From a virus: a DNA stretch of 48,644 nt. The notes below the pieces were generated by a model, which did no database searches, was not told the DNA's origin, and saw only the letters and a program-made list of their open reading frames with translations. The translations under genes and the position numbers were made by a program. The stretch is from positions 1 through 48,644 of the IMG/VR virus record IMGVR_UViG_3300030117_005760, one strand, 5' to 3'. This document shows, one piece after another, positions 1-48,644 of this stretch (position 1 is the stretch's first letter; the number at the start of each line of letters is the position of its first letter).

Positions 1-630
1 GAGTCTGAGGGAGCCGTTTACGGTTTTGCTTTTGAAACCAATGACGATCTTGACGAAGTTGAATTGTATGATGCTCACGTTGGAGCAGACTTCGGTATGT
101 TTGATGTTACAGTTGGTTACTTCAAGCGTCATTTCTCTCACGAAATGACAACCACCAAGGGAGGTTACGGTCTTGGTTTGACCAAATCTTCCACAAGCGG
201 ACTTATCGAAAGTCGTGCTGGTGGTGCATCATTCGGATTTGATGTAGGTGAAGTTTCCTTTGATTTCGACATCGTTGGAGATGATGTTTTTGATGGCGAC
301 ACCGTGACCTACGGTGGTCGTGTGGAACTTGGAGCGTTGGGCTTCGGGTTTGTCGGCGAAGAAATGGATCTGTGGACTGTAGACATCTCTGATGGATACA
401 ACTACATTTCCTACACCGACAACAACGGCGATTGGACTGCCGTTGGTCAAAGCGTTTTGTTTACCGTAGAGGATACATTCTCTGGATACGGTCGGGTTGA
501 GTATGATCACCTTGATGAAACCACATTTGCCGTTGGTGGAGTATGTGAGTTCCAAGAAGGTGTCTCGGCTCTGGTTGAGTATGATGATCGGGACGAAGGT
601 ATTCGTGCTGGTTTGAGATTCACTTTCTAA
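1..630 (+). CDS. C-terminal part of outer-membrane beta-barrel-like protein
   Basis: The frame is open from the first base, so the gene starts outside the window; about 209 residues are visible. The protein shows alternating polar and hydrophobic residues in strand-sized stretches separated by Gly/Asp-rich turns, and it ends in RAGLRFTF. A terminal aromatic residue of this kind is the usual outer-membrane assembly signal of porin-type barrels. I infer a porin- or OmpA-like barrel in the outer membrane of the infected cell. A terminator follows directly, so it ends its transcription unit. A virion fibre with beta structure is the main alternative. No specific family was recognised. Confidence 0.5.
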   Translation, partial: ESEGAVYGFAFETNDDLDEVELYDAHVGADFGMFDVTVGYFKRHFSHEMTTTKGGYGLGLTKSSTSGLIESRAGGASFGFDVGEVSFDFDIVGDDVFDGDTVTYGGRVELGALGFGFVGEEMDLWTVDISDGYNYISYTDNNGDWTAVGQSVLFTVEDTFSGYGRVEYDHLDETTFAVGGVCEFQEGVSALVEYDDRDEGIRAGLRFTF

Positions 631-653
631 TGAGTGACAAAACACCAACAAAG

Positions 654-684
654 GCAACCCGTCGAAAGGCGGGTTGCTTTTTTT
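654..684 (+). terminator. Rho-independent terminator after the barrel gene
   Basis: Ten-base-pair stem (654-663 with 668-677, one G-U pair) closed by a GAAA tetraloop and followed by seven T residues (678-684). It lies 23 bases after the stop codon of the upstream gene. Confidence 0.9.
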
Positions 685-768
685 ATACAACTTAATAAAA
701 CTATAACAGAATATTTACTAAACTATAATTGATGTGAACATAATTATTTTTGATTCAGGGAGTATACT

Positions 769-1713
769 ATGAGTGATATTACGATTTGGATGTGGACTGG
801 GTTTCTTCTCGCTGCTTATAGCGTCATCGCAAACGATTCAATTCAGACGCTCGGAACTTGGATTGCGAGCAATAGAAAAATAAACTGGAAGATTATGTGG
901 GGGTATGCCTCTGCGGTTCTTCTCTTCGCAGTTTGGTATGGATGGTGGGCATACGATGGTGATATCTCATACGGCAGACTCAACAAGATTCCGTTTGAGG
1001 GAGTAGAGTGGTATCAAGCACTCGCACCCGCAGTCCTATTGTTACTCACTCGTTTCGGCATCCCCGTGTCAACTTCATTCCTTGTGCTTTCCGCATTCGC
1101 ATCAACTCTTGTTTTACAAAAAGTTTTGATGAAGTCGATGCTAGGATATGCCGTCGCTGGCGTTGCTGCCTATCTGATCTGGTTTGCCCTGACCCGTGTG
1201 ATTGATGAGGGTAAGTCGATCAAGGACTCACACAAGAAGTGGTGGTCGATTGGACAGTGGATCACGACAGGCTTCCTGTGGTGGACTTGGTTGAGTCACG
1301 ATATGGCAAACATCGCCGTGTTTATGCCGAGACAGATTCCAGTAGAGGTTATGGTAATCATCTCCACCGTGTTCGTCGCTGGTCTTGCGTGGATGCTGCA
1401 AAAGCGTGGTGGCAAGATTCAGGAAATCGTCATACAAAAAAGAAATACAAAGTATGTTCGCTCGGCAACGCTGATTGATCTTTTCTACTTTATCGTTCTT
1501 TACATCTTCAAAGAAATGAACGACATTCCAATGTCAACGACTTGGGTATTTGTTGGGCTTCTTACTGGACGGGAACTTGCGATTGCATCGTTCCGACAAA
1601 AGGACAGCATAAAGAAAGTGTTCCCGATGGTCAGCCGAGACTTCCTGAAACTGATGGTTGGTCTTGCGGCATCCGTGGTGATTGTGCTTCTGGTTCAATA
1701 CGCTAAGAGTTAA
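769..1713 (+). CDS. PiT-family (PHO4-like) inorganic phosphate permease
   Basis: A polytopic membrane protein of 314 residues with about eight hydrophobic segments. The PiT family has two inverted half-repeats carrying a G-A/G-N-D motif and a P-x-S-T-T/S motif. Here ANDSIQTLGTW (from residue 21) and GIPVSTSF fit the first half, and SHDMANIAVFM and IPMSTTWVF fit the second. The likely role is uptake of phosphate, or a related anion, across the inner membrane of the infected cell, an auxiliary metabolic function for phosphorus-poor seawater. Length is short for the family (usually above 400), mainly because loops are compact. The start has a good ribosome site (GGGAG). A different ion transporter with the same fold is possible. 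Confidence 0.72.
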   Translation: MSDITIWMWTGFLLAAYSVIANDSIQTLGTWIASNRKINWKIMWGYASAVLLFAVWYGWWAYDGDISYGRLNKIPFEGVEWYQALAPAVLLLLTRFGIPVSTSFLVLSAFASTLVLQKVLMKSMLGYAVAGVAAYLIWFALTRVIDEGKSIKDSHKKWWSIGQWITTGFLWWTWLSHDMANIAVFMPRQIPVEVMVIISTVFVAGLAWMLQKRGGKIQEIVIQKRNTKYVRSATLIDLFYFIVLYIFKEMNDIPMSTTWVFVGLLTGRELAIASFRQKDSIKKVFPMVSRDFLKLMVGLAASVVIVLLVQYAKS

Positions 1714-1733
1714 AATTAAACCTAAATAGATGT

Positions 1734-2024
1734 ATGGGATTTAATAGAGAACTTATCGACGAGGAATTTGAAGAATTACTCAAACAAGACACATTTAGTG
1801 ACGATTTTGATTTTGGATTTGCCGATGAAGTAGAGGTTTCCGAAGCGTCCGGTGCGACAGATGATCTTAAAGATCAGATGGGAAAACTTGAAAAGTTAAT
1901 CTTGCCAATTCTTTACAATCTTAAAAAGAATCCAGAAAAAGATTACATTGTTTGGGACGGTGCAAAAAGAGCGGCTGCTTGTGAAGCACAGATTCAAAGA
2001 ATCCTTGAAATCACAAGACTTTAA
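1734..2024 (+). CDS. Small conserved T4-like phage protein, function unknown
   Basis: A 96-residue acidic protein. The second half (LPILYNLKKNPEKDYIVWDG) resembles a small protein that I recall as recurrent in cyanophage and other marine T4-like genomes; no function is known to me. The N-terminal 40 residues are Asp/Glu-rich and probably disordered. It starts 20 bases after the permease gene, with a CCTAAATA late-promoter-like box just upstream and no clear Shine-Dalgarno sequence. Confidence 0.7.
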   Translation: MGFNRELIDEEFEELLKQDTFSDDFDFGFADEVEVSEASGATDDLKDQMGKLEKLILPILYNLKKNPEKDYIVWDGAKRAAACEAQIQRILEITRL

Positions 2025-2031
2025 ATTACAG

Positions 2032-2039
2032 TATAAATA
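2032..2039 (+). promoter_or_regulatory. T4-type late promoter (TATAAATA)
   Basis: An exact match to the T4 late promoter box TATAAATA in the gap before the 2063 gene, 23 bases upstream of its ATG and with a strong GGAGG ribosome site in between. T4 late promoters need only this -10 element. Confidence 0.65.
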
Positions 2040-2062
2040 CTCATACAACGGAGGTTATTGTT

Positions 2063-2554
2063 ATGAACATTTCTTGGATGCCAAATGTATTGAAAAAACG
2101 TCTTGCCGGAAAGGGTGCAGGCGATCTTGTTAAAGAGTCAATCGATACTGTAAGTGGTGGAAAAATCAAACAATGCGGTGCTTGTAAAAAGCGTCAGCAA
2201 CTTCTAAATGATCTTCTTTCGTTTGAAGATAAGAAGACTTTAGAGAGAGCCGCACAAATTCAGGCGGAAGCCCAGAAAAAACTTGCAGAGCAAACTTCTG
2301 ATAACAAAGAGTTGTCGGAGAATCCGAAAGTTTCCGAAGCAAAAAAACCATCATCGAATCCTTTTTACGCGAACCCAAATATTAAAGTTATCGATGGAGA
2401 GTTTTCACACAAATCCCTTTACGGTGAAATTTTGAATATGGATGTTCCCATATACAGATATCAGTCCATCGACAACAAGTTGACGAAGGTGATTGAGTTG
2501 CTTACGGAGATTGCAGAAAGTGAACGAAAACGAGATTCTGATAGCAGGGATTGA
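2063..2554 (+). CDS. Unrecognised phage protein with one CxxC pair
   Basis: 163 residues starting from a strong ribosome site (GGAGG, 10 bases before the ATG). The N-terminal part is basic and holds a CGAC (C-x-x-C) motif. Residues about 50-85 are Ala/Glu/Lys/Gln-rich and probably form a helix or coiled coil, and the C-terminal third looks folded (IYRYQSIDNKLTKVIELL). Its 3' end overlaps the start of the RuvC-like gene by 35 bases, implying coupled translation. With only two cysteines visible a full zinc site would need a dimer. Function unknown. Confidence 0.7.
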   Translation: MNISWMPNVLKKRLAGKGAGDLVKESIDTVSGGKIKQCGACKKRQQLLNDLLSFEDKKTLERAAQIQAEAQKKLAEQTSDNKELSENPKVSEAKKPSSNPFYANPNIKVIDGEFSHKSLYGEILNMDVPIYRYQSIDNKLTKVIELLTEIAESERKRDSDSRD

Positions 2555-3116
2555 TTACTCCCTGAACGGTCCCTGCATCTGCGTTTTTCGTGGAAAAACA
2601 TATGATACGCCGTTTGGAATTAAAGACTGCTACTTTTACTTTTTGACAAATACAAAGTCTCTTGCAAAAACTTTTGATTATCAATTCATCGGAACAAACT
2701 TTGATGATTACTCACACGATTGTCAGAGGTATGAAAGCATTGCAGACTGGGCATTGGAAAAAGTAGAAGGATCTGTTCTGGTGGGTCTTGAAGGATATGC
2801 CTTCGGTGCATCCGGTCGAGCAATATTTCAGATTGCAGAAAACTGTGGTCTGTTGAAATATAAACTTTATCAAAACCGTCTTCCGGTCGAAGTCATTCCT
2901 CCAACAAGTGTAAAAAAATTAGCCACCGGAAAGGGCAACGCGACAAAAGAAAAAATGGTAAAGCAGTTTCAGACCGACACAAAGATCAATTTACAAAAAA
3001 TGATAACACCCAATCGTTCAAGTCTTGGGAGTCCGGTCACTGATATTGTCGATGCCTACTACATCTGCAAAATGGCTTACGAGTCCTATCAGAAATCTCG
3101 TGCCTTATCTAAATGA
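2520..3116 (+). CDS. RuvC-like Holliday-junction resolvase
   Basis: RNase-H-fold nuclease resembling RuvC. The expected acidic residues are in order: Asp in GIDYSLNGP (residue 12), Glu in GLEGYAFGASG, and the final Asp in TDIVDAYYI; PPTSVKKLATGKGNATKEKM supplies the basic helix region. RuvC cuts four-way junctions, which phages need to resolve branched DNA before packaging; T4 itself uses the unrelated endonuclease VII. I chose the GTG at 2520 because an upstream GGAG is well placed and the protein then begins just before strand one; a TTG at 2493 is possible. The 3' end overlaps, tail to tail, the extended reading frame of the lipoprotein gene. Confidence 0.82.
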   Translation: MNENEILIAGIDYSLNGPCICVFRGKTYDTPFGIKDCYFYFLTNTKSLAKTFDYQFIGTNFDDYSHDCQRYESIADWALEKVEGSVLVGLEGYAFGASGRAIFQIAENCGLLKYKLYQNRLPVEVIPPTSVKKLATGKGNATKEKMVKQFQTDTKINLQKMITPNRSSLGSPVTDIVDAYYICKMAYESYQKSRALSK

Positions 3117-3208
3117 TTTTTTAAAGAATTCGTACCAAACAAGATAACCCGCGATCAATACCGCAATAATCCATCCAAATATAACCACGGGTCCAAAACT
3201 TTTTTTGA
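3105..3208 (-). other. Possible -1 frameshift site and transmembrane extension of the lipoprotein gene
   Basis: The reverse strand reads TCA AAA AAA GTT at 3208-3197, so the heptamer A AAA AAA fits the X XXY YYZ slippery pattern. In the zero frame translation stops at 3155. Slipping back one base continues to a stop at 3105 and adds about 31 residues with a clear hydrophobic helix (PVVIFGWIIAVLIAGYLVW) followed by a basic end (FFKKSFR). The combined product, lipobox at one end and TM helix at the other, is the layout of a unimolecular spanin. A one-base error in the A7 run would give the same picture. Confidence 0.6.
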
Positions 3209-3409
3209 GGATTCAATCTCCTCATAGGTTTGCAATCCCAAGTTATCACCAGCACCAAGAATCGTATTGACATTTTTTGCTGGTGCAGAAGCCGAATCTA
3301 AGGTTTCAATAATTTGTGGTTGACCATCGATTCCAATATCAACATATGGCTGCTTGGCAGTCTTAACGCTTGCACAACCCACTAATAACATAATCAAAAG
3401 GTATCTCAT
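3155..3409 (-). CDS. Small lipoprotein, probable spanin (zero-frame product)
   Basis: 84 residues beginning with a signal sequence and lipobox (LLVGC, lipidated Cys at residue 12), then a Pro/Ala-containing stretch of about 70 residues. It starts with an ATGA overlap on the upstream membrane-protein gene, and a 3TM holin-like gene precedes that, which is a typical holin-spanin order. Outer-membrane-anchored spanins help break the last envelope barrier at lysis. The zero-frame C-terminus (LDPWLYLDGLLRY) looks unnatural, and a -1 frameshift at the A7 run would replace it with a TM helix. Confidence in the lipoprotein is high, in the spanin role moderate. Confidence 0.7.
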   Translation of the reverse strand: MRYLLIMLLVGCASVKTAKQPYVDIGIDGQPQIIETLDSASAPAKNVNTILGAGDNLGLQTYEEIESSKKVLDPWLYLDGLLRY

Positions 3410-3690
3410 CGGGGAACTCTCTCCTTTGGTGTTTCCGTTCGCTCTTTTTGTTCACGAAGTTTTTGTTGTCGCTTCTCTCTTTTTTCAAAGAAAGGCTGAT
3501 CTCTTTTTTCTGGTGTTTTGCGATAGCGAGGATGAACAGATTCTTCTGCCTTCTTCATCATCCTATCGTGAAAGCGGTGTTGAACTTTTGTGAGGGCATA
3601 CTTATAGCCTCCAGCAAAACCAATCACAACACCCAAGATAAAGATGCAAATTCTTTTTAATACAATACATTCGTGTTTACATTCAGCCAT
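3406..3690 (-). CDS. Small TM protein with a very basic tail, in lysis cassette
   Basis: 94 residues: a short N-terminus with two Cys, one TM helix (about residues 13-31, GVVIGFAGGYKYAL), then about 60 residues dominated by Lys, Arg and Glu, predicted to be helical or disordered. The architecture resembles an inner-membrane spanin subunit, but these are usually periplasmic coiled coils and this tail is unusually rich in Arg, Lys and Pro. It directly follows the holin-like gene and overlaps the lipoprotein gene by ATGA. The ribosome site GAGAGG supports the start. Confidence 0.6.
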   Translation of the reverse strand: MAECKHECIVLKRICIFILGVVIGFAGGYKYALTKVQHRFHDRMMKKAEESVHPRYRKTPEKRDQPFFEKREKRQQKLREQKERTETPKERVPR

Positions 3691-4137
3691 TTATTTTCCT
3701 CTCACGGCAGTGCCAAAGTAGAATCCTACAATAGTAACAAGGATTTGTCTATTCTCTTCTGTATACAAATATCCCTCCACTGGGGTATACGTTCTTACGC
3801 TCTCTGTGCCAAACAGACCTAACAAGTCCCAAGGCTTGTAGACGGTAGATTCGTGTTCCACGACGGTGGTGACACCATCACTGTATGCGATGATAAATGG
3901 TGCGATGATTGTTCCAAACATAATGCAAAGAACAATGAATCGACGAACCAGTTTACCTGCGTCGATTCCGACTCGTTTAACGGCAGCATCGGCGTGTTCG
4001 TTTTCCTTTTCGGCAACTCCCATTGCCATCTTGAATCGCTCTTGGTCTTGCGCACGACGTTCAGCCATTGCTTTAAACAAGAAACCAGTTGCAGAACCAG
4101 TCAATAGTGATAAAAAGTCAGGTGATAAAAAATCCAT
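3691..4137 (-). CDS. Holin-like membrane protein with three hydrophobic segments
   Basis: 148 residues. Hydrophobic stretches lie near the N-terminus (FLSLLTGSATGFLFKAM), in the middle (FIVLCIMFGTIIAPFIIAY) and at the C-terminus (ILVTIVGFYFGTAV), with a charged region between the first two. This matches the general plan of the 3TM holin family known from gene transfer agents and marine phages. Its place at the head of a small cassette with a TM protein and a lipoprotein supports a role in making the inner-membrane lesion at lysis. The start has an AAGGAG site. Confidence 0.55.
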   Translation of the reverse strand: MDFLSPDFLSLLTGSATGFLFKAMAERRAQDQERFKMAMGVAEKENEHADAAVKRVGIDAGKLVRRFIVLCIMFGTIIAPFIIAYSDGVTTVVEHESTVYKPWDLLGLFGTESVRTYTPVEGYLYTEENRQILVTIVGFYFGTAVRGK

Positions 4138-4146
4138 ATTTTCTCC

Positions 4147-5262
4147 TTATGGGTTCTCCGGTGTTGGTAATTGTGTGATTTGATATGGGTCTTGTGCGAT
4201 GGGAGTCTCTTCTGGTGGTGTGGGAACTTGACCGTAGTTGGGGTCAAAACCGAAACCGTATATTAACACTAAGTATCCAAGAGGACTGTTTTGAAAACCG
4301 TCTGGTAAATTATATGGTCCCTCTGTTGCATCACCAGTCAAGAACAATGTTTGAATAAATTGATTCAATCCATCATAACCCTGTAGTGCATTTACCTCTT
4401 CAAATGGTCGATTTAAAAGATAATCACTATCAAATTCCCCACTATAATCTGACAAAAGATTATAATATCTGAGTATTACGTCAATCGCATATTGAAAAAT
4501 TAGAAAACTTCCGGTTCCAATTCCGATAGCACCCGGTCCATAACCTGAGTGGAACAAACCGTCATTTGCGTAATTCATTTGCATAAGCCATTCATAAAAT
4601 TCAGGAAAATATTGTTGAAGAAGTTCAGCGGGAACTGCTCCATATGTGTCATTTTCAGGATTCCCTGCCCACGGAATTCCAAAAGATCGCCACCCCCGCA
4701 TTGTTTTAATAATATTAAGATAATCCCCCACACTACCAGTCCATTCATAAAGTCCATTTTCTAACCCGCCATAATCTGGTTTTCCGTTGTTTGGGGGTAA
4801 TTGGGAATCTGGTTGAAAGAAAAGTTCTCCATCATAGTTTGATGAGAAAAACCAACTAGAAGGATCCGGAAGGTCTACGCCATATTCTTGGTTAAATGAT
4901 TCCCAATTCTCACGATACCAACTCGCAGAAGGTAATCCACTTGGTGGACCGTCTCCACCCGGAGGAAACAAGTCATCCATAATTTCAAACATTCTTGTCA
5001 CCAAAGTCATATCATTGTAGCCAATGATGCCATCACCATTGTAGTCAAACATATCTAAGAGGGGTTGTGGAGCATTAGTCATTGGAAACATCGGATAAGA
5101 TTCTTCGCCACTAACTCCACCAATATTCTGGTTTCGGAACATCAAGGGTAAAACTCCTTGATAAGACACTAAATTATAAAGCATAAATTGTCTAAAGAAA
5201 AAATAATCAGAGACTCCGGGTGGATTAACTTCCTCTTTTAAATATTTCTTAAAACTCTTCAT
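4147..5262 (-). CDS. Tagged EF-hand/dockerin-like protein, family member A
   Basis: 371 residues. It begins with the tag MKSFKKYLKEE, which resembles T4 capsid-targeting peptides and holds an LKE site. At about residues 65-90 comes the family core: QPLLDMFDYNGDGIIGYND, a calcium-loop pattern DxNxDGxIxxxD, then a W-x-E-N-W-E segment and LPDPSSWFF. The rest is Asn/Asp/Tyr/Gly-rich, ending in a Pro-rich tail shared with the next gene. Start and stop overlap as TGATG, so translation is coupled with the preceding gene. I infer a capsid-internal or virion-associated calcium-binding protein. A start at 5397 in the same frame was rejected because it lies in the neighbour's tail. Confidence 0.8.
   Translation of the reverse strand: MKSFKKYLKEEVNPPGVSDYFFFRQFMLYNLVSYQGVLPLMFRNQNIGGVSGEESYPMFPMTNAPQPLLDMFDYNGDGIIGYNDMTLVTRMFEIMDDLFPPGGDGPPSGLPSASWYRENWESFNQEYGVDLPDPSSWFFSSNYDGELFFQPDSQLPPNNGKPDYGGLENGLYEWTGSVGDYLNIIKTMRGWRSFGIPWAGNPENDTYGAVPAELLQQYFPEFYEWLMQMNYANDGLFHSGYGPGAIGIGTGSFLIFQYAIDVILRYYNLLSDYSGEFDSDYLLNRPFEEVNALQGYDGLNQFIQTLFLTGDATEGPYNLPDGFQNSPLGYLVLIYGFGFDPNYGQVPTPPEETPIAQDPYQITQLPTPENP
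4151..4240. repeat. 90-bp tail repeat, copy 1
   Basis: This segment, which encodes the C-terminus of family member A, matches 5266-5355 (the C-terminus of member B) at 85 of 90 bases, by my count. Both give the same peptide tail (QVPTPPEETPIAQDPYQITQ then LPTPENP). It indicates a recent tandem duplication or gene conversion. Confidence 0.9.
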
Positions 5263-7067
5263 CACGGGTTCTCTGGTGTTGGTAGTTGTGTAATTTGATA
5301 TGGGTCTTGTGCGATGGGAGTCTCTTCGGGTGGTGTGGGGACTTGACCGTAGTTGGGATCTGGAGGGAAGAAGTAAAGGTAAAGTTCCCGGAACCATTCA
5401 TACTGAAAAATATCATCAGGAACACCAAACTGATTTGTGCTTCCAGATTCAGATGTCAAAATTAGACTTTGCAAAAATCTATTTGCTCCATCAAATCCCC
5501 GAAGAGCGTCTAAGTCATTGAATGATAAACTGTTTGCAAAATCTCTAAAGCCCATCCCGTCTGGAATTTGTCCTTGGAAGTAGGCAATAGTTCCGATGGC
5601 ATCTCTGAGTGCAAATAGGATGTAGGTATCGTTTCTCGGAAAAACAGTACCCAAACCTAAACTCAATATCCCATCTCCATCATAATCTAAATTAGTAACA
5701 AGGAATTCATAAAAATCCGGAAGATATTGTTTAATGAATTCTAGGTCAGGAAGATACCCATTATATGATCCAACGCCATCGCCGTCTGCGGGACCGCTCC
5801 CAAAGCCGTTGTGTAGGGATAAAGAAATCCAATCATCAACGGTTCCCTGCCATTCGTAAAGTCCGTTTTCATATCCTCCATAACCATCTGGTCCCCCATT
5901 TCCCCCCGGAGGAAGTTGTGAATCTGGCTGGAAGAATAAATTTCCAAAGTAATCTGTTGCAAAGAACCAACTGGATGGATCAGGAAGTTCCAATCCAAAT
6001 TCTTGGTTGTAGGATTCCCAGTTCTCAAGATACCAAGCGGCGGTAGGAAGTTCATCTGGTAATCCATTTTGTTCAAAATATGGTTCTAATTGTGAAAAAA
6101 TTTCTCTAACAATGGTTGTATCATTATAACCAATAATCCCATCACCATTGTAGTCAAACAAATCTAGGAGAGGTTGTGGGGCATTAGCCATTGGGAACAG
6201 ATAACGCCCCGCAGTGGCATCGCTTTCGGGACCAAAACCTCTGGGTCTATAAAGAAGTGGAAACTCCACACCGGGCGCGCCTTCCAACAATGAACCCACA
6301 AACTGCATAAACTGTTGATAGACACTGTTATTGACACCTTCGGTGAGGTACGTTTCTTCTTTCAACTTGTTTCGATTGTGTCTGAGTCGTGAATCGTTTG
6401 TCTTACGTCGAAGAATCGCTTTCTCTCCAGATTCAGTATCCCGAATCACTACAGGACTTGTAGGATTTCTCAAAGAAAAGGATCGAATCTGATCGATCAC
6501 AGGACCGTCTTCTTCTTCCTCAATAAACTGTGACCAATGAGAATATCTCTCTTTGCCCTCTTTCATTCGTCTGAACATATCGGGCGTGAGGTCAAAAGTT
6601 CTTCCGTTGAATTTATCGAGTTCTCTCTTGTTTCGTTTCTTGCCAAGTCTTTTATCCATACCTGCGACGGTATCAAAAGAACCACTGGTGTTTGTAAAAC
6701 CAGCAGGACCGGGAACAGGAGCAACATTGGCTTCTTCGTAGATTACCTTGAAGCCTCTTTGCACATAATCGTTTGTTTTGGTTTTGTCGATGACCTCGGC
6801 TTTCTTTGTGTCTGGATTGTAGACAACAGCCTCGTCGGGGGTTTTAGTTTTTTTCAGGGCAAGAACTTTAGAACGAATCGCAGGATCAATATTCAATTCA
6901 TAACTGATTGTCTCTGGAGAGTCAACAGACTGAGAATACATCTTTGGAATTGGTGCTAAGTTGGAACCGGGATAATTATTAGAAAACTCCTCGCTGGTCA
7001 TATCGACGTTGCGAACGTTTTCTAATGCTCTAAGTTTTTCGATTAAATTCTCAAAGTGAATCATCAT
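5262..7067 (-). CDS. Two-part virion-type protein with EF-hand/dockerin-like C-terminal half, member B
   Basis: 601 residues. The first 250 or so are highly charged and include an internal tag-like stretch (HWSQFIEEEEDGP) and YLTEGVNNS, which contains LTE, a possible T4-type protease site. From about residue 250 the protein is closely related to member A: LLDLFDYNGDGIIGYND, W-x-E-N-W-E, LPDPSSWFF and the shared Pro-rich tail; a second calcium loop (DYDGDGILSLGLG) lies further on. It looks like a fusion of a separate head domain to the EF-hand family domain. The ATG is preceded by GAGAGG and overlaps the upstream stop (ATGA). Confidence 0.78.
   Translation of the reverse strand: MMIHFENLIEKLRALENVRNVDMTSEEFSNNYPGSNLAPIPKMYSQSVDSPETISYELNIDPAIRSKVLALKKTKTPDEAVVYNPDTKKAEVIDKTKTNDYVQRGFKVIYEEANVAPVPGPAGFTNTSGSFDTVAGMDKRLGKKRNKRELDKFNGRTFDLTPDMFRRMKEGKERYSHWSQFIEEEEDGPVIDQIRSFSLRNPTSPVVIRDTESGEKAILRRKTNDSRLRHNRNKLKEETYLTEGVNNSVYQQFMQFVGSLLEGAPGVEFPLLYRPRGFGPESDATAGRYLFPMANAPQPLLDLFDYNGDGIIGYNDTTIVREIFSQLEPYFEQNGLPDELPTAAWYLENWESYNQEFGLELPDPSSWFFATDYFGNLFFQPDSQLPPGGNGGPDGYGGYENGLYEWQGTVDDWISLSLHNGFGSGPADGDGVGSYNGYLPDLEFIKQYLPDFYEFLVTNLDYDGDGILSLGLGTVFPRNDTYILFALRDAIGTIAYFQGQIPDGMGFRDFANSLSFNDLDALRGFDGANRFLQSLILTSESGSTNQFGVPDDIFQYEWFRELYLYFFPPDPNYGQVPTPPEETPIAQDPYQITQLPTPENP
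5266..5355. repeat. 90-bp tail repeat, copy 2
   Basis: Partner of the repeat at 4151-4240 (85 of 90 bases identical by my count), encoding the C-terminal tail of member B. Same orientation, offset 1115 bases. Confidence 0.9.
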
Positions 7068-7444
7068 AGACCTCTCAGTGTATTTATGATTTTATTGTCC
7101 AACGGTATACGAGTTATGTCCAAACCGTCTACCTTGTCTTCGGGACAATAATTTAAATACACCAAGAAAGTTTTAAGGAAAGTATGATGTTTTTCTTCGA
7201 TGCGATTGAACAACAATTTGTTCGCCGCAGGGATTCCAAAGACATTAAAAAATGTAATGATATGATTAAGAATCAAACGCTCTTTGAGATTCCCGTTTGA
7301 TTCGTACCGATTGAAGAGTCTTTTGATGTATTTGATTCGATTGAAATCATCATTAAACTCCTCGATACCTTTACAGGCGGGATTATCATAGTGTTTCATA
7401 GCAAAAAGGACGATGTTCTCGTCGTTCAATTTATCAAAGTTCAT
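7064..7444 (-). CDS. Conserved small T4-like phage protein
   Basis: 126 residues. The pattern MNFDKLNDENIVLFAMKHYD followed by KERLILNHIITFFNVFG recalls a small all-helical protein that I remember as widely conserved in marine T4-like phages, where it sits among structural genes and has no assigned function. The N-terminus LNDE could be a variant of the tag, but the rest looks like a compact globular domain. It overlaps both neighbours by a few bases (TGATG-type coupling), so it belongs to the tagged-protein operon. Confidence 0.72.
   Translation of the reverse strand: MNFDKLNDENIVLFAMKHYDNPACKGIEEFNDDFNRIKYIKRLFNRYESNGNLKERLILNHIITFFNVFGIPAANKLLFNRIEEKHHTFLKTFLVYLNYCPEDKVDGLDITRIPLDNKIINTLRGL
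7081..7088 (-). promoter_or_regulatory. Possible late promoter box (CATAAATA)
   Basis: Reverse-strand CATAAATA, a one-base variant of the T4 late box, 13 bases before the ATG of the 5262-7067 gene. It lies inside the 3' end of the upstream gene, and its closeness to the ribosome site weakens the call. Confidence 0.3.
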
Positions 7445-7959
7445 TACACAATCGATGCAGTAATTTTAAATCCAGTTCCAACCATTTCAATATCAAAGGA
7501 GACATCCATAGCAGGAAGGGTCTTTTCATAAGGAATTTGTCCTACCATTCCCATATCATCAGCAAAATCATCTCTTTCTTCGTCGCCGGGATCTCTACCC
7601 AAAGCACGACCACCGAAGTTGAGATTCACAACGTAAGGCTCACCAGAGTTCATAGCCATATTGATATCTTTGGCATTCAGATCAAAAGAAAGTCCAGTCA
7701 TATTTAACTTGGTTCTTGCTTTTGTGATTGCTGTCACTGGATCTCTAACAATACCAGAGAGTTCAGCGTTCAGACCGGCTTCAATCATTTTGATGTTGGT
7801 TGAAGTTGGATAACCTGTCTTTTGTGACCCGTCACCCATTCCACCGAGATCAGTGCCAGTGATATCACCTACATTGGTTCTATCATTCCCCGCGTAAGCA
7901 GTGGGACCACTGTAGTATTCCTCTGAAAGTGTGTTTCTGATCTCTTTAAATGATTTCAT
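7444..7959 (-). CDS. Tagged virion-type protein, unknown function
   Basis: 171 residues. It starts with a tag-like sequence MKSFKEIRNTLSEEYYSG, in which LSE is a possible T4-type prohead protease site. A Gly/Thr/Asp-rich linker follows, and the C-terminal half looks like an alternating beta domain (PAMDVSFDIEMVGTGFKIT). Start and stop overlap the neighbours by ATGA. I do not recognise a family; a small structural or cargo protein is the most likely role. Confidence 0.72.
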   Translation of the reverse strand: MKSFKEIRNTLSEEYYSGPTAYAGNDRTNVGDITGTDLGGMGDGSQKTGYPTSTNIKMIEAGLNAELSGIVRDPVTAITKARTKLNMTGLSFDLNAKDINMAMNSGEPYVVNLNFGGRALGRDPGDEERDDFADDMGMVGQIPYEKTLPAMDVSFDIEMVGTGFKITASIV

Positions 7960-8255
7960 CTTCCAATCCTTGCCATAACAATTTTTTCAAATGCAGCCAC
8001 TTTTGAAGTGGTGACTTCCTCATTAAGTTCCAACGGAATCTTGTTGAAGTGCTTTTTAACAATTGTATTTTTTTCTTGAAGTGTTTTTGCGTTTTCTAAA
8101 ACATCCTTAGCAGCGTCATCAACGTGCTGTTGTGTCATATTAGATGGAAGATCGGGCTTAAAGCCTGACATAACCTTTTTTGCCGCCTCGATTGCGGGGT
8201 TCAAAGAACCCTTGTCTTCGCTAAACGGTCCTGAACCGAAACCATACTTGCTCAT
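7956..8255 (-). CDS. Small helical protein of the tagged-protein operon
   Basis: 99 residues, mostly helical and Lys/Ala/Glu-rich (NPAIEAAKKVMSGFKPDL), starting MSKYGFGSGPFSED. It overlaps the large fusion gene upstream and the 7444 gene downstream by ATGA. No domain is recognised. Confidence 0.68.
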   Translation of the reverse strand: MSKYGFGSGPFSEDKGSLNPAIEAAKKVMSGFKPDLPSNMTQQHVDDAAKDVLENAKTLQEKNTIVKKHFNKIPLELNEEVTTSKVAAFEKIVMARIGR

Positions 8256-10531
8256 ATTGAGCCTCCTTTGTTAAAGTATGTATCTGCAACTTCATTTACC
8301 TGTCCGGGTGTCATTTGCTTATACTTTTTTGTTCTCTCCGGAGTTCCCTCCAAAGTTCCTTTATGATATTCTTGATCGGCAGCCTCTTCCTCAGTGCTGC
8401 GTTTTGCCATATTTGTAGCGGTTCCAAAGATAACATCCTTGTAGTCATCACCATAACGACTTTTAAAACCTTTTGCTCGTTTTTTCAAACTCTTAGCGTA
8501 TTTATCACGAAGTTTGATTTCTTTCTTTGTAAGTTTTTGCTCTTCTATTCTTTCAGTTTTAATAAACTTCTTGCCGGGATCGACAATGATATGGAATTCT
8601 TTCATAAAGGGAACACCAATCAAAACTGGTGTGCCTTTATTACTACGATCATCCAGAGTAAACTTACGCTTTGGATATTTCTTACCCATAAACTCAATAT
8701 CAAGTTCGATCATTGGACGCTGCTCTTTGTTTGCAGCAACCGCACCTTGCAGAACCGTCAAGACATCAAGAAGTTCATTTTGATACTCTTCACCATTCGT
8801 TTCCCAATAAACAATACCGTCACGCACCTCATATGAGTCCGCGTGAATCGAGTTCACAACCATATTGCCTGTGTCAAACTTTGCTTCAAGATCGCCGATC
8901 TCTGGAATTGATATCATTTCTCTACGACCAACAACTGTGGGTGGATATTTCCAGTTGTCCTTGTCGAGAACGTGATCGAGGAACTCTGCGGTTACGTTTT
9001 GACCAGTTGCTTTTTCGATACCCTCGGATCCGGGTGAAGAATTTACTTCAATTACAAAGGGTTTTCTTGTTTTTCCAGAAATGGCAATATCTACTCCACA
9101 GAAGTAAGCACCAACAGCCTTGGCAGATCGTTTTGCAATTTTAGCAATTTCTTCGCTAATCTGCACTTCTTTAATATCACCACCAAGAGAGAAGTTTGTA
9201 CGGAAATCGTTTTTGACCTTTCCTCTTTCCATCACTGCGATAACTTCGCCATCCAATACGACGACTCGCATATCATTGTCAATATTAAGATATTCTTGAA
9301 GAATCAATTCTTGCTCATCATCGATTTTCATCACTGCGTCGATAGTGGACTTGAGTGATTGTTCACTTTCAAGAATAAACACGCCCTTGCCCTTGGAGCC
9401 ACGGATTGTTTTGGCAACGACAGGGAACTCTCCACCGACCTGTTCGTGAATCTCATTGATTTTTTGTGGGTCTGTAATCAGTGCGGTTCGTGGCGTGGGC
9501 AAATCTGCCTCGACCAGAGTCAATGCCGTACGATACTTGTCAGAGCAGATGTCGATGGACTCTCTGGAGTTAATCACAAAGAAACCATCCTTCTCAAAAG
9601 AAGAGATCAGGTCAAGCGTTCCGCTGTTTCCGGCTGCTGCTCCACGAACCACAACAACAGTATCGTGACGGTTTGCAACAAATTCTTCACCGTCTTTGTT
9701 AACGACCGTTCGAGTACCGTCCTCATTTTTGATGGATCGTGCGTATGGAACAAAGGCAACGAAACAATCAGTGCCTCTCTCAGCACATTCTTCTTTGATT
9801 CTTCCGGCGGTCTTCATCAAGTTGCCGTCGTTTTCTTCACTGTATCCAGAAAAAACTAAAACTTTGATTTTTTCTGGTGGGGTTTCGACCTCTTCGATGA
9901 TGTCTCCTCCAGAGACAGCCATACCCTTCCGAACATCGTCAAAGAGTTTTCGTGCCTGACGATCAGAAGCAGCAGAGGGAACACCTTGTCGGAATGATCG
10001 GAAATCACCTTCGGCGGCAAACTTTCTCATTTTGGATGCAGACATTCCGGTAACATCGGTTGCATCCGGATCGCGTTGTCCTGCACTCACGACCTCAAAA
10101 GATTCAAGATTAAATGATTTGTCTGGATCGGGGTGATTGACATATGGGCGAATTGTTCTTTCAAATTCTGCCGTTCTGTCACCTCCAACGACAACAGTGA
10201 CATCTTTATATCCTTGATCGGCAAGATAGCCAATGGCATCAAAGACTGTGCGTACCGAAGTATTATAAATAACATTAGCCCCTTTAAAAAGGGACTTCAT
10301 ATGTTTTGTTTTCGTTCTTGAATCGAGCGGATTCTTTTTCTTATCTTGAGAATGGCTGGCAAAGATAAAATTGTCAGCCCTTCGTTTTTTCGCCTCTGCG
10401 AGAACTTTGTTGATTAACAGTTCGTGACCAGATGTGGGTGGATTGAAGCGTCCGAAGGTTAGAACCGCCTTCTTACCTCTTCGCTCCTCCACAATAGCAT
10501 AGTGATTCACTCCAACATCGTGTGGTTGCAT
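8252..10531 (-). CDS. Three-domain fusion: nucleotidyltransferase + RimK-like ATP-grasp ligase + retropepsin-like protease
   Basis: 759 residues from the ATG at 10531, which has AGGAGG 11 bases upstream; a GTG at 10543 overlaps that site and is less likely. Domain 1 (about 15-175) is a cytidylyl/NMN-adenylyltransferase-like fold with TFGRFNPPTSGH (T/HxGH motif) and GMSASKMR. Domain 2 (about 220-520) is an ATP-grasp ligase of the RimK type: VVAKTIRGSKGKGV for nucleotide binding and FVIEVNSSPG for metal binding. Domain 3 (about 535-660) matches the RimK-associated aspartic protease family: GRREMISIPEIG, AKFDTGN (catalytic DTG) and DDRSNKGTPVLIGVPFM. RimK adds glutamates to protein tails and RimB-type proteases act with it. 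A tail of about 100 basic residues follows. Substrates are unknown. Confidence 0.85.
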   Translation of the reverse strand: MQPHDVGVNHYAIVEERRGKKAVLTFGRFNPPTSGHELLINKVLAEAKKRRADNFIFASHSQDKKKNPLDSRTKTKHMKSLFKGANVIYNTSVRTVFDAIGYLADQGYKDVTVVVGGDRTAEFERTIRPYVNHPDPDKSFNLESFEVVSAGQRDPDATDVTGMSASKMRKFAAEGDFRSFRQGVPSAASDRQARKLFDDVRKGMAVSGGDIIEEVETPPEKIKVLVFSGYSEENDGNLMKTAGRIKEECAERGTDCFVAFVPYARSIKNEDGTRTVVNKDGEEFVANRHDTVVVVRGAAAGNSGTLDLISSFEKDGFFVINSRESIDICSDKYRTALTLVEADLPTPRTALITDPQKINEIHEQVGGEFPVVAKTIRGSKGKGVFILESEQSLKSTIDAVMKIDDEQELILQEYLNIDNDMRVVVLDGEVIAVMERGKVKNDFRTNFSLGGDIKEVQISEEIAKIAKRSAKAVGAYFCGVDIAISGKTRKPFVIEVNSSPGSEGIEKATGQNVTAEFLDHVLDKDNWKYPPTVVGRREMISIPEIGDLEAKFDTGNMVVNSIHADSYEVRDGIVYWETNGEEYQNELLDVLTVLQGAVAANKEQRPMIELDIEFMGKKYPKRKFTLDDRSNKGTPVLIGVPFMKEFHIIVDPGKKFIKTERIEEQKLTKKEIKLRDKYAKSLKKRAKGFKSRYGDDYKDVIFGTATNMAKRSTEEEAADQEYHKGTLEGTPERTKKYKQMTPGQVNEVADTYFNKGGSI

Positions 10532-10602
10532 ATGCTTGATCACCTCCTAGTTCCGGTTTTGATTTGAATGTAGCCACCCACATCTGGTCACGAACTGTAA
10601 AA

Positions 10603-10725
10603 TCATTTGTTCCAAGGAAGAAATGATCTAGCCCATTCCCAGAGCGGTTTGCCCATCAAAGCACCAAGTGTAAAAGTAATAAGTGTGTGTGCGATAAATC
10701 CGTAAGTCGTAGTTACAAAATCCAT
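10603..10725 (-). CDS. 40-residue single-TM microprotein
   Basis: Starts MDFVTTTYGFIAHTL after a GGAGAAAG ribosome site and contains one hydrophobic segment of about 20 residues (FIAHTLITFTLGALMG), then PLWEWARSFLPWNK. Probably an inner-membrane peptide. It lies alone between the fusion gene and the Lys-rich gene pair. Confidence 0.6.
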   Translation of the reverse strand: MDFVTTTYGFIAHTLITFTLGALMGKPLWEWARSFLPWNK

Positions 10726-10762
10726 ATCTTTCTCCTTTGGTGCTAGAGGTTAATCCTCAATC

Positions 10763-10897
10763 TTATTTAGTAGAATTTTTCTTGCGAGTTGCTTTTTTCT
10801 TCACAACCGTAGGTTTTTCTGACGCTGGTTCTGTCTCTTCAATGAACCAGAGAACACCAGTCTTTATTAATTTAAAAATATTTTTAAGCCGGTTCAT
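10763..10897 (-). CDS. 44-residue Lys-rich microprotein (copy B of a pair)
   Basis: Begins MNRLKNIFKLIKTGVLWFIEE, an amphipathic helix that resembles the virion tags, and ends in the basic tail KKKATRKKNSTK. The tail nearly matches that of the upstream gene (KKKKATRKKKSTK). The start overlaps that gene by ATGA. The basic tail suggests nucleic-acid or capsid-interior binding. Confidence 0.6.
   Translation of the reverse strand: MNRLKNIFKLIKTGVLWFIEETEPASEKPTVVKKKATRKKNSTK
10765..10802. repeat. 38-bp direct repeat, copy 1
   Basis: Matches 10896-10933 with a single mismatch; each copy encodes the basic C-terminal tail of one of two adjacent genes. Offset 131 bases, same orientation. Suggests tandem duplication of the tail segment. 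Confidence 0.85.
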
Positions 10898-11085
10898 TTA
10901 GTAGACTTTTTCTTGCGAGTTGCTTTTTTCTTCTTGGGTGTTGGGGCAGGAACAGGTGTTTCAACAACCTTTCCGAAATCCGGTCCAAACCCAAATTTGG
11001 CAAGCATTTTTCTTCCGTAAGCAGAACTGCATTTTTCGTATCCACCGGGAACTGCAAATTTTTTATATTCATTTGGAAGTTTCAT
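10894..11085 (-). CDS. 63-residue protein with Lys-rich tail (copy A of a pair)
   Basis: MKLPNEYKKFAVPGGYEKC opens a small domain of about 40 residues, followed by a Pro linker (VPAPTP) and a basic tail. I chose the ATG at 11085, which overlaps the upstream stop as ATGA, rather than a TTG at 11094. The KKFAVPGGYEKCSSAYGRK portion is compact and may be folded. Function unknown; basic tail as in the neighbour. Confidence 0.62.
   Translation of the reverse strand: MKLPNEYKKFAVPGGYEKCSSAYGRKMLAKFGFGPDFGKVVETPVPAPTPKKKKATRKKKSTK
10896..10933. repeat. 38-bp direct repeat, copy 2
   Basis: Partner of 10765-10802 (one mismatch), coding for the basic tail of the upstream paralogue. Confidence 0.85.
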
Positions 11086-12278
11086 TTTGTCCAATCCTTT
11101 GCTACTGTAAAGTTTGCTCGGGAAAACTCCATACGATCTACAAGTTTCACAGCGTTCCCGCTCTTAGAAATTGCCACAAACCCTTCGGGATCTGTGACTC
11201 GATAGCCGCTATCAGTTTTAATGAACGACGGCATAGTATTTAGTGCCTGCAACTTCTTTAGAACAATCATCTTTGCCTGTGCAAGATAATAGTGTGCAGT
11301 AAAAATTTGATCCAAGTTTCGTGAGATTTTTTTCAAATACGAAAGCATTTCATTCATTTCTTGCTCGACTCTTTCTCTCGCCCGGTCGGTTTTCAATCCT
11401 GCAATCTTTGTTTCAAACCGTGACTTCATCATCGCAGCAAAACCCTTTGATGTTCCCTGCTCGACACCACCACGAACATTCTGATTTAGGTAAATTTTAA
11501 TAATATCCTTCATCGGACCACTAACAATTTCTTTAATAATCTTGCGTTCTGATTTTGTAATTCTTTCTGTGCCTTTGATGAAACGTCGAATCTGTTCTTC
11601 TTGTTTTGCCGTCATAGTTGCCTTGCCAGAAACATCACGGTATGCAGCATCTTGATACCAAACCTTGTTTGTCTTTTTCAAATTAGAAACATCTGCACCA
11701 AACGACGCGGCTAGATTGGCGATGGTGTTTCCCGAGTATGTCGTATGAAACACAATACCCATATTTGATGATTTAATTTTCTTTGCCAAATCACTGTTCG
11801 CCGGAACCGCGTAGGTGATTGTATTGGGTGTAAATGAAAGCATCGACTCTCCCCCAATCGTTTGACTAGAAAGATCGCCCTTTGTGTAGAGCATATCTCC
11901 TTGAAGAACACCAGTGATTCCCAAACCTTTCAAATTGGCAAGAGCAACTTTTAATTTATCAGCCAGACCGCCACCGTGGTTGGCATCGATGTCTGCGTTG
12001 GTGTAGTTGATTTTTGGTGTTTTGTTGAAGAGTGATTTTGTCGCAACAAAGAACTTACCGTTTTCTGGATTGATTCCAGCGAAGACGGCAGGCGCACCAT
12101 CCCACTTTACAGTCACATCAATCGGACTCTTTACATCGCCCTTCAACATATCAGTCAAAGACTTAAGAAAAGCAATCGCTTCACTCACACCGACTGCACC
12201 TCGATTGAACAACTCGTCCTCAAGATGCTCAAGGTGCAAATTCTTTTGTTCAGTTAAAAAACGAGAAAACTCAATCAT
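11082..12278 (-). CDS. Tagged protein with nucleic-acid-ligase/capping-type nucleotidyltransferase motifs
   Basis: 398 residues. The N-terminus MIEFSRFLTEQ is a virion tag with an LTE site. The next region carries what look like the ordered motifs of covalent nucleotidyltransferases (DNA/RNA ligases and capping enzymes): motif I KWDG (Lys58, TVKWDGAPAVF), motif III-like GVLQGDMLY (about 123-131), IIIa-like GIVFHTTYSG, motif IV-like DPEGFVAI and motif V-like AVKLVDR. Such enzymes form a Lys-AMP or Lys-GMP intermediate and join or cap nucleic acid ends. Insertions between III and IV are larger than usual. I believe relatives exist in cyanophages as unnamed proteins. The tag implies capsid delivery. 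The start has GGAGG. Confidence 0.68.
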   Translation of the reverse strand: MIEFSRFLTEQKNLHLEHLEDELFNRGAVGVSEAIAFLKSLTDMLKGDVKSPIDVTVKWDGAPAVFAGINPENGKFFVATKSLFNKTPKINYTNADIDANHGGGLADKLKVALANLKGLGITGVLQGDMLYTKGDLSSQTIGGESMLSFTPNTITYAVPANSDLAKKIKSSNMGIVFHTTYSGNTIANLAASFGADVSNLKKTNKVWYQDAAYRDVSGKATMTAKQEEQIRRFIKGTERITKSERKIIKEIVSGPMKDIIKIYLNQNVRGGVEQGTSKGFAAMMKSRFETKIAGLKTDRARERVEQEMNEMLSYLKKISRNLDQIFTAHYYLAQAKMIVLKKLQALNTMPSFIKTDSGYRVTDPEGFVAISKSGNAVKLVDRMEFSRANFTVAKDWTK

Positions 12279-12280
12279 AA

Positions 12281-13390
12281 TTATCCTCCGGGTGGTGGTG
12301 CAAATCCCGGTGGGGGTGGAGTAGGGGGTGGCGTGGGTGGTCCCTTTGGTGGTTCTTTACCATCCTCTTGTCCCCAATTCGATAAAAGTTGAAGAAGGTC
12401 TTCAAAGTTTGCTCCGTCCTCTCCCCAATCGGAAAGAATTTGAAGTAACTTTTCATAATCACTTTGTTCACCGTCGCCGTTTGGATTGGGTGGGATTTCA
12501 TCGATAATTCCGGCATCGACAAGAATTTGGAAATACTGTTGTAAGTATTCAAAAACAGTCAGTCCTTGTTGTGCTTCGGCATCTTGGGCTTCAGGTGAAT
12601 ACATCACATCTGCTAAGAAGCCAAGAACTCCACCTTCGCTATTCATAATTTCGATCAAATCGTTATCGGTCAAATCAACTCCAACATCTCCCATATATCT
12701 GATGGTTCCATTAAGAATAATCGCAGTATACATATCAGAAGTTGTATCTGGGTTTGCGGGAGTATAGAAGGGATCAAATACACCATCTCCATTCAAATCC
12801 CCAAATTGCTCAAGTAATTCACCCTGTTCTGTGTGAATGTTCCTAAAGAAATTAGTAAGCATAAGACCTTGAATGAAGGAGACGAAGGCTCTAATATCTT
12901 TTGATAAACTAAATGAGGATATTCCCCCCTCCTGATTTGGGACTCGATCTGCGTCCGGAAGAGTAGTAGTGCCTCCCGGTGGAACTTGGAAAAAACTAAA
13001 CGGATCAGGCAAATCAAGTCCGAATTTTTCGTTGAGTTCTTGCCAATTTTCTCTAAATTCATTTGCAAACATAAATGGAATATCAAATACATCATTCTCG
13101 GAGGCATATTGCTCCATTTGCTCTCTGATGATTTGGACGTACATCATATCATTTGGACCGATGTAACCATCACCATTATAGTCAAACATATCGAGCAAAA
13201 ATTGTGGTGCGCCAACAATTACATAGGAATACCCTCCTGCTGGTGCGGTTCCTGAAAGGTTTGCCAACATACTAGAATATCCAACACCAGCCATCGAAAA
13301 TAATCCCTGTCCACCAGCCAGTAAAATATAAGAGTAAAGATCACCTTCACCCTCTAAATCCTCTTTTAAAAATCGTTTGAAACTTTTCAT
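12281..13390 (-). CDS. Tagged EF-hand/dockerin-like protein with planctomycete-style tail motifs, member C
   Basis: 369 residues beginning with tag MKSFKRFLKED (LKE). The family core follows: FLLDMFDYNGDGYIGPNDMM, W-x-E-L-N-E-K-F-G and LPDPFSFF. A second calcium loop FGDLNGDGVFDPF appears near residue 195. Near the C-terminus two short repeats, KLLQILSDWGED and DLLQLLSNWGQED, match the last helix of planctomycete secreted dockerins, which also end in LSxWG. The protein finishes with a Pro/Gly-rich tail. Coupled with the next gene; the start has AGAGG. Confidence 0.8.
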   Translation of the reverse strand: MKSFKRFLKEDLEGEGDLYSYILLAGGQGLFSMAGVGYSSMLANLSGTAPAGGYSYVIVGAPQFLLDMFDYNGDGYIGPNDMMYVQIIREQMEQYASENDVFDIPFMFANEFRENWQELNEKFGLDLPDPFSFFQVPPGGTTTLPDADRVPNQEGGISSFSLSKDIRAFVSFIQGLMLTNFFRNIHTEQGELLEQFGDLNGDGVFDPFYTPANPDTTSDMYTAIILNGTIRYMGDVGVDLTDNDLIEIMNSEGGVLGFLADVMYSPEAQDAEAQQGLTVFEYLQQYFQILVDAGIIDEIPPNPNGDGEQSDYEKLLQILSDWGEDGANFEDLLQLLSNWGQEDGKEPPKGPPTPPPTPPPPGFAPPPGG

Positions 13391-13393
13391 TAA

Positions 13394-14371
13394 TTATCCT
13401 CTAGGTGGTGGTGCTTCACCACCGACTGGTGGTTCCTCTGGTCGCTGTGGAGGTGGTGGATTTTCGGGTGGTTGTAAAATTTGTTTTCCAAAAAATTTCA
13501 AAATGTTTGGAGGAATTCCGTCAGGCACATCATCCCCAAGAACATAAATTCTTCTCAGTCCTTGTAACATACCTTCATACCCTTCTGGTGCTGTCCATTC
13601 ATAACCAGTTGAATTATACAAAGAGCGATATATGGAGGCGACTCCAAAATCACCGTTGGGACCACCAAATCCTGCTTCCAAATCCCCATCACCATTGTAG
13701 TCGTAACGTCTGAGCATTTCTAAAGCAAACTCAGCACCAAACAGTGCTGCTAAACCGCGAACACCATCGAGATCGCCAAACCAAATAAAAAGAGAGTTGA
13801 GGAGATAATTAATCCAACTGCCCGATGACGATATTTCTTGTTCGTAATCAACTGGATTTGCTCCGTATGGATATGCAAAATCTGAGTCCGGGATTTCAAC
13901 ATATTCTCCATTGAACAGAACCAGATTGAAACCGTTTGGATCAGGTAGATCAAGACCATATTGTTCATTAAGATCCTGCCACATCTCTCGATAAATTGCA
14001 GGTGTCATTATAGGTGGGAATCCTTCAAAAGAGTCATTTTCAATCATATAATCAAATATGGTTCTTCCAACAATATGGGCAAGAGTAACATCATTTGCAC
14101 CAATAATTCCATCACCATTAAAATCCATTGCATCAATCATAACTTGAGGTGCGTTGACCAGTGGAAATTCACCACCTAATAAACCATTTGAACTTGTATC
14201 AACGCTCTGATTATCAGCGGTAAGCGTAGCAAACCCAAAGCCACCCCACGCATAATAATACCAAGTCGCAGAGTCAGCCGACTCTTGTTCATATCCCATT
14301 AATGCTTGCAACAAATCAAGATCACCCGGACCTTGGTACTCTTCTTTTAAAAATCGTTTGAAACTTTTCAT
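13394..14371 (-). CDS. Tagged EF-hand/dockerin-like protein, member D
   Basis: 325 residues, tag MKSFKRFLKEEYQGPGD (LKE). The core is MIDAMDFNGDGIIGANDVT with M-W-Q-D-L-N-E-Q-Y-G and LPDPNGFN, and a second loop RRYDYNGDGDLEAG lies around residue 225. It ends in a Pro-rich tail (PPENPPPPQRPEEPP). The gene is immediately downstream of the 14372 gene with no gap and has a GAGAGG site. It is a paralogue of members A, B, C, E and F, and no enzymatic motif is seen. Confidence 0.8.
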   Translation of the reverse strand: MKSFKRFLKEEYQGPGDLDLLQALMGYEQESADSATWYYYAWGGFGFATLTADNQSVDTSSNGLLGGEFPLVNAPQVMIDAMDFNGDGIIGANDVTLAHIVGRTIFDYMIENDSFEGFPPIMTPAIYREMWQDLNEQYGLDLPDPNGFNLVLFNGEYVEIPDSDFAYPYGANPVDYEQEISSSGSWINYLLNSLFIWFGDLDGVRGLAALFGAEFALEMLRRYDYNGDGDLEAGFGGPNGDFGVASIYRSLYNSTGYEWTAPEGYEGMLQGLRRIYVLGDDVPDGIPPNILKFFGKQILQPPENPPPPQRPEEPPVGGEAPPPRG

Positions 14372-15493
14372 TCAATACCTCTCAATAAATGCAGGCAACT
14401 CTTTACCCGTTTGAACGTAGGTTCTAAATCTTACACGATACTGTGTCTTGTCTTTGTTTGAGTCGGCATCGTAGCGGAAACGAATACTAAACACTTCCAG
14501 ACCATCTGCAACGAGAATGATCTTTGGATTGCCACCCTCCTGACCAATACGCCAGATGATTGCTTTGTTTTTTGCAGAGGTGGCAAGTCCTCTTTTCAAT
14601 GCCTCGAATGTTGCTCGGTTGAATGTAATCGATTTCGACCCTGAGCCTTTGATAATCTCAACATCTTCTTCTTGACCTCGACCGGCTTTGATAAAACCAT
14701 CAGCCAAAGTCGCAGCGTTTCTCACGTTGGAAAGCCAGTTACCAGAGAACTTCTTTGAAACAAAATCAAAAACACTACGAACGGCAGGGAACATAATTGC
14801 TTTATCTTTCTGAATCAACGGATCATCACGACCTGTATAGACTCCACCAAGTTGACTCACTGCCTTTTCAACAACCTTGAGAGCAGGCTTTACTTCAATA
14901 CCAAAAGTTGCAAACGCACTTCTCAAAGATTGCACAGAGTCTCGTCCAGAGAATTGTGCAATTTGTGTTTCTTTCTTTGTTTCATATTTCAAAGAAATCC
15001 CTGCACGACGAACCTCTGTTCCGTTGACATAAACATCAACATCAGACTTGGTTGCTGATTGTGCAAGTGTGCCAACTGGACGAATCACAACATTGTCGGG
15101 ACGATTGTTTGAAATCACATCGTCAGCCAAGTCACCAATCGTTCCACGCTTGACTGCGGTGATTGAAGACTTTACCATATCCTGCACTTCTTTTGAGCCG
15201 CGATAGCCGGGAGTATTCAACTGCACCAGAGCAGCACCGGGAAGAGCAGCGGTGTCAAAGAGAACGACATCGACTTGATCATCGCCCTCATCAACCTCCC
15301 ACTGTCGATTTCCTGCAAAGTATTGTGCCATTACATCCTCAACGGATTGTGGAGTGAGAGCCATCGCGGAGCCATCATCATAGCGATCTGTAAATCTAGC
15401 CACCATTGCAGCAGAGATTACAAATTCAAAAACATCGCCCTTGTTATACTTGGCACGCTCTTCGTTAATTAACTTTCTTGAATTGATGTTCAC
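14372..15493 (-). CDS. Tagged conserved phage protein, possible nuclease fold
   Basis: 373 residues from a GTG that overlaps the upstream stop (GTGA) and has GAGG upstream. The N-terminus MNINSRKLINEERAKYNKGD is tag-like, with INE. The segment SDVDVYVNG followed by AGISLKYET has the spacing of a PD-(D/E)XK core (Asp, then S/E-x-Lys), and GDVFEFVISAAM could be its first helix. This nuclease reading is weak. The C-terminal half includes KAIIWRIGQ and a beta-rich RFRYDADSN region. Related proteins probably occur in marine T4-like phages. Confidence 0.6.
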   Translation of the reverse strand: MNINSRKLINEERAKYNKGDVFEFVISAAMVARFTDRYDDGSAMALTPQSVEDVMAQYFAGNRQWEVDEGDDQVDVVLFDTAALPGAALVQLNTPGYRGSKEVQDMVKSSITAVKRGTIGDLADDVISNNRPDNVVIRPVGTLAQSATKSDVDVYVNGTEVRRAGISLKYETKKETQIAQFSGRDSVQSLRSAFATFGIEVKPALKVVEKAVSQLGGVYTGRDDPLIQKDKAIMFPAVRSVFDFVSKKFSGNWLSNVRNAATLADGFIKAGRGQEEDVEIIKGSGSKSITFNRATFEALKRGLATSAKNKAIIWRIGQEGGNPKIILVADGLEVFSIRFRYDADSNKDKTQYRVRFRTYVQTGKELPAFIERY

Positions 15494-15711
15494 GGTTTTA
15501 CCTCGTCTACGATTTCGTACTTTTGTCTTTCAAGTTTGCGAATCTCATTTCGATTTTCTGCATACTTGTAGTCACCATTTCTAATGTGTTGCATAATGAA
15601 GATTGTTTTTTTAAGTTCGTCTGCCATTTTCTCTGCGTCACGAACAACATCTTTGAATTGACCGATAGCCTCTTGCATTTGTCGTTCTTCCTCTTCGTTC
15701 AACCAAAACAT
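15490..15711 (-). CDS. 73-residue coiled-coil protein
   Basis: Almost entirely charged helix (EEEERQMQEAIGQF and RNEIRKLERQKYEIV), so a coiled coil or adaptor is likely. It overlaps the PAP2 gene and the 14372 gene by one to four bases and is thus translated with them. No family recognised. Confidence 0.65.
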   Translation of the reverse strand: MFWLNEEEERQMQEAIGQFKDVVRDAEKMADELKKTIFIMQHIRNGDYKYAENRNEIRKLERQKYEIVDEVKP

Positions 15712-16400
15712 TAGTATGCCTCCTTACCATATACGGGTGCAGGTAGATCACCATATCGATATTTTTTCTTTGGTTTTACAAGTTCTTCCTCTGGTTGGTA
15801 TTTATTTAATAATTGTTCTGCGAGTTCTCTACCCGCTTCAACATCACTCATAAAGTGAACACCCAACTCGACTCTTGAAATCGCATTATCATTTGCAACT
15901 TTATCAAGTTCTTTCTTATGCTCTGGATATTTTCTTGATAAAATACCTGCGATTGTATAACCAACTGCCGTGTGGTTGCTTGGATAACTTGGAGTGTCAA
16001 CTTTAACGTGGGGAGTCAAAGTCTTTCCGTAAAATTCAGCAGTTTCAAGGGGTCTAAGACGATTGAACGAATATTTCATATTTAAGGTGGTTGTGTCAAT
16101 TTGTCTTTTAATCTCTTCGATCAAATCGATTTCTCCACCGACGATCTCCGACATCATTTTCATATAGTTAACATCTAAATCTTTCAGATACTTAAGTTTT
16201 TCATCTGACATAATCATCGCATCTTGAACATCTTTTAGTTCCATTTGTGTGGTTCTGGATGTGAGTTTTGGTGGTGACTCTATTTTTATATTTTTTGCAT
16301 CAGGAAACAATGGAGTGGGTCGCTTCATCATAATTCTATGTTTTTGTGATGCTGCTTCGTTTAGAATTTTCTGATTGATAAAGTTATTAAAACGGATCAT
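15711..16400 (-). CDS. Tagged PAP2/vanadium-haloperoxidase-type phosphatase
   Basis: 229 residues. All three PAP2 motifs are present: K-x6-RP (KYSFNRLRP, Lys109, Arg116), PSxH (YPSNHTAVG, Ser141, His143) and SR-x5-H-x3-D (SRVELGVHFMSD, Arg176, His182, Asp186). This family hydrolyses phosphate monoesters or lipid phosphates, and some members are haloperoxidases. No signal peptide or TM segment is visible, so it resembles the soluble class. Instead the N-terminus MIRFNNFINQKILNEA is a virion-type tag with LNE-A, a perfect T4 prohead-protease site pattern. I infer delivery in the capsid. The start overlaps the 16397 gene by ATGA. Confidence 0.82.
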   Translation of the reverse strand: MIRFNNFINQKILNEAASQKHRIMMKRPTPLFPDAKNIKIESPPKLTSRTTQMELKDVQDAMIMSDEKLKYLKDLDVNYMKMMSEIVGGEIDLIEEIKRQIDTTTLNMKYSFNRLRPLETAEFYGKTLTPHVKVDTPSYPSNHTAVGYTIAGILSRKYPEHKKELDKVANDNAISRVELGVHFMSDVEAGRELAEQLLNKYQPEEELVKPKKKYRYGDLPAPVYGKEAY

Positions 16401-17086
16401 TTCAAGAATTCCTTTATAATTTCTACGTTTACCTTCACACGCTTGTCCATATCCTCCCCCACAATGGGTGTCTCGCTCGTCACAGACGGCGTGATGCCTT
16501 TGGTGGCAAGATAGTCTCCGAACATTCCCTGATCGTCAGAGTCAATTCTACCGTCACCAAAAAGATTAAAATACTCTGAAATTAGATTTACGATACGAGA
16601 GCCTACATCGCCTCTGTCGCTCCAGACAAAAGCATAGCCCTCCCCCCTGTATGGATCCTCTTGCAAGTCTAAGAAGCCACCAGAGGCGAGCGGGAGCCAT
16701 TTGCTTTCTGCTGCCAAAAGTCGAGAGGCTTCTTGGGATGGTTTATGGGGAATATTGTGATTTGGGTTTTCACCACGGGGATCTTCGTGCTGCCCGCTCT
16801 GAAAAGTCTCTTTTGAAAAAATAGGCAAATATGTAATATTTGCATTTTGTGGTTTATTATTTTTAACAAATTCGAGAAGCCCAACCCATCCAGCAGGCTC
16901 ATCACCTTGAAACGCGGAAGCGATCATTTTGTTTGGAAGTTCATCTTTAAAAATTAAAGGTACAAAAAAAGTGTGACCGTTAATATCTGCACGGCGGTGT
17001 GTAGAGGAAACAGCATCTTCAAATTCTTGAAGATATTTTTCTACTTTATTTACTTCTTCTGTAATAAATGTACGAAAATCCTTCAT
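16397..17086 (-). CDS. Tagged virion-type protein, unknown function
   Basis: 229 residues, tag MKDFRTFITEEVNKVEK with an ITE site. The body has no recognisable domain; it includes WVGLLEFVKNNKPQN, a His-containing loop (QHEDPRGENPNHNIPH) and an EF-like stretch LFGDGRIDSDDQGMFGDYL, then KVNVEIIKEFLK at the end. It is the first gene of the tagged cluster on this strand, just downstream of the PEP-CTERM gene. Confidence 0.7.
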   Translation of the reverse strand: MKDFRTFITEEVNKVEKYLQEFEDAVSSTHRRADINGHTFFVPLIFKDELPNKMIASAFQGDEPAGWVGLLEFVKNNKPQNANITYLPIFSKETFQSGQHEDPRGENPNHNIPHKPSQEASRLLAAESKWLPLASGGFLDLQEDPYRGEGYAFVWSDRGDVGSRIVNLISEYFNLFGDGRIDSDDQGMFGDYLATKGITPSVTSETPIVGEDMDKRVKVNVEIIKEFLK

Positions 17087-17094
17087 ACAGTTAT

Positions 17095-17736
17095 TTAGTT
17101 GCGTCTTCTTCTACCACCCAAAAGAACCCCCATACCCCCAACTGCCAACGCACTGGGAGCAGGAATCGGAATTGTTTCCAAGTCAGGAATGAAAGTTTCA
17201 AAAACCGCTACGCCGCCATCGCCTTGAAGAATTGCGGGGGCTGTCGTATAGTCCTCTGCCCAAGCCACGATCCAAACGGTCGCGGATTCGCCCGGAGCCA
17301 AAGAGTCCGTCATCACATTGTCTGAAAAGCCCCAGTCCCAAGAGAACAGACCTGTCTCGTATGCAAAATCCACATAGTCTGGGGCATTGTAAAAAGGATC
17401 AAGAAATCTATCTTCGAGTGGATTATCAAAAAAGTATCCGGGCATCACAAGAGCAGCGATCTCGGATGTGCTTTCTCCAACGTAGATGTCGAGGTCTTCG
17501 ATTGCGAGTGTTGAATACATTTGATTTTCAATTGTAATCGTCACCAACATCGCACCATCGGGAAGACCTACGACATCTTGTTGTTCGGGTTCGGTGTATA
17601 CTGCTGAAGATACGGTGGCTTCGTAAAAACCTTCTTCATCCTGCGACCAAACATTGTATGACATATAATCTGTCGGATCACCCGCAATATCGCCAAACGC
17701 CGCCGTAGTAATGAGTAACGCTAATGGTCTAAGCAT
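17095..17736 (-). CDS. Secreted PEP-CTERM-type protein
   Basis: 213 residues with a signal peptide (MLRPLALLITTAAFGDIAGD), a beta-rich Asp/Glu-rich body and a C-terminal sorting tail: IPIPAPSALAVGGMGVLLGG then RRRRN. This Pro-x-Pro, hydrophobic helix and Arg cluster layout is the PEP-CTERM/exosortase signal, common in planctomycetes, where it is often followed by a GGRRRR-like end. Such proteins are trimmed and displayed or secreted by the host exosortase. It is host-like, so it could be acquired from the host to alter the cell surface. A CCTAAATA box lies about 46 bases upstream of the start. Confidence 0.8.
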   Translation of the reverse strand: MLRPLALLITTAAFGDIAGDPTDYMSYNVWSQDEEGFYEATVSSAVYTEPEQQDVVGLPDGAMLVTITIENQMYSTLAIEDLDIYVGESTSEIAALVMPGYFFDNPLEDRFLDPFYNAPDYVDFAYETGLFSWDWGFSDNVMTDSLAPGESATVWIVAWAEDYTTAPAILQGDGGVAVFETFIPDLETIPIPAPSALAVGGMGVLLGGRRRRN

Positions 17737-17784
17737 ACCGAATCCCCTTTGTATAAAAATGTCCGTGTAAACGAACAGTTTTAT

Positions 17785-18630
17785 TTAGGAATTCGTGTTT
17801 CCCCAGTTGGAGAGGATAGCCAAGATTGCTTCAAACACATTGTCATACTTATCAGCGTCATTCAAAACGATCAACAGATCAGCAAAGTCCACAACACCGT
17901 TGTAGTTCAGATCCTCCCAGATCGTGAAATCATCCCAGTCACCGACGTATCCGCAACTGTCAAAGTATCCCCAGTGCGGAAAGCCATCATCCAGATTGAA
18001 GTTCACTCCACCCTTGAATTTGACATTACCCTTCGTGGTCACTTGCAGGAATGGATGAATACCAATTGTAGCGTTTTCAGAATTTGATTGAACATTTACA
18101 ATAAGTCTTGACATTGTAAAGATATCTTTTTCTTCACCCAGAATCAAAGTATCGGTTTGTTCCAGACGATATGGAGTTGCGACACCTGCACAGGGGTAGT
18201 TGTCACCAAGACCGGGAACACCGACACAATCTGGAAGTTCACCCATCGGAAAGTGTGAGTCAAACTCTTGTCGTGGATCTCGTCCCAAAAAGTAGCGAAG
18301 CGGACCCGATGGTGTTTGCTCTGCGGTAGACCAAGTATCTCCCCACGGAACATCGTTGGGGTGGTTGTTCCAGTAGCCCTCTGATGAAGTCGTGTAAAGA
18401 ACAAACGGAGTCTGGGTGTTGAGTCTTGCACCAGCACCAGAGTAGGTTGCGGTGGCAGGTAAAGCACACTCACCACCAGCAGGATCAACATAAAAACGAT
18501 AGGTGTTTCCAAACGGAGTCAATCGTCCGGCATTTTCAATGCGAAGAGTTCCGTAACAATCAAATGCGGGTTGCTCGTCGCAAGGCAAAGGATCACCAGA
18601 TAAAATAACAGATAACAATAAATCAACCAT
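17785..18630 (-). CDS. Secreted protein with planctomycete-type dockerin C-terminus (paralogue 1)
   Basis: 281 residues from the ATG at 18630 (a GTG at 18633 adjoins). N-terminal signal (MVDLLLSVILSG), then GRLTPFGNTYRFYVD, a motif shared by the next two genes, and a beta-rich body with several Cys. The C-terminus NYNGVVDFADLLIVLND followed by AILAILSNWG is the typical planctomycete dockerin-like two-helix calcium module. Of the three paralogues it has the most degenerate first loop. I expect secretion; cell-surface or virion attachment is possible. Confidence 0.75.
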   Translation of the reverse strand: MVDLLLSVILSGDPLPCDEQPAFDCYGTLRIENAGRLTPFGNTYRFYVDPAGGECALPATATYSGAGARLNTQTPFVLYTTSSEGYWNNHPNDVPWGDTWSTAEQTPSGPLRYFLGRDPRQEFDSHFPMGELPDCVGVPGLGDNYPCAGVATPYRLEQTDTLILGEEKDIFTMSRLIVNVQSNSENATIGIHPFLQVTTKGNVKFKGGVNFNLDDGFPHWGYFDSCGYVGDWDDFTIWEDLNYNGVVDFADLLIVLNDADKYDNVFEAILAILSNWGNTNS

Positions 18631-19660
18631 CACAATCTCCCCAATCAGATAAAATTTTCAACAAAGCATTGAAGCCATCAACACGATAGCGTCCCTCAGA
18701 TACATCAGACAAAACTTGCAACAAGTCAGTGAAACCAACGATGCCATCTTCATTCAAGTCGGATGGACAAGAGTTGTCAGCATAGAATTGTCCTGTTTCT
18801 GCTTTTTGTGTATACGAATCAATGTCTCCATCACCATCCAAATCTACGTTGTATAGAACGTGACCACCGATACCGATGTAATCGGGTCCAGTGATGCGAG
18901 CAATTCGCCAGTGATTATCAAACTCGGTGGACTCCCAAGGATTCACACCGTCAGGACCGTAATTCTTGAATCGCATCAGTTGACCGGACCAAGACCACGG
19001 ATAACCAAAGACTCCATCCTCATTTGGAGGAGGACAAAGCACCGAACCATATTCGTTCGGGGGTGCAGCACCAGACCAGAAAATCACACGATCATCTTCA
19101 AGCAGGTTGCCGACAAACTGTGGAATCTCAGGTTGCACTGTGAATGTGCTTGAACTGTTGTTGCTTCGTTGCCACGGTTCGTTCATCACAAGCCACGAAT
19201 CTGCCCACCAATATTTTTGCTCCTGTAATGCTCTTTGATAATCACCAAAGAACACACCATCAATATCGGGTCTTTGATAATAGAATCTTGGGACACTGGT
19301 GTTTTGCCACCAAAGAGTTTGGTTTGGATTGTTTTGCATACACTCCCACCAATCACCCGGCTGCCAGTCGGAGAAGTTGGGAACATTATTATACAACCAC
19401 TCGACATTTGCAGGATCGTTCAACAAGAAGTCCATATCATCATCGTTGTGGTTCTTCCAAACTGGTCCCTCAATCCACCAAGCAACGGAAGTACCCGGAC
19501 CTTCTGATCCGAATTTGACAGGAACATCACCCGAAAGATTCTTGATGTAAACATCAATGGTTCTTCCGAACGGTGTAAGTCTACCTAAATCTTTATAGAC
19601 AATTTCAGTTTGTGAAATCACTTGTGAAATTGCAGCCGCACATAACATTTCTAAAATCAT
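18623..19660 (-). CDS. Secreted protein with planctomycete-type dockerin C-terminus (paralogue 2)
   Basis: 345 residues. I chose the ATG at 19660, which overlaps the upstream stop (ATGA) and follows GGGGAG; a frame start at 19675 lacks support. Short signal sequence (MILEMLCAAAISQVISQ), then GRLTPFGRTIDVYIKN and a Trp-rich body. The tail has two calcium loops, DLDGDGDIDSYT and CPSDLNEDGIVGFTDLLQVL, then LLKILSDWGDCDG. The two Cys flanking the dockerin module may pair. It is clearly homologous to the upstream gene across the whole length. Confidence 0.78.
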   Translation of the reverse strand: MILEMLCAAAISQVISQTEIVYKDLGRLTPFGRTIDVYIKNLSGDVPVKFGSEGPGTSVAWWIEGPVWKNHNDDDMDFLLNDPANVEWLYNNVPNFSDWQPGDWWECMQNNPNQTLWWQNTSVPRFYYQRPDIDGVFFGDYQRALQEQKYWWADSWLVMNEPWQRSNNSSSTFTVQPEIPQFVGNLLEDDRVIFWSGAAPPNEYGSVLCPPPNEDGVFGYPWSWSGQLMRFKNYGPDGVNPWESTEFDNHWRIARITGPDYIGIGGHVLYNVDLDGDGDIDSYTQKAETGQFYADNSCPSDLNEDGIVGFTDLLQVLSDVSEGRYRVDGFNALLKILSDWGDCDG

Positions 19661-20691
19661 TGACAATCTCCCCATTGAGATAAAATTGCAACCAGAGCAT
19701 CAAACTGTGTCTTGCTTGCTCCGGGTGCGTAGATATTGTTGCTCAAAACAGTGAGCAAGTCTGAAAGTCCAACATTACCATCCTCATCCAAGTCCGCAGG
19801 ACAGGAGTTGTCTGGTTCGTATTCAAAGAAAACAGGCTCGGCAAAGTTCCAATCAAACTCTGGACAATCCTGTGCATTGTAAATAATCACACCGCTGATT
19901 GCAATACGGTCAATACCCGTCATCCGTGCAAAGCGAAAGTGGTTTTCTAGTTCAGCATCTTCCCAATCACCGGATGCAAATTCAAAAACTTTACCAAAGT
20001 CGTGATAATTGTATCCACCACACATATAATTTTCATATCCATCATACGGTGTTGGTGCTTGTTCAAAATAGTGATCGTTTTGTAAAAAGAATCCTTTACT
20101 TTGATCAATCCTTGGTGCGGCTTGGTCGCCATTCGTGTTTTCGGGGAAGATGAAACCGGGACGGTCCATCACCAACCAAGAGGTTCCCTTGTCCCAGAAC
20201 GGGTCATTGTAAGGCTCGTTCCATCGTGGAATGCCGAAAGGACCGATGACATCCCAACGCTGTGGGACTTCGTGATTGCTGTAAAGCCAATTGTTGTATG
20301 GATTTTTTTGCATACAGAAGAAATATTCTCCCGGTTCACAATCATACACTCCGTCGATGTTTGGACACTCATACTTGTTGAGCCAATATTCCATCGCTTC
20401 TGGTGAGTTTTCCAAAGTGGGTTGGGTGTTCAGGTTTCGGTTGAAGAAAAACTCACCTTCGGTTTCCCAACGGAAGGGCAGGGTAAGATCGTTGTGAATG
20501 CGTGGATAAGATGCACCCAAACCGAGCGGTCTGCGTCCGTTGGTTTTGATATACAAATCAAATGTTCTGCCGAATGGTGTGATTCTGCCACGATCAACTG
20601 CGACGATACCACCGGAGACATCCAAACATTCTTGGGCTGTCGCGGGCATAACAAAAATCAAAGTAAACAATACAATAAACAAATGTCTCAT
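19657..20691 (-). CDS. Secreted protein with planctomycete-type dockerin C-terminus (paralogue 3)
   Basis: 344 residues from the ATG at 20691, chosen for its GGAGG site and clean signal peptide (MRHLFIVLFTLIFVMPATAQ). Then GRITPFGRTFDLYIK, a beta/Trp-rich body resembling paralogue 2, and the dockerin tail CPADLDEDGNVGLSDLLTVL with ALVAILSQWGDCQ. A TATAAATA late promoter lies 20 bases upstream, so the three-gene set plus the PEP-CTERM gene are probably expressed late, perhaps as a surface or virion decoration. Confidence 0.8.
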   Translation of the reverse strand: MRHLFIVLFTLIFVMPATAQECLDVSGGIVAVDRGRITPFGRTFDLYIKTNGRRPLGLGASYPRIHNDLTLPFRWETEGEFFFNRNLNTQPTLENSPEAMEYWLNKYECPNIDGVYDCEPGEYFFCMQKNPYNNWLYSNHEVPQRWDVIGPFGIPRWNEPYNDPFWDKGTSWLVMDRPGFIFPENTNGDQAAPRIDQSKGFFLQNDHYFEQAPTPYDGYENYMCGGYNYHDFGKVFEFASGDWEDAELENHFRFARMTGIDRIAISGVIIYNAQDCPEFDWNFAEPVFFEYEPDNSCPADLDEDGNVGLSDLLTVLSNNIYAPGASKTQFDALVAILSQWGDCQ

Positions 20692-20711
20692 AATAAAGAC
20701 CTCCGAAAAAG

Positions 20712-20719
20712 TATTTATA
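20712..20719 (-). promoter_or_regulatory. T4-type late promoter (TATAAATA)
   Basis: Exact TATAAATA on the reverse strand, between the Hsp20 terminator and the GGAGG of the 20691 start. Position and match support a late promoter for the secreted-protein operon. Confidence 0.7.
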
Positions 20720-20723
20720 CCAC

Positions 20724-20761
20724 AAAAAAGACAACGGGAGCCGATTAAGACTCCCGCCGTC
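20724..20761 (-). terminator. Rho-independent terminator after Hsp20
   Basis: Reverse-strand stem of 11 base pairs (20761-20751 with 20740-20730, two G-U pairs), 10-base loop, then six T (20729-20724). Ends the Hsp20 transcription unit. Confidence 0.88.
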
Positions 20762-20788
20762 GTTAATAACAAGAAGGATATTAGTAAA

Positions 20789-21196
20789 TCAAGCGATATC
20801 AATCACTTGAGGTTTCTTATCTTCTGGAATAATTTTATGCAAATTCACATAGAGGATTCCTTCTTCGCAATACGCTCCTGTAACGTTCCAGTCCTCGGTG
20901 AGAGGGAGTCGAGAGCGGAACTTGCGGCGAGCGATTCCTCTGTGTTCGTATTTATTTTCTTCTTCGGTAGATTCACGATCAGAAGCAACTTCCAAAACCT
21001 TATAGTTTTGAGGATGGGGATAAACAGTGATTTCAATTTCATTTTTCTTATACCCCGCTACTGCAAACTCAATCGTTGCGTTTTCTTCGTCGTGTCGAAC
21101 GATGTCGTAAGGTGGAAAGCCTGTGCCTGCATCAATGTTTCGTTCAATTTCATTAATGTGTTCCCAAAATTTTTCAATGCCTAAACTCGTAATCAT
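20789..21196 (-). CDS. hsp20: Hsp20 small heat-shock protein
   Basis: 135 residues of the alpha-crystallin type: PPYDIVRHDEENATIEFAVA opens the domain, followed by EIEITVYPHPQNYKVLEVAS, HRGIARRKFRSRLPL (the conserved GI-A-R-x-F-x-R-x-F/L signature) and GILYVNLHKIIPEDKKPQ with an I-x-I-like end. These ATP-independent chaperones hold unfolding proteins. Hsp20 genes are a known part of marine T4-like phage genomes. Single gene with AAGGAG site, its own terminator and a CCTAAATA box about 59 bases upstream. Confidence 0.92.
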   Translation of the reverse strand: MITSLGIEKFWEHINEIERNIDAGTGFPPYDIVRHDEENATIEFAVAGYKKNEIEITVYPHPQNYKVLEVASDRESTEEENKYEHRGIARRKFRSRLPLTEDWNVTGAYCEEGILYVNLHKIIPEDKKPQVIDIA

Positions 21197-21253
21197 ATTT
21201 TTTCTCCTTATGTAAGCGAGTAGTTTTGGAGTCCCAACTTAGGCAACTCCGTA

Positions 21254-21484
21254 TTATTTAGGTTTCTTTCTTCGTGCCTTCCTATATGGTTTTGGCACAT
21301 AATCTTCAATAATCTTGAACTTCATTCCTGCCCGTGGATGCCTGTACCAGTCACGGTTTAGAATCTCACATTCGCTGGCGGCTTCTCTCCGAAGTTTAAA
21401 AAGTGAAATGATGGGTTTGTTATTACGATCATAACCATCGATCATCCACTTGTTCAATTTGACACACCAGATCCCGTATGCCAT
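21254..21484 (-). CDS. Small phage protein, unknown function
   Basis: 76 residues: MAYGIWCVKLNKWMIDGYD with a beta pattern, then basic residues (RKARRKKPK at the end). The opening resembles small phage proteins that describe a beta hairpin followed by a helix; I cannot name a family. The start overlaps the upstream stop by one base. Confidence 0.65.
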   Translation of the reverse strand: MAYGIWCVKLNKWMIDGYDRNNKPIISLFKLRREAASECEILNRDWYRHPRAGMKFKIIEDYVPKPYRKARRKKPK

Positions 21485-21984
21485 CAGACAATCCTTGTCC
21501 CAAGAGACTGAATCTCTTTCTTTGAAATGGTTGCTCCGAGTCGTGGATCTTTTTTGGTTATGTTTTGATTTTTTTCAAATTGCTTTTTGACTTTTGGAAG
21601 AAGAATTGAAAGAACATCTTCACAATTCAATTTCCAAACTTCAACAATCTTCGGACCATCGTATCGTGCAAAGTAATGATTTGGATACTTACCGATCTTG
21701 TCCTCTTTGAGATAACGCTCTTGCTCTTCCCAAGTTTCTTGAACACTGATACCATTGTATGTACCGCTGATGTTCTTGCCGATTGTAGATTTGTATTCTG
21801 CACCACCGTCTTGATCTTTTGCATCTTCACCCGAATATGTTTCGGCGATTGTGTGTCCAAGAAGTCCTGCCATATAAATCTCTCTCGATCTCGCGTATGA
21901 AAAGGGATCACCCCATCCTTGCTGACTGCAAAGTTCATACATTCCTTCATAAAGTAAACGATATTTTTCTTCGGGGGACATCAT
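21484..21984 (-). CDS. Putative PD-(D/E)XK-type nuclease, phage-conserved
   Basis: 166 residues. The stretch GEDAKDQDGGAEYKSTIG fits a PD-(D/E)XK core (acidic residue, then E-x-K) as found in restriction-type endonucleases; LLGHTIAETY before it could be the leading helix with a Glu. The C-terminal LGATISKKEIQSLG is a DNA-binding-like end. Proteins with the same ending occur in T4-like phages, to my recollection without assigned function. It might cut host DNA or act in recombination. The nuclease reading is inference; the gene itself is secure (ATGA coupling upstream). Confidence 0.62.
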   Translation of the reverse strand: MMSPEEKYRLLYEGMYELCSQQGWGDPFSYARSREIYMAGLLGHTIAETYSGEDAKDQDGGAEYKSTIGKNISGTYNGISVQETWEEQERYLKEDKIGKYPNHYFARYDGPKIVEVWKLNCEDVLSILLPKVKKQFEKNQNITKKDPRLGATISKKEIQSLGTRIV

Positions 21985-22190
21985 CGACTCCTAAAATACT
22001 CACGCTCAAGCCGACGAATGTTTTCACTACCTGTCGCCATCACGATTTCACCGGCGGTCTTGTGACCGTAAATCATATAACCCTTGCGATCAGGAATATG
22101 CTTGTCCACACACTTCACACAATGATGAGTGCCGGGAGCAGCCTCAAGACGAGCAGCAGGGATCACGTTTCCACAATCAATACAATTCAT
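21981..22190 (-). CDS. DksA/TraR-type zinc-finger protein
   Basis: 69 residues from the ATG at 22190. CIDCGNVIPAARLEAAPGTH followed by HCVKC reproduces the C4 finger of DksA/TraR (CxxCGxxIxxxRLxAxPxxxxCxxC). DksA-like proteins act on RNA polymerase through the secondary channel, and short phage versions are common. The coiled-coil part normally before the finger is absent, so this may work differently. The ATG overlaps the upstream microprotein stop (ATGA); the longer frame start at 22262 was rejected because it would overlap that gene. Confidence 0.85.
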   Translation of the reverse strand: MNCIDCGNVIPAARLEAAPGTHHCVKCVDKHIPDRKGYMIYGHKTAGEIVMATGSENIRRLEREYFRSR

Positions 22191-22288
22191 TTTGATCTTT
22201 CCTTCACATACCATACTACAAAGACAAACAGCATTGTCAAGCACAAAAAGGGCATCGCACAAAAGCCAAAGAAATCAAGAAGATTCAT
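22187..22288 (-). CDS. 33-residue membrane microprotein
   Basis: MNLLDFFGFCAMPFLCLTML and a further hydrophobic run, ending VKERSK: one TM helix with a basic cytoplasmic end. GGAGG lies just upstream, inside the previous gene, and the stop overlaps the zinc-finger start. One of three stacked membrane microproteins. Confidence 0.6.
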   Translation of the reverse strand: MNLLDFFGFCAMPFLCLTMLFVFVVWYVKERSK

Positions 22289-22289
22289 C

Positions 22290-22388
22290 TTACCTCCAGT
22301 AATCGTCAATGAAACCGGAACCAATGCAGACCCCACAGATCAAACCGATTGAGAATCCACCGATTGCAAAAAGAAACATTCCCATCAT
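22290..22388 (-). CDS. 32-residue Gly-rich membrane microprotein
   Basis: MMGMFLFAIGGFSIGLICGV then CIGSGFIDDYWR; a small-residue-rich TM helix of the kind that oligomerises. Its ATG overlaps the upstream stop (ATGA) and AGGAG lies just before it. Confidence 0.6.
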   Translation of the reverse strand: MMGMFLFAIGGFSIGLICGVCIGSGFIDDYWR

Positions 22389-22552
22389 TCATCTCCTTGA
22401 TTTTTTTTATTGATATTCACTTTGTTTAATAAAATAGGTAATGCGGTAAAGAGCAGAGTCCAAGTCAGTAATATAGTGAACCACCACCAACTATTATTAA
22501 TTGCCACTAAAAAAAGTAAACCGATGATTAGCCAAAAATAACCTTTATCCAT
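22385..22552 (-). CDS. 55-residue membrane microprotein with two hydrophobic segments
   Basis: MDKGYFWLIIGLLFLVAI, then WWWFTILLTWTLLFTALPIL, ending in an Asn/Lys-rich tail. The start has a GGAGG site and lies in the end of the 22545 gene. Could be a holin-like or small regulatory membrane peptide; nothing more can be said. Confidence 0.6.
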   Translation of the reverse strand: MDKGYFWLIIGLLFLVAINNSWWWFTILLTWTLLFTALPILLNKVNINKKNQGDE

Positions 22553-22805
22553 CGTTGGCTACCTCCAGAAGTTTAATATTATCGTATTCCCATTGTTCAT
22601 CAGAAACATTTTCATCCAAAACTTCATTGTCGGTGCTTTCGACAAACTCCATCCACGCTTCGTCTTCGTCTGCTGAACACGACCACCACTCACGAACTTC
22701 TTTGATAAACTTTTCATCACGTTCATCGTGAAAGTTTAAAGTCACGGTCACATCTGCTTGCCATCGATAACTGTTAGCCATTGAGTTGATCTCGTTTGGG
22801 TTCAT
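22545..22805 (-). CDS. Small acidic protein, unknown
   Basis: 86 residues from the ATG at 22805, chosen for its GGAGAG site (a second ATG at 22781 is possible). QADVTVTLNFHDERDEKFIK shows an alternating strand and then an acidic, Trp-containing second half (EWWSCSADEDEAWMEF). It overlaps both neighbours. No domain recognised. Confidence 0.62.
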   Translation of the reverse strand: MNPNEINSMANSYRWQADVTVTLNFHDERDEKFIKEVREWWSCSADEDEAWMEFVESTDNEVLDENVSDEQWEYDNIKLLEVANDG

Positions 22806-22959
22806 TGAGATTTTTCTCTCCAGTGATCTCACGAAGTTTTTGTGGTTTGAGATCACCGGGATTCTCCTGCGCTCGGTGAAGACTGGCTTGATATTCAGCA
22901 TCAGTTAAAAGAAGTTTACGAACGTTTCCATTGTCATCAGTATGCTCTACGGTATACAT
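22774..22959 (-). CDS. 61-residue protein, paralogue of the adjacent upstream gene
   Basis: MYTVEHTDDNGNVRKLLLTD followed by RAQENPGDLKPQKLREI. The LLLTDxE...RAxxNxxDL pattern matches the next gene upstream (LLLTDKELERAAKRATKNKE), showing tandem duplication of a short strand-helix unit. Function unknown. Confidence 0.65.
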   Translation of the reverse strand: MYTVEHTDDNGNVRKLLLTDAEYQASLHRAQENPGDLKPQKLREITGEKNLNEPKRDQLNG

Positions 22960-22960
22960 T

Positions 22961-23266
22961 TCAATCTCCCATCAACCATCCAAAGAAACCAGTGGACTTC
23001 TTTGGTTCTGCGACATCTGTATCATCAATAAGGGAACCACGATCCAGAAGAATTGTTTCATCTTCATTTTTACCTTGAATGATTGCAAAATGTTTTGGTA
23101 AATCTTCTTTGTTCTTTGTAGCCCGCTTGGCGGCACGCTCAAGTTCTTTGTCGGTGAGAAGAAGCATCACGACATCATCGCCGCTTCCGTCCCCGTCCCG
23201 AACGTGTGTTGCAAAAAAGTAATGTTTGTCTGCTGCCCGATGAGCATTTTTGTTTTCAACTTTCAT
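22961..23266 (-). CDS. 101-residue protein, paralogue of the adjacent downstream gene
   Basis: Contains HYFFATHVRDGDGSGDDVVM, then LLLTDKELERAAKRATKNKE, sharing a strand-helix motif with the 22774 gene. The C-terminus (STGFFGWLMGD) is hydrophobic and might dock on a partner or membrane. The start overlaps the upstream stop (ATGA). Confidence 0.66.
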   Translation of the reverse strand: MKVENKNAHRAADKHYFFATHVRDGDGSGDDVVMLLLTDKELERAAKRATKNKEDLPKHFAIIQGKNEDETILLDRGSLIDDTDVAEPKKSTGFFGWLMGD

Positions 23267-23436
23267 TTTTTAACCGTCACCCTTTCATAAAGTTCTTTTG
23301 GAAGTGACCCTTCCTTGTATAAAGTATTAATAGTTTTGACCTTTGCATTTGCAAGTTCCTCACGCCGCTGCGCTCGCTGACGGGCAAGACGCTTTCGTTG
23401 TTTGGACTTTGCAATTTTTTGTTTACTATTTGGCAT
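23263..23436 (-). CDS. 57-residue basic protein
   Basis: MPNSKQKIAKSKQRKRLARQ begins a strongly basic helix (RAQRREELANAKVK), followed by a neutral C-terminal helix. The ATG has AGGAG upstream and the stop overlaps the next gene. Probably nucleic-acid binding; no family recognised. Confidence 0.62.
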   Translation of the reverse strand: MPNSKQKIAKSKQRKRLARQRAQRREELANAKVKTINTLYKEGSLPKELYERVTVKK

Positions 23437-23450
23437 ATTTATTCTCCTAA

Positions 23451-23523
23451 TAGGATCGCCGGGACTCGAACCCGGACTGGATGGATTTTAAGTCCACTGC
23501 CTCTACCATTGGGCTACGATCCC
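23451..23523 (-). tRNA. tRNA with UAA anticodon (Leu, codon UUA), short variable loop
   Basis: 73-base cloverleaf: acceptor 5' GGGATCG with 3' CGATCCT (G1-U72), T8 A9, anticodon stem GTGGA/TCCAT with loop CTTAAAA (anticodon UAA), T arm CCGGG-TTCGAGT-CCCGG, discriminator A. No CCA is encoded. The variable region is only 5 bases, whereas leucine tRNAs normally carry a long variable arm, so the charging identity is uncertain. Confidence 0.88.
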
Positions 23524-23540
23524 TTTGCCCTCCGAAGGAA

Positions 23541-23613
23541 TGATCTCGGTGAGACTTGAACTCACGACTCTCGGATTAAAAGTCCGGTACTCTACCAACT
23601 GAGTTACGAGATC
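23541..23613 (-). tRNA. tRNA-Lys(UUU)
   Basis: Acceptor GATCTCG/CGAGATC, anticodon stem CCGGA/TCCGA with loop CTTTTAA (anticodon UUU), T loop TTCAAGT, discriminator A, no encoded CCA. Middle member of a three-tRNA cluster. Confidence 0.93.
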
Positions 23614-23619
23614 CTTCAA

Positions 23620-23693
23620 CAGTCGCGGCAGGACTCGAACCTGCAATCTACGGATTAGAAGTCCGTTGCATTATCCAATTATGCTACGCGACC
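23620..23693 (-). tRNA. tRNA-Arg(UCU)
   Basis: Acceptor GGTCGCG/CGCGACT (G1-U72), anticodon stem ACGGA/TCCGT with loop CTTCTAA (anticodon UCU), T arm GCAGG-TTCGAGT-CCTGC, discriminator G, no encoded CCA. First of the cluster in transcription order. Confidence 0.93.
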
Positions 23694-23698
23694 AGATT

Positions 23699-23845
23699 TC
23701 ACCAACGTAACTTTTTACCATTACCGGATCGAGAAGTTTTGCTTCTTCCGCTAATCTTCCAAGCCTTCTTCTTACCGGGTCTTCGTGGTTTACCAATTGA
23801 AGTGATACCGCTTTTCAATCCTGTTGCGAGTGCTGCTCGTCCCAT
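23699..23845 (-). CDS. 48-residue basic microprotein
   Basis: MGRAALATGLKSGITSIGKP followed by an Arg/Lys/Gly/Ser-rich tail (RRPGKKKAWKISGRSK). It has a strong GGAGG site. Its stop is 5 bases from the tRNA-Arg gene, so it is probably cotranscribed with the tRNAs. Likely a nucleic-acid-binding peptide; no family recognised. Confidence 0.6.
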   Translation of the reverse strand: MGRAALATGLKSGITSIGKPRRPGKKKAWKISGRSKTSRSGNGKKLRW

Positions 23846-23846
23846 A

Positions 23847-24167
23847 TCAATCCTCCGTCAAAAGTTGTGAACCAATGACACCAGCGACTTCACCTGTGGT
23901 TGGAATCTCAACGCCAGTAACCATTCGGGTGTATTCGTTTTCCAATTCAGTAGCGGGCGTGGTAATAAACATAATTTTTTCTGTTGGAACCACTACCCCT
24001 TCTTCTTGAATGTTTGAATACGGACACCAAGGCATCAGAGCAATACCTTTACCTTGTGTCGGAATAATCAAATGAGGCTTATTAAATTTTGTTGCCTCAC
24101 CAATATTTTCAATCTTTGCGAGGACTTCTTCGCCGCTCACCAGTCTTACGATTTGAACCTGATCCAT
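23847..24167 (-). CDS. Conserved small beta-barrel-like phage protein (SGEEVLA type)
   Basis: 106 residues from the ATG at 24167. MDQVQIVRLVSGEEVLAKIE then KPHLIIPTQGKGIALMPWCP resembles a small Sm-like/SH3-like protein that I recall from many T4-like phages, with no assigned role. The second half (EKIMFITTPATELENEY) also fits that family. A longer frame to 24197 overlaps the next gene and lacks a ribosome site. Confidence 0.72.
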   Translation of the reverse strand: MDQVQIVRLVSGEEVLAKIENIGEATKFNKPHLIIPTQGKGIALMPWCPYSNIQEEGVVVPTEKIMFITTPATELENEYTRMVTGVEIPTTGEVAGVIGSQLLTED

Positions 24168-24261
24168 TCTTGTTTCCTTTCTTCTTGCCGAATGCAAGAT
24201 CCCAATTTGATTCCCATTTCTTTTGATTCACGGGACGATAACTATCACCTTTTCCTGCCAT
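24109..24261 (-). CDS. Small MAGKGD-type conserved phage protein
   Basis: 50 residues. MAGKGDSYRPVNQKKWESNW then DLAFG is a widely seen phage and bacterial small-protein signature (GKGDxxRPVxxxxWxxNWDxxFG) without known function; the rest is basic (RKTGERRRSPRKD). It overlaps the next gene by 59 bases, more than usual here. The start at 24261 follows GGAGAC. Confidence 0.65.
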   Translation of the reverse strand: MAGKGDSYRPVNQKKWESNWDLAFGKKKGNKNGSGSNRKTGERRRSPRKD

Positions 24262-24288
24262 ATTAAATTGTCTCCTCTCGGAAAGACA

Positions 24289-24314
24289 AAGCCACACCGT
24301 TTCCAGTGTGGCTT
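24289..24314 (-). terminator. Hairpin terminator between HTH gene and MAGKGD gene
   Basis: Nine-base-pair perfect stem (24314-24306 with 24297-24289), 8-base loop, followed on the reverse strand by TGTCTTTCC. The weak T run makes partial read-through likely. Confidence 0.55.
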
Positions 24315-24400
24315 GCCTGTGTCAAACAAACTTCTTACATTCCACAACCTGCCTAGTGGATGTCCGAAGACGTTTGGAAGTGTTGACACTTTACCTTACA

Positions 24401-24664
24401 TTATGCGAGGGCATTTTCAACTTGGTCAACATCGACCAGTGGGTTAGCGAGAACAACACGCTTCATAGCGTATCGTTGACCGTTGCCGTTCTTCAACGCG
24501 GAAGACATCATACGCCAGTTACCGTAGTTCTCCACGATGCCACGAACGCGGGACATAGTAGCCGACACGTTGGAGATTCCAAACTGTCGTTGGATTTGCG
24601 AAGTGGTGAGATCCTTGCCCGTACCAAGGAAAGCGATAATTTGACGGGTCTTGCTGTTATTCAT
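24401..24664 (-). CDS. Small winged-helix/HTH protein
   Basis: 87 residues. TSQIQRQFGISNVSATMSRV gives a helix-turn-helix with recognition helix in a position typical of wHTH phage regulators, and NGNGQRYAMKRVVL supplies the wing. It has its own consensus promoter (24745-24772) 80 bases upstream and a hairpin after it, so it is an independent unit, probably an early regulator. The partner operator is not known. Confidence 0.75.
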   Translation of the reverse strand: MNNSKTRQIIAFLGTGKDLTTSQIQRQFGISNVSATMSRVRGIVENYGNWRMMSSALKNGNGQRYAMKRVVLANPLVDVDQVENALA

Positions 24665-24744
24665 AACAAACTCCTAAAGTAACGGCAGGTTCAAGTGAGA
24701 AGGAAGAGGACTCTGCCGCCAGCCGTCTTCCCGTTGATGAATTC

Positions 24745-24772
24745 ATTGTAGTGCTTGTTGATGTTCTGTCAA
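24745..24772 (-). promoter_or_regulatory. Sigma70-type promoter for the HTH gene
   Basis: Reverse strand TTGACA (24772-24767), 16-base spacer, TACAAT (24750-24745). Full -35 match and one mismatch in -10; the HTH gene starts 80 bases on, with an AGGAG site. Confidence 0.82.
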
Positions 24773-24776
24773 CCCC

Positions 24777-24802
24777 AAAACAAGAATCCGGAAAAGATTC
24801 TT
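24777..24802 (-). terminator. Hairpin terminator after the 24810 gene
   Basis: Seven-base-pair stem AAGAATC/GATTCTT (24802-24796 with 24788-24782), then GTTTT on the reverse strand. The short T run makes it weak to moderate; it separates two transcription units. Confidence 0.6.
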
Positions 24803-24809
24803 TTCAGGG

Positions 24810-25388
24810 TTAAATTCTAAACCAACGCGGTGTTTTTTTGAGATAGGCAACTTCGTTGAAACCAAGAATCTCACGCTCTTCGAGAATAAATTCTTCGGTT
24901 TGAAAAAGAAACTTTTTGCCTCTTTGTGAACCTTTTACCAAAGATGAAAAGAAATCTTTGATTGCATCTTTCGCAAGAGTAATCGAGTCTCTCGGACTAC
25001 CACCTCTAAAGTCCATCAAAACTTTACCACGACCAGTTGCAACATTTGTGCCAAGAAGTGTAAAAGATTCTTTATCTTTATAAATTACAGAATCTTGATC
25101 GTAGTCGTTTCCGAGCCTGATGATTTCTTTCTTATCGACACCGGGAATGAAGAGAGACAACTCGTTTACAAAGCCGCCATCTTCTTCTTTGTAGCCTCCA
25201 CGCATTTCAATAAATCCGTAGCCCATTTTTCTAATTTTATCTTTTAATTCTGAATGTCTTTCCATATTTTCTTGTTTGGAAAGACCACCCCGAAACGCAG
25301 AGATGACTCCGAAGGAACGGTCGCCCTCAACGTGCGATAGAATTCTTGATAGACTGGACTCGTTTAAATCTTTTCTAGGTATTTTCAT
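24810..25388 (-). CDS. Conserved protein of unclear function (SRILSHVEGDRSFG type)
   Basis: 192 residues from the ATG at 25388. ESSLSRILSHVEGDRSFGVI then RGGLSKQENMERHSELKDKI and GYGFIEMRGGYKEEDG look like a conserved globular family seen in phages and bacteria; I cannot name it. The second half carries ELSLFIPGVDKKEIIRLG and an FLF/FQTEEF end. It is monocistronic between a tRNA and a terminator. The longer frame to 25448 runs into the tRNA gene and was rejected. Confidence 0.72.
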   Translation of the reverse strand: MKIPRKDLNESSLSRILSHVEGDRSFGVISAFRGGLSKQENMERHSELKDKIRKMGYGFIEMRGGYKEEDGGFVNELSLFIPGVDKKEIIRLGNDYDQDSVIYKDKESFTLLGTNVATGRGKVLMDFRGGSPRDSITLAKDAIKDFFSSLVKGSQRGKKFLFQTEEFILEEREILGFNEVAYLKKTPRWFRI

Positions 25389-25402
25389 AGTTTCACCAAA
25401 TG

Positions 25403-25410
25403 TATTTATG
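25403..25410 (-). promoter_or_regulatory. Possible late promoter box (CATAAATA)
   Basis: One-base variant of the T4 late box, between the tRNA-Thr gene and the ATG at 25388 (14 bases away). Plausible because no other promoter is seen for this gene. Confidence 0.4.
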
Positions 25411-25412
25411 AA

Positions 25413-25484
25413 AGCCAACGACTGGATTTGAACCAGCAACCTGTTCATTACAAGTGAACTGCACTACCGTTGTGCTACGTTGGC
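25413..25484 (-). tRNA. tRNA-Thr(UGU)
   Basis: Acceptor GCCAACG/CGTTGGC, anticodon stem GTTCA/TGAAC with loop CTTGTAA (anticodon UGU), T arm GCTGG-TTCAAAT-CCAGT (final pair G-T), 72 bases, no encoded CCA. It stands apart from the three-tRNA cluster. Confidence 0.92.
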
Positions 25485-25547
25485 AGATGGCAATCTTCGG
25501 ACAGTCAGTTGCGACCATCAGGCGATTCCAAAGTAAAAGCGAAAGAA

Positions 25548-26012
25548 TCATTTTTCAAGTTGTGCTTTTACTTTTGCAACATAGCGGTCAAGATTTTCTT
25601 TCTTCTTGCCGGTTGCCCAGACAGCCCGTGGACCGCCGTTGTGCATACGAGCGATGTCTTCCCAAGTTGGCTTGCGTCCAAGACGCTTCTCGGTGCAGTA
25701 TCGCTTCATATACTCACGGACCACACGATCAGCGTAATCACGTTTAAAACAGTCACGATAGTTCCCGCCCAAACCAGAAAACTCCACAGCGTCCGACCAG
25801 TAACTCTCCCAGACCTGATAACATCCAATAGCACGACCGCCATCGCCAACAGCGGAAGGATCGTCGCCAGACTCCACCATACGAATAGCAGCAAGTGTTT
25901 CATCAAGAGTATACTCCTTTACTGCGATGACGGTCACTGAGGCAATCGTGCCGATTGCCGATGCCATTGTGGAGGCAAGAATAAGTGAGGAAAGCATTGT
26001 AAAAAATTTCAT
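25548..26012 (-). CDS. Exported lysozyme-like transglycosylase (probable endolysin)
   Basis: 154 residues. An N-terminal hydrophobic signal (about residues 1-32, LILASTMASAIGTIASVTVI) may be a cleaved or signal-arrest-release sequence. The catalytic segment AAIRMVESGDDPSAVGDGG has the Glu of lysozyme-like folds, followed by AIGCYQVWESYW and ARMHNGGPRA, a common phage and bacterial lysozyme-like family. It would cut peptidoglycan at lysis. Spanin- and holin-like genes are about 21 kb away, which is unusual for compact cassettes but normal in T4-like genomes. The start overlaps the GroES stop. Confidence 0.82.
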   Translation of the reverse strand: MKFFTMLSSLILASTMASAIGTIASVTVIAVKEYTLDETLAAIRMVESGDDPSAVGDGGRAIGCYQVWESYWSDAVEFSGLGGNYRDCFKRDYADRVVREYMKRYCTEKRLGRKPTWEDIARMHNGGPRAVWATGKKKENLDRYVAKVKAQLEK

Positions 26013-26308
26013 TATTTAAAAACTCCAAGGACCGAGGTGGTCTTCATCAACAAAAATTCACCAATGGGAACGTATCCCTCTTCCAAAAAGTAAATCCGAC
26101 TTCCGGGTTTAATAAGACTTTTACCTTCGGTGAATTTTTTATCATCACCAACTGCAACAACAACACCAGTATTTTTGTTTTGCTCTTTTGCGTACCAAAT
26201 ACCCGCGTCGGTCTTTTCTTCACCTGCATCACGCTTCACCAGAATACGATCTCCGGTCGGTTGAAGCATAAGAAAGTCAGCATCATTAACATCAATTCTT
26301 TTCGCCAT
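26012..26308 (-). CDS. groES: GroES-like co-chaperonin
   Basis: 98 residues from the ATG at 26308, preceded by AGGAG; another ATG at 26314 overlaps that site. LQPTGDRILVKRDAGEEKT is the Cpn10 start (P-x-x-D-R-V/I-L-V-K), then the mobile-loop region GIWYAKEQNKNTGVVVAVG and IKPGSRIYFLEE. T4 gp31 and relatives replace host GroES to fold the large capsid protein in GroEL, so this is probably the same role. Confidence 0.9.
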   Translation of the reverse strand: MAKRIDVNDADFLMLQPTGDRILVKRDAGEEKTDAGIWYAKEQNKNTGVVVAVGDDKKFTEGKSLIKPGSRIYFLEEGYVPIGEFLLMKTTSVLGVFK

Positions 26309-26319
26309 ATTCATCTCCT

Positions 26320-26338
26320 AAAAAAACTGCACCGCAGT
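26320..26338 (-). terminator. Short hairpin terminator before groES
   Basis: ACTGC/GCAGT stem with 3-base loop followed by seven T on the reverse strand (26326-26320). Short stem, so probably leaky; it lies 16 bases after the 26354 stop. Confidence 0.5.
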
Positions 26339-26353
26339 CTATTATGTATTTCA

Positions 26354-26644
26354 TTATTCAAAGTCGTCAAAATCTTGCTCTTCAAGTTCGCTCAAAAGAT
26401 CACTCTTATAAGTTTCCATTCGATTTGCTGCGATATCGACAGATTTGACAATTTCAATTTCTTCTTCTTCGGTCAGTGAGGGACGAAGTTTCTCAAAGTT
26501 CGCTGCCAGATACTTTGCACCTTCAATGGCGAGTAAAGCATTTTGCATAAATGAATCACTTTTTGGATCTTCGTATTGAAAGAATGTCACAAACATTCGG
26601 ACATTTTCAATGTGGTCTGAGGCATTGCATTTTGAGGGTTTCAT
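26354..26644 (-). CDS. Helical acidic phage protein, unknown
   Basis: 96 residues: HIENVRMFVTFFQYEDPKSD, then helices LLAIEGAKYLAANFEKL and EIVKSVDIAANRMETYK, and an acidic end. Likely a small helical bundle. The start overlaps the upstream stop (ATGA). No family recognised. Confidence 0.64.
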   Translation of the reverse strand: MKPSKCNASDHIENVRMFVTFFQYEDPKSDSFMQNALLAIEGAKYLAANFEKLRPSLTEEEEIEIVKSVDIAANRMETYKSDLLSELEEQDFDDFE

Positions 26645-26847
26645 TGAAGTTCAGTCTCCACCTTGGGTTCAGGGATTGTGCCGTCCATAACGTCGGACAC
26701 CTCAACGTGCTTGGAAAGCAAGCAACGCAAACGATTGTAGTCATCTTCGCTGTCCTTGTCAATCGGACCACGCGAAAGTGCTTGGTCAATCATACGCAGT
26801 TCATCCGAAGAGAAACGAATTTCATAATAATCTTTGTGAAGTTTCAT
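26641..26847 (-). CDS. 68-residue phage protein, unknown
   Basis: MKLHKDYYEIRFSSDELRMI begins a strand-helix fold, followed by NRLRCLLSKHVEVSDVM. It overlaps both neighbours by ATGA and is part of a chain of small coupled genes. Function unknown. Confidence 0.64.
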   Translation of the reverse strand: MKLHKDYYEIRFSSDELRMIDQALSRGPIDKDSEDDYNRLRCLLSKHVEVSDVMDGTIPEPKVETELQ

Positions 26848-26960
26848 TTTTTATCCTTATCAATCGTAATCATCATTGCCGAGAAAGTTCCAAGTCCAAC
26901 GAACAGAAGCATCAAGAGAATAAACTCAATCAACTCCGGTGACATTCCTTCATTTTCCAT
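26844..26960 (-). CDS. 38-residue single-TM microprotein
   Basis: MENEGMSPELIEFILLMLLF then VGLGTFSAMMITIDKDKK: acidic N-terminus, one TM helix, basic C-terminus. I chose the ATG at 26960; the longer frame to 27035 is Ser/Thr-rich and overlaps the upstream gene heavily. A second ATG at 26945 has a better ribosome site. Confidence 0.55.
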   Translation of the reverse strand: MENEGMSPELIEFILLMLLFVGLGTFSAMMITIDKDKK

Positions 26961-27336
26961 CGTGAACATCATCTTCCAAATCTTCGTCTTCGGGATCAAT
27001 ATCGTAGAACGGGATGTTGTCAAGATCCTCATCAAGATCGTCGTTGTAGTCCGTGTCGCTCACGGGCTTCGCTCGCATAATCTTGGTGGGCTTGTGTCTG
27101 AACAACCAGTCATCATCGTCATCTTCGTATTCTTCTTCAATCTTTTCGACACGAAGAACTTTAATAAATTCCACGGTTGCAGAATCTTCATTGAATCCGT
27201 TGCCGTTTTCAATCAAAGAATCAAAGTGCGACCGAAGCAAACCTTGAGCCTCGGTATCCGCAGTTGCATTCTGGCTATAGGTTCCCCAAGTATGATCCTT
27301 GAAACCAACAGCACAAACGTAACGATCCATTCCCAT
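26950..27336 (-). CDS. Acidic-tailed phage protein, unknown
   Basis: 128 residues from the ATG at 27336 (GAGG six bases upstream; another ATG at 27354 also has a site). MGMDRYVCAVGFKDHTWGTY starts a small beta domain; from about residue 72 it is dominated by Asp/Glu (EEEYEDDDDDW and DYNDDLDEDLD). The acidic tail could mimic DNA or bind basic proteins. No family recognised. Confidence 0.62.
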   Translation of the reverse strand: MGMDRYVCAVGFKDHTWGTYSQNATADTEAQGLLRSHFDSLIENGNGFNEDSATVEFIKVLRVEKIEEEYEDDDDDWLFRHKPTKIMRAKPVSDTDYNDDLDEDLDNIPFYDIDPEDEDLEDDVHDGK

Positions 27337-27337
27337 A

Positions 27338-27682
27338 TCAATCCTCACACTCATAGTTAATCCCTTCCAAAATGCAGCCCTCGTAGAAGCCACCTTTTTC
27401 ACATTTCTTTTGAGTCTTCACTTCTTTGACATCCATCACAGAAATTTCAAACTCTTCACGAATCGCGTCAACGACCTCCAGAAGATCCGCGAGTTCTTCT
27501 GTGGTTTGTTCTTTGGTGTTTGCACCGATCACTTCGGCACACTCTTCCATCAGTTTCGCAAAAAGGTAAGTTTGATATTCTTTGCCTTTTGCATAACGAA
27601 ACTTTGAAGATTTTGCAATTCCACGATCAGCCATTACTTCACAGACTTTATCGCGGACCAGTTTGTTTGTTTTAACTTTCAC
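27338..27682 (-). CDS. MazG-superfamily nucleotide pyrophosphohydrolase-like protein
   Basis: 114 residues. NKLVRDKVCEVMADRGI is the usual opening of the small NTP-PPase family (KLVRDKIP...), and the helices LMEECAEVIGA and EELADLLEVVDAI give the metal-binding ExxE and ExxxD patterns. KKCEKGGFYEGCIL closes the family domain. Such enzymes hydrolyse non-canonical or excess NTPs, and marine phages often carry MazG relatives. The start follows a GGAGC-type site. Confidence 0.78.
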   Translation of the reverse strand: MKVKTNKLVRDKVCEVMADRGIAKSSKFRYAKGKEYQTYLFAKLMEECAEVIGANTKEQTTEELADLLEVVDAIREEFEISVMDVKEVKTQKKCEKGGFYEGCILEGINYECED

Positions 27683-27685
27683 CGT

Positions 27686-28249
27686 TTACGCTCCTACGGT
27701 TTTTTTGTTCTTTGAGGGTTTCCAGTCGGCTCTCGCCAACCAACTAGATGGTAACATATTTTCACACGCAAGGACAGGAGAAACTTTGGAAACGTGGCAA
27801 AGAAGATAACCTTTTTTTGCTCGCTTCTCTGACCAAGAAAGTTCCAGTTCGCAGCGTGGGTCTTTTGCAGTTTTGTGCCATTGATTGATCAATTCACTTT
27901 TTGACATTTTTTGAAAGATTGCATTTTCCGCCCAAAATCTGCCACTCCAGAAGTATCCACAATCCTCAGTTTTTCTTCCGGCTCCCGGCAACCAGAACAT
28001 CACTGGATGAGTATTCTTGCGAAACATACCGGGAGCCATCTTTGGATTCAGGTCGGGACGCTTTGTTGGTGGAACACGCTCCACGACAGTTTTATGAAAT
28101 ACAAAACAATACCAAGGAAAAGAAGTAGGGCAACGCTCTTCACGACGAATATCTAAAGATTCGTGAATGGTGAAGAAGCAGTCGGTGTTCGCACAGAACG
28201 CCTGACGTTCTCGCCTATCCTTTTTTTCTCTTCGTATCACTGTTTCCAT
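27686..28249 (-). CDS. Cys/Trp-rich phage protein, unknown
   Basis: 187 residues, basic and rich in Arg, Cys and Trp. CANTDCFFTIHESLDIRREE then RCPTSFPWYCF may form a metal site, with further Cys in EDCGYFW and LLCHVSKV. The C-terminal LPSSWLARADWKPSKNK is basic. Several marine T4-like phages have unassigned proteins of this size in early clusters. Nothing more can be assigned. Confidence 0.6.
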   Translation of the reverse strand: METVIRREKKDRRERQAFCANTDCFFTIHESLDIRREERCPTSFPWYCFVFHKTVVERVPPTKRPDLNPKMAPGMFRKNTHPVMFWLPGAGRKTEDCGYFWSGRFWAENAIFQKMSKSELINQWHKTAKDPRCELELSWSEKRAKKGYLLCHVSKVSPVLACENMLPSSWLARADWKPSKNKKTVGA

Positions 28250-28259
28250 AAAAACTTTG

Positions 28260-28604
28260 TTATCCCTCTACAAAGTGTTGAGCAGTCAGACCAAGAGCAG
28301 CACGCCCTTCACGCATCGCTTGGTGTCCACCGTCCACGCCCATCTTGGCTTTGGCTAATTCATCAAAGGCATCAGCCGCCATTTGCTCGTGAACCTTGTG
28401 GTCGCGTGATGCAGGGTAGATGACTCCGTAATCTTCGGAACCCTTGAAGCCACCCGAAGGATCAGCACGAAAGCACATTGTCTCGTTCACTTCAAACTCT
28501 TCTTGAACCGAAGCAGAAACAAGAAAAAACCAAGTTTCATTTTCACAAGACCAAAGAGTTTGATAAAGAGAAGGTTCGTTCTTTACAACTTTATGAAAGA
28601 TCAT
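28260..28604 (-). CDS. Phage protein, unknown
   Basis: 114 residues: LYQTLWSCENETWFFLVSAS gives strands, followed by GSEDYGVIYPASRDHKVHEQ and an Ala/Gly-rich helical end. The start is one base from the upstream gene's end (28604), so translation is coupled. No family recognised. Confidence 0.62.
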   Translation of the reverse strand: MIFHKVVKNEPSLYQTLWSCENETWFFLVSASVQEEFEVNETMCFRADPSGGFKGSEDYGVIYPASRDHKVHEQMAADAFDELAKAKMGVDGGHQAMREGRAALGLTAQHFVEG

Positions 28605-29026
28605 TATGCCTCCAGTCCATATGAGGATGTATATGTTTTTGTTTTCATTTGTTGGGTCGTAGTGGGCTTAGAGAATTCACTTGTCTCAGGTTTGAAGTGA
28701 TAATGAGATCCAGCACGAATCAACAATTTCCAAATCTCAACACCTTGAAACTTTGAATGTTCTCTCCAATCTTCTTGGTCAGGAAATGCGTCAAGACCGC
28801 CGTGGTCAAAGAACGAAGCATAGCCGACCATCACCTTGTCTCCTTGGTGAAGAAAGACACCGACTCTTCCGCGTTGTGGATCTTCACTTTCAATATGGGC
28901 ATCTGAGGGAAACAGATAATGAAACTTGTTTCCCACTCCATATTTGATGGACTCTGCATAGTGATTGCAGATCCACATTTTCATTGAATTCTTTTTTCTT
29001 TCCAGTGCTTCTCGTTCCACGATCAA
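28604..29026 (-). CDS. Phage protein, probable distant paralogue of the 29023 gene
   Basis: 140 residues. MKMWICNHYAESIKYGVGNK then RGRVGVFLHQGDKVMVGYAS, and GVEIWKLLIRAGSHYHF. The last segment resembles AVAIWKELVTAGFSDCY in the next gene, so the two may share an ancestor. Overlaps it by ATGA. The C-terminal 30 residues are Ser/Thr-rich. Confidence 0.62.
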   Translation of the reverse strand: MIVEREALERKKNSMKMWICNHYAESIKYGVGNKFHYLFPSDAHIESEDPQRGRVGVFLHQGDKVMVGYASFFDHGGLDAFPDQEDWREHSKFQGVEIWKLLIRAGSHYHFKPETSEFSKPTTTQQMKTKTYTSSYGLEA

Positions 29027-29409
29027 GCCCCCATTCTATACTTTTCTTCTACTTGATGACAGACGGTAGAGTAGCAATCGGAGAAACCAGCCGTAACAAG
29101 TTCCTTCCAGATCGCCACAGCCGATTCTTTGTTGTAGTATCCATCCATCGCATTCTCTGACATCATCGGATGGGCGACAGATTCCATCGCTGCACCACCA
29201 ACGGCAAAGCAAACACCAGTGTTGGGACAACCATCAAAAATGTTGAAAGTTTTTTCTTCATTATTGAATTTGTCCATATAGGTCCGAAGGAAGAAACCAA
29301 GAGAACCTTCGACTATCCTCTCTTCTTGGAAACGAATGCGGGCGACCTGCCATCCGGCTCTATCGTCTTCGTATGCTTTGTAAAGATTGTAAGAGGTGTA
29401 TTTGGTCAT
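29023..29409 (-). CDS. Phage protein, first gene of an early operon
   Basis: 128 residues: YTSYNLYKAYEDDRAGWQVA, RTYMDKFNNEEKTFNIFDG, then AVAIWKELVTAGFSDCYS, the element shared with the 28604 gene. A promoter-like pair (TTGCTT-17-TAAAAT) ends 6 bases before the ATG and no Shine-Dalgarno is seen, so the mRNA may be leaderless. Function unknown. Confidence 0.62.
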   Translation of the reverse strand: MTKYTSYNLYKAYEDDRAGWQVARIRFQEERIVEGSLGFFLRTYMDKFNNEEKTFNIFDGCPNTGVCFAVGGAAMESVAHPMMSENAMDGYYNKESAVAIWKELVTAGFSDCYSTVCHQVEEKYRMGA

Positions 29410-29415
29410 AAGAAA

Positions 29416-29444
29416 ATTTTACTCCAAAAAGGTCAAAGAAGCAA
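29416..29444 (-). promoter_or_regulatory. Promoter with -10 box 6 bases before the start codon
   Basis: Reverse strand TTGCTT (29444-29439), 17-base spacer, TAAAAT (29421-29416), then six bases and the ATG at 29409. Weak -35. The position matches the leaderless pattern seen at four other genes. The rest of the 288-bp gap to 29697 is A/T-rich and shows only the hairpin at 29656-29675. Confidence 0.5.
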
Positions 29445-29655
29445 GAGGTAAGCCAGCAAAATCTGAAAAAGGTCTAGGTCAGAATTTTTACCCGCGAAAA
29501 TTTTTGAAAATGAAAATTTGAAAATTGAAAGAGTATTACTGTATTTTTTACCCTTTTGAAAGAAAGGCAAACCGGGTGCTACCGCCAGAGGCTCACCCCC
29601 CACCCCGTTTTTGTATACACTGTTTTTTTCCAAATTTTGCATTTTAAATACTGCA

Positions 29656-29675
29656 CACCGGGGTTTCCCCCGATG
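29656..29675 (-). terminator. Strong GC hairpin after the 29698 gene
   Basis: Eight-base-pair stem (CATCGGGG/CCCCGGTG on the reverse strand, one wobble) with a GAAA loop. No T run follows, so this could be a terminator without U tract or an mRNA-stabilising hairpin. Confidence 0.5.
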
Positions 29676-29697
29676 GCAGCGTATGAGCAGCGTCCGG

Positions 29698-29943
29698 TCA
29701 GGACGCGATTGCCTCAGCCGTCACGGCTTCGGTGGTGGTCGCTGGAGTAGCCAACGTGATCCCGCCGGTACGTCCACGGGTGAACGTCATTCGGTCGCCG
29801 AAGTTCTCACCCAGCCACCGACGCATTGTCGGAACCGAGCAACCAGCCGCAGCGGCAAGCATTTGCACCGTAGTGCGTCCAGAGGAAATTGAGTCTTGAA
29901 TTTGTGACTCGGGAAGAACGATAACCTTTCGAGGTCGTGGCAT
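29698..29943 (-). CDS. Small HTH DNA-binding protein
   Basis: 81 residues. DSISSGRTTVQMLAAAAGCS followed by VPTMRRWLGENFG is a clear helix-turn-helix of the transposase/resolvase-like kind; MPRPRKVIVLPESQI before it is basic. The Thr/Ala-rich tail is disordered. The strong AAGGAGG site and 10-base gap to the previous gene put it in the cobS operon, so it may be an operon regulator. Confidence 0.74.
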   Translation of the reverse strand: MPRPRKVIVLPESQIQDSISSGRTTVQMLAAAAGCSVPTMRRWLGENFGDRMTFTRGRTGGITLATPATTTEAVTAEAIAS

Positions 29944-29953
29944 AAAAGCCTCC

Positions 29954-30097
29954 TTAGATAGAACCTAACATTGGGTCGGAGAGAAGATCGAAGTCGGGAT
30001 CCTCTTCCGGAACAGAGATGAGTGTGATATCGAAATCGAGCAATTCGTCGTCGTTTTGCACAATTTCAAGATTTTCATTCAAATGGGCAGTCAACAC
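29954..30097 (-). CDS. 47-residue acidic microprotein (GTG start)
   Basis: Reads MLTAHLNENLEIVQNDDELL then DFDITLISVPEEDPDFD and ends LLSDPMLGSI. The GTG at 30097 lies inside the end of cobS with AGGAG seven bases upstream. The alternative frame from an ATG at the cobS stop gives a Ser/Cys/Thr-rich sequence without protein character. Strongly acidic, function unknown. Confidence 0.55.
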   Translation of the reverse strand: MLTAHLNENLEIVQNDDELLDFDITLISVPEEDPDFDLLSDPMLGSI

Positions 30098-31292
30098 CAG
30101 AAGTCTCCTGTGTTTCTTGGGTTTCGGGGTTGGCAACCTCGCCAGAGATTTTCTCAAACAACTTGAGGAAGTCGGCTTTGGTTTGCTCGTCGAAGCGAGA
30201 GATGCCCATCTCGACAGCCTTATGTTCCTTGCCGAAGATGGCGAACGCCTTGAGGATCGACTCCAGACGGCGGGTGGTGATGATATCAGTGCTTGCACCG
30301 ACATCGTAGGACTTGCGAATGTTGGAAGCCCAAGTTACCAGCGATTGAATGTAGTCCTTGACAGACTCAGCATCCAGACCAAACTTGGAAGCCTTTTTGC
30401 TGAGAATGTCCTTCTCTTTGGCTTCGGTGGCGTAAGGTTGCTCAAGCGTCACGGGGAAGCGGTCGAGCATCGCTTCGTTCATAATGCCCGTATGAGCGAA
30501 CGAACCAGTTTCGTCGCCTTTGCCCTTGGTGTTGGCGGTGGCGACCACGGTGAATCCCGGAGCAGGCTTGACCCATTCGCCGGTCTTCTTGACGTAGATC
30601 GCGTTGCCTTCCAGAAGAGGCTGGAGACACATAAGAGCAGGACCGCCAAGGTCGATTTCGTCGAGAAGAAGAATCGCACCTTCTTTGGCAGCGAGAACGG
30701 CAGCACCATCGACCCAGACGGTATCGCCATTGACCAGACGGAAACCGCCGATCAAATCGGATTCGTCAGTTTGTCGCGTGATGTTGACACGGAAGCAAGT
30801 TCGCTTCGCATTCGCGGCGGCTTGCAAAATCATTGTGGTTTTTCCGTTGCCGGAAAGACCAGTGACATAGACGGGGTAAAACTCGCCGGAGCGGAGGATA
30901 CGCTCAACGTCCGAGTGATGACCCCATTTGACATATTCAGCCATTTTGTCGGGAATGATGCGAGACTCAGCACCAGCCATCTGCATCACGGTAGCCGCAG
31001 GAGCGGGAGCCGGAGCAGGAGCGGGAGCGGGAGTCGGATCGTTGGCTCCACCTTTCAAGCCGATGACCGATGGGGGAGCCGGAAGCGGTTTGGTTCCGTT
31101 GACAAACGAAGAAATGTCCCATTGACCACGGGACACTTTAAAATCGCAAGAATTTGCTCGGAACCACAAAGGAATGCAAGATCGACCAGTTTCGGCAGCG
31201 ACCGCATCACAGGCGGCAACGTCGAAACGGGTGGAACCAGTTGCAGAAAGGGCTTCAAGCCACTCGCGTCGGGATTTGTTAAGTTTGCTCAT
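30075..31292 (-). CDS. cobS: CobS-like (MoxR-type) AAA+ ATPase
   Basis: 405 residues. A small N-terminal domain (about 1-70) is followed by a Pro/Ala linker (PAPAPAPAPAPA, about 88-99) and an AAA+ module: Walker A GLSGNGKTT (143-151), Walker B ILLLDEID (about 205-212), VVATANTKG sensor 1 and RFPVTLEQ arginine region. CobS with CobT forms the cobaltochelatase ATPase in B12 synthesis, but phage copies lack CobN and probably drive another remodelling task with the adjacent VWA protein. Transcribed divergently from cobT. The -10 box is 8 bases before the ATG. Confidence 0.88.
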   Translation of the reverse strand: MSKLNKSRREWLEALSATGSTRFDVAACDAVAAETGRSCIPLWFRANSCDFKVSRGQWDISSFVNGTKPLPAPPSVIGLKGGANDPTPAPAPAPAPAPAATVMQMAGAESRIIPDKMAEYVKWGHHSDVERILRSGEFYPVYVTGLSGNGKTTMILQAAANAKRTCFRVNITRQTDESDLIGGFRLVNGDTVWVDGAAVLAAKEGAILLLDEIDLGGPALMCLQPLLEGNAIYVKKTGEWVKPAPGFTVVATANTKGKGDETGSFAHTGIMNEAMLDRFPVTLEQPYATEAKEKDILSKKASKFGLDAESVKDYIQSLVTWASNIRKSYDVGASTDIITTRRLESILKAFAIFGKEHKAVEMGISRFDEQTKADFLKLFEKISGEVANPETQETQETSGVDCPFE

Positions 31293-31300
31293 ACCCCAAG

Positions 31301-31329
31301 AGTGTAACCGAAAGCCCGCCAGCCTTCAA
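31301..31329 (-). promoter_or_regulatory. cobS promoter, -10 box 8 bases before ATG
   Basis: Reverse strand TTGAAG (31329-31324), 17-base spacer, TACACT (31306-31301), eight bases, ATG at 31292. No clear ribosome site, so the mRNA is probably nearly leaderless. Confidence 0.55.
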
Positions 31330-31346
31330 GCCTCTTTCTCAAGAAA

Positions 31347-31365
31347 ACTGACAGATCGTGTCAGT
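31347..31365. promoter_or_regulatory. Operator-like dyad on the cobS side
   Basis: Perfect 7-5-7 palindrome ACTGACA-GATCG-TGTCAGT, centred at 31356, 55 bases before the cobS start. A near-identical dyad sits at 31613-31631 on the cobT side. Likely sites for one regulator. Confidence 0.65.
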
Positions 31366-31409
31366 GGCGGAAAAAATGCACGAAAACGTTCATTTGTCGC
31401 ATTTCCAAC

Positions 31410-31555
31410 CAAAAACGGGAGCCGTGTCGCAAAATACAAGTTTTATAGCAATTTTCCGTCAAAACCTCCTTTTTTGCCTCTGAAAGCCATTTTAACTGCT
31501 GGTTGTCGGAAATCAAGCCTAAAATGCTCGATTTGCGACACGGCTCCCGTTTTTG
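31410..31555. repeat. 24-bp perfect inverted repeat in cobS-cobT gap
   Basis: Arms 31410-31433 and 31532-31555 are exact reverse complements (core ACGGGAGCCGTGTCGCAAA) separated by 98 bases. The whole 391-base gap 31293-31683 holds no gene; besides this repeat it carries two dyads, two promoters and repeated TTTTGCGTCA-like words at 31558-31600. Confidence 0.85.
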
Positions 31556-31612
31556 TGTCATTTTGCGTCATTTTTGCACTTTTTTATGCTTTTTTGCGTC
31601 AAAACGGTCGAA

Positions 31613-31631
31613 ACTGACACATTTTGACAGT
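31613..31631. promoter_or_regulatory. Operator-like dyad on the cobT side
   Basis: ACTGACA-CATTT-TGACAGT, same 7-5-7 layout as the dyad at 31347-31365 with one mismatch in the arms, flanked by AA/TT. It ends 52 bases before the cobT start. Confidence 0.6.
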
Positions 31632-31648
31632 TTTCTAGGCTAAAGGCA

Positions 31649-31677
31649 TAGACGGTGGCACAGTTTTCGCATACAAT
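31649..31677 (+). promoter_or_regulatory. cobT promoter, -10 box 6 bases before GTG
   Basis: TAGACG (31649-31654, four of six to consensus), 17-base spacer, TACAAT (31672-31677), then six bases and the GTG at 31684. Transcription should start at or next to the start codon. Confidence 0.6.
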
Positions 31678-31683
31678 CTAGGC

Positions 31684-33837
31684 GTGAGTAATGCCCTTCC
31701 TACCGTTTCCTCTGGTTTTGCCAAACTTCTTGCCACCGAAGACATTAGCGTTAACATTGATTCAACCGCACCAACCGCGTCCTTTGACGTTGAGTCGCGT
31801 GTTCTGACGATGCCCGTCTGGGAGAAGATGTCCGAGCAACTTACTGATATGCTCTTGGGTCACGAAGTGTCCCACGCTTTGCATACAACTGACGATAACT
31901 TGCTGGCTACCATTCGCAAGTTGTCTCAAGACGCTGGCGTGCCTTTGGCAATCGCAATGGGTGGTCTGAACATTGTCGAAGATGTTCGGATCGACCGCTT
32001 GATCCAGCGACGTTATCCCGGTTTGCGTAATGACTACGCTGCTGGCTATCCCGAAATGCGGGAAATGAACCTGTTTGAAATTGATCCGGACGAAAACCTC
32101 GACGAGCGTTCGTTCCTTGACCGCCTCAACCTTCACGCCAAAGCCTACAATGGCGAGATCGCTTTCTCCGCCGAAGAGCAAGTCTTGGTGAATCGTGCTG
32201 AGAACACCGAGACTTACGAAGAAGTTTTGGAATTGACCACCGAAATTTTGAAATTGGTGGCTGAACATCACAAACAAAACCAAGAAAAGCAAACCGTCTC
32301 TGAGGGTGAAGCCGACGAATCAAACGAAGGTATGCCCAGCGACGAGACTGGCGAGCAAACCGGCGAAAACGGAACCGAGTCCGAAGGCGAAGAGTCCAAA
32401 GACGGTGAGGGTGTTGAAACCAAGGGTGACGGCACGATGGAATCCGCCAAAGAAGCCGAAGACGATGGCTCCGAAGCCGAGAGCGAAGAAGGCGAAGCGG
32501 AACCCAGCGACGGCGGCGGCTCTGAGGCTGACGGTCAAGGCTGGGATGAGCAAATGCCAGCATCGGCTGATGCTCTTTCCAAGTCGCTGCGAGATATGGC
32601 GATGAACGAAAACATCGAGAGCCACTATGAAAGCCCAACGCACTCCACCATCACCGCTCCCAAGGCACTGACTCAGTACGCTGTTCAAACTCTCGAAGAG
32701 TCACGCCGGTTGCTCACGCAAGGTATTACTGCGTTCACCTTGGACCGAGCCGCCAGCACCATCGGTGACTTGCGAGCCACTGCGACGATGATGGCAACGG
32801 CGTTTGAGCGTAAGCAAGCCGCCCACGTTGACCAACGAACCCAAATCGCCAAGTCCGGTGATCTGGATCTCGATCAACTTCACAACTACAAATTGACTGA
32901 CGATTTGTTTCTTCGCAACGAAGTTCGTCCCAATGGCAAGAATCACGCCATCACGGTGGTCATCGACTGGTCGGCTTCAATGCGTGGCAAATGCACTTCC
33001 ACGGTGCGTCAAGCCGCCACCTTCGCTATGTTCTGCCAAAAGGTCGGCGTTCCTTGCGAGGTCTTCGTCTTCCAGTCCGGCGGCGGCATTGAGTTTGAAT
33101 GCTTTGAACCCGGCAGCGATATCAAGGGTGGATGCCGAAACCTCAAGGTTCTCGACACTCGCGTTCGTCGCAATCTCTTTATGATGGATGTCCAGCGAAT
33201 GTTGGCTCTGGGAGCCTGCACCGATGGTGGTTATGTCACTGGCTTCCGCCTTGGTTGCACTCCTTTGGGTCAATCGGTCGCCATCACCAAGTTCACCCAC
33301 GGTCAATTGATGCGTGAGACTCAAGCCGAGATCGGTTCGATCATCTTCCTTACTGATGGTGAGGGTGATTCGGGTGTCCAGTATTCTAAGGCTGGCAAGG
33401 AAACCACCACTATCGTTGACCCCCACACCCGTCGCACGATTGTCTCCGGTGGACGGTATGGTTGCCAAACCATCTTCGACTGGGTTCGTGCCGAGACTGG
33501 TGCAAAAATCATCAATTTCTTTATGGTCAACAAGAAGGAAGGCAAGCGAGTTCTCGAATATCGTAACGAATGGGATCACCGTGACGCTGCTCTCAAGACT
33601 TGGAAGGATGAGTCTTGGGGACAGATCGGTGACGATTGGGCAAAGCGTGATGGTTGGGATGCTGGCTTCGTTGTCTACGACAAGGCGGCTGATGACTCCG
33701 AGCAGGAGGATGCGATGGCTGGCTTGGATGACGATGCGAGCAAGGTCAAGGTTCGTAATGCGTTCATCAAGGATATGCAGAGCAAGGTCGCGGCTCGTCC
33801 GTTGGTGGAGCGAATCACCGAGATGATCGCCTGCTAA
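31684..33837 (+). CDS. cobT: CobT-like protein: HExxH metallopeptidase-like head plus VWA domain
   Basis: 717 residues from a GTG. LLGHEVSHALHT (His60-Glu61-x-x-His64) is a zinc-peptidase motif, and NIVEDVRIDRLIQRRYPG, with Glu99, supplies a likely third ligand. Residues about 200-300 are a very acidic Glu/Ser/Gly linker. The C-terminal VWA domain (about 420-650) has the MIDAS signature VVIDWSASM (DxSxS) and IIFLTDGEGDS. CobT-like VWA proteins work with MoxR/CobS ATPases, which are encoded divergently next door. I infer a pair that remodels or cleaves a target protein, rather than a metal chelatase. Possible leaderless mRNA. Confidence 0.86.
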   Translation: MSNALPTVSSGFAKLLATEDISVNIDSTAPTASFDVESRVLTMPVWEKMSEQLTDMLLGHEVSHALHTTDDNLLATIRKLSQDAGVPLAIAMGGLNIVEDVRIDRLIQRRYPGLRNDYAAGYPEMREMNLFEIDPDENLDERSFLDRLNLHAKAYNGEIAFSAEEQVLVNRAENTETYEEVLELTTEILKLVAEHHKQNQEKQTVSEGEADESNEGMPSDETGEQTGENGTESEGEESKDGEGVETKGDGTMESAKEAEDDGSEAESEEGEAEPSDGGGSEADGQGWDEQMPASADALSKSLRDMAMNENIESHYESPTHSTITAPKALTQYAVQTLEESRRLLTQGITAFTLDRAASTIGDLRATATMMATAFERKQAAHVDQRTQIAKSGDLDLDQLHNYKLTDDLFLRNEVRPNGKNHAITVVIDWSASMRGKCTSTVRQAATFAMFCQKVGVPCEVFVFQSGGGIEFECFEPGSDIKGGCRNLKVLDTRVRRNLFMMDVQRMLALGACTDGGYVTGFRLGCTPLGQSVAITKFTHGQLMRETQAEIGSIIFLTDGEGDSGVQYSKAGKETTTIVDPHTRRTIVSGGRYGCQTIFDWVRAETGAKIINFFMVNKKEGKRVLEYRNEWDHRDAALKTWKDESWGQIGDDWAKRDGWDAGFVVYDKAADDSEQEDAMAGLDDDASKVKVRNAFIKDMQSKVAARPLVERITEMIAC

Positions 33838-33872
33838 AATAAAAAAAATAAAAAATTAATTACTCACCGCTG

Positions 33873-33890
33873 GCGACCCGAAAGGGTCGC
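33873..33890 (+). terminator. Hairpin after cobT
   Basis: Perfect seven-base-pair stem GCGACCC/GGGTCGC with GAAA loop, 36 bases after the stop. On the forward strand TGGCTTTACTT follows, a weak T run; no gene is seen in 33838-34041. Confidence 0.6.
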
Positions 33891-34007
33891 TGGCTTTACT
33901 TACTACCTCTATCATTCCTCTTCACACATCTTCACACATCATTCCCCTCTCTCCCAGAAAAATCACGAAATATACTTTTTTTTAGTTATTATCCACGATT
34001 TTAGTAT

Positions 34008-34035
34008 TTGACTTTTTAAAACTCACCTATACAAT
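34008..34035 (+). promoter_or_regulatory. Sigma70-type promoter, -10 box 6 bases before ATG
   Basis: TTGACT (34008-34013), 16-base spacer, TACAAT (34030-34035), six bases, ATG at 34042. Five of six in both boxes; no ribosome site follows, so a leaderless mRNA is implied. Confidence 0.78.
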
Positions 34036-34041
34036 ATCGAA

Positions 34042-34497
34042 ATGTCTTCAAAGAAAACCATCAATTCTTCACATATTGAAACTCTCTTGTCTTGTCCTTT
34101 TGTTCATCACATTCGTGGACGTTGTGAAAAGTTTCGTATCAATTTTTCATTGTCTCTTTCATCTGATTGTCTTTGTGTTTCGGATGGTGATACGACTGAT
34201 GGATTCTTTGAACCACCCACTCGACACTCACCCGGCACTCTTTGTCTCTCTGTTGCCGGTAAAGAATTGAGTGAAATTTATCATACTCTTGCCCACGAAT
34301 TTTGTCATCTTGAACAATGGGTTCGGGATGATGCACTCTGGGTCAAGTGGATGAAGCGTTCTTCTCGTAAGGCGACTCTTGCTCTTGAAAGACAAACCGA
34401 AGAGGAGGCTCTTGAAATGTTACAGAAATGGTATTTGTTTGATGATTCGATGGAGATCAGAAAAACTAAATACCTTCGTAGATTGGAGAGTTTATAA
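34042..34497 (+). CDS. Small HExxH metallopeptidase-like protein
   Basis: 151 residues. TLAHEFCHLEQWVRDD holds HExxH at the centre, and ALERQTEEEALEMLQKW downstream provides a Glu helix that could be the third zinc ligand, as in minigluzincin or SprT/IrrE-like proteases. The N-terminal half has basic and Ser-rich sequence. It is the first gene of the rightward operon, with its own promoter. Target unknown. It overlaps the FmdB gene by one base (TAATG). Confidence 0.72.
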   Translation: MSSKKTINSSHIETLLSCPFVHHIRGRCEKFRINFSLSLSSDCLCVSDGDTTDGFFEPPTRHSPGTLCLSVAGKELSEIYHTLAHEFCHLEQWVRDDALWVKWMKRSSRKATLALERQTEEEALEMLQKWYLFDDSMEIRKTKYLRRLESL

Positions 34498-34784
34498 TGC
34501 CAACGTATGAATATCAATGTAAAAAATGCAATCATCAATTTGAATCTTTTCAGTGGGTGGACTCCAGACTTCAACCTACAAAGGAACCTTGTCCTTCTTG
34601 TGCAGAAAAAGCCGTGAAGCAAGGTTTCTTTACTGCTCCCTCGATGACAGTCGATGACAATCACCGAGTGGATAAGCCTCACAATGCCAACGGCTTTCAG
34701 GAAGTAATGGAGCGTGTGACGAATGCAGCCGGAGTCAAGAATACGAAGTACGAGAAAGAACTTCGAGCCAGACATATGTTCTAA
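34497..34784 (+). CDS. FmdB-type zinc-ribbon protein
   Basis: 95 residues. MPTYEYQCKKCNHQFESFQ is the FmdB family start, with CxxC pairs at KKCN and CPSC (about 18 residues apart) forming a zinc ribbon. The C-terminal half (GFQEVMERVTNAAG) is helical and ends KYEKELRARHMF. FmdB-like ribbons occur in T4-like phages; function is not established. Confidence 0.85.
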   Translation: MPTYEYQCKKCNHQFESFQWVDSRLQPTKEPCPSCAEKAVKQGFFTAPSMTVDDNHRVDKPHNANGFQEVMERVTNAAGVKNTKYEKELRARHMF

Positions 34785-34794
34785 AGGAAGAAAG

Positions 34795-36006
34795 ATGAAG
34801 ATTGATCCACGTTTAAACGAAGAAATTTTTAATCCTGACGATCCACTCAATCCACTTGGAATGCCCGGAGTACCTAATAATCCGGAGAATCCACTCTTTC
34901 CGCCGGACACTCCTACGTTGCCCACACCAGATGGTCCTCCATTTAAACTCCCACCTCCAGTACCCGGAATGCCAAACCCTTGGAATCCAGATGGTGTGCC
35001 TGATGATGTTCCAGACGTTCCTAAAGGCACTCCGGGATTTATTCCAGATGATTTTCCTGATGGATTGCCGGACAACTTTCCCGATCGTGGAACTCAAGGA
35101 CACTGGTGGTGGCGTTGGATAAGTCAGTGGAAAAAATACTATGAAGACTTGATTAATTTGATTACTAGTAAAATAAGTGATCTTCAAAATGAGTTGATAG
35201 AAATTCAAGAACTGATTGCTGATATGGAAGATGGCGGGGTAGGCAACGATGATCCACAAATGAGAAGAGCGAGGGCTACCTATAATAGAATACGCGCACA
35301 AATTGCTTTTCTACAACAACAATTAGCAGATGTAAATCGGCAATTGCGATTAATCTTAGCAGAACTCGCCGAGTTCTGGAGTACGATTAAAAGAGGCGTT
35401 CCCACTACTTGGAAAAAGATCAAAAGAACAATCAAAAGATGGTTTGAAAGACGTAGAAGAAGTAGAAGGAAACCTCCCTTCCCACCAAGAAGAAGAGGTC
35501 CGCCCGGATCTGCATCTGTAGATGAAATTTGGGACAGCCTTTTTGATACAGATTTTTCTGGTTCAATGTCATACACGGGTCTTCAATGGGCTGTTATCAT
35601 TGAGGCTATGTTCCTTGATGGTGTTGTTGGTGGTGGTTATACATCAGGTGATCAAAGCGATTATGCTATTTTTCAAAATATGATTGATGGTGTGTATGAA
35701 TTCTTTACAGAATTCAATGATCCAAATCAAACATACTCATACGATGATTTTATTGCAATCCTTGATGGATGGATCGCAGATGGAGAGCAATACAATAATC
35801 CCTTCTCACCACCAGATGAGCCGCAAGGTTTAGAGGGTCCACAACAAGGTAAAGAATTAAATATCAAAGTTTCTTCTACCCCCACAACACCCACAATTAC
35901 GCCATCAGCACCCCCGATGGGTGGACAAGGAGCAAGTCCAGAAGGTGAGTTTGCCAAGGCATTTGCTCGCTACAACAAGGGTATTCAAGGAAAAGGTATT
36001 CGATGA
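34795..36006 (+). CDS. Tagged Pro-rich virion-type protein with basic core
   Basis: 403 residues. I chose the ATG at 34795, after AAGGAAG, which gives the tag MKIDPRLNEEIF (LNE). Then comes a long Pro/Asn/Asp-rich region (about 12-100), a Trp-rich WWWRWISQWKK, a coiled-coil segment (SKISDLQNELIEIQELIADM), a strongly basic stretch RRRRSRRKPPFPPRRRG and a C-terminal EF-like region (DTDFSGSMSYTGLQ). The basic core suits contact with packaged DNA. The frame start at 34723 was rejected. Confidence 0.72.
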   Translation: MKIDPRLNEEIFNPDDPLNPLGMPGVPNNPENPLFPPDTPTLPTPDGPPFKLPPPVPGMPNPWNPDGVPDDVPDVPKGTPGFIPDDFPDGLPDNFPDRGTQGHWWWRWISQWKKYYEDLINLITSKISDLQNELIEIQELIADMEDGGVGNDDPQMRRARATYNRIRAQIAFLQQQLADVNRQLRLILAELAEFWSTIKRGVPTTWKKIKRTIKRWFERRRRSRRKPPFPPRRRGPPGSASVDEIWDSLFDTDFSGSMSYTGLQWAVIIEAMFLDGVVGGGYTSGDQSDYAIFQNMIDGVYEFFTEFNDPNQTYSYDDFIAILDGWIADGEQYNNPFSPPDEPQGLEGPQQGKELNIKVSSTPTTPTITPSAPPMGGQGASPEGEFAKAFARYNKGIQGKGIR

Positions 36007-36710
36007 GACTCAATAAGAGAGACATTTTTGAGGGCTGCTCCTCTTGTAATGACGAGAGAATCAATGAACTCCTTCAAAGGTTGAAAGAGGAAGTATCTTG
36101 GGATCCAGATTTTTTTCCGGGCTTGTTTGACCGCAGCGATCAAGACTCTGATGGTGACGGTTATCCAGATTGGGTAGAAAATCTAAAAGGAACCGATCCT
36201 AACGATCCTAATTCAACACCCTTTGAATTTGAAGATTGGGATGATTGGTTAGAATGGTATGAAAGTCAGAATCCAATACTTCAAATTATTCTGCAAATAC
36301 TTATCGCTGAACTCGGATGGCGTGTGGTTTTACTTTTCATCCCCGGTGGTGGAATCGCACTAGCGGCTGGAGGATTTTGGTCTTTCGTTAGAAAACTAGT
36401 TATACTTTTTGAAATATACGAGGGCGCACAATTATTGCAAATGATCTCAGAATTGGTGCTAGAATTCTTTGGACTTGAAAGTAATGTAATTGATTTGATT
36501 GATTGTCTTCTTAGTGGTGGGACAAATTGCTTTGACGCATACAAACCAGAGGACTTTGATATAACACAAAACCCTCTTGATCAAAAACAATTCCCTGATG
36601 TGGCTCCATCCAGACCAAAACCTGTAATTACACCTCTACCAAATCTACCAGATGATCTTCCCCCTCCCACACAACCATTTGGTCCCGGTGGAAATAATCC
36701 AATCCCGTAA
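36003..36710 (+). CDS. Tag-like protein with thrombospondin-type calcium repeat and hydrophobic core
   Basis: 235 residues. MRLNKRDIFEGCSSCNDERI is a variant of the tag with an added CSSC. SDQDSDGDGYPDWVENLKGT followed by DPNDPN is a TSP3-like calcium repeat. A long hydrophobic region (about 96-170: LQIILQILIAELGW, VVLLFIPGGGIALAAGGFW) looks like two membrane-inserting helices, and a Pro-rich tail ends the protein. It overlaps the previous gene by ATGA. Could be a membrane-active cargo protein; this is inference. Confidence 0.68.
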   Translation: MRLNKRDIFEGCSSCNDERINELLQRLKEEVSWDPDFFPGLFDRSDQDSDGDGYPDWVENLKGTDPNDPNSTPFEFEDWDDWLEWYESQNPILQIILQILIAELGWRVVLLFIPGGGIALAAGGFWSFVRKLVILFEIYEGAQLLQMISELVLEFFGLESNVIDLIDCLLSGGTNCFDAYKPEDFDITQNPLDQKQFPDVAPSRPKPVITPLPNLPDDLPPPTQPFGPGGNNPIP

Positions 36711-36719
36711 GGAAAGAAG

Positions 36720-36758
36720 ATGAGACTTGATCCACGACTAAGAAAGGAAATTCGATGA
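36720..36758 (+). CDS. 12-codon mini-ORF encoding an isolated tag peptide
   Basis: Reads MRLDPRLRKEIR and stops at the ATGA start of the lysozyme gene. Its first 20 bases are identical to the start of the tagged gene at 37882 (MRLDPRLDEEL). An AAGGAAAGAAG ribosome site precedes it. It is either a relic of a deleted tagged gene or a translated leader coupling into the next gene. Confidence 0.5.
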   Translation: MRLDPRLRKEIR

Positions 36759-37885
36759 AAATTAATCAACGTTTTGATGAAGAAGTAGGGGGTGATATTC
36801 CATTCACCCCTCCACAGAACCCATTGGATGTCACTCCGCAGGGTGTTCCCGAATTCACTCCGGATGAAGTGGGACCAAACACGATTGATCCACGATTGTT
36901 GTATACCGATCAAGCACAAGGTTTTCTCGGTATCAATCCAGATGACTTTCCCGGTTGGGCTGGTGGAACAATCACTTTAGAAAACTTTGAAGAATTTATT
37001 CAATATCTTATTGGACAAGGATTTGGTCACACAAGAGCAGATCACCCTGATAACTTAACTATTGAAGAAATCTATGCGGCAGTTCAAGCGATGTTGGGTA
37101 ACTACGAAAATTGGAATGATTTTTCAATTACACAAATGATTATGTTTCTTTATTATATTGGGGGACCGGAGGGGTTTAGCGGAACAGTCTACCTCGATAG
37201 TAGGGGTAATCCAACAATTGGATATGGTTTTACACGAAATGCCGAAGGTCTACAAGAAGCATTGGATTATATCAATGCAACATACGGAACCAACTACACG
37301 ATTGATGGATTGTTCGGTGGTTCACAGACATTGACGAGAGCGCACGCAGGAATCATTCTTTCTCTTATCTCGGTGAAATATTTTAGTATTGTAAATAAAG
37401 GTCTTGCGAAACTTGGCTTTACAATGGACAGTCGTGGACTGAATATGATTTTTCAAATTTTATTCAGTCTTGTGTATCAAGGCGGTGCAGGATTCTTTGA
37501 TAAATTCCCAAAAATGATAAAAGCCTTACTTGAGGGTCGTTTTATGGACGCTTGGTTACAACTCATTTATGTGAATGGAACTCCTGCAAGTGGGACTACA
37601 GATTGGTATGAACAAACGCGAGCAAACTCCCCTCGATTCCAAATGATTTACCAACTTTTCTATTGGCTTTTCATATTCTATGGAATCACACCAGATGGAC
37701 CCGGAGTGGGACAACGCCCACCAATTCCGGGTGGCGAACAAGTTGTAAGAACAACACCAGACTTTGTGGGTGATGATGATCCCGGATTAGATCCTGATTT
37801 GTTTGCGAATTTAGGTGAATCTAATAATCCTTTGATTGAATCATTTAAACATTTTAATAATATTTCACATAAGGGACTGAGATGA
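36755..37885 (+). CDS. Tagged GH24 (T4-type) lysozyme
   Basis: 376 residues. The tag MKINQRFDEEVGG is followed by a Pro-rich segment with a second tag-like NTIDPRLLY. The lysozyme core begins near residue 125: E139-GFSGTVYL-D148-SRGNP-T154-IGYG reproduces the E-x8-D-x5-T catalytic triad of T4 lysozyme, with the FTRNAEGL and LGFTMDSRGLN regions after it. The last 70 residues are Pro/Gly/Asp-rich. A second peptidoglycan hydrolase besides the 25548 gene, and with a tag, it may act at DNA entry or within the virion rather than at lysis. The ribosome site AAGGAAA lies inside the mini-ORF. Confidence 0.8.
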   Translation: MKINQRFDEEVGGDIPFTPPQNPLDVTPQGVPEFTPDEVGPNTIDPRLLYTDQAQGFLGINPDDFPGWAGGTITLENFEEFIQYLIGQGFGHTRADHPDNLTIEEIYAAVQAMLGNYENWNDFSITQMIMFLYYIGGPEGFSGTVYLDSRGNPTIGYGFTRNAEGLQEALDYINATYGTNYTIDGLFGGSQTLTRAHAGIILSLISVKYFSIVNKGLAKLGFTMDSRGLNMIFQILFSLVYQGGAGFFDKFPKMIKALLEGRFMDAWLQLIYVNGTPASGTTDWYEQTRANSPRFQMIYQLFYWLFIFYGITPDGPGVGQRPPIPGGEQVVRTTPDFVGDDDPGLDPDLFANLGESNNPLIESFKHFNNISHKGLR

Positions 37886-38361
37886 GACTTGATCCACGAC
37901 TTGATGAGGAGTTGGGTCCGGGTTTCACTCCCGCACCAAGTAACGTGCAGATCAATACAGGATCTTTTAGCGGTATTGCAGGTGCGGCGGATGATGTTGT
38001 CACATCCGGTGAAAAATCTGCAAAAGTCAAAGTGGTTCGTGATAAAAATACCGGAAAGTTAACTCTTCAATCAGTCGTGACGGTCTATGCAGGACCGGAT
38101 CGTGGTTTTGTTGAAGTCGATGACGATGATGAAAGATTGTTTTACAATCGCAGAGTCGCAAGGCAATCAGTCCAACAAAATATGGACGTTGCTCGTTTCC
38201 TTGCACAGAATGGTATGGGTCAGTCGGATGCAATGCGTCTTGCCCAACGTGGTGCAGAGGATGGAAATGAGATTGCCAATGGTCGGCGTGCCACTTCCTT
38301 CTACGGTAATGGTGGCAACTCTTCAATGATTAATCAAAGAAACTCACGAGACTTCTATTGA
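37882..38361 (+). CDS. Tagged virion-type protein, unknown function
   Basis: 159 residues with the clearest second-class tag, MRLDPRLDEELGPG (LDE). The central part (KVKVVRDKNTGKLTLQSVVT) is beta-like and the end is Asn/Ser-rich (GNGGNSSMINQRNSRDFY). Overlaps upstream by ATGA and downstream by TGATG. No known domain. Confidence 0.72.
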   Translation: MRLDPRLDEELGPGFTPAPSNVQINTGSFSGIAGAADDVVTSGEKSAKVKVVRDKNTGKLTLQSVVTVYAGPDRGFVEVDDDDERLFYNRRVARQSVQQNMDVARFLAQNGMGQSDAMRLAQRGAEDGNEIANGRRATSFYGNGGNSSMINQRNSRDFY

Positions 38362-39287
38362 TGAAAAGTTTCAAGCGTTTTTTAAGTGAAGAAGATCAAG
38401 GACCGAATGAGTGGGAAAAGTGGAGATTGATGTTAAGTAAAGCCTATTTTAGCGAATCGGGCAATATCGACAATGAAGGATTTTTAGGGAGATTTAGAAT
38501 GACAACCGGAGTTCGCTCACTTGGTTCTCCCTATGTGACACAGACTATGCTCGATCACTTTGACTTCAACGGTGATGGAATCATTGGTCAAAATGATATC
38601 GCCTATGGTCAAATTATTTCAACTGCAATCTTTTATTATGGTATAGAAAATGGAGTTGATAATGTTCCTCCGTTTATGATCGCGTCTGAGTGGAGAGAGA
38701 ATTGGGAGTCAATCAATGAACAGTACGGATTTGATTTCCCAAATCCAGATGGATTCTTTGGCATTCCTGATGTTCCAGATGGTAATTACCCGGATACTTG
38801 GGATCCAGATGATGCTGTTCGTTTAAGTGTTGATTTTTTACCCGCTGTCGTTGATGGCTGGACTAATATTTCAGGCACAATTAGTAACACAGCAACTTTT
38901 GCTGATTTGTATCCAGAAATGTTCGCAGAATTATTACAAATGTACGATTTTAATGGCAACGGAAAAATTGATGGTGGATTTCCTCCAAATCCAAACAACT
39001 ATAACGTAGATTCCTATCTTGCATATTTTATATTTGAGATTCTAGCAGCAAGGGGATTTGATACATCACAACAACTACCCGAATCTCTTTATGGTGCAGG
39101 AGGATTCGCAAATCTTGTTCAAACCTACTTCTACACAAGAGGAGATATGAGTGATACATTGAGTGTTATCCTTCAACGAATTATTGACTCAGGCTATGTG
39201 ATTCCAGAACTTCCTGCTCCACCACCCCCACCACCAGAAGAAATTCCTCAATCACAAGCACCGCCACCTGAGATTGGTATGGCATAA
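38361..39287 (+). CDS. Tagged EF-hand/dockerin-like protein, member E
   Basis: 308 residues, tag MKSFKRFLSEEDQGPNE (LSE). Core MLDHFDFNGDGIIGQNDIA, W-R-E-N-W-E-S-I-N-E-Q-Y-G, and a second loop MYDFNGNGKIDGGF near residue 195. Pro-rich tail (PPPPPPEE). It is the right-hand-cluster copy of the family seen at 4147-14371 on the other strand, 24 kb away, showing that copies moved between clusters. Confidence 0.8.
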   Translation: MKSFKRFLSEEDQGPNEWEKWRLMLSKAYFSESGNIDNEGFLGRFRMTTGVRSLGSPYVTQTMLDHFDFNGDGIIGQNDIAYGQIISTAIFYYGIENGVDNVPPFMIASEWRENWESINEQYGFDFPNPDGFFGIPDVPDGNYPDTWDPDDAVRLSVDFLPAVVDGWTNISGTISNTATFADLYPEMFAELLQMYDFNGNGKIDGGFPPNPNNYNVDSYLAYFIFEILAARGFDTSQQLPESLYGAGGFANLVQTYFYTRGDMSDTLSVILQRIIDSGYVIPELPAPPPPPPEEIPQSQAPPPEIGMA

Positions 39288-39295
39288 ATAAAGAT

Positions 39296-40657
39296 ATGAA
39301 CTTTGACAACGCATTTGAAAAAGACTCAAGAGTTGCCATTCGGATTCAGACTCCGATGCCTGACTTTGATAACAAGGTCGGTGGACTGAATCCTGCCGGT
39401 TTGGATGTCGGTGGTATTACAGATAAAGTCGATGCAGTCAAAGAGAAAATGCTCAATGATTTTCTTGAGCCTCTGATGGATGCAGGGTTGATTGTTCTGC
39501 GAGGCAAATCTCACGACACGGCAGAGTTTATTGTAAAAAATCCTGCCGATCAAGAAAAAATTGTGCAAACCGCACAGACGATTGGTTTTTTGTTGAATGA
39601 TGCCGGAGAAAAGGCTGCACAACAAAGAATTCAACAGACTCAACAAGCGGCACAGGTGATGCCACAAGAGTTTGCTCAACAGTCCTTCCAGCAACTTGGC
39701 ATTGAACCACCCAAGCAACAGCAACAGGGCGGTGGTAATCCAATGGCTGCAATGATGGGTGGTGGCGGTATGCCACAACAGCAACCACAACCACAACAAC
39801 AGCAACGACCGGAAGTCGGTATGCCCGGAAAGGGTATGCAGCCCAGACCACAACAGGCAGACGCACCGACACAACGTATGCGTAATCTGCAAAAGTTGAT
39901 GGTGAGCGGTGGTCTTGAACCAACCAAGGAACCGTCAAAGACAGGACTCGGAACGATTAGTGATCCAAAAGTCGCTCGTTATATGATTACTGCAATCTTC
40001 AATGGCAATCCCACAACAGATGGAGAAAGAATCCATAAAGATATGCGAAATCGTTTTAGGCTTATGGCTGGCGGGATTGATAATTCAGCAGGGGATGGGA
40101 CATTTTCATTAAATTTTTCAACCAAAGATGAGTCAAGAGCAAATGAATTAGTAAATTATATTGAAGCAAAATTTAAAGATAATTTAGAAATGATTCTTAC
40201 AAATCGTGAGGATCTTGAAATTGCCTCTCAGAAAAAACAGGGTCTTGATCCCACAACAGGAAAACCATTGGGTCAACAACAACAAGGTGGTGGAATGATG
40301 CCGGGTATGGGCATCGGTGGTATGAGCGAGGAAAGAGCCTTGCCGCTTCGTCTGAATCCTAGAGTGGATGGTAGTGAGGAAGAGGGAGATGCTGCACCGC
40401 CGCCGCCAACTAGTAATCCCTTGATGACATCAAATGTAAACACAGCAGGTGGATTCACACAACACGGATTTAGTTGGGAAGACTTCTTCTGTGAATTCTT
40501 TGGTATTTGTGGTGATGACATCAACATAGAGGATGATGGAACAGATCCAGATGGACCCGCAGACGGCGACGATGACATCCCAGATGCAGACACACCCGGA
40601 CTTTACCCCGCGATGGGATTCCCAAAAGGAGAGGAACCAGATGAGCGATTCCAATAA
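39296..40657 (+). CDS. Gln-rich virion-type protein
   Basis: 453 residues. The N-terminus MNFDNAFEKDSRVAIRIQ is tag-like. Then comes a helix with ADQEKIVQTAQTIGFLLNDA, a Gln/Met/Gly-rich low-complexity part (QQQPQPQQQQR), a small folded domain (FNGNPTTDGERIHKDMRNRF), an internal tag-like LPLRLNPRVDGSEEE, and a Cys-containing acidic end (FFCEFFGICGDDIN). The internal tag suggests a fusion of two former cargo genes. Confidence 0.65.
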   Translation: MNFDNAFEKDSRVAIRIQTPMPDFDNKVGGLNPAGLDVGGITDKVDAVKEKMLNDFLEPLMDAGLIVLRGKSHDTAEFIVKNPADQEKIVQTAQTIGFLLNDAGEKAAQQRIQQTQQAAQVMPQEFAQQSFQQLGIEPPKQQQQGGGNPMAAMMGGGGMPQQQPQPQQQQRPEVGMPGKGMQPRPQQADAPTQRMRNLQKLMVSGGLEPTKEPSKTGLGTISDPKVARYMITAIFNGNPTTDGERIHKDMRNRFRLMAGGIDNSAGDGTFSLNFSTKDESRANELVNYIEAKFKDNLEMILTNREDLEIASQKKQGLDPTTGKPLGQQQQGGGMMPGMGIGGMSEERALPLRLNPRVDGSEEEGDAAPPPPTSNPLMTSNVNTAGGFTQHGFSWEDFFCEFFGICGDDINIEDDGTDPDGPADGDDDIPDADTPGLYPAMGFPKGEEPDERFQ

Positions 40658-41597
40658 ATCTATTTTTACAAAAGCCCTTCAAAATCTTAATCACCCGTTG
40701 TTGTCCGAGATTACACGACGAACCACCTATCGTGGTCACTCTCCCGGTGTCAAGCCAACAACAGGCATCAAGTTGAACCTCCCCAAGACCTCAACGATGG
40801 CAGCAAAGATGGAACGTGTTCTCGCAGACAAGTCACCCGAAGGCAAAAAGCGAATGAAGCAAATGAACAATCTGGTCATCGGTCGTGAAGAGGACGGCGA
40901 CAAGATTAGCCTTGAGTTCAAGACAGCATCATCCCGTGAGCGATTCCGCAAGATGATGAATGAACTTAGCGAGAATGTGCATCTTGACGAAGCAACTCAA
41001 CACATCGTAAATGTCAATGTAAGCAGAACAGGTTTTAGAAAACTTGAAGCGATGATTGCAAGTCTTGACGGATACCGAGAGTCAGATTATAGTGATGGGA
41101 AGGCGAGATTTTACTTCGACGCAAAGAAACACGATAGTGCTGAACGAAAGAAGGTAGCAGAGTTTATCAAGAAGACTCGCGGTGCGGAGTTTAGTCACGC
41201 AATCAAGGAAGATGTGCAACTTGACGAAGGCAGCGAAATACTCTTCTCGTTTGACAACCCAATGAAAGCCGGTGCATTTGCAACTCGTATTAAGAGAGAC
41301 AAACTTGCAAGTGAGGTAGATCGTTATGTCAGCGGTCGCAAAGAAATGGTTCAAATCATTATGCACCCAAACGACTACGAGAGAAACGATATTGAAAAGT
41401 TGGCAAAACAATACAAAGGTCAACTGCGTGAAGAACGAGCAATGACATATGTGATTGATCGCAAAACAAAGAAAATTGTTCACGGTCCCACTGACACAGG
41501 GGACGCGAAACTTTACTTAAAGAAACAAATTCAGCCCGGAAAGTTTATGATTAGACAAATTCGTGGTGCAGCCAAGAAAGTTGGCGATACAGTATAA
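40641..41597 (+). CDS. Modular protein with EDVQLDE linker
   Basis: 318 residues from the ATG at 40641. Two or three small alpha/beta modules (about 70-90 residues each: HIVNVNVSRTGFRKLEAMIA; EILFSFDNPMKAGAFATRIK) are joined by ENVHLDEA and EDVQLDEG. Both linkers contain L-D-E followed by A or G, the T4 prohead-protease pattern. The third module ends in KIVHGPTDTGDAKLYLKK. A longer frame start at 40533 was rejected because it lies in the neighbour's tail. Confidence 0.72.
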   Translation: MSDSNKSIFTKALQNLNHPLLSEITRRTTYRGHSPGVKPTTGIKLNLPKTSTMAAKMERVLADKSPEGKKRMKQMNNLVIGREEDGDKISLEFKTASSRERFRKMMNELSENVHLDEATQHIVNVNVSRTGFRKLEAMIASLDGYRESDYSDGKARFYFDAKKHDSAERKKVAEFIKKTRGAEFSHAIKEDVQLDEGSEILFSFDNPMKAGAFATRIKRDKLASEVDRYVSGRKEMVQIIMHPNDYERNDIEKLAKQYKGQLREERAMTYVIDRKTKKIVHGPTDTGDAKLYLKKQIQPGKFMIRQIRGAAKKVGDTV

Positions 41598-41611
41598 TTT
41601 CAGGAGTCATT

Positions 41612-41935
41612 ATGCAATTAGGTGGTGTGGCAAGTTCAGTGGTTATTGGTTTTTTAGGTGGTAGTTTGATTCGGCTGTTTACAGGTCCGTTGATCGAATT
41701 ACCAAACTTCTCAGAAGTTGAGGTCAAACCTACACAAAGAGTAATCTTCGTTCCCAAGAGAACAGAAGATGGCAGTATTCAGTATGTGTTGTCGCGTGTT
41801 GAGGATGCGAATAAACCGTTTGTCCCATCGGGTGATTTTTCGATGACACCAGAAGAGTGGGAAGTTTTAGTTAGGCAACTCAATCAACTCAAGAACGCCG
41901 ATACCTCAGACGTAGATTTAGCAACGTCAAGATAA
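41612..41935 (+). CDS. Small TM-anchored protein
   Basis: 107 residues with AGGAG upstream. N-terminal TM-like segment (VASSVVIGFLGGSLIRLF), then a small domain (TQRVIFVPKRTEDGSIQYVL, MTPEEWEVLVRQLNQL). The 3' end overlaps the leftward 41889 gene tail to tail by 47 bases. Unknown function. Confidence 0.62.
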   Translation: MQLGGVASSVVIGFLGGSLIRLFTGPLIELPNFSEVEVKPTQRVIFVPKRTEDGSIQYVLSRVEDANKPFVPSGDFSMTPEEWEVLVRQLNQLKNADTSDVDLATSR

Positions 41936-42974
41936 AGAAAATACTCAGCATTCCCGGTTCCGGAATTGGAACACCTGCTAATGGTGGTATGTATGGATCA
42001 ATCGGTGATGCCGGAATGTCGATGGGTTCAACTGTTTCTTCGACAAATTGTTCCACATCATCAACTTCAACAGGTGGGGTTGGGTCGTTTGTTTCGTAAT
42101 CACCAACAATCACCTCACCAGCATCGGGCTGACGAGAGTTGAGGATTGCGGGAAGATTTTCAAGAAGGTCGGGTGTGTCTTGAATAATTGTATCAATTGC
42201 CTCCAATTCTCCAAGTGCAAAATCTTTTTCAAAAAAATCAAGAAGATTGGTTTCATCGGTGGGTTCGGGGATGCTTGGAATGCTTGCTGATTGATCTTCT
42301 GAGGGTGGATCTGGTTCCGGCTGCTCCTGTTCTTCCTCTTGCTGCTCCTCTTCCTCTTGCTGCTCCTCCTCTTCCTCTTCTTCTTCCTCTTCTTCTTCCT
42401 CTTCCTCAGACTCTTCTTCTTCCTCTTCGTCCTCAGACTCCTCTTCTTCCTCTTCTTCGGCTTCCTCTTCTTTATCTTTATCTTTTTCGCCCTCTTCGTC
42501 CTCGTCCTTAGAATCCTCTTCGTCCTCAGTGGACGGGGTGGCTTTCTCAGCGTTCTGAGAGCCAACACCGGATCCCGACCCTCCCAGACCGCCAAAGCCG
42601 CCACCGAAGCCTCCTAGCCCCGGAAAGACGATTTCACCATTGGGTCCGACCTGCATACCCATCGCAGCAGGATCAAGACCGATGCCGGAAGCAGCCTCGC
42701 TAATGGCTTCGGTATCACCAGATACGACACCATCAATAACACCAACAATCTGACCGATCTCATTGACGGCTTCTTGACCGACCAATGCACCGCCAGCGGA
42801 AGCAGCAATTGTTAATCTTGAAAGTTTCTTTTCATTTCTTCGATGACGTTCTTCACATTCTTGTAAAAGATCAATGGCACTTTTGAATTGTTTTGTTTCA
42901 CATTCACGCAGTTGTTCCAACAGCGATTTAGGATCCAAGAGATCCTTTAAAGCATCATCATCGTTTTTTGACAT
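41889..42974 (-). CDS. Glu-rich protein with PEP-CTERM-like tail
   Basis: 361 residues. The N-terminus is charged, without a signal peptide; a helix with Ala/Gly (LTIAASAGGALVGQ) and a Gly-rich run (FGGGFGGLGGSGSG) follow, then about 70 residues of nearly pure Glu/Ser/Lys/Gln. The C-terminus VPIPEPGMLSIFFILTLLNL plus RLRYRRS has the P-E-P, TM helix and Arg cluster order of a PEP-CTERM signal. Without an export signal the tail may only anchor it, or the signal may be cryptic. Opposite to its neighbours and convergent with the 41612 gene. Confidence 0.68.
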   Translation of the reverse strand: MSKNDDDALKDLLDPKSLLEQLRECETKQFKSAIDLLQECEERHRRNEKKLSRLTIAASAGGALVGQEAVNEIGQIVGVIDGVVSGDTEAISEAASGIGLDPAAMGMQVGPNGEIVFPGLGGFGGGFGGLGGSGSGVGSQNAEKATPSTEDEEDSKDEDEEGEKDKDKEEEAEEEEEEESEDEEEEEESEEEEEEEEEEEEEEEQQEEEEQQEEEQEQPEPDPPSEDQSASIPSIPEPTDETNLLDFFEKDFALGELEAIDTIIQDTPDLLENLPAILNSRQPDAGEVIVGDYETNDPTPPVEVDDVEQFVEETVEPIDIPASPIDPYIPPLAGVPIPEPGMLSIFFILTLLNLRLRYRRS

Positions 42975-43201
42975 TAAATTGCCTTTCTTGCAATTCGTGA
43001 ACGATAGGTACGGCGTAAGGCACGATTGATAATTTGATTCTGACGAATCATCATATCTGCGATTTCCGTCGCTTCGACATCACTATCATTTGTATTTGCA
43101 AATGCAGAAGGTCTTTCTTCGACAAGATTTGAATCAAAAGACTTCTTTTCATTTAGATTAACAATGTGAGAAGCGTTGTTTTGTTTTCTATTCAATTTCA
43201 T
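42974..43201 (-). CDS. Small basic-tailed protein
   Basis: 75 residues: MKLNRKQNNASHIVNLNEKK (with LNE, tag-like) and RQNQIINRALRRTYRSRIAR at the end. Ends at the base where the 41889 gene begins, so the two form a leftward pair inside the rightward cluster. Function unknown. Confidence 0.6.
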   Translation of the reverse strand: MKLNRKQNNASHIVNLNEKKSFDSNLVEERPSAFANTNDSDVEATEIADMMIRQNQIINRALRRTYRSRIARKAI

Positions 43202-43274
43202 TCTTCAATCCTGACATTGTATGTATACAGCAACAAAATAGAATACTACATAATATCACGGAGATAATCTATAA

Positions 43275-43550
43275 ATGGCATCTACCACAACCACAAAATG
43301 GCTCACTCCATCATTCGTCGCAACTGTTGTTGGATGGGCATTGACAATTTCAATTTTTATCTGGAACTTCTCTGCAAATCACGCAGAAATGGAGTACCGT
43401 ATCCAGTCTCTTGAAGAGAAAAACACGGCATTGGAAGAAAGAATGAAAGATGCCGATGCTCTCCGAACCACAATTCAAACCCAACTCGCAGAAATTAAAA
43501 CGGATCTGATTTGGATTCGTAATGAACTTTCAACACGGAAGGATAACTAA
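43275..43550 (+). CDS. TM plus coiled-coil protein
   Basis: 91 residues: one TM helix (about 15-32, FVATVVGWALTISIFIWNF) followed by a coiled coil (YRIQSLEEKNTALEERMKDA) to the end. This is the topology of an inner-membrane spanin, but its position among virion-type genes also allows a small structural role. GGAG lies 13 bases before the ATG. Overlaps the next start by one base (TAATG). Confidence 0.64.
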   Translation: MASTTTTKWLTPSFVATVVGWALTISIFIWNFSANHAEMEYRIQSLEEKNTALEERMKDADALRTTIQTQLAEIKTDLIWIRNELSTRKDN

Positions 43551-45208
43551 TGTATTTCAACCCACCCACCGGAAAAAATCCATCAAACCCGTTTTATCAC
43601 AGATCGATTGAAGAACAGCGTCGAGAGATGCAAGAAGCCGTGACGGTCGAACTTGAATTCAAGAAAGATGCCGATGGTGCGGCTGCCGTTGGTTCCGAAA
43701 CTGGACGCAGAGGTTTGGTTGTCAGTGGCAAGAAAGTCAAAGATAAAGTTTATAAAATGACTTTTACAAATAATGCCACAATGAATAAGTTTATGGACAA
43801 ATATGAAAATAAACTGAACGAAGGCATTGAAGAACTTGAAGAAGCCGTCGTTCAGGTTGGTTTTAAAGATGATTCTGCTGGTGCTGCCGCAGTGGGTTCC
43901 GAGACTTCACGAACAGGTTTGCTCGTTGGAGGCAAGAAAGTCAAAGATGGAACATATCGTCTTACCTTCAAGAACGACCGTATGAAAGATAAATTTATGA
44001 AGAAATACAATTCAAAGATTGTAGATGCGGTTGAACTCAACGAAAGCACAGCCGAGTATCGTGCGATGATGAAGAGATACAAGGGCAGCGATATGGAGAA
44101 GGTCTTCAAGATGCTGCGTGATGAGGGCTTCAAGGTTGGTGAGCAAGATGACACTCTCGTTCGCAATCTGCTCAAGAGACACAGAGGTAATGTCAAGAAG
44201 GTCGTTGACCAGATTGTGAAAGACTACCCCGGTAAGTTTGATGTCAACAGAATGATGATGGACGATGTGCAGGTTGATGAAGAGAAAAAACTTGACTCAA
44301 GAGGTTTAGGTGTGACTCGTCAGAGTGGTCTTGGCTCAAAGGCAACCGCAAGAAATATCGTAAAAGGTCTGGGCGATGCTGACGGTCCATTTACAGTTGT
44401 TGCAATGAAGAGAGACAAGGTAATCAAGCAAGAAACCACCAAAAGAAGAGATATGCTTCCTGCCATCATCAGCACGATGCGAAAGGAAGTCGGATCTGGT
44501 GTGACTATTGCTATTGAAGACAAGAAGGGAACCATTCGTAATACCTTCAAAGAAAGTGTGCAACTTGATGAAGAAGTGCAAAACGTTGGAATTCATTATG
44601 TTATTCTTCAACAATTTCTTCGCAGTTATTGGGGTCTACCGCCACAAAGTCCCCAGAGCGGACCACCATATGGTGACGCTGGTGATGGTGTAATCCCTCC
44701 AGATATGCTTAGACTTATTGACTATGATGGAGATGGTCAAGTAACTATGAATGATTTAAATATCAGTTTGTCTCTTTCTCCACCCCCTCAAGAGTATATT
44801 GATATGATGCCTCCGGGAACAGCAGTGCTTGGAGTTCCCGCATACTGGTATCAGGCGGTGAATGGTATTCCTTACTATTGGTCTGCTACGAATGTTGTTC
44901 AAGAACCTGCGATGACCAAACAAGAATTGCTAAAGTTGCTTCAAAAGGATGCAATTACATACAATAATCCTCCAGAGGATGCACCTACTCTACAAAGCAA
45001 GGTTCCAATCGAGCCACCAAGTGGAGATGGTGGATTCCCACCTGATGGGGTTCCGAACCCCTTCCCCCCAGAAACAATCAAGTTTGGAAAGCCGCAACCA
45101 AGTGATGGTGGTCCGAATAATCCTCCGTGGCTCCCACCACAATTAGGTATGATGGAAAGAAAAACCATCGACAATTTCAAGGATTATATCGCAGAGGGAA
45201 CCGACTAA
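43550..45208 (+). CDS. Modular protein with tandem repeats, VQLDE linkers and EF-hand module (member F)
   Basis: 552 residues beginning MYFNPPTGKNP, shared with the next gene. Two tandem modules of about 65 residues (VELEFKKDADGAAAVGSETG and VQVGFKDDSAGAAAVGSETS) follow, then a helical domain, DDVQVDEE, another module, ESVQLDEE, and an EF-hand/dockerin-like part LRLIDYDGDGQVTMNDLN. The Pro-rich C-terminus ends NFKDYIAEGTD. The VQLDE linkers contain LDE, a likely proteolytic site. It joins the modular family and the EF-hand family in one chain. Confidence 0.75.
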   Translation: MYFNPPTGKNPSNPFYHRSIEEQRREMQEAVTVELEFKKDADGAAAVGSETGRRGLVVSGKKVKDKVYKMTFTNNATMNKFMDKYENKLNEGIEELEEAVVQVGFKDDSAGAAAVGSETSRTGLLVGGKKVKDGTYRLTFKNDRMKDKFMKKYNSKIVDAVELNESTAEYRAMMKRYKGSDMEKVFKMLRDEGFKVGEQDDTLVRNLLKRHRGNVKKVVDQIVKDYPGKFDVNRMMMDDVQVDEEKKLDSRGLGVTRQSGLGSKATARNIVKGLGDADGPFTVVAMKRDKVIKQETTKRRDMLPAIISTMRKEVGSGVTIAIEDKKGTIRNTFKESVQLDEEVQNVGIHYVILQQFLRSYWGLPPQSPQSGPPYGDAGDGVIPPDMLRLIDYDGDGQVTMNDLNISLSLSPPPQEYIDMMPPGTAVLGVPAYWYQAVNGIPYYWSATNVVQEPAMTKQELLKLLQKDAITYNNPPEDAPTLQSKVPIEPPSGDGGFPPDGVPNPFPPETIKFGKPQPSDGGPNNPPWLPPQLGMMERKTIDNFKDYIAEGTD

Positions 45209-47169
45209 TGTATTTCAACCCACCACAAAACAATCACAATGATTTCTATCATCCACTGAATCAAAAGTTGAATGAACAGAAATTCACCAAGGCACGAGTG
45301 ATGTTCAAAAACGCGAGCGATGCAAGGCGTGATATGAGAGTTGCCAAGGAAACTGGCTTGTATGAGCGTGCTACAGAAAAGCCGAGTGGCAAAGGTCGTG
45401 TTTATGAAATCACTTTCAAGAGTGAAGGTCAGTTCCGACGCTTTATGAGTCAATTTGAAGTTGATCTGATGGAGTATCCACTCAAAGAAAGCCGTGACGA
45501 TTTTGACTACCTTGACGTTGAGGCTGCACGACAAGATGCCAAGTTGGAAGCACCAAAAGTTGTAAAAACAAGAAAAGGCTATCAAGTGATGGTTTACAGC
45601 CGTAAGGTCAAAAAGTTCATTCCACAGGGACCACCCCACAGAAGCAAAGCCGCAGCCGAGAAGGATGCGAAGATGTTTGAGGATGTGCAACTTGATGAAA
45701 CCGTGAAAACAGCATTCAAGGGTAGAATAGGAAACAGGTTGACAAAACCCAATTCTATTGGCTCTCGTATGCTGCAAAATTTTAGAAAAAATGCCAAGCC
45801 CGGTGATGGCTTTTACGTCATTGATGGCGGCGGCAGTTTTGCTGTTGAAATCTATCGTGTTGATGAAATGCCATATGGTGATGAAGTCAAAAAATTAGGT
45901 GATTCTGATACGCAAAACATTCGTGGTAAAAAGAGCCTTGTGCAACTTGTCGCAATCAAGGAAGATGTGCAACTTGATGAGACTAACTTCCGATTCCCAC
46001 AGCCCGGAGAGGATTATGGCGACCTTGCAAAGTCCATCAGTGATCCTTCGGGAAGAGCCTTCCCTGATATGAGTAAGGCTGAACTAAAGAAGAGAAGTGA
46101 CGAAGTTGATCGTAAGTTTGCAGCGGTGATGCGTAAACATAAACGCACGAAAGTCGGTGAGGTGCTTGACCTTCTTGACAAGGATGGTGGTACAAGACTT
46201 TACAAAGATAGTGACATCAAACAAATTGGCAAATATCTCACTAAATTCAAAGACAATGTAAGAAAAGTCGCACATCAAATGATGATTGATGTAATGGAGG
46301 GCGACGATTACTTGGCAAAGAAAAGAATTCCGGTCAGGGAAGATACAGAGATTGTGAATTTCAATTTTAAAAATAGATCAGATGCAATTGCATTTGGTCA
46401 TCAGGCAAAGAAACAGGGTCTTGCTCTTCGTGCCAAGGAGTTTGAGTCGCAGGGCAATGAGACATCACATCTTGCCGTTGACACAAGTAAATTGAAAACC
46501 ATTGGACCCAAGTTAAAAAAATTAGCCAAGAAGTATATGGGCAAATACAGCACGACCGGCGGTGGCGAAGAAATTGATAAAATGATGCGTGAGGATGTGC
46601 AACTCGATGAAGCAACTCCCGGTGACACAAGAGTAGTGACCAAGGGCGACCAGAACCAGTACGAAAGAATCTCTCGTGCCTTGACTGCTGCTAAAAAAGC
46701 AGGAAAGATTGCTGGTTATGAGGGTACTGTCTTTAATCGAAGTAAAGGTGAAGTCACTCTTATCTTTGACACCAAGGCACACAAACCTGCGAGTGAAAGA
46801 CGTAAAGTGGCTAAGATGATCAAGGACTTCGGACTTGAATTCCACCATTCTATTGAAGAAGGCTTACGTCAAGCGATGTCCGGTCCACGCGAAACTGAAT
46901 CCCAGAAGCGTAAGCGTATGGAAAAAGACAACTTTGATCTTTACAAGAAGCGACAAAATAGAGTCGCTGCTTTGCGTGGTGACAAGTCCAGCCGACAACT
47001 CACTTCAAAGCAACAGCGTGACTACCTACGTCGGGTAAATCTCGATCAGATCAGAGCGATGGAGGACGTTGATATGCAAAATGTCACCGCGTCACAACTT
47101 CGTGCAATCAAAGAAGCAAAAGTTTACAAAACTCTTAATAATTTAAGAAAGGAAAATGACAATGGCTGA
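45208..47169 (+). CDS. Long modular protein with repeated EDVQLDE linkers
   Basis: 653 residues from the ATG at 45208 (TAATG overlap). Starts MYFNPPQNNHNDFYHPLNQK (with LNE next), then several small alpha/beta modules separated by EDVQLDETVK, EDVQLDETNF and EDVQLDEATP, each with LDE before T or A. Modules resemble those in the 40641 and 43550 genes (for example RRKVAKMIKDFGLEFHHSIE). I infer a polyprotein-like precursor cut by a prohead protease into small packaged domains. The C-terminal 80 residues are basic. Confidence 0.74.
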   Translation: MYFNPPQNNHNDFYHPLNQKLNEQKFTKARVMFKNASDARRDMRVAKETGLYERATEKPSGKGRVYEITFKSEGQFRRFMSQFEVDLMEYPLKESRDDFDYLDVEAARQDAKLEAPKVVKTRKGYQVMVYSRKVKKFIPQGPPHRSKAAAEKDAKMFEDVQLDETVKTAFKGRIGNRLTKPNSIGSRMLQNFRKNAKPGDGFYVIDGGGSFAVEIYRVDEMPYGDEVKKLGDSDTQNIRGKKSLVQLVAIKEDVQLDETNFRFPQPGEDYGDLAKSISDPSGRAFPDMSKAELKKRSDEVDRKFAAVMRKHKRTKVGEVLDLLDKDGGTRLYKDSDIKQIGKYLTKFKDNVRKVAHQMMIDVMEGDDYLAKKRIPVREDTEIVNFNFKNRSDAIAFGHQAKKQGLALRAKEFESQGNETSHLAVDTSKLKTIGPKLKKLAKKYMGKYSTTGGGEEIDKMMREDVQLDEATPGDTRVVTKGDQNQYERISRALTAAKKAGKIAGYEGTVFNRSKGEVTLIFDTKAHKPASERRKVAKMIKDFGLEFHHSIEEGLRQAMSGPRETESQKRKRMEKDNFDLYKKRQNRVAALRGDKSSRQLTSKQQRDYLRRVNLDQIRAMEDVDMQNVTASQLRAIKEAKVYKTLNNLRKENDNG

Positions 47170-47479
47170 AGACGTATTTTATGGCAATACCCGTGACGGT
47201 AGAAGTCGCTACTCGGACCCTACATCTGTTGGTTCTTTTATCGTAGGTCAACACAGTGTAACAACGGGTGGAACCACGATGTCTAACGCTGATTTGAACT
47301 CTGGTGTTCGTATCAAGGCAGACGGCGGAACAATTTATGTTGGTGGATCTGGTGTCACATCATCAAATGGATACGCATTGGGCAATGAAGATGAGGTGTT
47401 TATTGACATCGATTCGATGAACAAAGTTTTCGTGGTGGCAGCGTCCGCTGGATTCACCGCGTCTTTTATCGCATCTTGA
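47162..47479 (+). CDS. Small Gly/Ser-rich structural-type protein
   Basis: 105 residues from the ATG at 47162 (AAGGA eight bases upstream; an ATG at 47156 lies too close). MAEDVFYGNTRDGRSRYSDP is followed by beta-rich sequence (RIKADGGTIYVGGSGVTSSN, KVFVVAASAGFTASFIAS). It looks like a small virion surface or decoration protein. The family is not named by me. Confidence 0.66.
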   Translation: MAEDVFYGNTRDGRSRYSDPTSVGSFIVGQHSVTTGGTTMSNADLNSGVRIKADGGTIYVGGSGVTSSNGYALGNEDEVFIDIDSMNKVFVVAASAGFTASFIAS

Positions 47480-47487
47480 GGTAAACC

Positions 47488-48300
47488 TTGAAACCCACAG
47501 CGATCAAAAAACAAAATAGACAAATCCTTCCAGCGAAAAGTAGGCTGTGGACTCCCACCCATCTTAGACACGTTATTGCGTGGCACTCTGTTCGGCGGTT
47601 CGAGAATGCCACGGCAGACTCCGCACAAGAGTTTTGGTATGACACTATCGATTCCCCGAATAATACGTTGCGACAAACCTCAGCAGCAAAACAACCCCTC
47701 GCAAAAGTTTCTAGTGATTTTGGAAATAATAAAGTTTTAGATTTTGATGGGTCAAATGATTTTATGGTTAATTCAACACCACCAGACTCACTTGATATTG
47801 CGGATGGTGATTTCTTTTTCTGTGCCGCCATTGCCGCTGCTACAGACACAAGTAATCAAACTATTATGTCATTACAAAGAGAATCTGCTGATGAACTGAG
47901 ATTATTTTTAACCGCTGCTGGTGTATTTACTTTTAGAATTACTGGTTCCGAAATTGCCTCGGCGGCGGGAGACTTGGAAGGATCTGTAAATTTAGTTTAT
48001 GCAGAGAGAATTAACGGATCAATGAAAGTTTATGTTAATGGAACCGTGGGTGGTAGTACGGATACTTCAACATCAGATATCACAAGTAATACCGCGACCT
48101 GTCTGGGATCTTTGAACTCCACCGGCGCACAGTTTTTTGACGGTCAAATCGCCGAGGTTGTATACGGTGGCTCCACCAGCAAAAGAATTATAACCGATGA
48201 TGAAAGACAAAAATTGGAGGGCTATATGGCTCATCGTTGTAAAATTGAAAGCCGTCTTTCTGCCAGTCATCCTTACAAAAAATCACCCCCAAGATTTTGA
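47488..48300 (+). CDS. LamG/concanavalin-A-like domain protein
   Basis: 270 residues from a TTG with GAGG upstream. KVLDFDGSNDFMVNSTPPDS, then DFFFCAAIAAATDTSN, LVYAERINGSMKVYVNGTVGG and QFFDGQIAEVVYGGSTSKRI, DDERQKLEGYMAHR are the standard LamG/laminin-G-like jelly-roll features of phage proteins that bind glycans or surfaces. Probably a virion-attached adhesin, perhaps in contact with host polysaccharide. Confidence 0.78.
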   Translation: MKPTAIKKQNRQILPAKSRLWTPTHLRHVIAWHSVRRFENATADSAQEFWYDTIDSPNNTLRQTSAAKQPLAKVSSDFGNNKVLDFDGSNDFMVNSTPPDSLDIADGDFFFCAAIAAATDTSNQTIMSLQRESADELRLFLTAAGVFTFRITGSEIASAAGDLEGSVNLVYAERINGSMKVYVNGTVGGSTDTSTSDITSNTATCLGSLNSTGAQFFDGQIAEVVYGGSTSKRIITDDERQKLEGYMAHRCKIESRLSASHPYKKSPPRF

Positions 48301-48301
48301 C

Positions 48302-48329
48302 TTGACACACTCCGAAATGTCATTATAAT
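48302..48329 (+). promoter_or_regulatory. Perfect sigma70 promoter just before the exonuclease gene
   Basis: TTGACA (48302-48307), 16-base spacer, TATAAT (48324-48329), both boxes exact. The ATG at 48339 is 9 bases after the -10 box, so the leader would be about 3 bases. This is the strongest of the leaderless-type promoters. Confidence 0.9.
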
Positions 48330-48338
48330 TTGAGTGTA

Positions 48339-48644
48339 ATGAAAAAATTCACACATATCCCACCACCCAAAAATATTCAAGAAATGAAAACGGTCGAGGA
48401 CGAGGAAGGTCGCTTCTATCTGGCTCCCGGCGAAAATCGATACCCATCCGTCACCACCGTGGTTGGATTTGAGAAAGCACATTTCTTTGCAAAATGGCGA
48501 AGAGAGAATCCAGAAGAAGCCAAGCGAACGACTGACCGTGGCAACGTCCTACACCTTGCCTGTGAGAATTATCTCAACAATGAAGAGGTCGGTGAACTCG
48601 CTCCTAACGAAGCGATGTTGTTTGCAAATATGAAGCGAAGCCTA
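48339..48644 (+). CDS. Start of PD-(D/E)XK exonuclease (partial)
   Basis: 102 residues before the window ends. RYPSVTTVVGFEKAHFFAKW then TTDRGNVLHLACENYL is the N-terminal part of the phage PD-(D/E)XK nuclease family related to RecB/Cas4, which usually begins YPSVTTIL...W...RG..H...E.YL. The catalytic core lies beyond the window. The gene has its own near-consensus promoter and no ribosome site, so it is probably an early DNA-processing gene with leaderless translation. Confidence 0.82.
   Translation, partial: MKKFTHIPPPKNIQEMKTVEDEEGRFYLAPGENRYPSVTTVVGFEKAHFFAKWRRENPEEAKRTTDRGNVLHLACENYLNNEEVGELAPNEAMLFANMKRSL

Follow-up and report, generated by a model that had tools for sequence, protein, structure and literature searches.

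Capsid-type leader peptides and linker-joined polyproteins in a genome fragment of a marine T4-like phage

Why should proteins as different as a phosphatase, a ligase-like protein, and several EF-hand proteins begin with short peptides resembling the capsid-targeting sequences of T4? The question is raised by IMG/VR virus contig IMGVR_UViG_3300030117_005760, a 48,644-base fragment (the window) of a marine T4-like phage, in which an initial annotation had placed T4-like tags on at least 11 genes. We consider it quite probable that they belong to a T4-like head-cargo system in which targeting tags are combined with protease-cut polyproteins.

The contig encodes a RuvC-like resolvase, Hsp20, a phrog_459 peptidase, a CobS-type AAA protein, a GroES-like gene, and four tRNAs. 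No capsid, scaffold, or other head gene was recognized in the 48.6-kb fragment. Judged by its DUF6267 protein, its closest kin are uncultured contigs (73% identity in the case of L001), and the named phages with kin of this protein are Methylophilales phage Melnitz, Pelagibacter phage HTVC008M, and cyanophages. Annotated phages offered no close DNA match to positions 10000 to 34000. The gene order is mosaic. The range 4147 to 47169 had been described as one tagged set; the tags lie in two gene clusters within it, but about 17 kb consists of untagged genes (tRNAs, hsp20, the GroES-like gene, and the CobS-type gene). The long ORF at 30018 to 31307 (+) is an antisense shadow of the CobS-type gene (30075 to 31292).

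Leader peptides and the proteins that carry them

Mutational data on the first ten residues of T4 IPIII indicate that targeting depends on residues 4 and 7 and processing on residues 8 and 10 (PMC9026906). The strict pattern derived from these data, M..[FY]..[FY][IL].E (aromatic at 4 and 7, I or L at 8, and E at 10), was found at six gene starts in the window (Table 1), compared with 0 in the reversed sequence and 0.03 in shuffles; applied to 150 kb of T4, the scan returned only ipII and ipIII. Leader peptides of the strict type are real. Three other leaders were classed as looser, their spacing being longer or offset as in T4 IPI, whose leader, MKTFKEFTSTTTPVSTITEA, is longer than the ten-residue strict form. 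All strict and looser tags end in an (L/I)xE processing site. This motif occurs within the first 18 residues of 15 of the 25 proteins in the two gene clusters and of 6 of the 42 others (Fisher p = 1.5e-4, indicative only because the clusters were drawn after the tags had been seen).

Table 1. Leaders, fusion proteins, and polyproteins of the window. A slash within a peptide follows the last residue of the putative processing site.
Feature	Position	Strand	Carrier or remarks
Strict tag MKSFKKYLKE/E	5233-5262	-	EF-hand paralogue 4147-5262
Conserved protein with fifth EF-hand paralogue at C terminus	5262-7067	-	From alignment and relatives' ends
Candidate internal cleavage site ETYLTE/G	6339-6356	-	Fusion junction of 5262-7067 protein
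IPI-like looser tag MKSFKEIRNTLSE/E	7921-7959	-	Protein 7444-7959
Cytidylyltransferase, RimK ATP-grasp, and ATP-dependent Zn protease/retropepsin-like fusion	8252-10543	-	Single protein
Strict tag MIEFSRFLTE/Q	12249-12278	-	DUF6267 (ligase-like) protein 11082-12278
Strict tag MKSFKRFLKE/D	13361-13390	-	EF-hand paralogue 12281-13390
Strict tag MKSFKRFLKE/E	14342-14371	-	EF-hand paralogue 13394-14371
Degenerate leader VNINSRKLINE/E	15461-15493	-	Protein 14372-15493
IPI-like looser tag MIRFNNFINQKILNE/A	16356-16400	-	PAP2 phosphatase 15711-16400
Strict tag MKDFRTFITE/E	17057-17086	-	Protein 16397-17086
Second-type leader MKIDPRLNE/E	34795-34821	+
Second-type leader MRLNKRDIFE/G	36003-36032	+
Second-type leader MKINQRFDE/E	36755-36781	+	Lysozyme-like protein 36755-37885; no L/I at P3
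Second-type leader MRLDPRLDE/E	37882-37908	+
Strict tag MKSFKRFLSE/E	38361-38390	+	EF-hand paralogue 38361-39287
Polyprotein 1	40641-41597	+	VHLDE (40977-40991), VQLDE (41214-41228); 2 linkers, 0.009 expected
Polyprotein 2	43550-45208	+	VELNE (44030-44044), VQLDE (44558-44572)
Polyprotein 3	45208-47169	+	VQLDE (45685-45699, 45967-45981, 46597-46611); 3 exact, 0.002 expected

The leader peptides quoted in the initial annotation are all present, and their bodies had been called unrelated. Four of the six strict tags, however, are on one EF-hand family, the mutually paralogous MKSFK(R/K) proteins (34% to 36% identity to the first member in the alignment), and the window therefore holds only three independent strictly tagged bodies, namely, this family, the DUF6267 protein, and the 16397-17086 protein. 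When the relatives' loci were added to the window, 99 strict tags were distributed over 33 unrelated body clusters. No relatives of the EF-hand proteins were found in viral_contigs or genome_contigs, where searched. The true start of EF-hand gene 4147-5262 is internal to ORF 4147-5397, and homologues of the 5262-7067 protein in L001 to L004, L009, and L013 stop short of its EF-hand part.

The tag on one body may be strict, loose, or absent in different phages. Homologues of the 16397-17086 protein in L001 and L002 also have a strict tag, and nearly all of 85 DUF6267 N termini retain an aromatic/[IL]xE leader ahead of KNxHLEHLED. The 7444-7959 leader is conserved in five relatives in its MK[STK]FK start and xE end. 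The degenerate leader of 14372-15493 has a strict counterpart, MKTFKRFIIEE, in L001, where the homologues of both 14372 and 15490 are strictly tagged, indicating tag gain or loss on one body. The tag is weak or missing in several DUF6267 neighbours and in many homologues of the cytidylyltransferase, and the DUF6267 homologues of S-PM2 and S-SM1 lack one as annotated. Judged from these sequences, such variation is as would be expected of a detachable address label.

In the model of the DUF6267 protein, residues 1 to 11 have a pLDDT below 50, and most of the body is modelled well. K58-W-D-G (the KxDG motif) is invariant, and the best fold match, a weak one (E = 0.06), is DNA ligase IV; the motif and the weak fold matches are the grounds for a tentative reading as a ligase-like, ATP/NAD-dependent nucleotidyltransferase. 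A partial match of the 16397-17086 protein (-) was to a family that NCBIfam calls N-acetyl-ornithine deacetylase (E = 3e-15), and it fell far short of the family cut-off. CTAAATA is located at 17092 to 17098 (-), six bases upstream of its gene start, and also just before the L001 and L002 homologues. A late promoter (MTAAATA) before the tagged operon was set aside as evidence, the enrichment being weak (17 versus 9.7).

Four genes (34795, 36003, 36755, and 37882) begin with a second type of leader, which does not have the aromatic residues at 4 and 7, and for this reason they were not filed as T4-type tags. The (L/I)xE motif had been ascribed to the leaders in general, and this holds for the strict and looser tags and for three of the second type, but not for MKINQRFDEE. 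The sequence M[KR]LDPRL[DE]E was found in none of 2.9 million viral contigs. The C termini KGIR-stop and KGLR-stop of the 34795 and 36755 proteins were rejected as a tag, since they represent the ribosome-binding site of the next gene and an ATGA overlap.

Linkers and modules of the polyproteins

Counted with the pattern (V/I)(Q/E/H)(L/I)(D/E/N)E, genes 40641, 43550, and 45208 have two, two, and three linkers, respectively, versus about 0.01 expected in each. Polyprotein 2 contains two copies of one module, an EF-hand module, and a C-terminal NFKDYIAE/GTD, and has a further site, VQVDE (44267 to 44281), without L/I at P3. The modules between the linkers are small, mostly 65 to 100 residues, and a C-terminal stretch of the cytidylyltransferase fusion recurs as a polyprotein module. 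Modules recur in other orders among relatives L115 to L118, L138, L142, and L143: the order m1-m2-m3-m4-m5 of the window is replaced by m2-m5-m3 in L115, by m2-m1-(polyprotein 2 module) in L138, and by (polyprotein 2 module)-m5-m2 in L118. Many different proteins, from 22 viral contigs, contain the linker motif EDVQLDEA, whereas its scrambled version EDLQVDEA was found in one protein in 6 contigs; some EDVQLDEA matches fall in ordinary-looking proteins of other phages.

In relative L120, the module duplicated in polyprotein 2 is joined via EEVELDE/A to a core-like protein, in the gene order gp20, core-like gene, core-like protein-module fusion, gp21, and gp22 (genes named from their position and their resemblance to the head cluster of the 86-kb relative G005). 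Of all the observations, this fusion ties the modules most directly to the prohead. A core protein cleaved by gp21 is expected to have several (L/I)xE sites between its pieces and to be located in the gp20-gp23 head cluster. The polyproteins have such sites, but no head gene is near them, and because they lie outside the head cluster they were not filed as prohead core proteins (gp67/gp68/gp22-like).

A MAFFT alignment of all of polyprotein 3 with scattered modules proved unusable, and its m4b-m5 tract was modelled with AlphaFold2 instead. Two beta-alpha-beta modules were predicted with moderate confidence (mean pLDDT, 66), separated by a linker with a pLDDT below 50, and a Foldseek search with this two-module model returned tandem ferredoxin-like folds, both designed and natural; the two modules are accordingly modelled as ferredoxin-like. 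In the open-licence literature searched, no description of such polyproteins was found. Other tagged or modular proteins of the relatives include L121 8037-8561, L017 9272, and L143 6483, and among the modular ones are apparent HNH-nuclease modules and a 1037-residue polyprotein.

Head genes of relatives and virion-associated homologues

The gp21-type protease and the scaffold that the initial annotation advised looking for were not found in the 48.6-kb fragment, but five of 12 related contigs, G005 among them, encode an S77 (gp21-type) protease together with gp23. The gp23 sequences of three relatives have, before the capsid domain, the sites FLSE/AAP, FLRE/AAP, and YLKE/AAP, a motif shared with the tags. 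Like the tags, the linkers, the module shuffling, and the module-core fusion of one relative, these protease and capsid genes are established by computation.

The fusion protein 8252-10543 has a weak leader. Its homologue in S-SM1, a gene labelled T4-GC190, begins with a perfect tag, MKKFSAFLNE/A, and the cytidylyltransferase T4-GC190 was detected in purified S-SM1 virions (PMC3037559). NMNAT-like proteins are reported from virions of S-CBWM1, S-SZBM1, S-SCSM1, and S-CREM2 (PMC10665884, PMC9602691), although co-purification is possible according to the authors of the former study. The virion-associated cytidylyltransferases (S-SM1, S-SCSM1, and S-CREM2) are homologous to the N-terminal domain of the window protein, which differs in its weak leader and in its fusion to RimK ATP-grasp and protease-like domains. 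The capsid interior, which had been suggested as the destination, is supported for the MKSFKRFLKE-type tag by the conserved key residues, the 33 bodies, the protease and gp23 sites of the relatives, and this virion-detected homologue family.

A gene at 24810 to 25448 (-) belongs to the S-adenosylmethionine lyase family (PF23780); a SAM hydrolase is reported from S-CREM2 virions (PMC10665884). The region 25548 to 26012 (-) encodes a destabilase-like lysozyme whose start resembles a signal peptide.

A proposed head-cargo system and its alternatives

We infer packaging, cleavage, and ejection in the present virus, as well as the functions of the modules, along the following lines. The phage would pack its prohead with a large protein cargo whose members are exchangeable. 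The N-terminal T4-type targeting sequence of the DUF6267 protein, the EF-hand family, and the 16397 protein would bind the scaffold core, and the PAP2 phosphatase and the 14372 and 7444 proteins probably carry the same sequence. A gp21-type (S77) prohead protease would remove the tag after (L/I)xE, and the same enzyme would cut the polyproteins at (V/I)x(L/I)(D/N)E linkers inside the prohead, releasing the modules; KEDVQLDEATPG and SRFLTEQKN are candidate target peptides. The cargo would be ejected along with the DNA and act early in the host, so that the particles probably deliver a mixed enzyme cargo. A further proposal, to which we give even weight for and against, is an evolvable cargo platform of marine T4-like phages in which prohead protease sites serve as recombination joints, and small effector modules are strung together, reshuffled at the linkers, freed in the capsid, and injected alongside the tagged enzymes.

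As far as sequence can tell, the strict tags match the already described internal-protein system of T4, in which diverse bodies share a single conserved targeting sequence (PMC3012670). The window tags resemble those of IPI, IPII, and IPIII, which are processed by gp21, in the 10-residue leader, critical residues, spacing, and (L/I)xE site (PMC9026906, PMC3012670), and the 76-residue mature IPI is comparable to the modules. In contrast to T4, the putative cargo here is larger and partly enzymatic; it includes paralogous EF-hand proteins, strings of modules that have internal sites, and a C-terminal tag-like FKDYIAE/G in polyprotein 2. The giant phages phiKZ and SPN3US also cleave their head and ejection proteins at several positions following E; however, their long propeptides are chopped and then discarded (PMC10052503), whereas the pieces in the window resemble folded modules, and the window's relatives have a protease of the T4 type, unlike gp175/gp245 of phiKZ and SPN3US.

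The leader might instead be a translation-initiation or recombination cassette (a ribosome-binding site plus first codons) spread by gene shuffling and having no targeting role, as the near-identity of two MKSFKRFLKE copies at the DNA level and the mosaic gene order would allow. We regard this as very improbable: tags sharing one peptide pattern differ in codons, DUF6267 leaders vary at most other positions yet retain aromatic/aromatic/[IL]/E, and a family with a perfect tag was detected in virions (T4-GC190 of S-SM1; PMC3037559). Alternatively, the tags could be genuine and the VxLDE linkers flexible spacers of intact multidomain proteins for host takeover or virion structure. Linker cleavage is predicted, and some linkers lack L/I at P3 (VQVDE, and VEQVDE in relatives), but VxLDE satisfies the gp21 rule and is joined to a prohead core protein in L120, modules are reshuffled at the linkers, and the exact motif has a far greater diversity of contexts than its scrambled control, which makes intact spacers unlikely.

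Targeted cargo may or may not extend to the second-type leaders. Common to four consecutive genes with different bodies and different codons, and with (L/I)xE in three of the four, they could tentatively be viewed as a further class of prohead-targeting sequence; they could also be a local family trait that has nothing to do with the capsid, given that they have no T4 counterpart and no occurrence in viral_contigs and that no relatives of the lysozyme-like protein were found (viral_contigs/genome_contigs, where searched).

What would be new in the head-cargo system is that marine T4-like phages extend it to a broad cargo, some of it enzymatic, and to polyproteins built as module strings with protease-type joints. 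If correct, it would allow "hypothetical" phage proteins that enter the host at the start of infection to be predicted by a rule based on sequence, provide a mechanism for the recurrence of cytidylyltransferases in cyanophage virions, and point to libraries of small injected modules, which may counter host defences.

Four neighbouring secreted-looking proteins are encoded at 17095 to 20802 (-). One, a dockerin-like protein, had no relatives in genome_contigs; one has a PEP/MYXO-CTERM-like tail. Three have C-terminal dockerin/EF-like repeats (DLNEDGIVGFTDLLQVLSD...LSDWGDC), which we take to be a possible hint of a planctomycete-like host.

What the first reader, a model, noticed from the sequence alone, without database searches (positions are those of the whole stretch)
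8252..10531. Fusion of nucleotidyltransferase, RimK-like ligase and retropepsin-like protease in a phage operon
RimK-type ATP-grasp ligases are often next to or fused with a DTG protease, but an N-terminal TxGH nucleotidyltransferase in the same chain is, to my knowledge, unusual. Key motifs of all three look intact. The chain could activate, add and remove a peptide or nucleotide tag on a host or virion protein, for instance Glu-tagging of a ribosomal or capsid protein.
Basis: partly seen in the sequence, partly recalled or inferred. Interest (0 to 1): 0.8.

Follow-up and report, generated by a model that had tools for sequence, protein, structure and literature searches.

The report
Phage enzyme polyprotein, probably head-packaged
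A marine virus of bacteria makes one long protein that strings together a nucleotide-transferring enzyme, a glutamate-adding enzyme and its matching glutamate-removing protease, and the sequence suggests the virus cuts this chain apart and carries the pieces inside its head to be injected into the host.

Summary
One unbroken minus-strand ORF (8252-10531, 759 aa) encodes a TxGH nucleotidyltransferase (NTase), a RimK ATP-grasp ligase, a RimB-type (PF05618) DTG protease and a helical tail. The same architecture recurs in at least seven other metagenomic phage contigs. AlphaFold gives three confident domains; RimK matches solved RimK structures at Z about 31. RimK-RimB fusion alone is common in marine T4-like phages (at least 578 loci) and was first seen in 2008; the NTase in front is restricted to a small clade.

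I disagree with the idea of one concerted tag writer/eraser. Standalone phage RimK-RimB proteins carry a T4-type capsid-targeting sequence (50 of 57, against 19 of 263 other ORFs). In the fused proteins every module junction keeps an [I/L/M]xE motif, the T4 gp21 prohead-protease site, although neighbouring residues vary, and in the model these motifs lie in or beside disordered linkers. Modules are gained, lost or split off at these sites. Neighbouring genes, including an RNA-ligase-fold partner (DUF6267), carry canonical targeting sequences.

Best reading: a precursor polyprotein of head-internal enzymes, cut during capsid maturation and ejected with the DNA; RimK-RimB would adjust glutamylation of a host protein, perhaps ribosomal S6. 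Packaging and cleavage are inferred, not shown.

The parts
8252..10531 (-). Whole gene, 759 aa: NTase - RimK - RimB - helical tail
10484..10495 (-). Predicted processing site 1, A-I13-V-E15|E16 (VVE, LSE or LRE in orthologues) in the disordered N-terminus
9896..10477 (-). Nucleotidyltransferase domain, residues 19-212; TSGH and SASKMR motifs
9890..9901 (-). Predicted processing site 2, I211-I-E213|E214, beginning of the disordered linker 214-219
8942..9874 (-). RimK-type ATP-grasp glutamate ligase domain, residues 220-530
8552..8941 (-). RimB-type retropepsin-like protease domain (PF05618), residues 531-660, D553TGN
8537..8548 (-). Predicted processing site 3, I662-E-E664|Q665 (LEE, LKE, LDE, LTE, LSE, MDE in orthologues), disordered 664-666
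8255..8536 (-). Helical C-terminal module, residues 666-759 (RYGDDYKDVIFGTATNMAK; EGTPERTKKYKQMTPGQ)
   Evidence: (weak phrog_12788)
11082..12278 (-). DUF6267 partner gene, MIEFSRFLTE|Q targeting sequence; RNA-ligase fold, K58WDG
12281..13390 (-). EF-hand-type gene with canonical targeting sequence MKSFKRFLKE|D
13394..14371 (-). EF-hand-type paralogue, MKSFKRFLKE|E
14372..15493 (-). Gene with [LI]xE site near N-terminus, MNINSRKLINE|E
15711..16400 (-). Gene with [LI]xE site near N-terminus, MIRFNNFINQKILNE|A
16397..17086 (-). Gene with canonical targeting sequence MKDFRTFITE|E
7444..7959 (-). Gene with [LI]xE site, MKSFKEIRNTLSE|E
4147..5262 (-). EF-hand-type paralogue, MKSFKKYLKE|E
5262..7067 (-). 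Gene whose C-terminal EF-hand module is fused behind NKLKE|ETYLTE|G; the L004 homologue lacks it (a second fusion at such a site)

Best explanation
The protein is a precursor polyprotein of a T4-like marine phage. Its modules (nucleotidyltransferase, RimK-RimB glutamate ligase/deglutamylase, small helical module) are joined at linkers that carry the [L/I]xE motif cut by T4-type prohead proteases. It most likely enters the prohead core with the neighbouring internal proteins, is cut during head maturation, stays in the head with the DNA and is ejected into the host. There RimK adds glutamates to a host protein (ribosomal S6 is the precedent) and RimB trims them, altering translation at the start of infection; the NTase acts separately, perhaps with the RNA-ligase-fold neighbour. 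Shown here: domains, intact motifs, conservation, site positions, and targeting sequences on relatives and neighbours. Inferred: packaging, cleavage, ejection and substrate.
For: (1) Standalone phage RimK-RimB: 50 of 57 distinct ORFs have a T4-IP-like N-terminus against 19 of 263 other ORFs in the same loci (Fisher p 7e-35; sequences are related, so p overstates); 48 of 57 fit [FYW]..[FY][LI].E, i.e. the positions 4, 7 (targeting) and 8, 10 (processing) mapped in T4 IPIII (PMC9026906). (2) [L/I/M]xE at 6/7 N-termini, 7/7 NTase ends, 7/7 RimK starts, 7/7 RimB ends, 6/6 tail starts; shuffles expect 1.1-2.8 (p up to 0.005). (3) AlphaFold: pLDDT under 50 at 1-17, 214-219 and 664-666, in or next to those sites. 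(4) Modules move at the sites: L089 has RimK-RimB alone starting MNRPITLDE|EK; L084, L085 and L108 insert modules between sites; L001 inserts about 83 aa ending MGE|A before the tail. (5) Neighbours carry such N-termini: 10 of 13 genes at 4147-16400 have [LI]xE in the first 22 residues against 10 of 45 elsewhere (p 5e-4); 26 of 36 DUF6267 relatives are canonical. (6) Canonical gp21-type protease in Mosig and G021, both with targeted RimK-RimB. (7) The YerA41 'ribosomal protein modification protein' g112, which sits by the RNR genes like the GN1 RimK-RimB ORF, was found by LC-MS/MS in purified particles (PMC7354516).
Against: The target's own N-terminus (MQPHDVGVNHYAIVE|E) has the processing half of the signal but not the two aromatic targeting residues. 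No gp21 homologue is in this 48.6-kb fragment or in the contigs of its closest orthologues. [LIVM]xE occurs about 20 times in the chain, also inside folded domains. The YerA41 particle list also holds replication enzymes, so contamination is possible, and the homologous GN1 protein lacks the targeting sequence. Some other phages have RimK-RimB without the signal (L123, L176, L178, L184). No proteomics, cleavage or substrate data exist for this phage.
Confidence: 0.5

Rival explanations
1. A single multifunctional enzyme made during infection and working uncut in the host cytoplasm: the NTase activates something, RimK adds glutamate and RimB removes it.
For: One conserved ORF with all active sites intact; RimK and RimB are a known functional pair (PMC11957791); some NTase relatives (e.g. 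L016, L028) and some phage RimK proteins have no targeting sequence.
Against: Linkers keep protease-type sites while other residues vary; NTase and RimK-RimB occur apart far more often than together and in other combinations; standalone RimK-RimB relatives carry capsid-targeting N-termini.
Confidence: 0.22
2. The protein is packaged or core-associated but acts on virion proteins: RimK-RimB glutamylates or trims head or core proteins during assembly.
For: Targeting sequences place the family in the prohead core; RimB prefers stretches of six or more Glu (PMC11957791).
Against: No candidate virion substrate was identified; the T4 precedent for a packaged enzyme (Alt) acts on the host (PMC9026906).
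Confidence: 0.13
3. The [L/I]xE motifs are incidental features of acidic linkers; modules are fused merely by gene adjacency and nothing is cut.
For: Linkers are Glu-rich and the motif is short (about one per 38 residues).
Against: Shuffles of the same linkers give 1.1-2.8 of 6-7 against 6-7 observed at each of five junction classes; the same motif follows the targeting residues in standalone relatives.
Confidence: 0.15

Closest known systems
T4 internal head proteins IPI/IPII/IPIII and Alt (capsid targeting sequence plus gp21 processing)
   Same: Relatives and neighbours have N-termini fitting T4 positions 4, 7, 8 and 10, and L/I-x-E cut sites; Alt is a packaged host-modifying enzyme.
   Different: T4 internal proteins are single modules; here several enzyme modules are strung together with a site at each joint. 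The target's own N-terminus lacks the aromatic targeting residues.
Phage RimK with C-terminal DUF785/PF05618 in marine T4-like contigs (Monier 2008, PMC2530865)
   Same: Same RimK-RimB order, family and environment.
   Different: No NTase module and no mention of capsid targeting or processing sites in the passages read.
Bacterial RimABK system and RimBK hybrids (PMC11957791)
   Same: RimK ligase coupled to a retropepsin-like RimB deglutamylase.
   Different: The bacterial hybrids described there have RimB at the N-terminus; here the order is RimK-RimB, and there is an NTase and a tail.
PHROG 395/3041 cyanophage cytidyltransferases and PHROG 455 DUF6267-NTase fusions
   Same: Same NTase domain and the same DUF6267 neighbour.
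   Different: None was seen with RimK-RimB; they carry other modules or stand alone.
T4 gp22/gp67/gp68, core proteins cut into many pieces by gp21
   Same: One precursor, several L/I-x-E cuts.
   Different: Those are scaffold peptides mostly lost from the head, not folded enzymes.

Membership tests
RimK alpha-L-glutamate ligase family (TIGR00768) | Score above the curated family cut-off | tested here: met
   185.5 bits against cut-off 143.4
RimK alpha-L-glutamate ligase family (TIGR00768) | RimK fold and ATP/Mg residues | tested here: met
   Z 31.5 over 287 aa with 7qys, 30.8 with the RimK-RpsF complex 5zk6; K332, K374, E413, D481, E495, N497 invariant in 8 divergent phage sequences
30S ribosomal protein S6--L-glutamate ligase (NF007764 equivalog) | Score above equivalog cut-off | tested here: not met
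   113.8 bits against cut-off 331; the substrate S6 is therefore not assured
RimB / PF05618 retropepsin-like protease | Pfam gathering score and DTG motif | tested here: met
   43.7 bits against 27; D553TG invariant
RimB / PF05618 retropepsin-like protease | Cleavage of poly-Glu tails | not testable with these tools
   needs an enzyme assay
Bacterial RimBK hybrid as described in PMC11957791 | RimB domain N-terminal to RimK | tested here: not met
   order is RimK-RimB
TxGH/HxGH nucleotidylyltransferase superfamily (phage cytidyltransferase PHROG 395/3041) | TxGH and S-x-S-x-x-R motifs, profile match | tested here: met
   E 1e-53 and 2e-47; TxGH and the S, K, R of SxSKxR conserved in 26 sequences; Pfam CTP_transf_like 20.3, just under 21
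TxGH/HxGH nucleotidylyltransferase superfamily (phage cytidyltransferase PHROG 395/3041) | Nucleotide substrate (CTP, NMN or other) | not testable with these tools
   only weak PDB sequence matches, to PPAT and NMNAT
T4-type capsid-targeted internal head protein | Aromatic targeting residues 6 and 3 residues before the cut Glu | tested here: not met
   met in 48 of 57 standalone RimK-RimB and 26 of 36 DUF6267, not in the target or its fused orthologues; the claim is therefore 'works like', not 'is'
T4-type capsid-targeted internal head protein | L/I-x-E processing site after the N-terminal leader | tested here: met
   IVE|E in the target, VVE, LSE or LRE in orthologues
T4-type capsid-targeted internal head protein | gp21-type prohead protease in the same genome | tested here: inconclusive
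   absent from the 48.6-kb fragment; present in Mosig, G009, G010, G021
T4-type capsid-targeted internal head protein | Found in the virion in processed form | not testable with these tools
   only the YerA41 relative was found in particles, processing unknown

The most novel reading that the evidence does not exclude
Marine T4-like phages use the prohead protease as a polyprotein-processing protease: several unrelated enzymes (nucleotidyltransferase, glutamate ligase with its own deglutamylase, RNA-ligase-like and kinase modules) are made as exchangeable strings, imported into the head, cut apart at [L/I]xE joints and injected as a ready-made kit that rewrites host translation before any phage gene is expressed.
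Probability: 0.35. Interest if true: 0.85.

Novelty: new variant of a known kind. Interest (0 to 1): 0.64.

Why it matters
Phage rimK has been known from the sea since 2008 without an explanation of when or where it acts. Capsid-targeting N-termini on nearly all standalone phage RimK-RimB proteins make a definite, cheap prediction: the enzyme is in the virion and enters with the DNA, as T4 Alt does. If so, glutamylation of a host protein would be among the first acts of infection by an abundant class of marine phages. The module-joint pattern would also extend prohead proteolysis from leader removal to the release of several enzymes from one precursor, and gives a simple rule (targeting leader plus [L/I]xE joints) for finding other head-packaged enzymes.

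Tried and rejected
Frame break or assembly artefact: rejected, several contigs carry the same single frame. Host-encoded gene: the window is a virus record with marine T4-like relatives for its peptidase and DUF7207 genes. A genome-wide scan of T4 and Mosig with a strict targeting pattern recovered T4 IPI and IPII, but it did not report the Mosig RimK-RimB start (probably its ribosome-site filter) and gave a few unrelated hits, so it was used only as a rough control. A gp21 homologue or gp23 in the window or in its closest contigs: none found, but all are fragments. Whether RimK-RimB without the targeting signal lies in phages with a different protease: three such contigs (L123, L178, L184) have a divergent 639-699 aa PF03420 protein, suggestive but few. 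Fold search of the full model tested only the RimK part well; NTase and RimB folds rest on sequence profiles, motifs and model confidence, not on a structural match. PDB profile search for the NTase gave only weak PPAT/NMNAT matches after spurious S-layer ones. Literature: one search combining RimK, virion, ejected and bacteriophage brought up no paper on RimK in virions among those listed; the Melnitz paper text does not mention ATP-grasp or cytidyltransferase.

Full report
OBSERVATION. The gene is on the minus strand, 10531 down to 8252, 759 codons in one frame with a good ribosome site. Profile searches find, in order, a cytidyltransferase-type NTase, a RimK ATP-grasp domain, a PF05618 protease domain and a tail with a weak PHROG match. 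Orthologues with the same order and no frame break are in L001-L004 (94-61% identity) and, with additional inserted modules, in L084, L085=L086 and L108; L110 is a truncated copy. No GenBank phage record has a place covering 80% of the chain, so the three-domain fusion is real and rare.

ACTIVE SITES AND FOLD. The motifs T33SGH36 and SASKMR169 (NTase), K332/K374/E413/D481/E495/N497 (RimK) and D553TG (RimB) are invariant in the five aligned orthologues, and the RimK and RimB ones also in eight divergent phage RimK-RimB sequences. AlphaFold2 with 72 relatives gives mean pLDDT 83.7, with the three domains mostly at 85-95. The RimK part superposes on bacterial RimK, including the RimK-RpsF complex, at Z 30.8-31.5 over 286-287 residues. 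It passes the RimK family cut-off, but not that of the S6-ligase equivalog, so S6 is a precedent and not a conclusion.

WHERE THE MODULES OCCUR. This agrees with the 2008 report of marine phage rimK with a C-terminal DUF785 (PMC2530865). The NTase alone, or joined to DUF5824, a zeta/AAA_33 kinase, DUF6321 or DUF6267, is also widespread. In Melnitz the corresponding modules are separate genes. The combination in the window is thus one of several arrangements of exchangeable modules.

TARGETING SEQUENCES. In T4 the first 10 residues of IPIII direct proteins into the head: residues 4 and 7 target, 8 and 10 serve processing, and gp21 cuts after L/I-x-E (PMC9026906). Standalone phage RimK-RimB begin MENFKSFITE|Q, MKAPKFREFISE|A, MQVQKFNDYLTE|A and so on: 50 of 57 distinct sequences fit such a pattern against 19 of 263 other ORFs in the same loci, and 48 of 57 fit a stricter form. 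These sequences are related, so the p-value of 7e-35 overstates independence. DUF6267, the gene next to the NTase in most loci, begins likewise in 26 of 36. In the window itself six genes have canonical leaders (5262-4147, 12278-11082, 13390-12281, 14371-13394, 17086-16397 on minus, 38361-39287 on plus) and others have the cut motif alone.

JOINTS. In the fused proteins each joint keeps [L/I/M]xE while its surroundings vary: after RimB the seven sequences read IEE|Q, LEE|E, LKE|E, LDE|Y, LTE|A, LSE|A and MDE|E. Shuffling the same linker residues gives 1.1-2.8 hits against 6-7 observed for each of five junction classes (p at most 0.005). The junction windows were chosen by me after seeing the motif, so these p-values are descriptive. 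In the model the sites lie in or next to the disordered stretches 1-17, 214-219 and 664-666, and no conserved site lies between RimK and RimB, in line with RimK-RimB staying together. Gain and loss happen at the sites: L089 has RimK-RimB as its own gene beginning MNRPITLDE|EK; L084, L085 and L108 insert further modules between sites; L001 inserts about 83 residues ending MGE|A before the tail. In the same window, gene 7067-5262 has an EF-hand module behind KLKE|ETYLTE|G that its L004 homologue lacks. Relatives such as L017, L031, L036 and L071 also have [LM]xE just behind the NTase, before the basic module that in Melnitz is a separate gene with its own leader-like start.

MECHANISM PROPOSED. 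Precursor enters the prohead core; a gp21-type protease cuts at the joints; NTase, RimK-RimB and tail remain with the DNA and are ejected; RimK-RimB changes glutamylation of a host protein. Supporting context: gp21-type proteases exist in Mosig and in G021, whose RimK-RimB have the leader, and the RimK protein of Yersinia phage YerA41 was detected in purified particles (PMC7354516). The YerA41 list also contains replication enzymes, and the homologous GN1 protein lacks the leader.

LIMITS. The target's own leader has the cut motif but not the aromatic targeting residues, so I do not file it as a T4-type internal protein; it may reach the head by another route, or not at all. No protease gene is in the fragment or in its closest contigs. 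The motif is short and also occurs inside the domains. Packaging, cleavage, ejection and substrate are inferred.

PARTNER. DUF6267 is modelled with pLDDT 88.6, and all 50 listed structural matches are RNA or DNA ligases, the best being Naegleria RNA ligase at Z 9.3 over 181 residues; K58, D60 and G61 of the KxDG motif are invariant in 41 sequences. Foldseek alone was not significant, so this is good but not conclusive. With the P-loop kinase modules fused to other NTases it hints at an RNA-repair-like kit, which is a speculation.

Noticed in passing
11082-12278 (-): DUF6267 (PF19782) next to the NTase is modelled with an RNA/DNA-ligase fold and an invariant KxDG motif; probably an uncharacterised covalent nucleotidyltransferase, often with a capsid-targeting leader.
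   Followed up: partly
4147-5262, 5262-7067 (C-terminal part), 12281-13390, 13394-14371 (-), 38361-39287 (+): A family of EF-hand-type proteins (DYNGDG or FNGDG motif); the four minus-strand ones are alignable paralogues and four of the five start with MKSFK(R/K)(F/Y)L(K/S)E; perhaps an expanded set of internal head proteins.
   Followed up: partly
5262-7067 (-): EF-hand module fused to the C-terminus of a different gene behind KLKE|ETYLTE|G; the L004 homologue (4763-5569) lacks the module.
   Followed up: partly
34723-38361 (+): Three plus-strand genes share an N-terminus M(K/R)(I/L)(D/N)(P/Q)R(L/F)(N/D)EE; two others (43550, 45208) share MYFNPP...FYH.
   Followed up: no
36755-37885 (+) and 41889-42974 (-): Weak matches to endolysin/internal virion lysozyme and to tail-associated lysin PHROGs.
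   Followed up: no
L123, L176, L178, L184: RimK-RimB proteins without the T4-type leader (three share LLEKF(I/V)FKG); three of the contigs (L123, L178, L184) have a divergent 639-699 aa PF03420 protease protein, so leader and protease type may co-vary.
   Followed up: partly
L042, L075, L023, L071: Long NTase polyproteins (700-1170 aa) with repeated internal leader-like motifs (e.g. FEKLFFKEE, EKFESLFLEE, EEFESLFEQ) between DUF5824, kinase, basic and other modules.
   Followed up: partly
L004 7968-9470 (-): A 500-aa extracellular-type protein ending in a dockerin-like GDANADGVVGFLDLTTILGNWG repeat, reminiscent of planctomycetal proteins; a possible host clue for this phage group.
   Followed up: no

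Follow-up and report, generated by a model that had tools for sequence, protein, structure and literature searches.

The varied internal proteins of T4-related phages follow a common signal for capsid targeting, and how unrelated genes come to share that signal is rarely visible. Work by Mullaney and Black from 1996 is said to concern the capsid targeting sequences (CTS) of T4 internal proteins, and Repoila et al. reportedly described, in 1994, polymorphic internal-protein loci of T-even phages with different cargo behind a shared signal. Another familiar arrangement is the translationally coupled leader ORF, a short ORF with a Shine-Dalgarno (SD) site whose stop codon overlaps the next start. 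In the available text of two accounts, the CTS of T4 is about ten residues long, ends in L/I-x-E and is cut by gp21 (PMC9026906, PMC3012670). According to the available text of a third, T4 makes duplications and deletions at homologies of 6-10 bp (PMC9391042).

Here, we describe a 12-codon ORF (the mini-ORF) from a T4-like phage fragment. It probably duplicates the beginning of the targeting tag of a nearby gene, most likely as a remnant of gene shuffling at repeated tags, and is unlikely to be a gene in its own right.

The phage and its relatives

The whole stretch of DNA analysed (the window) is a single IMG/VR virus record of 48,644 bases. Cyanophage and pelagiphage sequences match its CobT (31684-33837) and its CobS (30075-31292), with identities of about 27-50%, and a sister contig (G001), which overlaps the end of the window at 92% over 343 bp, carries a T4-type portal, protease, scaffold and major head protein. 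We therefore consider the window to be a fragment of a divergent marine T4-like phage. CobS and CobT (30075-33837) are divergently transcribed in the window and, in the same order, in the sister contig L088; in two annotated cyanophage/pelagiphage regions they run in one direction. The window also encodes a protein whose N-terminus matches a cytidyltransferase family and whose middle matches a ribosomal protein S6 glutaminyl transferase family (8252-10531, minus strand), a protein with a very long glutamate-rich stretch (41889-42974, minus strand) and four tRNA genes, Leu(taa), Lys(ttt), Arg(tct) and Thr(tgt) (23451-25484, minus strand).

No contig covering the mini-ORF site was found in searches of IMG/VR, genome contigs and isolate phages. 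In IMG/VR, the lysozyme scan gave four stretches, none of them related, and CobT alone gave a single, unrelated one; with a CobT alignment as query, the best 80 of 596 matches had best segments of 25-31% identity. CobS gave 14 loci there, the best at 67% on a contig that ends about 400 nt past CobT, and g34497 gave eight, none covering the site. The best 80 of 144 IMG/VR matches for g48330 included close sisters, none of which extends to the mini-ORF. The DNA pattern of the tag returned no stretch in one IMG/VR scan, two in another (both one unrelated protein) and none in genome contigs. Isolate phages yielded no match for the lysozyme, g34795 or g45208 (the last query began 3 nt before the ATG), and among related records the lysozyme was found in 0 of 13 and the tag pattern in 0 of 10.

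A short ORF in front of a tagged lysozyme gene

The mini-ORF reads ATG AGA CTT GAT CCA CGA CTA AGA AAG GAA ATT CGA TGA and bridges a 44-nt gap between two genes (Table 1). A preliminary description had credited it with a ribosome site and a stop on the ATGA of the next gene, and both are confirmed in the sequence: its SD (TAAGGA) overlaps the TAA stop of g36003 (36708-36710), with AAGG at positions -11 to -8, and its TGA overlaps the lysozyme ATG at 36755. This ATGA ending would be only mildly surprising, since all tags begin with ATGA and any frame that is open into a tag in the right phase stops there; the chance of that phase may be put at 1 in 3.

Table 1. Coordinates of the mini-ORF, its neighbours and the start-anchored repeats in the window.
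Feature	Position	Strand	Remarks
g34795	34795..36006	+	tag MKIDPRLNEEIF...; 403 aa; function of cargo unassigned
g36003	36003..36710	+	MRLNKRDIFEG...; possible degenerate tag; TSP3 repeat; gene before mini-ORF
SD site of mini-ORF (AAGGAA)	36709..36714	+	overlaps g36003 stop
Left copy of 22-nt exact direct repeat	36718..36739	+	
Mini-ORF	36720..36758	+	12 codons; peptide MRLDPRLRKEIR
SD site of lysozyme gene (AAGGAA)	36744..36749	+	inside mini-ORF, encodes its K-E
Tagged lysozyme-like gene	36755..37885	+	tag MKINQRFDEEVGG; lysozyme domain from about residue 138
In-frame internal tag core copy IDPRL in lysozyme	about 36884..36898	+	43 residues in
Right copy of 22-nt exact direct repeat	37880..37901	+	at g37882 start
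g37882	37882..38361	+	tag MRLDPRLDEELG...; 159 aa; function of cargo unassigned
Start-anchored repeats	13362/14343 (30 nt); 36718/37880 (22 nt); 43546/45204 (21 nt)		

The gene that follows is lysozyme-like, with matches to a PHROG endolysin (8.8e-6) and to an internal virion lysozyme motif (3.4e-4); it scores 20.2 bits with Pfam Phage_lysozyme, below the cut-off of 22.3, and E 0.042 against phage lysozymes of the PDB. Its tag is a diverged one of the same kind as that of the mini-ORF, and together the two starts form SD+tag units 35 bp apart. The internal IDPRL of the lysozyme looks as if an older start had been overlaid. For g37882, no Pfam family was matched. The same SD+tag unit stands in register at four starts, those of g34795, the mini-ORF, the lysozyme and g37882 (family D5), and AAGG occupies -11 to -8 at all four, versus 3 of the 65 other starts. 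Within this family, the SD spacer of the mini-ORF is closer to that of g34795 than to that of g37882, which counts against the origin from g37882 favoured below.

The preliminary description had the mini-ORF encode only a tag-like peptide, which holds for the core (MRLDPRL) and fails for the end. The [DN]EE that comes after the core in other tags is missing because, from the eighth codon on, the sequence is dictated by the SD of the lysozyme gene, and MRLDPRLRKEIR contains neither an LxE protease site nor cargo. This bears on a further suggestion of that description, a real peptide; in that case, the 12-mer would be made and would enter the prohead core via its tag as a spacer or competitor. 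Seven of the 12 residues do match the g37882 tag, and in the available text of one account it is the N-terminal part that T4 targeting relies on (PMC9026906). Nevertheless, a peptide with neither the LxE(E) site nor the acidic end, and with no clear second stand-alone counterpart in the fetched loci (five short rows, none convincing and judged to be chance), makes this reading extremely improbable.

Translation of the mini-ORF could have another use, as its stop might hand ribosomes to the lysozyme start by coupling, or set lysozyme dosage. In line with such a functional leader, the SD is good, with AAGG at -11 as in the other three tags of its type, the sequence is undecayed, the frame bridges the gap from the g36003 stop to the lysozyme start, and overlapping or touching stop-start junctions are common in this gene block. 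However, the lysozyme has an SD of its own, and the RNA round its start folds less than shuffled sequences in all three stretches examined (z +1.08, +1.43, +1.95), so that this SD needs no freeing. Moreover, in a mechanical listing of the window's gene starts, short stand-alone frames end at 3 of 68 starts (36755, 15331 and 24389), only the one at 36755 having an SD, and no second SD-bearing micro-ORF of the kind exists among them. The translational coupler proposed in the preliminary description is thus deprived of structural support, and we regard a functional leader as somewhat unlikely. At the start of g37882, by contrast, folding exceeds that of shuffles (z -2.21); the shared 22 nt therefore do not bring the same structure to both genes.

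A third way in which the mini-ORF might be translated is as part of the lysozyme itself, fused to it in a double tag by a -1 frameshift at AGA AAG or because one base is missing from the assembly. Upstream, the lysozyme frame indeed has no stop between the TGA at 36728 and the ATG, and the overlap contains A_AAG. Such a fusion is very improbable, however, as there is neither a full slippery heptamer nor a stimulatory structure and the lysozyme has its own SD and start.

A direct repeat brackets the lysozyme gene

The 20 bases already reported to be shared with the start of g37882 are confirmed and belong to an exact direct repeat of 22 nt, which starts 2 nt before each of the two ATGs, brackets the lysozyme gene and has a period of 1162 bp. 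An exact repeat is thus present at both edges of the presumed lysozyme insert. The chance that two independent encodings of the same peptide agree over 20 nt is about 0.001 with the codon usage of the window, and TTGATCCACG occurs four times in the window versus 0.16 expected. A frame with no relation to the tags, if open into an ATGA start in the matching phase, must also stop there. Yet the 20-mer at the start of the mini-ORF is found at two places only in the window (the mini-ORF and g37882), and the repeat starts at both ATGs. A chance origin is refuted for the tag part of the mini-ORF, and as an account of the whole ORF an unrelated short frame is barely conceivable.

When the outer flanks are joined, with the lysozyme removed, they read SD-ATG-MRLDPRLDEELGPGF... 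as a single open g37882 located 9 nt after the g36003 stop, with the junction sequence ...CCGTAAGGAAAGAAG-ATGAGACTTGATCCACGACT-TGATGAGGAG... Given that the lysozyme lies between the two copies and that joining the flanks gives back g37882, we read the mini-ORF as a stranded 5' end, either of g37882 or of a tagged gene since lost. Over 21 nt of tag, the mini-ORF agrees with g37882 at 20 positions and with the lysozyme's own tag at 14; a simple tandem duplication of the lysozyme's own start is disfavoured on this ground.

We tentatively favour a model, for which the case is nearly balanced, in which a lysozyme cassette was inserted at the tag of g37882. The cassette would have left one copy of the tag in front, now the mini-ORF, and one behind, now the g37882 start, the mini-ORF being the stranded SD, start codon and first seven codons of the present g37882. 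If the 22-nt copies recombined, the lysozyme would be lost and an exact g37882 regained. Translation of the mini-ORF would then probably be incidental and would at most keep ribosomes moving from g36003 to the lysozyme start. The proposal in the preliminary description of a recombination scar behind a conserved tag gains from the direct repeats around the lysozyme, from the tagged gene restored by the joined flanks and from the repeats and breakpoint at other genes described below; it is partly borne out and is the best supported of the readings. Several observations count against an insertion. The lysozyme resembles its neighbours in GC (0.401) and GC3 (0.297), so that signs of a recent foreign origin are lacking, and a recently foreign lysozyme is unsupported by composition. 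In addition, neither an empty nor an unchanged site was seen, since none of the contigs found covers the mini-ORF. Finally, the left junction needs a second, unexplained breakpoint because the lysozyme has its own SD and tag.

The stranded start could instead be the relic of a deletion, if a tagged gene between g36003 and the lysozyme lost its body and its first seven codons were joined to the lysozyme SD. The mini-ORF ends in KEIR* on ATGA, much as g34795 ends in KGIR* and the lysozyme in KGLR*, as expected of a gene start joined to a gene-end/SD junction, and deletions at short homologies are common in T4 in the available text of one account (PMC9391042). On the other hand, KEIR is partly forced, being the lysozyme SD read in that frame, the deletion requires an extra gene that nothing shows, and the match to g37882 would still call for an explanation. 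We consider this relic unlikely. The insertion model faces a further objection, since the decay of a relic should cost the SD and start, both of which the mini-ORF has kept.

The identity of the two copies is itself open to more than one reading. In another tag (MYFNPP), the first 17-18 nt are identical between the window phage and the sister contig L119. Tag DNA can therefore stay identical by constraint, so that the 22-nt identity need not mean recent copying and the retained SD and start may mean that the mini-ORF is used. In a quite improbable variant, the repeated tag, with its SD, start and seven to ten codons, would be an exchange module at which the genes of internal proteins come and go, and the mini-ORF an empty landing slot kept ready; if so, a single recombination step would exchange the injected cargo, keeping it in frame and behind a functional ribosome site.

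Repeats and breakpoints at other gene edges

We listed exact same-strand repeats of at least 17 nt in the window and dropped low-complexity pairs, which left 11. In three of them, the repeat is anchored 1-4 nt ahead of a start codon and its copies are on successive genes (Table 1). The preliminary description had suggested a search for tag-flanked breakpoints at other tagged genes; besides the pair at the lysozyme there are two other start-anchored repeats, and a stretch of homology between the window and L119 (41 bp at 85%) stops at an ATG, with different cargo on both sides. Beyond this breakpoint lies a tagged gene in L119 and an untagged one in the window. Here, two different genes (window 15709-15749, minus strand; L119:1883-1923) share only their last 26 residues (...DLPAPVYGKEAY), a shared end that also contains the SD of the next gene. 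Together, the start-anchored repeats and this breakpoint fit recombination at gene ends.

The 30-nt pair concerns g13390 and g14371, whose tags are identical over the repeat and whose proteins are 39% identical. A paralogous family with calcium-loop-like repeats, of which this pair are successive members, occupies 4147-5262, 12281-13390 and 13394-14371 on the minus strand and 38361-39287 on the plus strand, and its N-terminal tag is MKSFKRFLxEE or MKSFKKYLKEE.

Another of the 11 repeats, 35 nt long, is located at the ends of two consecutive genes, g7067 and g5262. The last 100 nt or so of these two genes (4147-4250 and 5262-5365, minus strand) are about 90% identical, the identity dropping to background upstream, which suggests that their C-terminal tails have been homogenised. 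In two small successive genes, the C-terminal ends (TRKK[NK]STK) likewise share an exact repeat of at least 20 nt (10776-10802 and 10907-10933, minus strand), a pair that the low-complexity filter had dropped from the list. An EDVQLDE-like motif, which fits the L-x-E protease site, occurs at least seven times in three proteins encoded between 40964 and 46611, one pair being identical over 27 nt.

Tags and capsid targeting

The proteins of g34795, the lysozyme gene and g37882 share a tag, with no blastp match among them at E 0.01. Their tags end in LNE, FDE and LDE, two of the three having the strict L/I. Among the loci compared, the core [ILVM][DN][PQ]R[LMF][DN]EE, or a near form of it, is found only in this window and in the sister contigs L118 and L119, L119 having the same kind of tag, MKLDPRENEDE, on a different cargo protein; a looser pattern added two further rows (L097 and L149), judged unrelated. 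Other window genes carry a second tag, MKSFKRFLxEE or similar. Among the window's starts, 10 of 69 have [LIMF]xEE within the first 14 residues, a number that none of 1000 shuffles reached (mean 0.62, maximum 5); the looser [LIMF]xE is present at 18 of 69 and was reached by 3 of the 1000 shuffles. CTS-like genes also follow CobT in three CobT loci (L012, L044 and L069), and further CTS-like starts lie near CobT in L012, L058 and L093.

A gp21-type prohead protease is absent from the window and present in the sister contig G001 (phrog_207, E 3.4e-81). In the window, the internal protein g7067 (5262-7067, minus strand) holds VIYEEANVAPVP..., a copy of the sequence round a site at which the major head protein of the sister contig may be cleaved (Z 16 in a shuffle test). 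A similar origin of g37882, as a copy of the cleavage region of the major head protein, is weak, its score being reached in 9 of 200 shuffles.

From motif and neighbourhood, the tags are probably capsid-targeting propeptides of the kind found on T4 internal proteins. They would put unrelated cargo into the prohead, after which a gp21-type protease would cut at LxE(E), and the repeated DNA of the tags could double as a place for gene recombination.

Comparison with known systems

The locus resembles the capsid targeting of T4 in several ways. A short N-terminal tag precedes different internal cargo and is followed by a hydrophobic-x-Glu site, a T4-type gp21 protease is encoded by the sister contig G001, and the MKSFKRFLxEE tags of the window have hydrophobic residues at 4, 7 and 8 and Glu at 10, positions that are important in the available text on T4 (PMC9026906). 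It differs in that the DPRL-type tags have their L-x-E one residue earlier and no aromatic residue at position 4, and in that packaging and cleavage of the window tags are predictions from sequence. The literature consulted, in the text available, mentions no cargo-less capsid targeting sequence, and one may yet be in print.

Compared with the short-homology events of T4, the direct repeats of the window (20-35 nt) are more than long enough, judging by the available text on those events (PMC9391042); they differ in being coding tags at gene starts, and the event that they point to would have to be read back from the present sequence. As for coupled leader ORFs, the mini-ORF shares with them an SD and a stop that overlaps the next start, whereas no structure hides the lysozyme SD and the mini-peptide is copied from the tag of another gene. 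Finally, the window differs from the internal-protein loci of T-even phages in belonging to a very distant lineage, in having several tag types per genome and in counting a lysozyme among the cargo.

The cargo-less tag and the repeat behind the next gene, together with the start-anchored repeats at two other pairs of successive genes, suggest that unrelated genes come to share a signal through recombination at the tag itself. The restored-gene junction is an exact DNA sequence and can be searched for in reads. Targeting tags on internal proteins and recombination at short homologies are both known, and this locus would combine the two.
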